Below are positions 1 through 32,969 of a stretch of 32,969 nt of DNA, one piece after another. The DNA lies in NCBI GenBank assembly GCA_017471285.1, contig JAFUUZ010000015.1:1-32969 (forward strand). Direction: 5' to 3'. Source of the DNA: Paludibacteraceae bacterium. GTDB taxonomy: Bacteria; Bacteroidota; Bacteroidia; Bacteroidales; Paludibacteraceae. A program made the position numbers and the translations under genes. The notes beneath the pieces were generated by a model. That model ran no database searches and had not been told where the DNA came from. It was given only the letters and a program-made list of their open reading frames with translations. The number at the start of each line of letters is the position of its first letter. Position 1 is the stretch's first letter.

Positions 1-47
1 GAAGACTTCAAGCGGTCCATTACCCGTGTTTTTAAGTGCTTGGACAT
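1..47 (-). CDS. possible 5' end of a gene running off the left edge
   Basis: An ATG on the minus strand at 47 opens a frame that stays open to the window edge (starts MSKHLKTRVMDRLK; a second ATG lies nine codons in). It lies about 117 nt downstream of a good leftward promoter at 171-202, which is the main reason to consider it. Only 15 codons are visible, so no family can be named and the real start may lie outside the window. Confidence 0.3.
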   Translation of the reverse strand, partial: MSKHLKTRVMDRLKS

Positions 48-170
48 AGTACGTATCTTATTGATTTATAGCATGTTGGTGCGTAGTTGTATTTAACAAA
101 GTCTAGGATTTGTCTTGAGCGGAGTCTATTTTGACTCTTTTTAGGGTTTGTTTAGTCCTCAAATTCGGTG

Positions 171-202
171 CAAAGATACAACAATTTTGGGGAATATGCA
201 AA
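171..202 (-). promoter_or_regulatory. Bacteroidetes-type promoter, leftward
   Basis: On the minus strand TTTG (199-202) is followed after 20 nt by TATCTTTG (171-178), matching the Bacteroidetes -33/-7 pattern TTTG/TAnnTTTG. Transcription would begin near 164 and run off the left edge. The transcript starts with a segment carrying a small GAGTC/GACTC hairpin (plus-strand 122-137 region), so the outside gene probably has a leader of more than 100 nt. Confidence 0.7.
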
Positions 203-220
203 TTTTTTGACAAAAAGCCG

Positions 221-247
221 TCAGAAATCAGCTATCAGCCGTCAGAG
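221..247. repeat. type C repeat (CAGAAATCAGCYATCAG)
   Basis: A degenerate repeat of the form gtcagaaatcagctatcag followed by ccgtcagag. Close relatives are seen inside the esterase gene at 4779-4804 and in front of malate dehydrogenase at 5498-5531, so this is a dispersed family and not a local low-complexity accident. Confidence 0.65.
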
Positions 248-331
248 GGGTGACGGAGTCTTGGTAGAGTAACGAAAGGCTCGCACAAAGATGCGCGAGA
301 AATGCACAGAGAGGACGGCGGAGCCGTGTCC

Positions 332-412
332 GATTAGAGTTTTTTGCGGAAGGCGGCAGGGGAGGAGCCGGGGATTAGAGTTTTTTGCGGAAGGCGGCGG
401 GAGAGGAGCCGG
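332..412. repeat. 40-bp tandem duplication at the AraC 3' end
   Basis: Positions 332-371 and 373-412 are near-identical 40-mers (period 41; they differ at only a few positions in a gcaggggaggag/gcgggagaggag stretch). The right copy encodes the last residues of the AraC regulator (…SSPAAFRKKL) with its TAA stop; the left copy lies just beyond the stop and is out of frame because 41 is not a multiple of three. Confidence 0.85.
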
Positions 413-1277
413 TTTGGCGCTTGAAGAAGGTACCGAAATGGGACTGGTTGGCAAAGCCGAGTTGGTCTGCTATTTCCTGGATGGAGAGGGTTGTGGTACA
501 AAGGAGCGTTTGGGCGCGCTGGGTGAGGGCATGCTCGATACAGGCACTTGCGGTCATTCCGACAGTCTCTTTGACCGTGTTGGCGACATACCGGGTGGTG
601 AGGCAGAGTTGCTCGGCATACCAGTCGAGGTTGTGGTGTCGCTCGCAATGCTCGTCCACCAGTCGCATGAAACGGCCCGTGATCTCTTCGCTGCGCGACA
701 TGGTGGAGACATTCTGCTGGGGGAAATGGTTCAGTTCGGGTTCCGCCAGATAATAGAAAAAGGAGCGCACCAGATGAATAGCCGCCTTGCGGTCTTTGTC
801 GTTGATCACTTCGCGCATCAGATGGAAATACTGCTCCAAGCGTTCCATCCTTTTAGGGCTGATATTCCACACCGGATGGACGTAGATGTATGAGGTGGCA
901 GCAAGAGGGAAGTCCAGATTCAGTTCCTGTATAAACTCCCGCGAGACAGACAAAACCAACATTTCCACATAATTTTCCAGACTCTGCGGTTTTTCGATCA
1001 GCAGTTCGGGCGTGACAAGGCAGCCCTGGTTGGCGGTCAGTTCGTAGTTCGTATTATTGATGTTTATATGGAGCGAACCTCCTTTGACAATCTGGATACA
1101 ATAGGTAGGCGTGAAGTACTGGTCGGGGAGGATAAAGCGGCTAAAGCGGGCTTGCGTAGAGGCGATTTCCATGACGGCAATATCGTCCAGAGCGTGCTTG
1201 CCCGGAATAAAACTCATCCACTTGAAACCGGAGTAATCGGTCATTATATCGTTCTGGTCAAAGGTTGTTTTTGCCAT
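375..1277 (-). CDS. AraC-family transcriptional regulator
   Basis: A 300-residue DNA-binding regulator. The N-terminal ~190 residues look like a cupin-type sensing domain (beta-rich, e.g. CIQIVKGGSLHI). The last ~100 residues form the double helix-turn-helix of AraC proteins, with the typical second-helix stretch IQEIADQLGFANQSHFGTFF and end GSSPAAFRKKL. The reading frame is open further upstream to 1382, but the start at 1277 (MAKTTFDQ) is preferred because a strong promoter (-7 at 1320-1327) lies between the two starts; initiation at 1382 would be upstream of the transcript. The gene is divergent from the glycosyltransferase at 1545, which it may or may not control; its ligand cannot be told. 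The 3' end is tandemly duplicated (332-412). Confidence 0.9.
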   Translation of the reverse strand: MAKTTFDQNDIMTDYSGFKWMSFIPGKHALDDIAVMEIASTQARFSRFILPDQYFTPTYCIQIVKGGSLHININNTNYELTANQGCLVTPELLIEKPQSLENYVEMLVLSVSREFIQELNLDFPLAATSYIYVHPVWNISPKRMERLEQYFHLMREVINDKDRKAAIHLVRSFFYYLAEPELNHFPQQNVSTMSRSEEITGRFMRLVDEHCERHHNLDWYAEQLCLTTRYVANTVKETVGMTASACIEHALTQRAQTLLCTTTLSIQEIADQLGFANQSHFGTFFKRQTGSSPAAFRKKL

Positions 1278-1319
1278 AATTGTACGGATTTGAATATACG
1301 AATTAAAACAATTTGTGTG

Positions 1320-1350
1320 CAAAGGTACAACATTTTTTTGAAATACGCAA
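1320..1350 (-). promoter_or_regulatory. promoter of the AraC regulator
   Basis: Minus strand: TTG (1348-1350), 20 nt, TACCTTTG (1320-1327). The predicted transcript starts near 1313, about 35 nt before the ATG at 1277. This placement decides the start codon of the regulator. Confidence 0.75.
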
Positions 1351-1415
1351 CAGGAATAGTAGAAATAGAACAATCTTCGCATGAATTAGAAAAACGTTAA
1401 TTCGTTATAAAGCAG

Positions 1416-1423
1416 TACTTTTG
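1416..1423 (+). promoter_or_regulatory. -7 element of the glycosyltransferase leader
   Basis: TACTTTTG fits TAnnTTTG. A clear TTTG at the -33 position is not visible, so the promoter may need an activator; the divergent AraC gene is an obvious but untested candidate. The expected start near 1429-1431 coincides with the first base of the long stem described at 1429-1484. Confidence 0.5.
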
Positions 1424-1428
1424 TCGTC

Positions 1429-1514
1429 GGAAGCAGCAATCCATGACTGCGTTACTGCGTAACTTGTATGATGGTTGCGCTTCCTCCTCTCCCCAAAAAT
1501 TAAAATTTTCGGGG
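1429..1514 (+). ncRNA. structured 5' leader of the glycosyltransferase mRNA
   Basis: The transcript segment before the gene folds by eye into a long stem: GGAAGC-(A)-GCAA-(U)-CCAU (1429-1444) pairs with AUGG-UUGC-GCUUCC (1471-1484), 14 pairs with two one-base bulges. Inside its loop GUUAC/GUAAC (1451-1455/1459-1463) forms a second hairpin. A second element follows: CCCCAAAAAU (1491-1500) with AUUUUCGGGG (1505-1514), one mismatch. No coding function is apparent. It may be a cis-regulatory RNA; it does not match a riboswitch I can name. Confidence 0.55.
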
Positions 1515-1544
1515 ACCCCAGAATAAAACAAAAAGAACAAAAAT

Positions 1545-2864
1545 ATGAAGATTTTATTTGTAATAGACAGTTTTTACACGACGAACAACGGTACTTCTAT
1601 CTCCGCGCAACGGTTTGCAGGCGAGTTACGGAAACGCGGACATGAAGTAAGGGTACTTTGCTGGGACACACCAAGTGACCAAGGGACTAAGGACCAAGTG
1701 ACCAAGGAAGTAGAAAGTAACCAAGGAGGTACGAAGGAGAACAATTTGACAGATGGTGATTTCACCACAAAAAAGTTCAATATTCCGGTATTTCAACCGT
1801 TGTGCGACAAACACGATTTCAGTTTTGCGTATAATGATACGGAGGTTGTGCATGCCGCTTGCGACTGGGCGGACGTGGTACATGTGTTCGTTCCGTTCGG
1901 GATTGAGATGGAGGCAATCAGTTACTGCCACAAGATCGGAAAACCGGTGACGGCAGCCTTCCACATCCAGCCGGAAAACATGACATCGTCAGTGAGTATG
2001 GGCAAGGTGGAATGGTTTAATGAGATGTTTTATCGTTCTTTCCGCCGTAACATATACAATCGCGTACGCCACGTACACGTACCTTCATTATTTATGGGCA
2101 GGATGATTGCGGAACGCGGCTACACCGCCAAGATCCATGTGATCAGCAACGGCATCCAGGAGGCGTTTATGGAAGCAGGGGAGAGGAAAGTTGAAAGTTT
2201 AAAGTTGAAAGTTGAAAGAAGTTTAGAAGAGGAAAGTTCTAAGAAGGTCTTTAAGATCATGATGATCGGGCGGTTGAGCCAGGAGAAACGGCAGGACGTG
2301 ATCATCAACGCATTGAAATACAGCAAGTACGGCGACCGGATACAGTTAGTTTTCGCAGGTCGCGGACCGGAGTACGACAAATACGTAGAGTTGGGAAAAG
2401 AGCTGAAACACCAGCCGAAGTTTATCTATGTGGGTCGTGACGAGTTGATAGAAGAGCTGCTGACGACCGATCTGTACGTCCATGCCAGCGATATGGAGAG
2501 CGAGGCGATCAGTTGTATCGAAGCGTTCGCAACAGGTCTGGTACCTGTGATTGCGAATAGCGAAGTGAGTGCTACTCCTCAGTTTGCGTTGGACGGCCGG
2601 AGCTTGTTTACTCCCGGCAATCCGAAAGATTTAGCGCGTGCGATCGACTACTGGCTGGACCATCCGGAGGAGCGTCATCACATGGAAGAGCAATACCGTC
2701 TGGCTGGTCGTCAGTACAGTCTGGCGGCGTCCGTGACGAAGTTCGAAGAGATGTTGAACGAAGAGATAAGGGACAATTATGAAGAAGTTCTTAGTCATCC
2801 CGCTGCTACTCGTCAGCCTGAGCATTTCATGCGCAGACCGCGTCGCGTTGCCGCCTTTTGGTAA
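1545..2864 (+). CDS. GT4-family glycosyltransferase
   Basis: A cytoplasmic or membrane-associated retaining glycosyltransferase with GT-B fold (439 residues). The N-terminal domain opens MKILFVIDSFYTTNNGTSIS, typical of enzymes acting on lipid or polysaccharide acceptors such as diacylglycerol glucosyltransferases. The C-terminal domain has the GT4 nucleotide-sugar site: GRLSQEKRQD, then the E-x7-E type stretch ESEAISCIEAFATGLVPVIA. Two low-complexity insertions stand out: residues ~43-72 (DQGTKDQVTKEVESNQGG…) and ~214-226 (KVESLKLKVERS), both encoded by short DNA repeats. The last ~27 residues (from EEVLSH) overlap the next gene in another frame and end at a TAA beside a palindromic repeat, so the native C-terminus was probably different. 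Sugar and acceptor are unknown. Confidence 0.85.
   Translation: MKILFVIDSFYTTNNGTSISAQRFAGELRKRGHEVRVLCWDTPSDQGTKDQVTKEVESNQGGTKENNLTDGDFTTKKFNIPVFQPLCDKHDFSFAYNDTEVVHAACDWADVVHVFVPFGIEMEAISYCHKIGKPVTAAFHIQPENMTSSVSMGKVEWFNEMFYRSFRRNIYNRVRHVHVPSLFMGRMIAERGYTAKIHVISNGIQEAFMEAGERKVESLKLKVERSLEEESSKKVFKIMMIGRLSQEKRQDVIINALKYSKYGDRIQLVFAGRGPEYDKYVELGKELKHQPKFIYVGRDELIEELLTTDLYVHASDMESEAISCIEAFATGLVPVIANSEVSATPQFALDGRSLFTPGNPKDLARAIDYWLDHPEERHHMEEQYRLAGRQYSLAASVTKFEEMLNEEIRDNYEEVLSHPAATRQPEHFMRRPRRVAAFW
1672..1738. repeat. in-frame low-complexity repeat in the GT4 gene (first)
   Basis: Copies of a motif like aagtgaccaagg / ggaccaagtgacc / gtaaccaagg run through this coding segment and encode a hydrophilic loop between the first Rossmann strands. 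The unit differs from the GTTGAAA type but has the same degenerate, short-period character. Confidence 0.7.
2186..2222. repeat. type A repeat inside the GT4 gene (second)
   Basis: Five consecutive copies of a gttgaaa-like unit (gaaagttgaaagtttaaag and onward) lie in frame and encode KVESLKLKVER between the acceptor domain and the start of the C-terminal Rossmann domain. The same unit occurs in intergenic islands at 6687-6745 and 10755-10885. Confidence 0.8.
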
Positions 2865-3141
2865 AAAGCCCCTCCCGACCTCCCCGTGGAGGGGAGGAGA
2901 CAAAGGACTGTTCGGCGGACCCGTAGGCAAAGGACGGATGTATTTCGACATCGTTCTGCCGCCGATCACGCCGAATCTGCTGATCGACGTAGGGATGAGT
3001 ATGGCGCAGGTACATGGTGTGGTAGGAATGGCTCCGCGTTGGTTCGCGATGTTCAGCCCGACGGCGTGTCCGTACAGCGAGTTATACACAGCTCCGAAGG
3101 GCAATTCGGCGATTATGATTACTTTCAGAACGTACTTCTGA
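2779..3141 (+). CDS. small predicted lipoprotein or secreted protein, family unknown
   Basis: A 120-residue product starting MKKFLVIPLLLVSLSISCAD, a signal peptide with a plausible lipobox Cys at residue 18. I do not recognise the rest (…GRMYFDIVLPPITPNLLID…GNSAIMITFRTYF). Residues ~29-42 (KPLPTSPWRGGDKG) are encoded by the palindromic element at 2863-2905 and look like an insertion between signal peptide and mature domain. The start overlaps the glycosyltransferase by 86 bp, suggesting the two are co-transcribed and that the glycosyltransferase once ended earlier. It is a real gene in my view because of the signal peptide and context, but a shifted frame cannot be ruled out. Confidence 0.55.
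   Translation: MKKFLVIPLLLVSLSISCADRVALPPFGKKPLPTSPWRGGDKGLFGGPVGKGRMYFDIVLPPITPNLLIDVGMSMAQVHGVVGMAPRWFAMFSPTACPYSELYTAPKGNSAIMITFRTYF
2863..2905. repeat. type E palindromic element (copy 1)
   Basis: Contains the perfect palindrome CCTCCCC-gtgga-GGGGAGG (2879-2897) preceded by aaaaagcccctcccga. Related hairpin elements lie at 13903-13936 and 26541-26583. It lies inside the open frame of the small lipoprotein and immediately after the stop codon of the glycosyltransferase. Confidence 0.75.
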
Positions 3142-3175
3142 AAGATTTGAAGATTTGAGAATTTGAAAGAAATCG
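3142..3175. repeat. type A-like repeat after the small lipoprotein gene
   Basis: gatttgaa / gatttgag / aatttgaaa units in tandem immediately beyond the stop codon at 3141. It resembles the GTTGAAA tracts elsewhere but with ATTTGAA as core. Confidence 0.55.
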
Positions 3176-3180
3176 AAAAT

Positions 3181-3306
3181 GCGCAGCCTACGAGCCTAAT
3201 GGCTCTAGAGCCCAAGTACATGTATGCCGGACAGTAAGCACGCTTCCTGCCGTCATTCATGCACTCGGACTCAATCGAACGCCTGTGGGCATCGATGGCT
3301 GCTTAC
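3181..3306. other. possible structured non-coding segment
   Basis: Between repeats and the next gene there is a higher-GC block unlike its AT-rich surroundings. It contains GAGCC-taat-GGCTC (3192-3205) and a long-range pair GTAAGCA (3234-3240) with TGCTTAC (3300-3306). It could be a small RNA, a leader, or a decayed gene piece; no tRNA cloverleaf and no promoter matching TAnnTTTG were found. Confidence 0.35.
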
Positions 3307-3366
3307 AAAAATATAAGAAAATAAGAAAAATATTAAAATTAGATAGATATTATAGTGAGAATATAT

Positions 3367-4278
3367 ATGAGGACGAATAGATTTTTAATACTATTTTTGT
3401 TTGTAGCGTTGGTGACACAGGCTCAGGAACGGGTAGAGATGATTCCTTATGGGGATTTTGAGAGTTGGACGGAGAAACAGATCAAGGAATCCGCGCTGAT
3501 CGGGGGTCAGACGAAGACGCTGTACAAGATCGGCGGTTCGTGGAGCAGCAGCAACGCCCATGCCTGTGCGCTGGGTGTGGACAAGGTGTCGGTAAGCGTG
3601 ACGCCGGAGAGAAGGGGCGAAGGCTATTGCTGCCGGATGGAGAGTACCTTGGAGAGCGTGAAGGCAATCGGGATTGATTTCAAGGCGCTCGCCACCGGGA
3701 GTATTTACACCGGAAAGTTGCTGGACGTGGTAGGTCTGAAACAGAGCAGTGATCCTAATTCGGCAATTGACATGGGCGTTCCGTTCACGGGCAGGCCGAG
3801 TGCGCTGATTCTGGATTACAAAGCACTTATTCAGGACAGAACCGCCGTTTATGCGCCTGCGAAGACCAAAGTAAAAGAAGTGGCGGGACACGACAAAGGA
3901 CATATCACGCTGATTTTGCAACACCGATGGGAAGAGAACGGGCATGTGTATGCCTACCGTGTAGGTACAGCCGTTCAGACGATCGACCGGACGACCGAAT
4001 GGCGGAATGATTTTCGTGTGCCGGTGGTGTATGGTCAGGCAGGAGCGGTTCTGAAAGAACTATCCAACAACCGTCACAAGACCCATAACAGCGAGGGCAA
4101 AATGGTGTGCATTGAGGAAGTGGGATTCCGCGAAGACATGGCGCCGACGCATCTGATTGTACAGATTTCGGCAGGAAGCATGCCGCCGTTCACAGGCTGC
4201 CCGGGCAATATAGTTTGGTGCGACAACATCCGGCTTGCCTATACCGGGGATCAATCCTCTTTAGCCCATGCGAAATAA
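3367..4278 (+). CDS. secreted PCMD-like (putative carbohydrate metabolism domain) protein
   Basis: A 303-residue exported protein. The signal peptide MRTNRFLILFLFVALVTQAQ ends at residue ~20. The mature part starts with the GDFESW motif and continues with a beta-rich jelly-roll-like pattern and TGKLLDVVGLKQ, resembling the PCMD family of Bacteroidetes outer-surface proteins. A GTG four codons upstream (3355) is also in frame, but the ATG at 3367 gives a clean signal peptide. It overlaps the esterase gene by 11 bp, so the two are translationally coupled and probably act on the same extracytoplasmic substrate, perhaps an esterified glycan. The family call is moderate. Confidence 0.7.
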   Translation: MRTNRFLILFLFVALVTQAQERVEMIPYGDFESWTEKQIKESALIGGQTKTLYKIGGSWSSSNAHACALGVDKVSVSVTPERRGEGYCCRMESTLESVKAIGIDFKALATGSIYTGKLLDVVGLKQSSDPNSAIDMGVPFTGRPSALILDYKALIQDRTAVYAPAKTKVKEVAGHDKGHITLILQHRWEENGHVYAYRVGTAVQTIDRTTEWRNDFRVPVVYGQAGAVLKELSNNRHKTHNSEGKMVCIEEVGFREDMAPTHLIVQISAGSMPPFTGCPGNIVWCDNIRLAYTGDQSSLAHAK

Positions 4279-5401
4279 GTTCATCTGGCTCATAGTATTT
4301 CTCCTTTGCGTGCTTCCGTCGGAGGCGCGCAAACGGCGTAGTGTCAATATCAGCCGTGACTACAGTTCAGTGACGGTGAACGAAGACAGTACGGTCTCTT
4401 TCTGCTATTGCGGAGCAGCCAAGCGTGTGAGCGTGCAGAGCGATCTGCAGTACGCGGACGAGGACAGCACCCGTTACACCGACCGCACACGGCGGATCAA
4501 GATGCGTCTGGGGAGCGACGGCTGTTTCCACGCCACCACCCGTGCCGTCAGTCCGGAGACCTATACCTACTGTTTCCGTGTGGACGGCAAGCGCAAGCCG
4601 GACCCGCAGAACAGCGATACGGCATGGCAGAAGATGCACAAATGGAACGTGGTGAATGTAGGCGGTAACGCGCACGCGGACCTGTACCGCAAGCCGGAGC
4701 GGCAAGGCGAGATGATTCGGACGACATGGTACAGCAGCAAAGAGGGATTGAACAGGAGGGTGAATGTTTATTTGCCGTCAGAAGTCAGCCATCAGCCATC
4801 AGAGGGAGTAAGATTTCCGGTGCTGTATCTGATTCACGGGATCAACGGGTACGAAGGCTCGTGGGCAGAGCGGGGACGGGCGACTCATATCTTGGAGAAC
4901 ATGGTGGCGGAAGGGCTTTGCGAGCCGATGATTCTGGTCATGCCGGACGTCAATTTCGGCGTGCATGAAGACCGTCCGAGTTACCATACCCTATGGAACA
5001 GCATTTTCAACTACCCGCGTTTGAGCCATGACCACGACATAGACCTCGGTCTGACGGACCTAATTCAGATGGTGGACAGCACGTACCCCGTATCCGACAA
5101 ACATTATATCGCCGGTTTATCCGACGGCGCGCGTATAGCGGCGAACACGGTTAATCTGTGCCCGGGGTATTTCGACGCCATCGGTATGTTTTCGCCCGTG
5201 GTCCACAAAGCGCAAATGCCGAAAGACAGCACTACGGTCTATATCTATACCGGCAGAAAAGACATGTTTCACCCCAACGCCAAGCGGTTTAACCGCCGTC
5301 TGGAGAAAGCGCAGCTGCCTCATTCCTACACCGAGTCAATCGGAGGGCATACATGGCGGAATTGGCGGAGTTATCTGGTGGATTTCTTGAAAAATTTATA
5401 A
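4268..5401 (+). CDS. secreted esterase of the esterase D/feruloyl esterase type
   Basis: A 377-residue alpha/beta hydrolase exported by an N-terminal signal peptide (MRNKFIWLIVFLLCVLPSEA). Residues ~30-140 look like an immunoglobulin-like/CBM48-type domain, as is usual ahead of this hydrolase in Bacteroidetes. The hydrolase carries the oxyanion region PVLYLIHGINGYEGSW, nucleophile Ser285 in GLSDG, acid Asp332 in GRKDMF and His361 in GGHTWRNW. Such enzymes remove ferulate or acetate from plant polysaccharides; the actual substrate is unknown. Residues 171-180 (SEVSHQPSEG) are encoded by a type C DNA repeat lying just before the first core strand. Overlaps the PCMD-like gene by 11 bp. Confidence 0.85.
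   Translation: MRNKFIWLIVFLLCVLPSEARKRRSVNISRDYSSVTVNEDSTVSFCYCGAAKRVSVQSDLQYADEDSTRYTDRTRRIKMRLGSDGCFHATTRAVSPETYTYCFRVDGKRKPDPQNSDTAWQKMHKWNVVNVGGNAHADLYRKPERQGEMIRTTWYSSKEGLNRRVNVYLPSEVSHQPSEGVRFPVLYLIHGINGYEGSWAERGRATHILENMVAEGLCEPMILVMPDVNFGVHEDRPSYHTLWNSIFNYPRLSHDHDIDLGLTDLIQMVDSTYPVSDKHYIAGLSDGARIAANTVNLCPGYFDAIGMFSPVVHKAQMPKDSTTVYIYTGRKDMFHPNAKRFNRRLEKAQLPHSYTESIGGHTWRNWRSYLVDFLKNL
4779..4804. repeat. type C repeat inside the esterase gene
   Basis: gtcagaagtcagccatcag followed by ccatcagag, in frame in the linker between the N-terminal domain and the hydrolase. It closely matches the non-coding copies at 221-247 and 5498-5531. Confidence 0.75.
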
Positions 5402-5428
5402 ATATTCTTTACAAAAATCATAAAATCC

Positions 5429-5441
5429 GCACTTTTGTGCG
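5429..5441 (+). terminator. weak terminator-like hairpin after the esterase
   Basis: CGCAC-tttt-GTGCG hairpin about 30 nt downstream of the stop codon, followed by ttaaaattt. The stem is short and the T-run is interrupted, so termination is possible but not assured. Confidence 0.35.
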
Positions 5442-5447
5442 TTAAAA

Positions 5448-5479
5448 TTTGTATATATACAAAATTTTGTGTAACTTTG
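5448..5479 (+). promoter_or_regulatory. promoter of malate dehydrogenase
   Basis: TTTG (5448-5451), 20 nt, TAACTTTG (5472-5479). Transcription should begin near 5486, giving a ~100-nt leader that contains the type C repeat at 5498-5531. Confidence 0.7.
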
Positions 5480-5497
5480 CCTGCTTTTTGATTAAAT

Positions 5498-5531
5498 GCC
5501 GTCAGAAATCAGCCATCAGCTGTCAGAAGTC
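5498..5531. repeat. type C repeat in the mdh leader
   Basis: gccgtcagaaatcagccatc and a second part agctgtcagaagtctgaaag. It is transcribed as part of the leader of malate dehydrogenase. Confidence 0.65.
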
Positions 5532-5585
5532 TGAAAGCTGAAATCTGAATGCCGAATGCCAAATAATTAAATATATATACAAATT

Positions 5586-6527
5586 ATGAGTAAAGTTACA
5601 GTAGTAGGCGCGGGAAACGTAGGTGCTACCTGCGCAAATGTGTTGGCAGTCAATGAGGTTGCCAACGAAGTATGTCTGATCGACATCAAAGAGGGTTTTG
5701 CCGAGGGCAAGGCCATGGATATCATGCAAACAGCCCAACTCATGGGCTTTGACACCGTAGTGACGGGTGTGACGAACGACTATAGCAAGACGAGCGGTTC
5801 GGATGTTGTGATCATCACTTCGGGTCTTCCCCGCAAGCCGGGCATGACGCGTGAGGAGCTGATCGGCGTCAATGCCGGTATCGTGAAGAGCGTTTGCGAC
5901 CAGGTGCTCAAATACAGCCCGAACGCTATCCTCGTTGTTGTTTCGAACCCGATGGACACGATGGCCTACCTGACGCTGCATGCATTGAAGTTACCGCGCA
6001 ACCGCGTGATCGGTATGGGCGGTGCGTTGGACAGCGCACGTCTGAAATACTTCCTGAGCCAGGCGCTCCACTGCAACGCCAATGACGTGGACGGTTTCGT
6101 GATCGGCGGTCACGGAGATACCACAATGATCCCTCTGACCAGCTACACCACCTACAAAGGAATCAACGTGAGCGAGTTCCTGAGCAAAGAGGAGCTGGAG
6201 AACGTCGTCAAGAGCACGATGGTAGGCGGCGCAACGCTCACCGGTCTGCTCGGCACTTCCGCGTGGATGGCTCCGGGTGCAGCAGCAGCGTCCGTAGCAG
6301 AGGCGATCATCAAGGACCAGAAGAAGATGATTCCTTGCTCCGCAGCCCTCGAAGGCGAATACGGCATGAAGGACATCACGATCGGTGTCCCCTGTATCAT
6401 CGGCAAGAACGGTATTGAGAAGATCCTGGAACTGAACATCAGCGAAGAAGAGCGCGCCAAACTGCATGAGAGCGAAGCTGCCGTTCGCAAGACAACAGCA
6501 ATCCTCAAAGATCTGAACGTTCTCTAA
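5586..6527 (+). CDS. mdh: malate dehydrogenase (NAD-dependent, LDH-like type)
   Basis: A 313-residue cytoplasmic enzyme that interconverts malate and oxaloacetate, used in Bacteroidales in the reductive branch leading to succinate. The N-terminus carries the dinucleotide motif GAGNVG (residues 8-13). The active-site loop is GLPRKPGMTREE with Arg83 and Arg89; an Arg in the loop at the specificity position argues for malate and against lactate dehydrogenase. Arg152 (ALDSARLKYF) binds substrate and His176 in IGGHGDTTMIPL is the catalytic base. Its length is normal for the family. It has its own promoter (5448-5479) and no insertion is seen in it. Confidence 0.95.
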   Translation: MSKVTVVGAGNVGATCANVLAVNEVANEVCLIDIKEGFAEGKAMDIMQTAQLMGFDTVVTGVTNDYSKTSGSDVVIITSGLPRKPGMTREELIGVNAGIVKSVCDQVLKYSPNAILVVVSNPMDTMAYLTLHALKLPRNRVIGMGGALDSARLKYFLSQALHCNANDVDGFVIGGHGDTTMIPLTSYTTYKGINVSEFLSKEELENVVKSTMVGGATLTGLLGTSAWMAPGAAAASVAEAIIKDQKKMIPCSAALEGEYGMKDITIGVPCIIGKNGIEKILELNISEEERAKLHESEAAVRKTTAILKDLNVL

Positions 6528-6810
6528 TAAGAATACAGACCGGCTTCGCCTGACAGAAGACAGACCCAGGCAGGGCCGCTGACAGAATACGGACCGAATT
6601 ACACCATGCGGATGGTAAATCGGTCTGTCAGTGAGCAAAGCGAACGATCTGTACTCTGTCAGAGAGCGAAGCGAACGGTCTATAATAAGTTGAATGTTGA
6701 AAGTTGAGAGTTGAGAGAAGCCGTCTAGTGGAAAGTTGAAAGAGAAACTTATAACTTAAAACTTGCAAACTTCTCTAAACTCTAAACTCTAAACTCTAAA
6801 CTATCAATCA
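6528..6810. repeat. composite repeat island between mdh and spt
   Basis: The 283-bp gap is almost wholly repetitive. It contains a pair of 30-bp direct repeats (6624-6653 and 6655-6684, core gagcaaagcgaacgatct / gagcgaagcgaacggtct), an imperfect inverted repeat around 6592-6624 (gaccgaattacaccat / atggtaaatcggtc), GTTGAAA-type units at 6687-6715 and 6731-6742, a 13-mer agaagccgtctag (6716-6728) that recurs inverted at 10763-10775, and a ctaaact heptamer array at 6775-6803. No TAnnTTTG promoter was found for spt here. Confidence 0.8.
6775..6803. repeat. ctaaact heptamer array just before spt
   Basis: Four perfect tandem copies of a 7-bp unit (ctaaact) and a variant, ending 7 nt before the spt start codon at 6811. 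Confidence 0.85.
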
Positions 6811-8004
6811 ATGGATTTATTCGAGAAATGCGACCATTTTGAGACGCTCAAACTGGCGCGCAAACTACAAGTTTACCCTTATTTCCACGAACTGGAAAGC
6901 CGTCAGGCTCCGGTCGTGAAGATGGAAAACCACCGCGTGATCATGCTGGGCAGCAACAACTACCTCGGTTTCACGGAGAACGAGGCAGTGATCAAAGCCG
7001 GACATGACGCGCTGGACAAATACGGCACAGGCGTAAGCGGCAGCCGTTTTCTGAACGGAACGCTGGACCTGCACCTGCAACTGGAGAAAGAGCTGGCAGA
7101 GTTCACGGGATACGAGGAGTGCATGACCGTCTCCACGGGTTTCCAGACCAACCTGGCAATCATCTCCGCCATCTGCGGCAAGGACGACTACATCCTCAAC
7201 GACCGTGAGAACCACGCTTCGATATACGACGCATGCCGTCTGAGTTTCGCGAAGGTACTCCGTTACCGCCACTCGGACATGCAGGATCTGGAGCGTCAGC
7301 TCAAGTCGATCCCGGAGAACGCAGGCAAGCTGATCGTCACAGACGGCGTGTTCTCCATGCGCGGCGACATATGCAAGCTGCCGGAGATATGCGCTCTGGC
7401 GGAGAAATACCATGCCCGTGTGATGGTGGATGACGCGCACGGCTTCGGTGTGTTAGGTCCCGGCGGACGAGGCACGGCAGCCCATTTCGGACTGACCGAC
7501 AAGGTGGACATCACCATGCTGACGTTCTCCAAGTCGCTGGCTTCTATCGGCGGATGTATGCTGACGAGCCACCGCGTAGCCGACTGGCTGCGCCACGTGA
7601 GCCGACCGTTCATCTTCTCGGCTGCCATCACCCCCTGCTCCACCGCTACGGCGTTGGAGGCATTGCACCAGCTCATCCTCGACCCCGAGCGTCCGACACG
7701 GCTGATGAACATCGCCAAGTATTTCCAGAAGAGCCTTCTCGCTGCAGGAATCAAGATCATCGAAGCACCGACGCCTATTGTACCGATCTTCACCTACAAG
7801 ACGCTGGACACGCTCTATTTCGGCAAGAAGATGTTCGAGGAAGGTGTGTATGTGAACCCCGTTATTGCACCGGCTTGCGTAGAAGGCGAGTGCCTGCTGC
7901 GTACGACGCTGATGGCAACACACACCGAACCGGTCATCGACGAAGCGACAGAGATCATCGCCCGTGTCCTCAAAGAGGGTGCACCGGAAGGACTGGCGTA
8001 TTGA
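6811..8004 (+). CDS. spt: serine palmitoyltransferase
   Basis: A 397-residue PLP enzyme of the alpha-oxoamine synthase family. It condenses serine with a fatty acyl-CoA or acyl-ACP to 3-ketosphinganine, the first step of sphingolipid synthesis, a hallmark of Bacteroidetes. It reads very close to the Bacteroides enzyme as I remember it: VYPYF near the start, GSRFLNGTLDLHLQLEKELA, VDDAHGFGVLG (PLP-ring aspartate and histidine at 208/210) and TFSKSLASIGG with the PLP lysine Lys241. The close relatives KBL and BioF are less likely because no biotin or threonine-degradation genes are near and an SDR reductase follows. The gene is preceded by a repeat island and followed after 49 bp by the SDR gene. 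Confidence 0.88.
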   Translation: MDLFEKCDHFETLKLARKLQVYPYFHELESRQAPVVKMENHRVIMLGSNNYLGFTENEAVIKAGHDALDKYGTGVSGSRFLNGTLDLHLQLEKELAEFTGYEECMTVSTGFQTNLAIISAICGKDDYILNDRENHASIYDACRLSFAKVLRYRHSDMQDLERQLKSIPENAGKLIVTDGVFSMRGDICKLPEICALAEKYHARVMVDDAHGFGVLGPGGRGTAAHFGLTDKVDITMLTFSKSLASIGGCMLTSHRVADWLRHVSRPFIFSAAITPCSTATALEALHQLILDPERPTRLMNIAKYFQKSLLAAGIKIIEAPTPIVPIFTYKTLDTLYFGKKMFEEGVYVNPVIAPACVEGECLLRTTLMATHTEPVIDEATEIIARVLKEGAPEGLAY

Positions 8005-8009
8005 TAGAA

Positions 8010-8035
8010 GACCGTCAGCCTGCGGCTGAAAGCCA
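8010..8035. repeat. type D module between spt and the SDR gene
   Basis: gaccgtcagcctgcggctga contains the palindrome TCAGCC-tgc-GGCTGA (8015-8029). Similar GGCT/AGCC modules with a pyrimidine-rich context occur twice in the island at 10711-10845. Confidence 0.5.
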
Positions 8036-8039
8036 ATAA

Positions 8040-8076
8040 AAGACAAAAGGACAATGGACAAAGAACAAAGGACATT
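8040..8076. repeat. ggacaa-type repeat spanning the SDR start codon
   Basis: Units like aaaggacaa, tggacaaag, aacaaaggac run from upstream non-coding sequence across the ATG at 8054 into the first seven codons. Confidence 0.6.
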
Positions 8077-8890
8077 AGTCATCACCGGAGGTAGTTCCGG
8101 CATAGGCAAAGCAACAGCCTCGCTCTTTTGTGAGCGGGGCTGGCGTGTTTTTGAACTGAGCAGACATGGGGCAAAGGAGTCGAAAGTAGAAAGTCGAAAG
8201 ACCGCTACGCTCAAAGCCACAGGCGAAATCATGCATATCACCTGTGACGTGTGCTCGGAAGAGAGTTGCCGGACGGCGGTAGCGGAAGTGCTGCGGCAGA
8301 CCGACCGGATAGACGTCGTCATCTCCAATGCAGGCTATGGTATATCGGGTCCGATTGAGTTCACGGAGATAGCGGACGCCGAGCACCAGATGGATGTCAA
8401 TTTCATGGGCGCCGTGCGCTTCACACAAGCCGTTCTGCCGCAACTGCGCCGCCAGCGGTACGGCAGGATCATTTACACCTCCTCCGTAGCAGGTGTTCTG
8501 GCAGTGCCTTACCAGGCTTTCTACTCCGCATCCAAAGCAGCCGTCAACGCGATGGCTCTGGCGCTGGCAAACGAAGTGCGGGAGTTCGGGATCTCCGTCT
8601 CCGTGCTCATGCCGGGTGACGTGTCCACCGGCTTCACTGACGCGCGCCGCAAGTCCACCGCCGGAGCAGAGGTCTATCGTCACTCCGAGCAGGCTATCAC
8701 CGCCATGGAGAAAGACGAGCGGGGAGGAATGGAGCCACGGAAGATGGCAGACCTCTTCTACCACATAGCTACCTGCCGCAACCCCCGGCCGCAATACGTC
8801 GGCGGTCTCCTGTACCGCACTTTCTGTTTCCTCAACAACATCCTTCCTACCCGTCTCGTCAACCGGATAGAAGGGAAAATGTACAGTTGA
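8054..8890 (+). CDS. short-chain dehydrogenase/reductase, candidate 3-ketosphinganine reductase
   Basis: A 278-residue classical SDR. The cofactor motif is TGGSSGIGKA (residues ~11-20), followed by ISNAGYGISG, and the catalytic Ser-Tyr-Lys is in YTSSVAG and FYSASKAAVN. The C-terminus is extended and moderately hydrophobic. Its place right after serine palmitoyltransferase suggests that it reduces 3-ketosphinganine to sphinganine, but this is inferred from position only; many SDRs have other substrates. Residues ~41-49 (KESKVESRK) are encoded by a gtcgaaag-type DNA repeat in the loop after the second strand, and the N-terminal MDKEQRT is encoded by an aaaggacaa-type repeat that spans the start codon. 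The stop lies 2 nt before the ldcA start. Confidence 0.8.
   Translation: MDKEQRTLVITGGSSGIGKATASLFCERGWRVFELSRHGAKESKVESRKTATLKATGEIMHITCDVCSEESCRTAVAEVLRQTDRIDVVISNAGYGISGPIEFTEIADAEHQMDVNFMGAVRFTQAVLPQLRRQRYGRIIYTSSVAGVLAVPYQAFYSASKAAVNAMALALANEVREFGISVSVLMPGDVSTGFTDARRKSTAGAEVYRHSEQAITAMEKDERGGMEPRKMADLFYHIATCRNPRPQYVGGLLYRTFCFLNNILPTRLVNRIEGKMYS
8176..8200. repeat. type A repeat inside the SDR gene
   Basis: Three gtcgaaa/gtagaaa units in frame encoding KESKVESRK, in a loop where SDRs have no conserved sequence. Confidence 0.7.
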
Positions 8891-8892
8891 TC

Positions 8893-9798
8893 ATGCATAT
8901 CCGAATTATCTCTCCGTCCGGTGCAATAGACCCCGTTTTTATTGACCAAGCAGCAGCACGTCTGCGCGGCTGGGGCCATGAAGTGAGCGAAGGAACACAC
9001 GCCCGCGGCCGTTGGGGACGGTTTGCCGGCACGGACGAAGAGCGGCTGGAGGACATCCAAGATGCCATGCAGGACCCGTCGGTGGACGCTATCCTCTGTT
9101 CGCGCGGAGGGTACGGACTGCAACGCATCATCGACCGGGTGCCGAATATCACCAAACCCGTCATAGGCTTCAGCGACATCACCGCCCTCCATCAACTATC
9201 AACTATCAATTGTCAATTGTCAATTCACGCCATCATGTGCAAACATATCGCGACCCTGCCCGAAGACAGTGAGCCGATTGTGGCGTTGCGACGGGTGCTG
9301 GAGGGAAAAGGAATGGAATACCGGATTGCGCCGCACCCGCTGAACCGCTACGGCGAAGCGACAGCGCCGGTTATCGGAGGTAACCTCTCTGTCCTCTATG
9401 GCCTGCAAGGCACGCCTTATGACATTCGGTCAATTCTCAATTATCAATTCTCAATTCTCAATTATCAAAAGCCCCTGCTTTTGATCGAGGACGTTGGCGA
9501 ACGGCATTACCACATTGACCGGATGATCAGAAATCTGAAAATGAGCGGCGTACTCGGTCACTTGGGCGGTCTTGTCGTAGGACAGTTCAGCGAATGCGAG
9601 CACGACCCGGGCATGAACTGCACGGTCTATGAAACAATAAAAGAGGCAGTCGCAGAATACGACTACCCCGTTCTTTTCAATGCGCCCTTCGGGCATGTAG
9701 AGCACAATTTGCCGATCTGGCTCGGCAAAGAGACGCAACTCTCCGTTACAGCCGAGGGTTCGGTACTCCGTACAGCACCCTTATCTCCGGCTCTCTGA
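8893..9798 (+). CDS. ldcA: LD-carboxypeptidase (peptidase family S66)
   Basis: A 301-residue cytoplasmic serine peptidase that removes the terminal D-alanine from murein tetrapeptides during cell-wall recycling. The nucleophile Ser70 is in CSRGGYG, the catalytic Glu199 in LLLIEDVGE and His268 in NAPFGHVEHNLP, so the triad is complete. ATG at 8893 is preferred to the in-frame TTG at 8887, which overlaps the SDR stop. Two segments are foreign to the family: residues ~101-110 (QLSTINCQLS), between FSDITALH and IHAIM, and ~180-193 (SILNYQFSILNYQK), just before the Glu strand. Both are encoded by TCAATTA-type repeats. The 3' end overlaps a convergent lipoprotein gene by 53 bp. Confidence 0.88.
   Translation: MHIRIISPSGAIDPVFIDQAAARLRGWGHEVSEGTHARGRWGRFAGTDEERLEDIQDAMQDPSVDAILCSRGGYGLQRIIDRVPNITKPVIGFSDITALHQLSTINCQLSIHAIMCKHIATLPEDSEPIVALRRVLEGKGMEYRIAPHPLNRYGEATAPVIGGNLSVLYGLQGTPYDIRSILNYQFSILNYQKPLLLIEDVGERHYHIDRMIRNLKMSGVLGHLGGLVVGQFSECEHDPGMNCTVYETIKEAVAEYDYPVLFNAPFGHVEHNLPIWLGKETQLSVTAEGSVLRTAPLSPAL
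9188..9226. repeat. type A repeat inside ldcA (first)
   Basis: Five units of the form tcaacta / tcaattg in tandem, in frame, at the end of the segment that binds the first half of the S66 fold. Confidence 0.85.
9430..9468. repeat. type A repeat inside ldcA (second)
   Basis: Five units tcaattc / tcaatta in tandem, in frame, ending a few codons before the catalytic glutamate strand. Confidence 0.85.
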
Positions 9799-9937
9799 CC
9801 TCCACGGAAGGCGGTGTCTCCTCTTCTTGCGGCTGCGACTCAGCCGCTTTTTTCTGTACATGGCAACCCGCCAGCATGACAGTCAGCATGCCTAACAATA
9901 CGTTCGTCCGGATCAGAAAACGCTTTCTCATACTCAT
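9746..9937 (-). CDS. very small lipoprotein
   Basis: A 63-residue product with signal peptide and lipobox (MLTVMLAGC, Cys about residue 25), then a short charged and proline-rich mature region ending IRVLYGVPNPRL. The start at 9937 overlaps the stop of the preceding nucleotidase-domain gene by ATGA, which supports both reality and start choice. The 3' end overlaps the convergent ldcA gene. Function unknown; I do not recognise a family. Confidence 0.6.
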   Translation of the reverse strand: MSMRKRFLIRTNVLLGMLTVMLAGCHVQKKAAESQPQEEETPPSVEVREPEIRVLYGVPNPRL

Positions 9938-10683
9938 AAGATGGTAACCCGTCCGTCCACAGCGGCGCGGATGGTGTCTTGTTCTTTAGCTGTTTGTATA
10001 TACAGGTCGCGAATCAGCTGCTTGCTGTCCCAGTAATCGGAATAGCGCGTCAACGCGGTCATGTGATCCGCTCCGCCGGTCATGTAGTTGCTGGTGGCTA
10101 CGGTGTAGGTCTTGTCCGGCTGAACGGCTTTGCCTCCCACCGTCACTTCCGCCAGCTGTCCGTCCACGGCCGTCATACGCATGCCTGCGAGTCCTTGCGC
10201 CCCGTACGAGACGATCGAGTCGCATAGTTCGATCAGGTTCTCGCCCGTGAGCGTAATGACGACGAGCGTGTTCTCAAACGGCATGACGGTGTATATCTGA
10301 CCGAACGTGAGGTTCCCGGGCAGCCATTCTCCGCGTACGCTGCCCATATTGACGAATGCAAGATCGACCTTGCCGGGGTATAGCTGCTTGGCAGCCTCCC
10401 ACAGTGCATCGGTCAGCCAGTTGAGCAGCGGACATTCGGGCGCACCTACCCACAACGTGTCCGGAACATAGCCCACCTTGACGCTCATCTCGCGGTCCAC
10501 CACTTCTTTATAAGGTGCGAGGCGCTGCAGGTAGGCGGAGTCCAGGATCGAGTCACAGGAGGCGTCCACCTTAAGCGCCTCTGTATGAACCGATTTCACC
10601 TGCATCGGTTTATGGCAGGACGAAAAAAGGGACAAGCAAAGAATAGTGAATAATGAATAATTAATAAGGACTGATTTTTTCAT
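9934..10683 (-). CDS. 5'-nucleotidase C-terminal-domain lipoprotein
   Basis: A 249-residue exported protein consisting of only the C-terminal substrate-binding domain of UshA-type 5'-nucleotidases: FVNMGSVRGEWLPGNLTFGQ, VMPFENTLVVITLTGENL, and SNYMTGGADHM are the typical blocks. The signal peptide is lipoprotein-like (LCLSLFSSC). The catalytic metallophosphatase domain is absent here but present as a separate lipoprotein 9 kb away (19951-20778); together they would make one nucleotidase in the periplasm or on the surface. It lies downstream of psuK-psuG across a 184-bp repeat island and may share their transcript, which would suit nucleotide and pseudouridine salvage. Confidence 0.85.
   Translation of the reverse strand: MKKSVLINYSLFTILCLSLFSSCHKPMQVKSVHTEALKVDASCDSILDSAYLQRLAPYKEVVDREMSVKVGYVPDTLWVGAPECPLLNWLTDALWEAAKQLYPGKVDLAFVNMGSVRGEWLPGNLTFGQIYTVMPFENTLVVITLTGENLIELCDSIVSYGAQGLAGMRMTAVDGQLAEVTVGGKAVQPDKTYTVATSNYMTGGADHMTALTRYSDYWDSKQLIRDLYIQTAKEQDTIRAAVDGRVTIL
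10630..10670. repeat. type A-like repeat forming part of a signal peptide
   Basis: gaatagtgaataatgaataa followed by ttaataag, read on the minus strand as the codons for INYSLFTI in the signal peptide of the nucleotidase-domain lipoprotein. Similar sequence encodes the signal peptide at 20733-20778. Confidence 0.55.
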
Positions 10684-10867
10684 AAGCTATTGCTTTTGAC
10701 TTTCGACTTTCCATACGGCTTCAGCCGATCGTTCGAGGCTTAGCCGAGATAAGAACTATCAACTAGACGGCTTCTTTCAACTATCAACTATCAACTATCC
10801 ATACGGCTTCAGCCAATCGTTCGAGGCTTAGCCGAGATAAGAACTTTCAACTATCAACTATCAACTC
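10684..10867. repeat. composite repeat island between the nucleotidase-domain gene and psuG
   Basis: Two 47-bp direct repeats (10711-10757 and 10799-10845, one mismatch, period 88), each with GGCTtcAGCC and GGCTtAGCC modules and a gatcgttcg core. Between and after them are tcaacta / tcaactt heptamers (10755-10798, 10842-10885) and ctagacggcttct (10763-10775), the inverted copy of a 13-mer in the mdh-spt island. No promoter was recognised. Confidence 0.85.
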
Positions 10868-11785
10868 TCAACTTTCAACTATCATCGCCTTGGCTGTCTG
10901 TGCGGCGAGGCGTGCGTTGTTGAGGACTAATTGGATGTTCGCCGCCAAACTGTCACCTCCGGTCAGGTCTTTCACTTTCGCCAGCAGGAAGGGTGTGCAC
11001 TGTTTGCCATGAATGCCGGCAGCCTCCATCTCGCTCAGCGCCTGCCCGATCGCCTGGTCAATGACCTCTTTGGGCATGGAGAATTCTTCGGGGATGGGGT
11101 TCGTGACAAGCATGCCGCCTTTGAGTCCGCAGTCTGTCTTGGCTTGGAACGCCGCCGCCAGTTCTTCGGGGGTGTCAATACGGTAGTCCACGCCGAAGCC
11201 GCTATGGCGTGTATAGAACGCCGGCAGTTCGTCAGTACCGTATCCTATCACCGGCACGCCCTTGGTCTCCAGGTATTCGAGCGTCAGCCCGAGGTCGAGG
11301 ATCGACTTGGCTCCCGCACAGATGACCATGACCGGGGTCTGCGCCAGTTCCTCCAGGTCGGCAGAGATGTCGAAGGTCTGCTGCGCCCCGCGGTGAACGC
11401 CGCCAATTCCGCCGGTAGCAAAGACCTTGATGCCCGCCATGGCGGCAATGATCATGGTTGTTGTGACGGTTGTGGCGCCGTCCTCCTTGCGTGCGATGAG
11501 GACAGGCAGGTCGCGCCGCGAAGCCTTGGTCACCGCCTGACCTTTCTTACCGAGGTACTCAATCTCCTCGTGTGTACAGCCGGCTTTCAGCTTGCCGCCA
11601 ATGACAGCTATTGTGGCAGGCACGGCTCCGTTCTCGCGGATCGTCTGCTCCACGCGCAGCGCCGTCTCTACGTTCTGCGGGTAAGGCATGCCGTGACTAA
11701 TAATGGTCGATTCGAGTGCTACGACCGGCTTGCCTGCCGACAGCGCCGCTTGCACCTCATCCGATATAGAAAGATATTTATTCAT
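10868..11785 (-). CDS. psuG: pseudouridine-5'-phosphate glycosidase
   Basis: A 305-residue cytoplasmic lyase that splits pseudouridine 5'-phosphate into uracil and ribose 5-phosphate. Family blocks are easily read: VALESTIISHGMPYPQN near the start, TKASRRDLP, VFATGGIGGVHRGAQ and TPFLLAKVKDLTGGDSL, so the length and motifs are complete. It follows the kinase psuK with a 1-bp overlap, giving the full two-step degradation pathway. The last three codons and the TGA stop (…IVES*) lie in a gttgaaag-type repeat that continues into the downstream island, so the repeat has set the C-terminus. Confidence 0.95.
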   Translation of the reverse strand: MNKYLSISDEVQAALSAGKPVVALESTIISHGMPYPQNVETALRVEQTIRENGAVPATIAVIGGKLKAGCTHEEIEYLGKKGQAVTKASRRDLPVLIARKEDGATTVTTTMIIAAMAGIKVFATGGIGGVHRGAQQTFDISADLEELAQTPVMVICAGAKSILDLGLTLEYLETKGVPVIGYGTDELPAFYTRHSGFGVDYRIDTPEELAAAFQAKTDCGLKGGMLVTNPIPEEFSMPKEVIDQAIGQALSEMEAAGIHGKQCTPFLLAKVKDLTGGDSLAANIQLVLNNARLAAQTAKAMIVES

Positions 11786-12678
11786 TATAACAATATATTT
11801 GCGATGTCAGGGTTGACGGCTTTGAGGCTCATGAGTGTAGCCCTTGCCGCCATGAGACCGTACTGGGCGGTCTGCGGGAAGTCAATGCCTTTGGCATGTG
11901 CGTAAACCACGCCGGCGAGGAAAGCGTCTCCGGCACCGGTGGTATTTACTATCTCTCCCGGCAGCGCGGGGAAGAGCCATTCCTCCGCCGCCGTTCGGCA
12001 ATAGACGCCTTCGCCGGAGAGGGTTATATAGACATGTGCGACGCCCAAGTCCAGCAGTCTCTGCGCCGCCTCGGCGTAGGTAGCCGTCTCGGTCACCGCC
12101 AGCGCCTCTTTGAGATTCAGTTTGAGGGTATGGAGATACGGCAGTTTGGCTTTGCGCAGGGCGTTCACCACGCGGTGCGCTTTGGTCGTACTGACGCCGT
12201 CGATAAAGAGCGGCGCGGTTACATTTTCCATGAGCCACCGGATGGCGTCTTCGCCAATATTGGTGTCCGCTACGATAAACTCGGACTGGTTGATCTCCCC
12301 GCTCCTTTTGGCGAGCCATTCAGGCGTGATAGCCTTGATAGCTTCTGTGTCCGCCACCGCGGCTATCATCTCGCCGCCGGAGTTGTTCATACACAGGTAA
12401 ATGCCGGAGCGCACGCCGCTCACCCGTTCGGACAGATGCACGTCAATGCCTTGCTGCTTGCAATAGTCGTGCAGCAGTCCTCCGAAGAGGTCGTCTCCGA
12501 AGATAGTCAGCAACTGCGTCTTAGCTCCGAGCAGGACCAGGTTATGGGCGATATTCCTCGCCACGCCGCCGTAGCCGACCTCAATGTGTCCGGGATTGGA
12601 GTCTGCCGCAATGAAAGCGTCCGCCAGCGTAGCCGACATATCCACATTTGCGCCTCCTATAACTGAAACAGAAATCAT
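11785..12678 (-). CDS. psuK: PfkB-family kinase, pseudouridine kinase
   Basis: A 297-residue ribokinase-family enzyme. It has the substrate site VIGGANVDMSA, GGVARNIAHNLVLLG and the ATP/anion-hole signature NTTGAGDAFLAG with the catalytic aspartate. Overlap with psuG (1 bp) makes pseudouridine its most likely substrate; the sequence alone would allow other nucleosides. It has its own promoter (12710-12741). The start codon sits inside a type B repeat (cgtaaatga), and the short leader is largely repeat sequence. Confidence 0.92.
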   Translation of the reverse strand: MISVSVIGGANVDMSATLADAFIAADSNPGHIEVGYGGVARNIAHNLVLLGAKTQLLTIFGDDLFGGLLHDYCKQQGIDVHLSERVSGVRSGIYLCMNNSGGEMIAAVADTEAIKAITPEWLAKRSGEINQSEFIVADTNIGEDAIRWLMENVTAPLFIDGVSTTKAHRVVNALRKAKLPYLHTLKLNLKEALAVTETATYAEAAQRLLDLGVAHVYITLSGEGVYCRTAAEEWLFPALPGEIVNTTGAGDAFLAGVVYAHAKGIDFPQTAQYGLMAARATLMSLKAVNPDIANILL

Positions 12679-12709
12679 TTACGATTGGGTCATTTATGAT
12701 TTACGAGTG
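12676..12709. repeat. type B repeat spanning the psuK start
   Basis: On the minus strand: cgtaaatcataaatgaccc then aatcgtaaatga, the last unit providing the ATG of psuK. Same family as at 13672-13686, 16985-17018, 24741-24773 and 28898-28925. Confidence 0.75.
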
Positions 12710-12741
12710 CAAATTTACTGCTTTTTTTGCATATACGCAAA
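12710..12741 (-). promoter_or_regulatory. promoter of psuK-psuG
   Basis: Minus strand TTTG (12738-12741), 20 nt, TAAATTTG (12710-12717). The start of the RNA is near 12703, 25 nt before the psuK ATG. Confidence 0.75.
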
Positions 12742-12794
12742 TATATAAAGAAAAAAAATGCTCTGAGGGCGCGGAAATCAGCAGTAAAAGGTAT

Positions 12795-12868
12795 AAAAAC
12801 AAAGAAGGATGTCTCCCGACATCCCAATCTTTTTACTTAACCTTAAATCTAATACCATGAAAAACACG
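12795..12868 (-). ncRNA. probable small RNA (or long leader) upstream of psuK
   Basis: A leftward transcript of about 75 nt is defined at both ends. A strong promoter (12872-12903) lies upstream and a clean intrinsic terminator (GGATGTC-ggga-GACATCC then TTCTTTGTTTTT) closes it. The middle, gtgtttttcatggtattag then atttaaggttaag, contains no useful open frame. I have a recollection of a very similar ATGGTATTAGATTTAAGG segment recurring in Bacteroidales intergenic regions, but cannot name a family. It might also act as an attenuated leader for psuK, though psuK has its own promoter further down. Confidence 0.6.
12800..12826 (-). terminator. intrinsic terminator of the small RNA
   Basis: Perfect 7-bp stem GGATGTC/GACATCC (12807-12813/12818-12824) with a 4-nt loop. 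On the minus strand it is followed by a T-rich tail; on the plus strand caatcttttt follows, so it may work for both directions. Confidence 0.75.
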
Positions 12869-12871
12869 GTG

Positions 12872-12903
12872 CAAAAGTACTGCTTTTTGACGAACTGACC
12901 AAA
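12872..12903 (-). promoter_or_regulatory. promoter of the small RNA
   Basis: Minus strand TTTG (12900-12903), 20 nt, TACTTTTG (12872-12879), followed by CACCG as at several other promoters in the window. Confidence 0.75.
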
Positions 12904-12988
12904 TATTTTGCAAAAAAAGTGTTATAAAACATAAAACTGCAAAGCCCAGTTTACAAAAAACAGAACACTTAAACTTAAATCGAACATT
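12904..12988. other. AT-rich spacer after trmD
   Basis: No gene or clear hairpin is visible between the trmD stop and the small-RNA promoter; the sequence is A-rich on the plus strand. Confidence 0.5.
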
Positions 12989-13669
12989 TTATTTTTCATC
13001 TAATAAATCGGGTCTTTTCTGGCGTGTGTGCTCCAGCGATTGCTCATATTGCCATTCCTCGATCTTAGCCTGGTTGCCGGACAGGAGAATCTCGGGCACC
13101 TTCCATCCTTTGTATTCGGCAGGGCGTGTATAGACCCCTGCTTCGAGGAGTCCGTCCTGGAAGGAGTCATTGAGCGCGGACTCGACATCCCCGAGTGCAC
13201 CGGGCAGGAGCCGCACGATTGCGTCAGTCATCATAGCAGCAGGCATTTCGCCTCCGGTGAGGACAAAATCGCCGATCGAGAACTCGCGCGTAATAAAATG
13301 ATCGCGCACGCGCTGGTCCACGCCCTTATAATGGCCGCAGAGGATAATGATATTCTCTTTGAGGGAGAGGGAGTTGGCTGCTTTCTGGTCGAACCGTTCG
13401 CCGTCGGGAGCCGTGAAAATGATTTCGTCGTAATGCCGCTCGGCAGTGAGGGCGGAGATGCAGCGGTCGATAGGTTCGATCTGCAGCACCATGCCGGCAC
13501 CGAAGCCGAAGGCGTAGTCGTCCACCTTGCGGTGTTTATCGAGGGTCCAGTCCCGCAGGTTATGCACATAAATCTCGCACAGCCCTTTGGCTTTCGCGCG
13601 GGCTATAATAGAATGGTTGAGGGGTGACTCCAGGAGTTCCGGACAACAAGTAATAATGTCGATTCGCAT
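12989..13669 (-). CDS. trmD: tRNA (guanine-N1)-methyltransferase
   Basis: A 226-residue SPOUT methyltransferase that makes m1G37 in tRNAs with a G next to the anticodon, preventing frameshifts. The deep-knot region is seen as [14 protein letters not shown] and the SAM-site segment as [27 protein letters not shown] precedes it. Its length is slightly below that of the E. coli protein, normal for Bacteroidetes. It is the last gene of the long leftward run that starts with acpP. A type B repeat (aatcgtaaatcac) lies 3 nt before the ATG. Confidence 0.95.
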
Positions 13670-13671
13670 AA

Positions 13672-13686
13672 TGTGATTTACGATTT
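13672..13686. repeat. type B repeat in front of trmD
   Basis: On the minus strand taaatcgtaaatcac, three bases upstream of the trmD ATG; it also carries the yidD stop codon at its start. Confidence 0.6.
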
Positions 13687-13957
13687 AGGGTACAGGGTCG
13701 TAGCCGGAGCCTCCCCAGGGGTGGCAACGGAGGATGCGTTTGATACCGAGCCATGTACCTTTGAAGATACCGTATTTGAGCACCGCCTCTACCATGTACT
13801 GGCTGCAGGTAGGCGTATAGCGGCACGAAGGAGGCGTCAAGGGTGAGATGAACACCCGGTAGAAATAGACAGGGAGTAAAAACAATTTGCGGAGAAGAAG
13901 CCTGCCCCGTCCCTCCCCGGAAGGAGGGAGATTATTTTCAGAGTGTTCGCTATTCAT
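13685..13957 (-). CDS. yidD: membrane protein insertion efficiency factor YidD
   Basis: A 90-residue membrane-associated protein thought to help YidC insert proteins. The family signature [19 protein letters not shown] and [14 protein letters not shown] is complete. Start at 13957 overlaps the rnpA stop by 8 bp, the usual rnpA-yidD arrangement. The N-terminal ~18 residues ([12 protein letters not shown]…) are longer than usual and include codons from a type E palindrome (13910-13929), so this part looks acquired. No alternative start codon is available between it and the conserved core. Confidence 0.92.
13903..13936. repeat. type E palindromic element (copy 2), inside yidD
   Basis: Palindrome TCCCTCC-ccggaa-GGAGGGA (13910-13929) preceded by tgccccg. 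In frame in the N-terminal extension of YidD. Confidence 0.7.
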
Positions 13958-14354
13958 TGGCTTTTATCTTTTTCAAGGCTTTGATGACGGCTTTCTCTAC
14001 AACCGCATAGGGCTGTATCTCTTTGTCAATATAATTGAAGGCGATGAGGTAACTCCGTTGACCGCTTTGTTGCAAGGTCTCTAAGGCTGTAGGATCGCTG
14101 GCGCCGGAAGACCGCTCCGCTGTTAGAATCCCTTGGTTGAGGCGGTACGCCTCGCGCATGAGACGCCGCAGACGGTTTCTATCCACGGCATGTTTGAAGA
14201 GCGATTTGGGAGCCCAGACCAGAACCGAGTTTTGGTCATTCACCTGCCATGTGATCCGGAGAGGCCACGAAGTGAACCGTTTGCCGGACTTATAGAAGGC
14301 AGCAATCCGTTCCTTGCCGCAGAGGCGGCTATGTTTGGGAAAGGAGTTAGACAT
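13950..14354 (-). CDS. rnpA: ribonuclease P protein component
   Basis: A 134-residue basic protein that partners RNase P RNA in trimming tRNA 5' ends. The RNR motif is read as [20 protein letters not shown], with the aromatic FYKSGKRF segment ahead of it. Its start overlaps the hemD stop by 8 bp and its stop overlaps yidD, so it lies in a tightly coupled run. Confidence 0.93.
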
Positions 14355-15093
14355 TTTTCTCCAAATACTCCGCTATTGCCATAGGCAGGGAGGCGAAGGT
14401 CTTGCCGGGACCTGCCTCTATATCCACGCGGTAACCCGCCTCCTCAAGAGCACGGATAGTGCCTTCTCCGAAAGCCGCGATGAGCGTATCGCCCTGTTTC
14501 CAGTCCGGGAAGTTCTCCCGCAGCGAAGTGACGCCTGCCGGCGTAAAGAGCCCTATCAGATCATACTCGAAAGGTTTATCCTTGGGCCATGGCGTTGTGA
14601 CGGTCCGATACATAATAGCCGGTGTCACCTCCACGCCGTTGAGGGCGAACATATTGATCTGGTCGTCCGTATGGATGTCGGAAAGCACCATCAGATATTT
14701 CTCGTTCGGCCGGCGGTGCATGGCAGGAAGAAGGTCTTCGAACTTATTGCCCTGCTCGGGGAAGAAGACTTTCCGTTTGCGGTAATTGATAAATTTCTGC
14801 AGATAGAGCCCCACCTGCTCCGAATTGCAATAATAGTGCATCGAGTCGGGGACGTTCAGCCGCATTTCCTCACACATGCGGAAGTAATGCTCCGCGCCGA
14901 GGCGTGAGTTCAGTATGACCGCCGTATAGTCCAGAGGGTTGATGCGCTGTTTGCGGAACTCGCTCGCCGAAAGGCCTTCGACATGAATAAACTGATAAAA
15001 GTCGCATTCCACGCCAAACTGTCCCTCCAGACGAGAATAAGGGTTATGTTCCGTCGTAGGACGAGGTTGAGAAAAAAGAAGTCTTTTAATCAT
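14347..15093 (-). CDS. hemD: uroporphyrinogen-III synthase
   Basis: A 248-residue enzyme that cyclises hydroxymethylbilane to uroporphyrinogen III. The sequence is of the divergent Bacteroidetes type: start MIKRLLFSQPRPTTE, then VEGLSASEFRKQ, and a second domain with GLFTPAGVTSLRENFPDW and IAAFGEGTIRALEEAGY. An open frame runs up to 15342, but 15093 is the right start: it matches the family N-terminus and overlaps the DUF4271 stop by ATGA. It is downstream of DUF4271, a common Bacteroidetes pairing. Confidence 0.85.
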   Translation of the reverse strand: MIKRLLFSQPRPTTEHNPYSRLEGQFGVECDFYQFIHVEGLSASEFRKQRINPLDYTAVILNSRLGAEHYFRMCEEMRLNVPDSMHYYCNSEQVGLYLQKFINYRKRKVFFPEQGNKFEDLLPAMHRRPNEKYLMVLSDIHTDDQINMFALNGVEVTPAIMYRTVTTPWPKDKPFEYDLIGLFTPAGVTSLRENFPDWKQGDTLIAAFGEGTIRALEEAGYRVDIEAGPGKTFASLPMAIAEYLEKNV

Positions 15094-15746
15094 ATGATTG
15101 ATATCGTTTTTGCAGAAAATAATACCATGGCTGCCATAGGCAGCAGTTCTAATGTAGCCATGTATACCAGGAGATAGAGGAGTGCTATCGGTTTGCGCAC
15201 AAACTGACGCACCCCGCGGTACATCCACAGCAGGAAGAAGACACCTCCCAAGATCCCCAGAAGCCATCCGGATGCTACGGGCGAGTCGATATGCACGAAA
15301 AGGAGCAGCAGGGGGTACAGAACCACCATCGCTAGTGTACATATATTGGAATAATGTTCGCCCGCCTCGCCGTAAGAGCGCGTAAGCCGGAAGGTATAGT
15401 CAACCAGAAGGATCAGCAGTGTCTTCACAATCAGTACACCGAGAATAACCCCGCATACCGCAGCAAAAGCGGCTCCGGAGAAGCGGTCCTCGGGGCGGAA
15501 ACACAGGCATAGCCCCATGGCCAGGGTGCCTATCCGGAAAAGCGTGATGAAGAGCTGCGCCAGGTAGTTGACCGGCGCATCTTTGTATGTCCGCTCGGCA
15601 TGCACAGTAAGCGACGAGGCGGCTTGGCTGATCACGCCGGGTTGCAGCCACTCGCTGAGGAACGCCATGACAAGCAGTAGCAGCATCGTCCATCCGCACC
15701 AAGGTGCAGTCAGCGGAGAGATAATATGCGGGAGGGAGGTCAGCAT
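15090..15746 (-). CDS. DUF4271 membrane protein
   Basis: A 218-residue integral membrane protein with about six to seven hydrophobic segments (e.g. GWTMLLLLVMAFL, FAAVCGVILGVLIVKTLLILL, ICTLAMVVLYPLLLLFV). It matches the DUF4271 family of Bacteroidetes, always encoded next to hemD; function unknown. It overlaps hemD by 4 bp and the U32 gene by 7 bp. Confidence 0.75.
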   Translation of the reverse strand: MLTSLPHIISPLTAPWCGWTMLLLLVMAFLSEWLQPGVISQAASSLTVHAERTYKDAPVNYLAQLFITLFRIGTLAMGLCLCFRPEDRFSGAAFAAVCGVILGVLIVKTLLILLVDYTFRLTRSYGEAGEHYSNICTLAMVVLYPLLLLFVHIDSPVASGWLLGILGGVFFLLWMYRGVRQFVRKPIALLYLLVYMATLELLPMAAMVLFSAKTISII

Positions 15747-17020
15747 TCAGTGGTCCAGAGATACATTTTGTCCCCTCTGCGGATGAGGGTTTCCGTTTTG
15801 ATTGCAAAATATTGTCCTTTCTCCACGCGTGCGGTAGGTTTGCCTTGGTCGTCATGCATGTTATGTGCGACGCACTCATACACGCCGGTGGTCTCGCCGG
15901 TAATGAGCAGTTCCTGCCCTTCCTCTATGCTGTCCACGGCCTCAAGCACAAACTCTGCCACGCTCAGGTTCTTGAAGAAATTGGTGCATTTGGCAGCATA
16001 GATCTTCTTGCGCGTTGCTTTATTGCCATAGGAATGGGTCCATTCGCCCAGCCGCTGACCTTGATAATAACCGTCCCAGAAGCCGCGGTTGAAGACACGG
16101 CTGAGCCGTTCGTTCCAGTCCGCTATCTTCGGTTCAATGACCGTGTCGTCGTCATACTCGCCGCGACGCCATGCCTCCACTGCCTCTTTGTAGCATTTCA
16201 CGACCGTAGAGACATACTCCGCTCCTCGTGCGCGCCCTTCTATCTTGAGGACCCGCACGCCGGCATCCAGCATCTTGTTGAGGAAATGGATCGTTTTCAG
16301 ATCCTTCGGCGACATGATGTACTGGTTGTCAATGTCCAGCTCCAGATCAGACGACTTGTCTTTGACGGTATAGCCACGCCTGCACACCTGCACGCACGCC
16401 CCCCGGTTAGCCGAGAGACCGTAGTTATTGAGACTCAGGTAGCATTTGCCGCTGACCGCCATACACAATGCGCCGTGACAGAACATCTCGATGCGAATAG
16501 GCTGACCGCTCCGTCCGCATATGTGCTGCTCCTCGATGTCGCGATAGATAGACGCGACCTGCTCCATGTTCAGTTCGCGCGCCAGGACAACGACATCCGC
16601 AAACTGCGCATAGAACCGCAGCGCCTCGGTGTTCGCTATGTTAAGCTGGGTGGAGAGATGTACCTCCTGACCGATGCTGTTAGCGTACTGCATTACCGCG
16701 ATGTCGCTTGCAATAACAGCGTCCACGCCCACGGCATGCGCCTTGTCCACTATCTCGCGCATCAGAGGCAGATCCTCGGGGTACATGACCGTATTGACCG
16801 TCAGGTAGGTCTTTACGCCCGCTTCACGGCATGTGGACACGATTGTAGCCATGTCTTCTGTGGTAAAATTGACCGAACTGCGTGCGCGCATGTTCAGGTG
16901 CTCTATACCGAAATAGACAGAGGTGGCTCCGGCTTGTATCGCCGCAGCCAGACTCTCCCAACAACCGACAGGAGCCATGATATTTACCATCGGGTCATTT
17001 ACCATTGGGTCATTTAGCAT
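15740..17020 (-). CDS. peptidase U32-family protein
   Basis: A protein of 416-426 residues of the U32 family, whose known members (RlhA, TrhP, UbiU/V) act in RNA hydroxylation or ubiquinone synthesis and bind an iron-sulphur cluster. The signature [19 protein letters not shown] with [11 protein letters not shown] gives the four conserved cysteines. RlhA/TrhP-like RNA modification is the likeliest role. The frame starts at 17020, within the end of asd; ATG at 16990 ([14 protein letters not shown]) fits the family better. The 10 extra residues [10 protein letters not shown] are coded by a 15-bp tandem repeat. Which start is used cannot be decided. Confidence 0.85.
16985..17018. repeat. type B repeat at the asd/U32 junction
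   Basis: On the minus strand two 15-bp units aatgacccaatggta and aatgacccgatggta plus a partial third. The TGA of asd lies in the first unit and the in-frame units code [10 protein letters not shown] at the U32 N-terminus; each unit carries an in-frame ATG. Confidence 0.85.
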
Positions 17021-18014
17021 TTTGTATCAGGTACTCCGCTATCTGTACCGCGTTGAGTGCTGCACCCTTTCGGATCTGGTCGCTCACGCACCAGAAACTG
17101 AGTCCGTTCTCGTCCGTCAGATCCTTTCTGATACGGCCTACAAAGACCTCGTCCTTGCCGCTCAGGAACAGCGGCATCGGATAGACCTTGTTCTCCGGTT
17201 CGTCCATCAGCACACACCCGGGAGCCTGTGCGAAAGCCTCTCTCGCCTCCGCCACGCTGACCGGCCGCTCTGTCTCGACCCACACGCTCTCGCTATGCGC
17301 CCTGAGCGACGGCACACGCACACAGGTAGCACTGACCTTGACATCCGAATGCATGATCTTGCGCGTCTCATTGTACATTTTCATCTCTTCCTTGGTATAG
17401 CCGTTGTCGGTAAAGACATCGATATGAGGGATGACATTATACGCCAACTGATACGCGAATTTGTTTACCGTCACTTCCTCTCCGTTCAGCAGTTGACGGT
17501 ATTGTGTCTCCAACTCTTTCATTGCCTGCGCCCCTGCTCCCGAAGCCGCTTGATACGTGGACACACGCACGCGGCGGATATGGCTCAGACGCTCTATGGC
17601 CTGCAGAGCCACCACCATCTGGATCGTCGTACAGTTAGGATTAGCAATGATGTTCCGCGGACGGATCAACGCATCTTTGGCGTTCACCTCCGGAACGACC
17701 AAAGGCACATCGTCATCCATCCGGAAGGCGGATGAGTTATCTATCATTACCGCGCCGTAGCGGGTGATGTCCTCCGCGTACATACGCGAGACGCTCGCGC
17801 CCGCGGAAGTAAAAGCAATATCGACGCCCCGGAAGGCGTCGCCGTGTTGCAACAACTGTACTTCGTACTCTTTGCCGCAAAATTCATACTTAGTGCCGGC
17901 ACTCCTCTCCGAGCCGAACAAACGTAGTTCGGAGAGAGGGAATTGCCGCTGTGCAAGCACAGCCAGCAATTCCTGTCCGACGGCGCCGGAGGCGCCTACA
18001 ATCGCGATAACCAT
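17010..18014 (-). CDS. asd: aspartate-semialdehyde dehydrogenase
   Basis: A 334-residue cytoplasmic enzyme that reduces aspartyl phosphate to aspartate semialdehyde for lysine, diaminopimelate, methionine and threonine synthesis. NADP site GASGAVGQE at the N-terminus, catalytic Cys128 in ANPNCTTIQ, substrate-binding [14 protein letters not shown] and His in PSLRAHSE are all present. It is within the long acpP-to-trmD run, 2 bp after the small wHTH gene. The stop codon comes from a type B repeat. Confidence 0.95.
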
Positions 18015-18016
18015 AA

Positions 18017-18211
18017 TTAAGCCAATGCGATGATAATGTCAGCTTCAGCCTCAGTGAAGGTAATCTTACCTTCGCGAGCCAGCCAACCCAGCGCCAGGTA
18101 AAGCTCCTCGTTTTTCAGTTTCGTAGCTTTCTTGAGGGCTTTCAGACCCTGTGCACCGTTCTGCAGGGCATTCCAGAGAAGACCTGCGTTTTCTCCAATT
18201 TTTGCAATCAT
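18017..18211 (-). CDS. small winged-helix protein (DUF2582-like)
   Basis: A 64-residue protein predicted as a single winged helix-turn-helix: [35 protein letters not shown], then the wing. It resembles the PF10771-type small wHTH proteins of Bacteroidetes, whose function is unknown. It stands between fabF and asd, with 41 bp to fabF. Confidence 0.75.
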
Positions 18212-18238
18212 AATACCTTAATTTTAGTTAGACTAATT

Positions 18239-18258
18239 GAGTGAATTATGGGTCACTC
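18239..18258. other. short inverted repeat at the fabF stop
   Basis: GAGTGA-attatggg-TCACTC, a perfect 6-bp stem that includes the fabF stop codon. No T-run follows on either strand, so it is more likely an RNA-stability or processing hairpin than a terminator. Confidence 0.35.
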
Positions 18259-19521
18259 TTCCCATTTCTTAAATATCAGGCACGCGTTGTGACCACCGAA
18301 ACCAAACGTGTTGCTCAGGGCGTATTTTATATTCCGCTTCTGGGCTTTCCCGAATGTAAAATTGATGCGGTAGTCGATATTTTCATCCTCGTCCTCCGGA
18401 TCATGGTTGATGGTAGGCGGGATGATTCCGTCTTTCAGAGCCATGACACATGTCAACGCCTCTACGGCGCCCGTCGCACCGATCAGATGTCCTGTCATAG
18501 ACTTCGTCGAGTCAAGATTCATCTCATACACATGATCGCCGAACACGCGCTGGATAGCTTTCACTTCCGTCACGTCGCCCAGAGGGGTGGATGTGCCGTG
18601 CGTATTGATAAAATCAATCTGTTCCGGCTGCAGACCCGCATCCTTGATAGCCAGCCTCATCACTCTCTCTGCGCCCTTGCCTTCCGGGTCCGGTGCTGTC
18701 ATATGATAAGCATCGGATGTCATACCCTCGCCCACTATCTCGGCGTATATCTTTGCGCCGCGGGCCTTGGCATGCTCATAATCCTCCAGGATCAGGCATG
18801 CAGCTCCTTCGCCCAACGCAAAACCGTCTCGTGATTTGGAGAAGGGCCTGCTCGCCGTCTCGGGCGAGTCATTACGGGTAGAGAGCGCATGCAGCGAGTT
18901 AAAACCGCCTATGCCGGTGTATGTGACATCTGCGTCGGCACCGCCTGTCAGCAGTACATCCGCATGCCCAAGCCGGATCTGGTCAAATGCGGATCCTACC
19001 GCGTGGGAAGAAGAGGAACAGGCTGTGGACACCGAGAAACTGGGACCACCGAGACCGAAACGAATAGAAATCTGACCGGCAGCAATGCTCGGAATGGCCT
19101 TCGGGATCATGAACGGGTTAAAACGCGGTACTCCGTCACCTTTGGCGAAATCAATGTTTTCCTCCTCGGTGGACTGCAGGCCTCCCATTCCGCTTCCCCA
19201 TATAACACCTACGCGGCTTCGATCCTCTTTCTCCAGATCCAAACCGCTGTCTATTAGCGCCTCGTTAGCCACCCACACCGAGAACTGGGAATAGCGGTCC
19301 ATCTTACGCGCCTCCTTGCGGTCCATTAACGGGGAGGGGTCAAAGCCCTTCACCTCGCCGGCAAAATGAGTCTTGAACAGAGTGGCATCAAAAGAAGTAA
19401 TCGGAGCTATTCCGTTTACTCCGTTAACCAATGCCTGCCAAGTCTCCGGTGCCGAATTCCCTACCGGCGTCAACGCTCCCAGACCAGTTATTACTACTCG
19501 TCTCAACTGCATATATGACAA
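18253..19521 (-). CDS. fabF: beta-ketoacyl-ACP synthase II
   Basis: A 422-residue condensing enzyme that elongates acyl-ACP with malonyl-ACP in type II fatty-acid synthesis. The Cys-His-His triad is seen: Cys168 in VSTACSSSSHA, His in NTHGTSTPLGD, and His in KSMTGHLIGATG. GFGGHNACLIF near the end is also typical. The start may be 19521 (MSYMQLRR) or the ATG at 19512. It follows acpP in the order standard for Bacteroidetes, with a strong hairpin between them. Confidence 0.96.
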   Translation of the reverse strand: MSYMQLRRVVITGLGALTPVGNSAPETWQALVNGVNGIAPITSFDATLFKTHFAGEVKGFDPSPLMDRKEARKMDRYSQFSVWVANEALIDSGLDLEKEDRSRVGVIWGSGMGGLQSTEEENIDFAKGDGVPRFNPFMIPKAIPSIAAGQISIRFGLGGPSFSVSTACSSSSHAVGSAFDQIRLGHADVLLTGGADADVTYTGIGGFNSLHALSTRNDSPETASRPFSKSRDGFALGEGAACLILEDYEHAKARGAKIYAEIVGEGMTSDAYHMTAPDPEGKGAERVMRLAIKDAGLQPEQIDFINTHGTSTPLGDVTEVKAIQRVFGDHVYEMNLDSTKSMTGHLIGATGAVEALTCVMALKDGIIPPTINHDPEDEDENIDYRINFTFGKAQKRNIKYALSNTFGFGGHNACLIFKKWEE

Positions 19522-19533
19522 AATGTGATATAA

Positions 19534-19569
19534 AAAAGTATACGAGTTTACAGTTTTCCCGTAAACTCG
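19534..19569 (-). terminator. hairpin between acpP and fabF, probable partial terminator
   Basis: Perfect 9-bp stem CGAGTTTAC/GTAAACTCG (19543-19551/19561-19569), loop 9 nt; on the minus strand TATACTTTTTTA follows. This should let acpP mRNA exceed fabF mRNA, with read-through to the downstream operon. Confidence 0.65.
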
Positions 19570-19590
19570 CAGACCAATGTGTAAAGAGAA

Positions 19591-19830
19591 TTACTTCGCT
19601 AATTTACCCTCTACATAAGCGATAGCGTCGCCTACGGTAGCAATTTTCTGAGTGTCCTCATCAGGAATTTCGATTCCGAACTCTTTCTCGAATTCCATGA
19701 TCATCTCCACTGTATCCAGGGAGTCTGCACCCAGATCTGTTTGGAAATTAGCCTCACGTGTTACCTGAGACTCTTCTACACCAAGTTTATCAGCAATGAT
19801 TGCTTTTACTTTTGCTTCAACTTCTGCCAT
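19591..19830 (-). CDS. acpP: acyl carrier protein
   Basis: A 79-residue acidic four-helix carrier of acyl chains in fatty-acid synthesis. The phosphopantetheine site is Ser37 in [12 protein letters not shown]. The length is standard. It has its own promoter (19909-19940) and is the first gene of a long leftward run through fabF to trmD. Confidence 0.97.
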
Positions 19831-19908
19831 AATACTAAATGTTTAATTAATATATGTTTTTCTTAATTTTCGTAATCTTCGATATACGCGCATTCCGCAA
19901 AATCGGTG

Positions 19909-19940
19909 CAAAATTACTGCTTTTTTTTTAAATGAGCAAA
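19909..19940 (-). promoter_or_regulatory. promoter of acpP
   Basis: Minus strand TTTG (19937-19940), 20 nt, TAATTTTG (19909-19916) then CACCG. The leader is about 70 nt. It lies directly beyond the stop of the metallophosphatase gene. Confidence 0.8.
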
Positions 19941-19950
19941 TTTTTTTGCG

Positions 19951-20778
19951 TTATTTTTCCATTTTGTCACTTAAATCTAACACTATCTTGCCCAAATAGA
20001 CTCCACTCTTGCCCATTTGGCACAATGGAATGCTGTCGCCGTCCAAGTTCGCTACGCGAAGTTTGTCATAAAACTTATGGGTGTGACCTCCTATCACTAC
20101 ATCGATGCCGCGAGTGCATGTTACCATGACAGAATCGCACGCATCTGTTTTGGCCTTGCCCATTGTTCCCATATGGCTTAAGCAAACCACCACATCGCAT
20201 CCTTGCGCATGCAATGTGTCCGCCATCCTCTGGGCTACTGCGTACGGTTCCAGATACTGAGCAGGCTCGAAATTCCGGTCGGAGATAATTCCTTTGGGAT
20301 TGCATCCAAGCCCGAAGATACCGACCCTCAATCCACCTTTCTTTACTATCGTATAAGGCCGAACCAACCCCTCTACCGGCGTGCCGGTAAAATCATAATT
20401 GGCACATACGATCGGGAACTGCGCCTGTTTCAGCACCATGGCGAGAGAGTCCAGACCATTATCAAACTCATGGTTTCCCAGCGTAGCGGCATCATAGCCG
20501 ATATAATTCATCGCGTCTATCTCCACTCTGCCGCGATAGAGGTTGAAATACGGAGTCCCCTGACTGAAATCACCGGCATCCACCAGCAACAAGTCCGGAT
20601 CCTTCTTCCTTTCCTGCTTGATCAGCCCCATTCGCCGGGCATACCCGCCCTGACCGTTATCTTTGGGCTCCACCTGGGAATGAGTGTCATTGGTATGCAG
20701 AATCGTCAAATGCGCCTCTTGCGGTGTACAAGCCGCAATACAAAAAATAATGAATAATAAATAATAAATATTTTTCAT
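19951..20778 (-). CDS. metallophosphatase lipoprotein, 5'-nucleotidase N-terminal domain
   Basis: About 275 residues, exported as lipoprotein (MKNIYYLLFIIFCIAAC). It contains just the catalytic domain of UshA-type nucleotidases: ILHTNDTHSQVEP, VDAGDFSQGTPYF, TLGNHEFDNGLD, VCLSHMGTMGK and DVVIGGHTHKF, i.e. all metal ligands (D, H, D, N, H, H, H). The C-terminal substrate domain is missing and is encoded instead at 9934-10683. The start at 20778 fits the signal peptide; an upstream in-frame ATG at 20802 is less convincing. It follows mutL by 12-36 bp in the same direction. The hydrophobic codons are AT-rich and repeat-like. Confidence 0.88.
   Translation of the reverse strand: MKNIYYLLFIIFCIAACTPQEAHLTILHTNDTHSQVEPKDNGQGGYARRMGLIKQERKKDPDLLLVDAGDFSQGTPYFNLYRGRVEIDAMNYIGYDAATLGNHEFDNGLDSLAMVLKQAQFPIVCANYDFTGTPVEGLVRPYTIVKKGGLRVGIFGLGCNPKGIISDRNFEPAQYLEPYAVAQRMADTLHAQGCDVVVCLSHMGTMGKAKTDACDSVMVTCTRGIDVVIGGHTHKFYDKLRVANLDGDSIPLCQMGKSGVYLGKIVLDLSDKMEK
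20733..20778. repeat. AT-rich repeat encoding a signal peptide
   Basis: aataatgaataataaataat followed by aaatattt; on the minus strand it codes NIYYLLFII of the metallophosphatase signal peptide. Comparable to the repeat at 10630-10670. Confidence 0.45.
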
Positions 20779-20814
20779 ACTATTATGATTTATTCCTTTC
20801 AAGGGGCAAGGTCT

Positions 20815-22617
20815 CTAGAATCGTTTGTTTATCTCCTCGTCAGTCAGCAACGAAACGATCACCTTTCCGTCCGCCGTGCGGCGATAAGACGGTAGCGCAA
20901 CGAGTTTCATGAGCATGTCGCGCATCTCAGCCTCTGTCAACTGTTTGCCGTAGGGAATAGCACTTTGCTCGGCAAGCGCAAGAGCGATCTGTTCGCGCCA
21001 TTCGCGCCGGGTGTCTGCGCTCCGCTCGCGGACCTGATGTAAGATATGCTGCAAAACCGGCAGCGGAGAATGTGAGGCCGTCTGCGACGGAACGCCCAGA
21101 ACCGAATAGCTGTCAGGACTGAGTTGCTCCATATCAAAACCGATAGCGCGCAAATCAGGCAGGATCTGCGCCAGCAATATCATCTCATCCTGAGGCAATG
21201 TCAGCACCTCCGGAAACAGCAACTGCTGCATCGCTCCTTGTGTATGCTCCAATTGCTCGATAAACTGAGCGTAAAGCACCGCCATGTGAGCCCGATGTTG
21301 ATTGATCAGCACCAGTCCTTGCGCGCTCGGAGCCAGTATATATCTGCCTCCGTATTGCCATAGCGGACAGCATTCCGCCTCTTCCGGCCGCAGGAGTTCG
21401 TCATGAACCGCAGCAGGTGCATCACTAAGAGGCTTCGCCGCGTTCAGCCCTTCATAGAGGCTCTCCCAGTTCGTCGGAGCCTTGTCGGGATAAACAACTC
21501 CCCGGGAATGAAAGGGGTTATATGTCGGATCCACCGTCACGCGGGGAGCGGAAACATGCGAATCCGTCGGCTGAGGAATATCTATGCGTCCCGATGTATC
21601 GAAATCTATCTGCGGTGCAAGAGTAAACTTGCCCAGCGCCTCACGGACAGAAGCCAGCAGAATCTGGAAAATAGTCTGCTCGTCGGCAAACTTGATTTCC
21701 GTTTTCGTAGGATGGATATTGACATCGATAGCCTCCGGAGCAATATCGAAATAGATAAAGAAAGACGGCTGATAGTCCGCGGCAAGCATTCCCGAATAAG
21801 CCGTCTGAACCGCTTTCAGGAAATACGGATGGCGCATATAGCGGCCGTTCACAAAGAAAAACTGTTCGGCCTTGCGGGTCGCACTCTCGGGCTTCACCAC
21901 AAACCCGCGGATCGACACCAATTCCGTCTCCGTATTGATATCCACGAATGACGAGGTATAGACATTCCTTTTCGGGTTGCCGAACACCGCCTCGATGCGT
22001 TGTTTCTCCGTTCCGGACGGCAACTCCATAAGGATCTCGTCGTTATGCACAAAGGTAAACGAAACCCTGGGATAAACCAGCACGATGTGATAGAACTCCG
22101 TCAACAAGTTGCGCAACTCGGTCTGATCCGTCTTGAGGAACTTTCGCCGTACAGGCACATTGAAGAAAAGGTTGCTCACCTTGATATTCGTTCCTACCGG
22201 GCAAACGCACGGCTCCTGGCGGACAACATCCGAGCCATGAATCTCTATCAGGGTTCCCGTTTCGTCCTCCGCCCTGCGGGTCGTCATCTCTACTTGGGCT
22301 ACGGCGCATATAGAAGCCAGTGCTTCGCCGCGGAAACCCATCGTACGCAGAGAAAACAGATCCTGCGCTTCGCGGATCTTGCTCGTCGCATGGCGTTCAA
22401 AGGCCAGACGGGCGTCCATCTCGCTCATGCCCGTGCCATTATCTATTACCTGCAGAAGTGTGCGACCGGCATCACGGACAATCACTTGGACACGGGTAGC
22501 ACCCGCATCCAGGCTGTTCTCCACCAGCTCTTTCAGACACGACGCGGGACGTTGGATAACCTCGCCTGCCGCTATCTGATTTGCTACGCTGTCCGGTAAT
22601 AGATGAATGATATCCAT
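20815..22617 (-). CDS. mutL: DNA mismatch repair protein MutL
   Basis: A 600-residue GHKL ATPase that links MutS to downstream repair. ATPase motifs: IAAGEVIQRPASCLKELVEN, DNGTGM, ATSKI and TMGFRGEALASI, followed by the dimer-domain NVHPTKTE-type stretch (DVNIHPTKTEIKF). Start at 22617 (MDIIHLLPDSVANQ) fits the family; 22629 is possible. The C-terminal motif that reads DQHRAH in relatives I recall is INQHRAHMAVLY here, with Asn for Asp, and the full metal-binding endonuclease motif is not seen; the protein may lack nicking activity. It lies between a small membrane protein and the metallophosphatase. Confidence 0.95.
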   Translation of the reverse strand: MDIIHLLPDSVANQIAAGEVIQRPASCLKELVENSLDAGATRVQVIVRDAGRTLLQVIDNGTGMSEMDARLAFERHATSKIREAQDLFSLRTMGFRGEALASICAVAQVEMTTRRAEDETGTLIEIHGSDVVRQEPCVCPVGTNIKVSNLFFNVPVRRKFLKTDQTELRNLLTEFYHIVLVYPRVSFTFVHNDEILMELPSGTEKQRIEAVFGNPKRNVYTSSFVDINTETELVSIRGFVVKPESATRKAEQFFFVNGRYMRHPYFLKAVQTAYSGMLAADYQPSFFIYFDIAPEAIDVNIHPTKTEIKFADEQTIFQILLASVREALGKFTLAPQIDFDTSGRIDIPQPTDSHVSAPRVTVDPTYNPFHSRGVVYPDKAPTNWESLYEGLNAAKPLSDAPAAVHDELLRPEEAECCPLWQYGGRYILAPSAQGLVLINQHRAHMAVLYAQFIEQLEHTQGAMQQLLFPEVLTLPQDEMILLAQILPDLRAIGFDMEQLSPDSYSVLGVPSQTASHSPLPVLQHILHQVRERSADTRREWREQIALALAEQSAIPYGKQLTEAEMRDMLMKLVALPSYRRTADGKVIVSLLTDEEINKRF

Positions 22618-22662
22618 GCTCTTTCTCAAACTATAGGTTAGCCCAACTCATCCCGGGGCTTC

Positions 22663-22899
22663 CTATAATAAAATATACACCCCGAAAATCAGGATGGCAA
22701 GAAGAGCGATCAGCAACAAGAGCCGCGACGGACGTTTCCTGCGCAACTCTGTCATATTCTTCTCATGCTCCTCTCGGAACGACCCGTGATGAAGACGCGC
22801 AAGTTTTCTATCCTTGCGCGCCTCCTTATCCTTATCGTAGTAAATGGGGCGATAGTCCCACTCACGGGGTTTGTTTACTTTCGGAAATAATACCGACAT
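22663..22899 (-). CDS. small C-terminally anchored membrane protein
   Basis: A 78-residue protein with a charged N-terminal part (KDKEARKDRKLARLHHGSF) and one hydrophobic segment at the end (LLLLIALLAILIFGVYILL), so probably tail-anchored in the inner membrane. Small proteins of this look occur near mutL in Bacteroidales; the function is unknown. Its ATG shares one base with the stop of the TPR lipoprotein gene, which supports the start. Confidence 0.75.
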   Translation of the reverse strand: MSVLFPKVNKPREWDYRPIYYDKDKEARKDRKLARLHHGSFREEHEKNMTELRRKRPSRLLLLIALLAILIFGVYILL

Positions 22900-24584
22900 T
22901 ATTTAACGATTGCTTGGAACTCTGCGTCCTCTGCAAACTTAGCGAACTCAATATCCTGAGCTGCACGAGCCTTCAGGCTTGCATCCTGTGCGATAGCCGA
23001 TTTCAGGTTCTCATAGACAGCTGCCTTGTCGTTGGTGCGGGCACCTACGATAGCTTTCAGGTAAGCGGTCGTTGCGTTCGGCTCTTTAACGTTTGCCAGT
23101 GTCTTGGCTGCGCCTGCATAGTCCTCGTCCAGGATCTGCTGAACAGCGGCGTTGTTCGATGCGGTCTCTCCGTATGCTTTCTTGGCTGCGTTGTAGTCAC
23201 CCTTAGCGGTGTACAGCGTACCCAGAGCGGCATTCAGGTTAGCCTTCGTTCCGGCTGCTTTGCCCAGATACTCTTCTGCTTTTGCCAGATCACCGTCTGC
23301 AATAGCGGCAACACCTGCGTTGTAGTTCACGTCCGGATCATTCGGCTGGATCTCCAATGCCTTGCTGTAGCAGCGGCGAGCCTCTGCGATATCTCCGTTG
23401 CTGAAGTAGATCTGACCCATGCTGTTCCATGCGCGGTAGTCGTTGTATTGGTCTGCAGCTTGTTTGTAGATAGCCAGTTTCTCAGCCTTGTCCTCGGTCA
23501 GAGTAGCAGCATAAAGCAACTCCTCTACGCTCAGCTGGGAAGCATCTTTCTTGGCGATCTCGCGGATCTCATCATCGCTCTTGCCGATCAGGTCGGTTGT
23601 CAGGATCAGACGGCTGCGGCGGAGTGCCGGCAGGATCTCCTCTGCGATTGTGCCATATACTGCGCTCAGGTTCTTGATCTGTGCCTCGCGCTCCTCAGGA
23701 TCGCTGTACATCGACAGAACACGGAGAACGAGGTCTTTGTCTTGCATATTACTGTTCTCCATCGCTTTGCGGAAGCCTTCCCAGTCCTCAGCAGTGATAT
23801 TCGACTCGATAGCCGTGTTCACTTTGTTCTTCTTGAGGTCTTTCTTCAGGAAGTTAGCTGCTGCTTTCTGACGGTTCTTAGCCAGGTTCTCGTTCAGGCT
23901 CATGCCGCCATCAGGAGATGCATAACCTGCTACCTCGATCTTGCTGATCTCTTTGCGCTCTGCCTCTTTGGCGTCCTTGATAGCTGCTTGGAGGTTCTTA
24001 ACGCTCTCGCTCTTGGTCTCAGCCGAACGGAGCTCTGCGGATTGAATGAGGAACTTGATGTCTGCCTCGGTCAACTCCTGAATAACGCGTTGGAACTTGT
24101 CCGGAGTTCCGGCAGTCTTGTTGTCTCTTGCGTCTGCCAACTCGGAAGTAGCTACTACGCCGTCTGCAATCTTCAGATCAGGAATCTCAATCACTTTCTT
24201 TCCTACTTTGGCTTCGAAACGGAGATAAAGCTCCGATTTGCGCATTGCGGGAACATAGTCAAACGAGCAGCTCTGTTTGTAAGTACCGCCGTTCTTGTAA
24301 TTAACGGTCTTGCCGTTCTCTTTTGCTTTCTCACCTACATAGGTAACAGGATCGCCTAATACCTCTTGGCCTTCGAATTTCAGCACCGGAGTAACGGTCA
24401 ACACACCTTTCCGCGCAAATTTCTTCTCCGGGAATGTACCGGTAATCTCTGCGTTCACTTTGTTACCTACCTTCTCCAGAGGGCTCGGATTTACGGTAAT
24501 CTCATCGGGTTTCGGTAACGATTTGTTACATGATGCCAACATTACCACTGCAGCAATGAGGCTAAGAAATAAACCTTTCTTCAT
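22899..24584 (-). CDS. TPR and OmpA-like domain lipoprotein
   Basis: A 561-residue envelope lipoprotein. Signal peptide MKKGLFLSLIAAVVMLASC with lipobox Cys near residue 19. Residues ~20-150 are a beta-rich region; ~210-260 contain an OmpA-like peptidoglycan-binding segment (EVAGYASPDGGMSLNENLAK…R); the last ~200 residues contain tetratricopeptide-like helical repeats (e.g. AWNSMGQIYFSNGDIAEARRCY, KALEIQPNDPDVNYNAG). It probably links the outer membrane to peptidoglycan or scaffolds envelope complexes; no specific function is assigned. The start at 24584 fits the signal peptide better than the one at 24590. It is driven by a strong promoter (24630-24660). Confidence 0.85.
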   Translation of the reverse strand: MKKGLFLSLIAAVVMLASCNKSLPKPDEITVNPSPLEKVGNKVNAEITGTFPEKKFARKGVLTVTPVLKFEGQEVLGDPVTYVGEKAKENGKTVNYKNGGTYKQSCSFDYVPAMRKSELYLRFEAKVGKKVIEIPDLKIADGVVATSELADARDNKTAGTPDKFQRVIQELTEADIKFLIQSAELRSAETKSESVKNLQAAIKDAKEAERKEISKIEVAGYASPDGGMSLNENLAKNRQKAAANFLKKDLKKNKVNTAIESNITAEDWEGFRKAMENSNMQDKDLVLRVLSMYSDPEEREAQIKNLSAVYGTIAEEILPALRRSRLILTTDLIGKSDDEIREIAKKDASQLSVEELLYAATLTEDKAEKLAIYKQAADQYNDYRAWNSMGQIYFSNGDIAEARRCYSKALEIQPNDPDVNYNAGVAAIADGDLAKAEEYLGKAAGTKANLNAALGTLYTAKGDYNAAKKAYGETASNNAAVQQILDEDYAGAAKTLANVKEPNATTAYLKAIVGARTNDKAAVYENLKSAIAQDASLKARAAQDIEFAKFAEDAEFQAIVK

Positions 24585-24629
24585 ATGCATATAAATTTGT
24601 TAATTTATGTTGATTTTCAAAATCCGCTG

Positions 24630-24660
24630 CAAATTTACTATAAAATTTTCGAATATGCAA
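24630..24660 (-). promoter_or_regulatory. promoter of the TPR/OmpA lipoprotein gene
   Basis: Minus strand TTG (24658-24660), 20 nt, TAAATTTG (24630-24637) then CAGCGGATTTT. The same downstream sequence is present after the ohrR promoter. Confidence 0.8.
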
Positions 24661-24696
24661 GATTTTTGTAAAAAAAAACATTTATATGCCTAAAAA

Positions 24697-24728
24697 TTTG
24701 CATATATGCAAGATTTGTAGTACCTTTG
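24697..24728 (+). promoter_or_regulatory. promoter of udk
   Basis: TTTG (24697-24700), 20 nt, TACCTTTG (24721-24728). It lies inside an upstream in-frame extension of udk and so rules out starts before about 24735. Confidence 0.8.
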
Positions 24729-24740
24729 TACCCCGAAATG

Positions 24741-24773
24741 AACAAATTATAAATGACCAAATCGTAAATGGCT
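24741..24773. repeat. type B repeat in front of udk
   Basis: aacaaattataaatgaccaa followed by atcgtaaatgg, ending a few bases before the ATG at 24776. The near-identical piece aatcgtaaatg stands before psuK, trmD and ohrR. Confidence 0.75.
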
Positions 24774-24775
24774 TT

Positions 24776-25390
24776 ATGTTTATCATCGGCATTGCGGGCG
24801 GTACCGGCTCGGGTAAAACTACGGTAGTCAAAAAACTGATCGAGCGTCTTCCGAAAGGAGAAGTCGTTGTTATTCCACAAGACTCCTATTACAAAGACAG
24901 TAGCAACGTTCCTGTTGAGGAACGCCAGAATATCAACTTCGATCACCCCGATGCCTTCGACTGGCCGCTCCTCGCAAAGCATATCAAGATGCTCAAAGAG
25001 GGACAAGCCATCGAACAACCTATTTATTCTTATATCACGTGCACGCGTCAGAAAGAGACGATTCATATAGAGCCGAAAGAAGTGATTATTGTAGAAGGCA
25101 TCATGGCGCTGCGGGAATTCAAGATGCGCGAGCAGATGGACCTGAAAATCTTTGTGGACGCCGATGCCGACGACCGTCTCATCCGGGTTATGAAACGCGA
25201 TGTGGTGGAAAGAGGACGTACTGCAGAGGCTGTCATTGACCGCTATCAAAGAGTCCTCAAACCCATGCACGAACAGTTTATCGAACCGTGTAAAAGATTT
25301 GCGGACGTCATCGTGCCGCAGGGAGGACATAATAACGCGGCTATCAACATGCTTGCCAAATTCGTCAAACAGCAGCTCGCAGACAAATAA
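24776..25390 (+). CDS. udk: uridine kinase
   Basis: A 204-residue P-loop kinase that makes UMP and CMP from uridine and cytidine. Start MFIIGIAGGTGSGKTT with the Walker A motif GGTGSGKTT at residues 8-16; DSYYKD, NFDHPDAFDWPLL and IIVEGIMALREF are the usual blocks. A longer frame opens at 24686, but the promoter (24721-24728) falls inside the extension, which sets the start at 24776. Divergent from the TPR lipoprotein gene. Confidence 0.93.
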   Translation: MFIIGIAGGTGSGKTTVVKKLIERLPKGEVVVIPQDSYYKDSSNVPVEERQNINFDHPDAFDWPLLAKHIKMLKEGQAIEQPIYSYITCTRQKETIHIEPKEVIIVEGIMALREFKMREQMDLKIFVDADADDRLIRVMKRDVVERGRTAEAVIDRYQRVLKPMHEQFIEPCKRFADVIVPQGGHNNAAINMLAKFVKQQLADK

Positions 25391-25397
25391 GGGACTT

Positions 25398-25452
25398 TTA
25401 CGACTCGATTACGACTCGATTACGACTCATTTACGACTCATTTACGAGTTCA
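25398..25452. repeat. 11-bp tandem repeat after udk
   Basis: ttacgactcga x2, ttacgactcat x2 and a fifth ttacgagttca: five 11-bp units in a row. It is related to type B (tttacgatt) but has a longer unit and higher copy number; it lies 7 bp beyond the udk stop. Confidence 0.85.
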
Positions 25453-25496
25453 GAAACACGTGTTCGACGTCTTGAAAATGTACGCTCATTAAGATT

Positions 25497-26033
25497 TTGT
25501 TTTTTCAACTCTTTTATACATACTTGAAAATCGGCACCTTCACCCTGGGTGGAGGGTATGCTATGTTACCCCTCATACAACGGGAAGTGGTTGAGCGCAA
25601 AAAATGGATTGACGAGGAAGAGTTTCTCAATATGATCGCTCTCGCGCAAGCCGCGCCGGGACTTATTGCCGTCAATTCGGCTATTTTCATCGGATGGCGG
25701 ATCGGAGGATGGAGAGGCGTCTGCGGAGCCGTGTTGGGGGCTGTACTGCCATCGTTCCTGATCATTCTTGCTATCGCGATGGTTTTCTCCGAATGGAAAG
25801 AACTGCCTGCCGTCGAAGCAGCATTCAAAGGGATTCGTCCTGCCGTAGTGGCGCTCATCGCTGCGCCGCTCTTCAAAATGGCGAAAGCGGCTAAGATCAG
25901 TTGGCTGACTTCCCTTATCCCGATTGCCGCAGCCTTGCTGATTTGGCTTGGGCATGTCAACCCCGTCTGGGTCATTCTCGCTACAATTGTCATTACGCTC
26001 TGCACCGAATGGATCATAAAACGTAATTCGTAA
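25497..26033 (+). CDS. chromate transporter family protein, first half
   Basis: A 178-residue membrane protein of the CHR family. N-terminal LKIGTFTLGGGYAMLPLIQREV is the family signature, and AQAAPGLIAVNSAIFIGWRIGG the conserved second block. The start codon is TTG at 25497: the sequence MFFQLFYTYLKIG fits the family N-terminus, no ATG precedes it in frame (stop at 25473). It and the next gene form the usual pair of short CHR proteins that work together. Chromate or sulfate transport is proposed for the family, but the substrate in anaerobes is unproven. Confidence 0.85.
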   Translation: MFFQLFYTYLKIGTFTLGGGYAMLPLIQREVVERKKWIDEEEFLNMIALAQAAPGLIAVNSAIFIGWRIGGWRGVCGAVLGAVLPSFLIILAIAMVFSEWKELPAVEAAFKGIRPAVVALIAAPLFKMAKAAKISWLTSLIPIAAALLIWLGHVNPVWVILATIVITLCTEWIIKRNS

Positions 26034-26046
26034 TTCGTAATTTCTA
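26022..26046. repeat. cgtaatt repeat between the two transporter genes
   Basis: Three copies of the heptamer cgtaatt followed by tct; it covers the last codons and stop of the first gene and ends 2 nt before the ATG at 26048. Confidence 0.8.
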
Positions 26047-26047
26047 A

Positions 26048-26653
26048 ATGCTTTATCTGCAACTCTTCATATCGTTCTTCAAGATCGGACTCTTCGGATT
26101 CGGTGGAGGTCTGGCTATCTTGTCTTTGATCCAGATGGAAGTGGAACAATACGGATGGATGAGCCAGCAGGAGTTCGTCGATATTGTTGCTATCAGCCAG
26201 GTCACGCCCGGTCCGATCGGTATCAACTGTGCTACATATGTCGGTTATACCACTGCGGGATTCTGGGGAAGTGTCTTGGCTACATCCGCTATCATCCTGC
26301 CGAGTCTGATCATTATGCTGTCTATTTGCAGGGCGTATTTCTGGCTCAACCGGCGTTTTCATGACAATCCGTACTTCTCACAAACGCTGCGAATGCTCCG
26401 TTTCACGGTCCTCGGACTCATTGCCTCGGCGGCACTCATGCTCATCAAACCCGCGAATTTCATTGATTCTGCTTCGTGGATTATCTTTGCATTAGTGGCT
26501 TTCTGCACTATTCTGCCGGAAATCTCGAAACCGCTTGTAAACAAAACGCCCCCTCCGGTTAGGAAGGGGCTTGGGGCTGGTCTGTCTTTTGTTTCCCACC
26601 CTATTCTACTGATCGTTCTTGCCGGTCTTGCCGGCTACCTGATCTACCGTTGA
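26048..26653 (+). CDS. chromate transporter family protein, second half
   Basis: A 201-residue CHR-family membrane protein: FFKIGLFGFGGGLAILSLIQ at the start, then SQVTPGPIGINCATYVGY and several membrane segments. Residues ~164-180 (KTPPPVRKGLGAGLS) interrupt an otherwise hydrophobic C-terminal region between two membrane segments and are encoded by the type E palindrome at 26541-26583. Start 26048 is just after a cgtaatt repeat. The 3' end overlaps the convergent AI-2E transporter gene by 10 bp. Confidence 0.87.
   Translation: MLYLQLFISFFKIGLFGFGGGLAILSLIQMEVEQYGWMSQQEFVDIVAISQVTPGPIGINCATYVGYTTAGFWGSVLATSAIILPSLIIMLSICRAYFWLNRRFHDNPYFSQTLRMLRFTVLGLIASAALMLIKPANFIDSASWIIFALVAFCTILPEISKPLVNKTPPPVRKGLGAGLSFVSHPILLIVLAGLAGYLIYR
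26541..26583. repeat. type E palindromic element (copy 3), inside chrA
   Basis: Hairpin GCCCC-c-TCC-ggtta-GGA-a-GGGGC (26548-26570) with a ttggggctggtctg tail. It is the inverse orientation of copies 1 and 2 in gene direction terms. It is in frame in a loop of the transporter. Confidence 0.8.
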
Positions 26654-27705
26654 TTCTCTTTCGGCCGTCGTAACCGTCCGCGATACTCCGCTTGGTGGGC
26701 ACGGGAACTGACACCCCTGTTCGCCACATAGCGGTCGTAATAAGAGATGATGAGTGTTGTTATCGGCAGCGCAATAATCATTCCTATCACACCGCACAGC
26801 GCACCCCAGATACTGAGACTGAGAAGGATAGCAGCCGGACTCATGCCGGTCACGTTTCCCATGATCTTAGGCGTCAGCACCATGTCCTGAATACTCTGTA
26901 CCACGATAAAAACAACCGTCATCATCAATAATGTCAGCCATACCGGCTGCCCGGTCTGAGCCGACTGAATCAGACATAACACGATGCACGGAGGAATACC
27001 TAATGCCTGCATATAAGGCACCATATTCAGCAAACCGATAATCAATCCCATCGCAATACCCATCGGCATGCCGGTAATGGTAAAACCGATAGCGAACAGT
27101 ATTCCTACGCAGGTAGCCACCATCGCCTGACCGCGGAAATAGGCGTTCATATTCCTGTCAATATCGCCCATGAGCGTTACAACTCTCGGACGGATCTTGC
27201 GGGGGATATACCTGCTGTAGTTCGCCCGGATATTGGGAAAATCGATCATCAGGAAAATCAGATACATAAATCCGATGAACACAACCAACAGTTCGCTCAT
27301 CCAACTCAGTCCGCCTGTGATCCAGTTGCCGATTTTCGGCAGCAGTTCCTTGATCGAGGTGGTCAGTTCCGGATTAGCCAGTACGCTTTTCCAGTCCCAG
27401 TTCTCCTGCCATTGCAGCAGTTTCTCCTGAGTCTCGGCAGATACGTATTGGTTAATGTCGAAAGTAGCGATATAGCTTTGAAAACCCGCCCATGCAGTAT
27501 TGACCTGATCCATTACCGGTTTACGCAATGCCGCAACAGCCCCGGCTACTATTCCTACCGCCAGGACCAGTGTCACGACTACCGCCAGCGCACGGTTCCG
27601 CACACGGCATTTGGTCTGGATAAACACCACAATCGGGTCCAGCACATAAGCCAACAGGAAACTGACGAAGAACGGCAGTAATACCCCGTAGAGACGACTG
27701 AACAT
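26644..27705 (-). CDS. AI-2E transporter family membrane protein
   Basis: A 353-residue polytopic protein of the AI-2E/PerM family (transport role uncertain). It has LLPFFVSFLLAYVLDPIV near the start, central helices (MSELLVVFIGFMYLIFLMIDFP) and IPPCIVL / LSLSIWGALCGVIGMIIALP near the end. Compared with relatives, the usual first membrane helix of ~25-30 residues is missing: the frame begins at LYGVLLPFF, and the upstream gene ends only 2 bp before it. It overlaps the convergent chrA gene by 10 bp. Confidence 0.85.
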   Translation of the reverse strand: MFSRLYGVLLPFFVSFLLAYVLDPIVVFIQTKCRVRNRALAVVVTLVLAVGIVAGAVAALRKPVMDQVNTAWAGFQSYIATFDINQYVSAETQEKLLQWQENWDWKSVLANPELTTSIKELLPKIGNWITGGLSWMSELLVVFIGFMYLIFLMIDFPNIRANYSRYIPRKIRPRVVTLMGDIDRNMNAYFRGQAMVATCVGILFAIGFTITGMPMGIAMGLIIGLLNMVPYMQALGIPPCIVLCLIQSAQTGQPVWLTLLMMTVVFIVVQSIQDMVLTPKIMGNVTGMSPAAILLSLSIWGALCGVIGMIIALPITTLIISYYDRYVANRGVSSRAHQAEYRGRLRRPKENQR

Positions 27706-27707
27706 AC

Positions 27708-28199
27708 TTATTTACGGATCTTGCCGGTGATTAGGTTCCACACGCGGCTGAACAGATTCATATAGAAATTCAGTTCCCGCGTAGCATTCTCCACATGGCA
27801 TTCCATCCGCACGCTCTGCAGCTCAGCCTGATGCTCCGCCTCCAGGGTCTTGAGTGCCAGTTCTTCTTCTGTCTGGATCTCTTTGCTCAGCAGTTTGATA
27901 AACGGATGGATAAACAGCGGTTTATAGAACGCTATAGCAATGATAATCAGCACAATATACACACATCCTATAATCAGAGCCGCAGCCCAGACAGGCATGT
28001 ATGCAGACATCGCATCAATCGCCGCTACGGCGCCGAAGGAGAATAATGCCAGCACACATAACACCAGCGTAAAAATCAGCAGGAACAAGCCTAATACACG
28101 GCTGACGATACCGATGAGACGGAGACGTCCCACTTCTCCCATGGATTTACCGTAATCGGTCAACTCGTTCTTGAGTTGCTCTAAAATCTCGTTTTCCAT
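27708..28199 (-). CDS. phage-holin-family/YqjE-like membrane protein
   Basis: A 163-residue protein with two hydrophobic segments (LGLFLLIFTLVLCVLALFSF and WAAALIIGCVYIVLIIIAIAFY) and a hydrophilic C-terminus. The arrangement fits the Holin-X/YqjE superfamily found outside phages, next to YtxH proteins. No phage context exists here. It lies 2 bp after YtxH and 2 bp before the AI-2E gene, so they are co-transcribed. Confidence 0.7.
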   Translation of the reverse strand: MENEILEQLKNELTDYGKSMGEVGRLRLIGIVSRVLGLFLLIFTLVLCVLALFSFGAVAAIDAMSAYMPVWAAALIIGCVYIVLIIIAIAFYKPLFIHPFIKLLSKEIQTEEELALKTLEAEHQAELQSVRMECHVENATRELNFYMNLFSRVWNLITGKIRK

Positions 28200-28201
28200 A
28201 C

Positions 28202-28438
28202 TTATGCTTCTTCTTTTACAGGTTCCTCTTTCGGTTGCTCTTCTACCGCGTTGGCTTCTGCCAGATCCTGCTTCAACCGGTCGCAGTAATCCTGCATGTG
28301 TTTCTTTGCCTCCTCGGCATAATCAGCAATCTGTTGACGCACTTCTTCTCCGTTTTTCGGAGTCAATAACATGGCAGCTGCTGCGCCTACCAATGCGCCG
28401 CCGATAAAGAGCGCGGCTCCTCTGAATAAGTTGTTCAT
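28202..28438 (-). CDS. YtxH domain protein
   Basis: A 78-residue protein with a single N-terminal membrane segment (GAALFIGGALVGAAAAMLLTP) followed by the PKNGEEVRQQI stretch typical of YtxH and a glutamate-rich coil. Proposed stress-related envelope protein; exact function unknown. Confidence 0.85.
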   Translation of the reverse strand: MNNLFRGAALFIGGALVGAAAAMLLTPKNGEEVRQQIADYAEEAKKHMQDYCDRLKQDLAEANAVEEQPKEEPVKEEA

Positions 28439-28450
28439 GATAATACGGTT

Positions 28451-28897
28451 TTATTTATTGGTTTGTTGTAATCCTTCTATTAGTTTGTCCAATGACGGAA
28501 TTATGTTTGTTATCTCTTCCATCGACACATGTTGGAGCACTTGTTTGCTTAAATCATCCGGTATGTTTTTTGCCTGTTCGCGCATAGCGATACCTTTCGG
28601 CGTAAGGGATACGATGCGTTGCCGCGTGTCTTTCTCACCGCGTTTGCGTACGATAAATCCGGCTTTCTCCATCCGTTGGAGAAGCGGTGTCACGGTGTTT
28701 GTCTCCAGATGCAGCCGTTTCGCAATGTCGTTCACCGGCTGCTGATCCTTCTCCCAAAGCACAAGAAGCACCAAGTACTGCGGATAAGTGATCCCTAATG
28801 GTTCGAAATAGGGATTATACGCTCCGGCCACCAGACGCGAAGCCGTGTATAGCCGGAAACAGAGTTGGTTGTCTAATTTCAGTTGCTCGTACACCAT
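28451..28897 (-). CDS. MarR-family regulator of the OhrR type
   Basis: A 148-residue winged-helix repressor. The N-terminal LKLDNQLCFRLYTASR has the reactive Cys13 that OhrR proteins use to sense organic peroxides, and YFEPLGITYPQYLVLLVLWE and the DNA-binding helices RLHLETNTVTPLLQRMEKAG and REKGEKDTRQR-like wing are typical. The peroxidase gene ohr is not adjacent; instead it starts a leftward unit with YtxH, holin-like and AI-2E transporter genes. A type B repeat (aaatcgtaaatgac) abuts the start codon. Confidence 0.87.
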   Translation of the reverse strand: MVYEQLKLDNQLCFRLYTASRLVAGAYNPYFEPLGITYPQYLVLLVLWEKDQQPVNDIAKRLHLETNTVTPLLQRMEKAGFIVRKRGEKDTRQRIVSLTPKGIAMREQAKNIPDDLSKQVLQHVSMEEITNIIPSLDKLIEGLQQTNK

Positions 28898-28925
28898 GTC
28901 ATTTACGATTTATTCATATACGATT
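28898..28925. repeat. type B repeat abutting the ohrR start
   Basis: On the minus strand cgtatatgaataaatcgtaa then atgac directly before the ATG at 28897. Confidence 0.7.
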
Positions 28926-28943
28926 GCGTACTTCATAGGATTG

Positions 28944-28953
28944 TATTGCAATA
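28944..28953. promoter_or_regulatory. palindrome in the ohrR leader, possible operator
   Basis: TATTGCAATA is a perfect 10-bp palindrome just after the expected transcription start. MarR repressors bind such AT-rich palindromes near their own promoter, so autoregulation is conceivable; the resemblance to an OhrR box is only general. Confidence 0.3.
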
Positions 28954-28976
28954 TATAAATTTCTCAAATCCCGCTG

Positions 28977-29008
28977 CAAAGATACAACAAAAAATCCGAA
29001 TATGCAAA
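28977..29008 (-). promoter_or_regulatory. promoter of the ohrR-type operon
   Basis: Minus strand TTTG (29005-29008), 20 nt, TATCTTTG (28977-28984) then CAGCGGGATTT. Confidence 0.8.
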
Positions 29009-29236
29009 TTATGCTTGCATAAATTTGCTATTTGCAGGATTTTGCGAACGTAACTTCGGGGGAATTACAGAGTAAGGCGGAGTCCGAAGGTACTACTTTT
29101 TTCTGAAATATGCAAGGGAATCTGCCATTTTTCGGATATTTTCTTTTGTACTGCCCTCTTGGCTTCCTCTGTACCTTATTTCAGCATTTGTTCCACTTGG
29201 TTTTCACGGTCTCGTAGGGTTCTTCGATTTCATAGT
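29009..29236. other. intergenic region between the BASS gene and the ohrR promoter
   Basis: No gene, promoter or strong repeat was recognised. A short inverted pair CTTCGG/CCGAAG (about 29055/29090) could form a weak hairpin. The stretch is the 3' side of the BASS transporter gene. Confidence 0.5.
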
Positions 29237-30172
29237 TTATAAACCTTTCTTGTCTTTTTGGGTATATAGCCAGGCGACTATCGCGCCGCTGATATTGTGC
29301 CACACGCTGAAGATGGCACCGGGGATGGTCGCCATCGGGTATGCGGCAAAATGGAGCGTTGCCAAGGAAGAGGCAAGGCCGGAGTTCTGCATGCCTACTT
29401 CGATGGAGACGGCCCGTTTCTTGGGTTCGGGCATTCCTGTCAGTCTTCCTATCAGATAGCCGAGCCCCAACCCGAAGAGATTGTGGCACATCACTACAAG
29501 GATGATCAAGAAACCGCTTGCCAGCAGTTTGGAGGCATTGGCGGAGATGACGATAGAGACCGTAAAGGCGATAGCGACCGACGAGAAAGCCGGAAGATAA
29601 TCCATCGCTTTCTCCGTGAACTTGGGCCACAGGCTCTTGATCACCAGACCTAATACGATAGGCAGAATGACCACCCATAGGATACTCAGCAACATGCCTG
29701 CCACGTCCACATGGATGCTCTCTCCCGCCAGTACCCATGTCAGCAAAGGGGTAAGCAGCGGGGCAAGCACGGTGGAGACACCGGTCATCCCGACCGACAA
29801 AGCAAGGTCGCCTTTCGCCAGATAGGTGATGACATTCGATGCCGTGCCGCCGGGACAGCAGCCTACCAATACCACGCCAAGCGCTAGTGCTTCGTCCAGT
29901 TGAAATACTTTAGCCAGCCCCCACGCCAGCAGCGGCATGACGGTGAACTGTGCCATACAGCCGATGATAATATCTTTCGGACGGCTGAAGACGATTTTGA
30001 AATCGTGGAGGTTGAGTGCCAGTCCCATACCGAACATCACCACGCCCAACAGGTAGTTGATGGTTTTGGTGGGTATGGGTTGCAACACAGCCGGAAACAG
30101 CAGCGAAAGCACGGCGCATACTAAAACCAGTACCGCCATGTATTTCGATATGTAGTGACAGAGTTGCTTCAT
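29237..30172 (-). CDS. bile acid:sodium symporter (BASS) family transporter
   Basis: A 311-residue polytopic membrane protein. The conserved core is clear: VVLVGCCPGGTASNVITYLAKGD, and VSIEVGMQNSGLASSL in the second crossing region. Members move bile acids, pantothenate precursors or other organic anions with sodium; the substrate is unknown. It is last in a leftward group with DUF389, MmcQ and a DUF3667-like gene, separated by the decayed gene at 30181-30284. Confidence 0.88.
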   Translation of the reverse strand: MKQLCHYISKYMAVLVLVCAVLSLLFPAVLQPIPTKTINYLLGVVMFGMGLALNLHDFKIVFSRPKDIIIGCMAQFTVMPLLAWGLAKVFQLDEALALGVVLVGCCPGGTASNVITYLAKGDLALSVGMTGVSTVLAPLLTPLLTWVLAGESIHVDVAGMLLSILWVVILPIVLGLVIKSLWPKFTEKAMDYLPAFSSVAIAFTVSIVISANASKLLASGFLIILVVMCHNLFGLGLGYLIGRLTGMPEPKKRAVSIEVGMQNSGLASSLATLHFAAYPMATIPGAIFSVWHNISGAIVAWLYTQKDKKGL

Positions 30173-30180
30173 TCGTTAGT

Positions 30181-30284
30181 CTTCTTTGTATATTTGGCTT
30201 TGACAATCTCGTAGGAGTTGCGGGTGAGGTCACATCTCTACATTCCTCGATATTCTTAGCCATAGGCACGATTATCTTCGATAT
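30181..30284 (-). pseudogene. deleted second copy of the MmcQ/YjbR gene
   Basis: Both ends of the intact MmcQ/YjbR gene recur here with the middle missing. The 3' end (tttggctttgacaatctcgt and on through ggtgaggtc, 30192-30231) and the 5' end with leader (ttcttagccataggcacgat, about 30247-30284) are nearly identical to 31255-31294 and 31574-31613. About 270 bp in between are lost and the joined frame is shifted: it starts MPMAKNIEECRDV and then reads nonsense. Confidence 0.85.
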
Positions 30285-30324
30285 TCATTTTGTTAATGTA
30301 TTCAGGGTCTCGAACGACCGTTTG

Positions 30325-31227
30325 TTACCAGATCACGCAGAGCAGGGTGCGCCAGAGGGTGCTATACCATTTGCGTCCGAACAGCTGCTGGAAGTCAATA
30401 AAGGCGATGATATTGATAAGAAAACCGGGATAAGCATAGGGGTGGAATTCGAAATAAGGAACGAACCAACCTGTCACTAACACCCACACCACATTAATCA
30501 TCTGCAGTTGCGCAATAATAAAGATGAGTGCTGTAAATATCTCCGCGAAATTATAGTTTACTTTGTTGCCCCCGGTAGCATCAGCAATGAACGGACATCC
30601 TTCGCGTGGCGACTTGCGAAAGAGCAGCCATGTTAAGAAGATAAACAAAATGGATTTGATGAGCAGCCCCATTGCTAAATGCTCGTCGAGCCACTCGTAA
30701 TACACATCCGCGAAATGCGCCACTTTATGCACGGCGTTGTTAAAAGCTTCCGTTTCTTCAGGGGATAAATCTTGTGTATAAGCCTTATCTGCCAATTTCT
30801 GACTCAGACTTGTCTCAAGCGACACAACCGGTTTCTTTTCTGCCGGAACAATAAAGAGGGCTATAGCTAACAAGAGGCTGGTGCCTATGAGCAGTTGGAA
30901 GGGGCGCAAGAACTTCCTGCGCTTGCCGTTGAGAAAGTCTGCTATCACATAGCCGGGTCGCCAGATGAGATGCCACAACGTGCGCCAGTATTCTTTTTCT
31001 CCTAATTCCGCAAGCATGATACGGACGGCGGTCAGCATCGTTATTCGTTCGGGCTGCCGAGTCGTTTCCTGCTCTTCGGAAGCGTCCGCATCGTAGTATT
31101 TCTGCTTACGATGCAGTTCTTCGTAGTGTTCTTGGGTATAGGTACGCGCCTGCTGCGCTTTTTGTCGCAACCGTTGCCACCATTGGGCGATCTTGGAGGG
31201 CTTCTTATTTTTGTTTCTTTGCATCAT
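30325..31227 (-). CDS. DUF3667-like membrane protein
   Basis: A 300-residue protein with a basic, charged N-terminal coil (~residues 1-55) and several membrane segments (LLIGTSLLLAIALFIVP, LLIKSILFIFLTWLLF, IFTALIFIIAQLQMINVVWV). WRPGYVIADFLNGKRRKFLRPF is the signature-like stretch of DUF3667 proteins. The C-terminus ends abruptly at LWRTLLCVIW inside a hydrophobic region, so it may be truncated. It starts directly after the MmcQ stop. Function unknown. Confidence 0.65.
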   Translation of the reverse strand: MMQRNKNKKPSKIAQWWQRLRQKAQQARTYTQEHYEELHRKQKYYDADASEEQETTRQPERITMLTAVRIMLAELGEKEYWRTLWHLIWRPGYVIADFLNGKRRKFLRPFQLLIGTSLLLAIALFIVPAEKKPVVSLETSLSQKLADKAYTQDLSPEETEAFNNAVHKVAHFADVYYEWLDEHLAMGLLIKSILFIFLTWLLFRKSPREGCPFIADATGGNKVNYNFAEIFTALIFIIAQLQMINVVWVLVTGWFVPYFEFHPYAYPGFLINIIAFIDFQQLFGRKWYSTLWRTLLCVIW

Positions 31228-31596
31228 CTATTGATTTGTTTTTTTCTTTGAGTACTTGGCTTTGACAATCTCGTAGGAGTTGCGGGTGAGGTCTTTGAGC
31301 AAGTCCTCTTCGGCGGCGTTGGCGTCCACGCCTATCCAGTATTTGGACGGCAGGTTGAACGGTTTGCCGATGCAGTCATAGCGTGCCTTGAGTTCGTCTA
31401 TCCGTTCGGGCTGGCATTTGAGCGTCACGATGCCGTAATGGTCGATGTCCAGAAACGCAAACATGTGTCCGCAGACATAGAAAACCAGCACGCTCGACGC
31501 ATACCTGAACGCCGTAAACGGCAGTTTCTCCTCTACGTCTGCGCCAAGCGAGAGGCAGTATTCTCTATAGTCTTCGATATTCTTAGCCATAGGCAC
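31228..31596 (-). CDS. MmcQ/YjbR-family protein
   Basis: A 122-residue small alpha-beta protein of the YjbR double-wing fold (LPFTAFRYASSVLVFYVCGHMFAFLDID, LKCQPERIDELKARY, PSKYWIGVDANAAEEDLLKDLTRNSYEIVKAKY), complete in length. Members are often annotated as DNA-binding, but the function is not established. Start at 31596 (MPMAKN) or 31590. A deleted copy of the same gene with its leader lies 1.3 kb downstream. Confidence 0.88.
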   Translation of the reverse strand: MPMAKNIEDYREYCLSLGADVEEKLPFTAFRYASSVLVFYVCGHMFAFLDIDHYGIVTLKCQPERIDELKARYDCIGKPFNLPSKYWIGVDANAAEEDLLKDLTRNSYEIVKAKYSKKKTNQ

Positions 31597-31624
31597 GATT
31601 ATCTTCGATGTTTATGCTTGGGTA

Positions 31625-32968
31625 TCAATTGTTTTTAATCACTTGTACGGACGGGACATTCAGGCGGATGGCAAGCCACTGCTCCATACGGGCGAGATCT
31701 TCGTGGGTTAGTGTCTCCTTTTTATGGCTTGCAGCCGGTTTCTCGGAGATAACCAGCAGCACGGTGGAGTCTGCTCTTGCAAGGGTGATACGGTCTATGG
31801 ACGACCACTGTGCGCGCAGTTCGTTGCTGATCTGCTCTGTTGGCAGAACCAGCGCTTCATAGGCATCCAGTTGTTGCCGGAGCACGCGAATCGAATCGTC
31901 TCGCTGGCGCAGTTGCTGCTCGGTGGACGCCAACCAGTCTCGCATGACCTCCGTCTCGTTCAAACGGTGAACTTCGATGGTGGCATCTTCCTGAAAGAGT
32001 ATCTGCGCATGCGAGATGCCGTGTTTCTCTGCGTTCGTATAAAGCTGTGCGCGAGACTCAGGGCTCAGTGCCTCTCCTGCCAGCCGCAGCGTAAGCGTAT
32101 AAGGTTTGACGGACATGTCTGTGCTGTAATCATAGATATAGGTGCCTCCGACGGCTTGGTTCTCCTTCACAAAATGCCGTGCTTCGGTAGTGAAGCGGTT
32201 CTCGCGGACAATACTGTATGCCGTGAAGAAACTGGGTACGAGCACAACGAGAATCAGCAAACCATAGGAGATGATTCTGCGGCGCGAGGTTCCGTCTTTC
32301 TCTTCCACCACAGGGAAACGCAAGTACTTGACAGCCAGAAAAGTAGCCAAGGCGATGAAGATACAGTTGATAAAGAACAGATAGAGCGCTCCTGCTGCGT
32401 ATTGCCAGTTGAGGCTGGCGATACCGTAACCGACCGTACAGAGCGGCGGCATGAGTGCGGTAGCGATAGCCACGCCGGAGAGCACCGTCCCTTTCTCTTT
32501 GCGCGAGAGTTCCAAGATGCCGGCAATGCCTCCGAAGAAAGCGATGATGACGTCATAGACGGAAGGGTTGGTGCGCGCTAACAGTTCTGTTGGATTGTCC
32601 GTCTCCAGAGGCGTTACCACGAAATAGAGCGTCGATGCCAGAAGGCTGATAGCGAACATGATTCCGAGGTTCTTGAGCGACTGCAGCAGCAGGTCTGTGT
32701 CGTTGGTTCCCAAGCCCATGCCAAAACCGATAATCGGACTCATGAGAGGCGAGATAAGCATCGCGCCGATGATAACAGGGATGGAGTTGACATTCAAACC
32801 GACCGAAGCAATGACGATCGCCACAAAAAGGATGTAGATGTTCGGTCCGCGGAAAGGGATATTACTGCGGATATTGGCGCTGGCGGCAAGTACGTCGATG
32901 TAATCCGTCAGACTCAGTTGCTCGCGGAAGAACTGCTTTGCCCGTTCTTTGAATTCTGAATAGGTCAT
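31625..32968 (-). CDS. DUF389 membrane protein, start near window edge
   Basis: A protein of at least 447 residues. The N-terminal half holds the DUF389 core with membrane segments: IPVIIGAMLISPLMSPIIGFGMGLG, PSVYDVIIAFFGGIAGILELSR, GVAIATALMPPLCTVGYGIA. The C-terminal ~200 residues are a periplasmic-looking or soluble region with a coiled coil (TEQQLRQRDDSIRVLRQQLDA). The ATG at 32968 may be the true start (MTYSEFKERAKQF) but the window ends there, so an upstream start is possible. Function unknown. Confidence 0.85.
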   Translation of the reverse strand: MTYSEFKERAKQFFREQLSLTDYIDVLAASANIRSNIPFRGPNIYILFVAIVIASVGLNVNSIPVIIGAMLISPLMSPIIGFGMGLGTNDTDLLLQSLKNLGIMFAISLLASTLYFVVTPLETDNPTELLARTNPSVYDVIIAFFGGIAGILELSRKEKGTVLSGVAIATALMPPLCTVGYGIASLNWQYAAGALYLFFINCIFIALATFLAVKYLRFPVVEEKDGTSRRRIISYGLLILVVLVPSFFTAYSIVRENRFTTEARHFVKENQAVGGTYIYDYSTDMSVKPYTLTLRLAGEALSPESRAQLYTNAEKHGISHAQILFQEDATIEVHRLNETEVMRDWLASTEQQLRQRDDSIRVLRQQLDAYEALVLPTEQISNELRAQWSSIDRITLARADSTVLLVISEKPAASHKKETLTHEDLARMEQWLAIRLNVPSVQVIKNN

Positions 32969-32969
32969 A

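What the first reader, a model, noticed from the sequence alone, without database searches (positions are those of the whole stretch)
12676..28925. AATCGTAAATGAC-like repeats sit directly before start codons of unrelated genes
Near-identical units end 0-9 nt before, or overlap, the start codons of psuK (12678), trmD (13669), udk (24776) and ohrR (28897); a related 15-bp unit gives start codons to the U32 gene (17020/17005/16990). Heptamer arrays abut spt and the second CHR gene. Bacteroidetes are known to depend little on Shine-Dalgarno pairing and favour A-rich, unstructured initiation regions, so such a repeat could serve as a ready-made initiation region. This placement is too regular to be random insertion alone.
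Basis: partly seen in the sequence, partly recalled or inferred. Interest (0 to 1): 0.85.

Follow-up and report, generated by a model that had tools for sequence, protein, structure and literature searches.

The report
In-frame 15-bp repeats at start codons
In one group of uncultured gut bacteria a 15-letter DNA word is repeated at the starts of unrelated genes and also inside proteins, nearly always the same way round and usually in its one reading frame without stops; the placement is far from random, but it looks more like repeats surviving where they do no harm than like a purpose-built start signal.

Summary
All five named start codons in the window carry sense-oriented AATCGTAAATGAC-like units. 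They belong to a 15-bp tandem word, GTAAATGACCAAATG, present in 63 of 101 genus genomes and in 2 of 148 other genomes of the order. In about 2 Mb from five species, 48 of 61 intergenic arrays have a co-oriented start at their end, against 10.7% of random intergenic positions. Orientation at starts is 58 sense to 2 antisense, and 37 of 58 starts share one register. But the same word also lies inside proteins (35 sense after correction, 1 antisense; 31 of 35 in the only stop-free sense frame, VNDQM), mostly at sites that vary between species. At orthologous junctions, sister species carry other short repeats or none. Array leaders are not less structured, and match the average initiation context worse than other genes. 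Best reading: a fast-turning-over repeat family, filtered by translation, so that copies survive at start codons in register or in-frame inside proteins. A ready-made initiation region is possible, not shown. How the word spreads is unknown. Closest printed case: TAACTGA repeats of Beggiatoaceae.

The parts
12674..12708 (-). 15-bp repeat array forming most of the psuK leader; its last ATG (12678) is the start codon
   Evidence: units AATCATAAATGAC and AATCGTAAATGAT; close orthologues align from residue 3-4 (one from 1) of the 12678 start
12710..12717 (-). TAnnTTTG (TAAATTTG), Bacteroidetes-type -7 box by recalled consensus, 31 nt before psuK ATG, directly upstream of the array
   Evidence: transcription start inferred, not measured
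13670..13685 (-). single unit AATCGTAAATCAC + ATT between the yidD stop and trmD ATG (13669)
   Evidence: TrmD and YidD above NCBIfam cut-offs; the same junction differs in each of 17 related MAGs
16982..17021 (-). 2.7 copies of the 15-bp unit across the asd stop and U32 start; reads [14 protein letters not shown] before the conserved core
   Evidence: conserved U32 core IMAPVG follows in relatives
24721..24728 (+). TACCTTTG, -7-like box 47 nt before udk ATG; 24 of 29 genus orthologues have a TAnnTTTG within 75 nt of the start
24734..24775 (+). 15-bp array that makes up the udk leader between the inferred transcription start and ATG 24776
   Evidence: Udk above NCBIfam cut-off. My caller took an upstream ATG here, so the tallies list this array as CDS (corrected)
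28898..28925 (-). two units (AATCGTATATGAA, AATCGTAAATGAC) ending at the ohrR start codon 28897
28977..28984 (-). TATCTTTG, -7-like box 79 nt before ohrR ATG
6773..6802 (+). heptamer array CTCTAAA, 8 nt before ATG 6811; general intergenic class, not the 15-bp class
26022..26042 (+). heptamer array CGTAATT before the second CHR gene (26048)
25398..25447 (-). 11-bp array (ATGAGTCGTAA) between udk and the first CHR gene, antisense to both; control class that is rare in short co-directional gaps

Best explanation
The units belong to a genus-specific family of short tandem repeats whose 15-bp class (GTAAATGACCAAATG)n occurs at many unrelated loci. Shown here: read on its sense strand the word has one open frame (GTA AAT GAC CAA ATG, VNDQM); the other two frames stop within 15 nt. 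Copies are found almost only (a) at or just before a start codon, sense-oriented and mostly in the register in which the repeat's own ATG is the start codon or an in-frame upstream one, and (b) inside coding sequence, sense-oriented and mostly in that open frame, mostly at positions where orthologues vary. At the three junctions or leaders examined the repeats differ or are missing between species. Inferred: arrays arise by slippage or duplication, plus an unknown process that spreads the same word, and a translational filter decides which survive. Inside proteins the hydrophilic VNDQM frame is tolerated. At starts the in-register sense copy is tolerated because false initiation gives an in-frame extension or a five-codon peptide. 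The antisense strand would give T-rich leaders or hydrophobic inserts and is lost. Start proximity is thus real and selected, but mainly by compatibility rather than by the repeat being an initiation signal; individual leaders may have come to depend on it.
For: Position and strand: 110 arrays in five species (1.98 Mb): start sense 58, CDS sense 37, CDS antisense 1, start antisense 2, stop sense 6, stop antisense 3, other intergenic 3; null 4.7, 37.5, 38.4, 5.0, 3.1, 2.4 and 9.1%. Two of the 37 CDS arrays (window udk and one G015 locus) are really leaders, so 60 and 35. Register: 37 of 58 starts at one of 15 phases; 44 of 58 in the open frame, 12 in the mini-ORF frame, 2 in the third. CDS arrays: 33 of 37 in the open frame, 31 of 35 after the correction. 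Of 33 queried, 21 had cross-species hits, and in 15 of these orthologues show gaps or unrelated residues at the array. Host proteins confirmed by NCBIfam above cut-off: DNA polymerase I, isoleucine--tRNA ligase, glutamate racemase, ObgE, SufB, a RluA-family synthase, alanine racemase. Start positions checked apart from my gene caller: of 37 genes with cross-species N-terminal hits, conserved protein begins -15 to +45 nt from the array end in 31. Turnover: asd-U32 junction, yidD-trmD junction and udk leader. In-frame ATG of the unit kept in 42 of 90 start-proximal units against 43 of 53 in CDS (p 5e-5); with udk moved, 42 of 91 against 43 of 52 (p 2e-5), as expected if extra in-frame AUGs are harmful near starts. 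Initiation-context score and folding no better than other genes.
Against: Pure tolerance should let the word accumulate in either orientation in convergent or long untranscribed gaps, yet period-15 arrays are rare there (1 of 108 convergent gaps and 0.04 per kb, against 31 of 978 and 0.91 per kb in short co-directional gaps). Density at sense starts is about six times that at sense stops (58 per 4.7% against 6 per 3.1%). That leaves room for a positive role or for start-directed generation. How one word reaches many loci is not explained. Four CDS arrays are in another frame. Two pairs of species (G000/G086 and G086/G114) share an array at the same CDS site, and one array counted as CDS (G015 C1) looks like natural conserved sequence, not an insert, so turnover is not total and the tally holds some chance matches.
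Confidence: 0.6

Rival explanations
1. Ready-made initiation region: the repeat supplies an A-rich leader that loads ribosomes without Shine-Dalgarno pairing, and is kept for that.
For: Sense-oriented and start-proximal in leaders and operon junctions alike (35 of 54 array starts have a co-directional neighbour within 60 nt, 12 a wider co-directional gap, 7 an opposite-strand neighbour; other starts 435, 277 and 174 of 886). At udk, psuK and ohrR the array lies between a -7-like box and the ATG. Upstream A content 0.47 against 0.39. In F. johnsoniae adenines at -3, -6 and -12/-13 help initiation (PMC6847099, section read).
Against: PWM score lower than other genes (0.70 against 1.80) and folding equal; two ATGs per unit although AUG is avoided near starts in Bacteroidetes; same word in-frame inside CDS; close relatives have short udk leaders without any array.
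Confidence: 0.22
2. Stop-start ladder: each unit holds a five-codon mini-ORF, ATG ACC AAA TNG TAA, whose stop abuts the next ATG, so tandem units hand terminating ribosomes on to the gene start (termination-reinitiation).
For: Sequence shows it directly (TAAATG). The mini-ORF ATG is kept in 81 of 90 start-proximal units while the in-frame ATG is kept in 42 of 90. Several arrays overlap the upstream gene's stop codon.
Against: The mini-ORF ATG is kept as well in CDS units (53 of 53), where it can do nothing, so its retention may only reflect youth and the detection consensus. Substitutions at codon 4 include A, giving TAG (19 of 90), so no constraint on the peptide.
Confidence: 0.08
3. Binding site of a regulator (RNA- or DNA-binding protein or sRNA), making the array-bearing genes a regulon.
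For: A shared word upstream of unrelated genes; MacGregor proposed this for TAACTGA repeats (PMC4679880, abstract and sections 7, 12, 23).
Against: Not kept at the three orthologous junctions or leaders examined; also common inside CDS; the five window genes share no obvious pathway (names).
Confidence: 0.06
4. Chance or gene-caller artefact: A-rich leaders resemble one another and the caller picks ATGs inside repeats.
For: In the window alone the excess is marginal. Starts were called with a home-made predictor that prefers upstream ATGs and misplaced at least two array genes.
Against: Reversed-pattern controls are at most 3 per genome in 101 genus genomes (e.g. G086 149 hits against 3, G034 63 against 1, G015 53 against 0); protein conservation begins at the array end in 31 of 37 genes; p below 1e-30 against random intergenic positions.
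Confidence: 0.01

Closest known systems
TAACTGA intergenic direct repeats of marine Beggiatoaceae, some Cyanobacteria and Bacteroidetes (MacGregor 2015, PMC4679880; abstract and sections 7, 12, 23 read)
   Same: Short tandem repeats, mostly in forward orientation within a few nt upstream of start codons of unrelated genes; most without a ribosome binding site; function unproven; in F. litoralis 12 of 14 sets are intergenic, forward and 1-43 nt before a start.
   Different: Period 15, not 7, and another sequence; tandem TAACTGA found once in all sets scanned. Here the word is frame-preserving and also frequent inside CDS in sense orientation, whereas 10 BOGUAY sets lie inside ORFs in reverse orientation. 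Register lock to the start codon is an added feature; whether TAACTGA sets have it was not examined.
Rickettsia palindromic elements (RPE) and other in-frame inserted repeats (recalled; only a search listing seen)
   Same: A dispersed repeat found in-frame in many unrelated proteins, also found between genes.
   Different: RPEs are palindromic and about 100-150 bp (recalled); here 15-bp tandem units, not palindromic (10 of 15 self-complementary at best shift).
Short tandemly repeated repetitive (STRR) heptamers of cyanobacteria (recalled, not searched)
   Same: The genus's heptamer arrays fill intergenic gaps in many sequence versions.
   Different: No STRR sequence was compared here; the 15-bp class behaves differently from the heptamers.
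Kozak-like A-rich initiation regions of Bacteroidetes (PMC6847099, abstract and two sections read)
   Same: Start contexts in three genus genomes show A peaks near -14/-13 and about -8 to -5.
   Different: In its main register the repeat does not place its A runs on those peaks, and it brings extra AUGs.

Membership tests
TAACTGA start-codon repeats (MacGregor 2015) | tandem heptamer TAACTGA | tested here: not met
   1 tandem copy in all sets scanned
TAACTGA start-codon repeats (MacGregor 2015) | forward orientation, ending within several nt of a start codon | tested here: met
   58 sense to 2 antisense at starts; 48 of 61 intergenic arrays
TAACTGA start-codon repeats (MacGregor 2015) | almost wholly intergenic | tested here: not met
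   38 of 110 arrays labelled as inside CDS, 36 after correction
Rickettsia palindromic elements | palindromic element of about 100-150 bp (recalled) | tested here: not met
   15-bp unit, best self-complementarity 10 of 15
Rickettsia palindromic elements | in-frame insertion in unrelated proteins | tested here: met
   31 of 35 sense CDS arrays in the open frame; 15 of 21 with cross-species hits differ from orthologues at the site
Bacteroidetes initiation region | sequence context like that of other genes (A-rich at set positions) | tested here: not met
   array starts score 0.70 on the genus PWM against 1.80 for other genes
Bacteroidetes initiation region | lower mRNA structure around the start than other genes | tested here: not met
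   MFE -3.71 against -3.75 for other genes
Bacteroidetes initiation region | raises translation of the gene behind it | not testable with these tools
   needs reporter or ribosome profiling

The most novel reading that the evidence does not exclude
A bilingual repeat: one 15-bp word that a lineage spreads in sense orientation, working both as an in-frame protein linker (VNDQM)n and as a start-codon module, so that gene junctions and protein segments are rebuilt from the same sequence. Because it is so rarely antisense, even the copying step may be tied to transcription or translation (for example RNA-templated), rather than only filtered afterwards.
Probability: 0.15. Interest if true: 0.85.

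Novelty: new variant of a known kind. Interest (0 to 1): 0.6.

Why it matters
Bacteroidetes start translation without Shine-Dalgarno pairing, and how start regions evolve there is open. Here is a lineage in which start regions and gene junctions are rebuilt again and again from short tandem repeats, with orthologous junctions as natural replicates: the same gene with a 15-mer, a heptamer or no repeat in sister species. That makes it testable what a start region needs (composition, spacing, absence of out-of-frame AUG) and how a DNA word can spread through coding and non-coding sequence while keeping strand and frame.

Tried and rejected
Base pairing to 16S rRNA: no 16S was found in the 8 genus genomes searched, so not tested. 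Heptamers as part of the same start-linked class: rejected, they occur in 10 of 108 convergent, 7 of 112 divergent, 102 of 978 short co-directional and 46 of 282 long co-directional gaps; in co-directional gaps of 100 nt or more 27 of 55 lie nearer the start than the stop, although 18 of 55 end within 20 nt of it; and just downstream of stops they are about as frequent as upstream of starts. A weak register of heptamers to the ATG (A-phase resultant 0.19, p 0.04) is too weak to build on. Low structure as the reason: rejected. Loss of the in-frame ATG in units upstream of the called start (14 of 57 kept) is partly forced by how starts were called; only the comparison over all units of start-proximal arrays is used. 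Misplaced by my caller: two arrays tallied as CDS are leaders (window udk, G015 C1 78600); the null and p-values were not rerun for this. Six of 37 start arrays failed the conservation check (four because the alignment already begins inside the array, two at 58 and 274 nt). psuK orthologue leaders were not compared, as the loci could not be cut. Detection needs at most 4 mismatches to a 23-mer, so diverged or single units (trmD's, for one) are missed; 4 or 5 reversed-control hits at that limit in three of the genomes show that a few arrays may be chance. The stretches of G015, G007, G086 and G114 come from contigs already known to hold hits, so densities there are biased upward; position and strand should not be.
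Full report
Setting. The window is the whole of contig C68 of a 1.55-Mb, 87-contig MAG (completeness 55%). Its aspartate-semialdehyde dehydrogenase is 78-91% identical to those of gut MAGs named 'uncultured Bacteroidales', Paludibacteraceae and the like (L204-L221), so this is an uncultured Bacteroidales lineage. NCBIfam confirms TrmD, YidD, Asd and Udk above cut-off; psuK (PfkB-like kinase, best model pseudouridine kinase), the U32 gene and ohrR (MarR-like, best model OhrR) fall below the cut-offs, so these names are probable only. The 'spt' name of the gene at 6811 was not checked.

Observation. In the window by itself the excess is marginal (16 matches against 8.5 expected), so I went to the genome and the genus.

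What the repeat is. In a 420-kb sample of the own genome (27%, window included) intergenic DNA is full of short tandem repeats, with self-match peaks at lags 7, 14, 21; 11, 22; and 15. The pattern GTAAATGANNAAATNGTAAAT is found in 63 of 101 genus genomes, from 1 to 149 hits per genome, with at most 3 hits per genome for the reversed pattern. In a sample of the order it is in 3 of 149 genomes, one of them the own genome, the other two with 3 and 1 hits. It is a genus-level feature, and 38 of 101 genus genomes lack this exact pattern.

Placement. With a home-made gene caller I classified 110 arrays (at most 4 mismatches to a 23-mer) in five species, 1.98 Mb: 58 at a co-oriented start, 2 at an anti-oriented start, 37 inside CDS in sense, 1 inside CDS antisense, 6 and 3 at stops (sense and antisense), 3 elsewhere. 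Random positions give 4.7, 5.0, 37.5, 38.4, 3.1, 2.4 and 9.1%. A recheck moves two of the 37 (the window's own udk leader and one in G015) to the starts: 60 and 35. Start calls were checked with protein conservation: of the 58 genes, 37 had cross-species N-terminal hits, and in 31 of these the conserved part begins within -15 to +45 nt of the array end.

Register. On the sense strand the word has one open frame, GTA AAT GAC CAA ATG; a second frame is a five-codon mini-ORF, ATG ACC AAA TGG TAA; the third stops at TGA. At 37 of 58 starts the start codon stands at the same one of 15 phases, that in which the repeat's own ATG is the start; 9 use the mini-ORF ATG (psuK is one). By frame the split is 44, 12 and 2.

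Inside proteins. Of the 35 sense CDS arrays 31 are in the open frame and put (VNDQM)n-like peptides into proteins. Eight G086 host proteins were scanned: DNA polymerase I, isoleucine--tRNA ligase, glutamate racemase, ObgE, SufB, a RluA-family pseudouridine synthase and alanine racemase (in a MurF-Alr fusion) reach NCBIfam cut-offs, the eighth, RlmI-like, does not. The other four arrays read GKWSNGK-like in a second frame. Of 33 in-frame arrays searched (the two leaders among them), 12 had no cross-species hit. Of the 21 with hits, 15 show gaps or unrelated residues in orthologues (two of these against weak, perhaps paralogous hits), 4 belong to two sites where two species share the array (G000/G086 and G086/G114), 1 (G015 C1) looks like natural conserved sequence, and 1 had no alignment across the array. 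So the word is not specifically an initiation device.

Turnover (read by eye). At the asd-U32 junction, comparable in 18 of 23 loci, the window and L207, L209, L216, L218 and L222 have 15-mers, L208, L211, L212, L213, L215 and L220 have various heptamers, and L226 none; in L219, L221 and L223-L225 the U32 gene does not follow. At yidD-trmD all 17 MAGs differ from the window and from one another before the ATG, often with a heptamer or octamer array. In 29 udk orthologues (window included) 24 have TAnnTTTG within 75 nt, and the end of the leader is similar in the closer ones; the middle is a period-15 array in three (window, L307, L316), heptamer-like in L306, and a short leader of about 29 nt without array in L305, L310, L311, L312, L317 and L318. 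L308 (AATCGTACATCGCTTT) and L319 (AATCGTAATTCGCTTT) have a single copy next to the ATG, which suggests how an array can be nucleated from the native leader.

Does it help initiation? The 54 array starts tested have more upstream A (0.47 against 0.39) but a lower score on the genus initiation PWM (0.70; other genes 1.80; heptamer genes 2.59) and the same folding energy. Baez et al. (PMC6847099; abstract and sections 15 and 18 read) report that Bacteroidetes avoid AUG near starts and that A at -3, -6 and -12/-13 helps in F. johnsoniae; the repeat brings two AUGs per unit. Consistent with AUG avoidance, the in-frame ATG survives in 42 of 90 start-proximal units against 43 of 53 in CDS (p 5e-5; with udk moved 42 of 91 against 43 of 52), while the self-terminating mini-ORF ATG survives in 81 of 90. 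I read this as start-proximal copies being tamed rather than designed. Against me, period-15 arrays are scarce in convergent, divergent and long co-directional gaps (0.04-0.15 per kb against 0.91 in short co-directional gaps), where a merely tolerated repeat should also be found.

Other classes as controls. Heptamers occur in about 6-16% of gaps of all types, convergent included; 11-mers in about 10% of long co-directional, divergent and convergent gaps but in 14 of 978 short co-directional gaps (six sets, near relatives included). In the 35 nt upstream of starts, period-7 arrays stand at 6-10% of genus genes against 0.5-1.2% in other Bacteroidales; downstream of stops the genus has 2-10%.

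Literature. The nearest printed case found is MacGregor 2015 (PMC4679880; abstract and sections 7, 12, 23 read): TAACTGA heptamers, forward, just before start codons, function unproven. The listings of my searches for tandem, heptanucleotide or short tandem repeats with start codons show no paper evidently on the 15-bp word; subscription papers and preprints are not in that library, and listed papers other than the two named were not opened.

Noticed in passing
whole genus; e.g. asd-U32 and yidD-trmD junctions of L204-L222: Sister species carry different intergenic heptamers at the same junction (CCCTAAT, AAATCTC, CAATCAT, AATTTGA, CTGAATA, GGTTATA ...); period-7 arrays stand before 6-10% of genus genes against about 1% in other Bacteroidales.
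   Followed up: partly
window 25398-25447: An 11-bp array, ATGAGTCGTAA, antisense between udk and the first CHR gene; it shares the core CGTAAATGA with the 15-bp class, and the 11-bp class is rare in short co-directional gaps.
   Followed up: partly
G000 L021 17901 and 18090, G086 C11 35327, G114 C5 210277: A second in-frame reading of the word (GKCPDGK, GTCPNGK, GKWSNGK, GTSPNGK) in the four sense CDS arrays that are not in the VNDQM frame.
   Followed up: no
C4 21724 and C6 22275-22483 of G086: Sense arrays at the 3' end of genes directly before a terminator-like hairpin and T run.
   Followed up: no
window 29237-31596: Long near-identical direct repeats between neighbouring genes (30235-30288 with 31562-31615, 91%; 30182-30231 with 31244-31293, 94%), suggesting duplicated genes.
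   Followed up: no
ctrlBact set (26 loci of Bacteroides, Phocaeicola, Parabacteroides and others): A lag-22 self-match peak in intergenic DNA (0.81 runs per kb), possibly one or few arrays.
   Followed up: no
G086 MurI (L173 5893-6795) and its G114 orthologue: Glutamate racemase carries the VNDQM insert in G086 and a quite different, longer insert at the same place in G114, none in G007: a hot spot for insertions.
   Followed up: no
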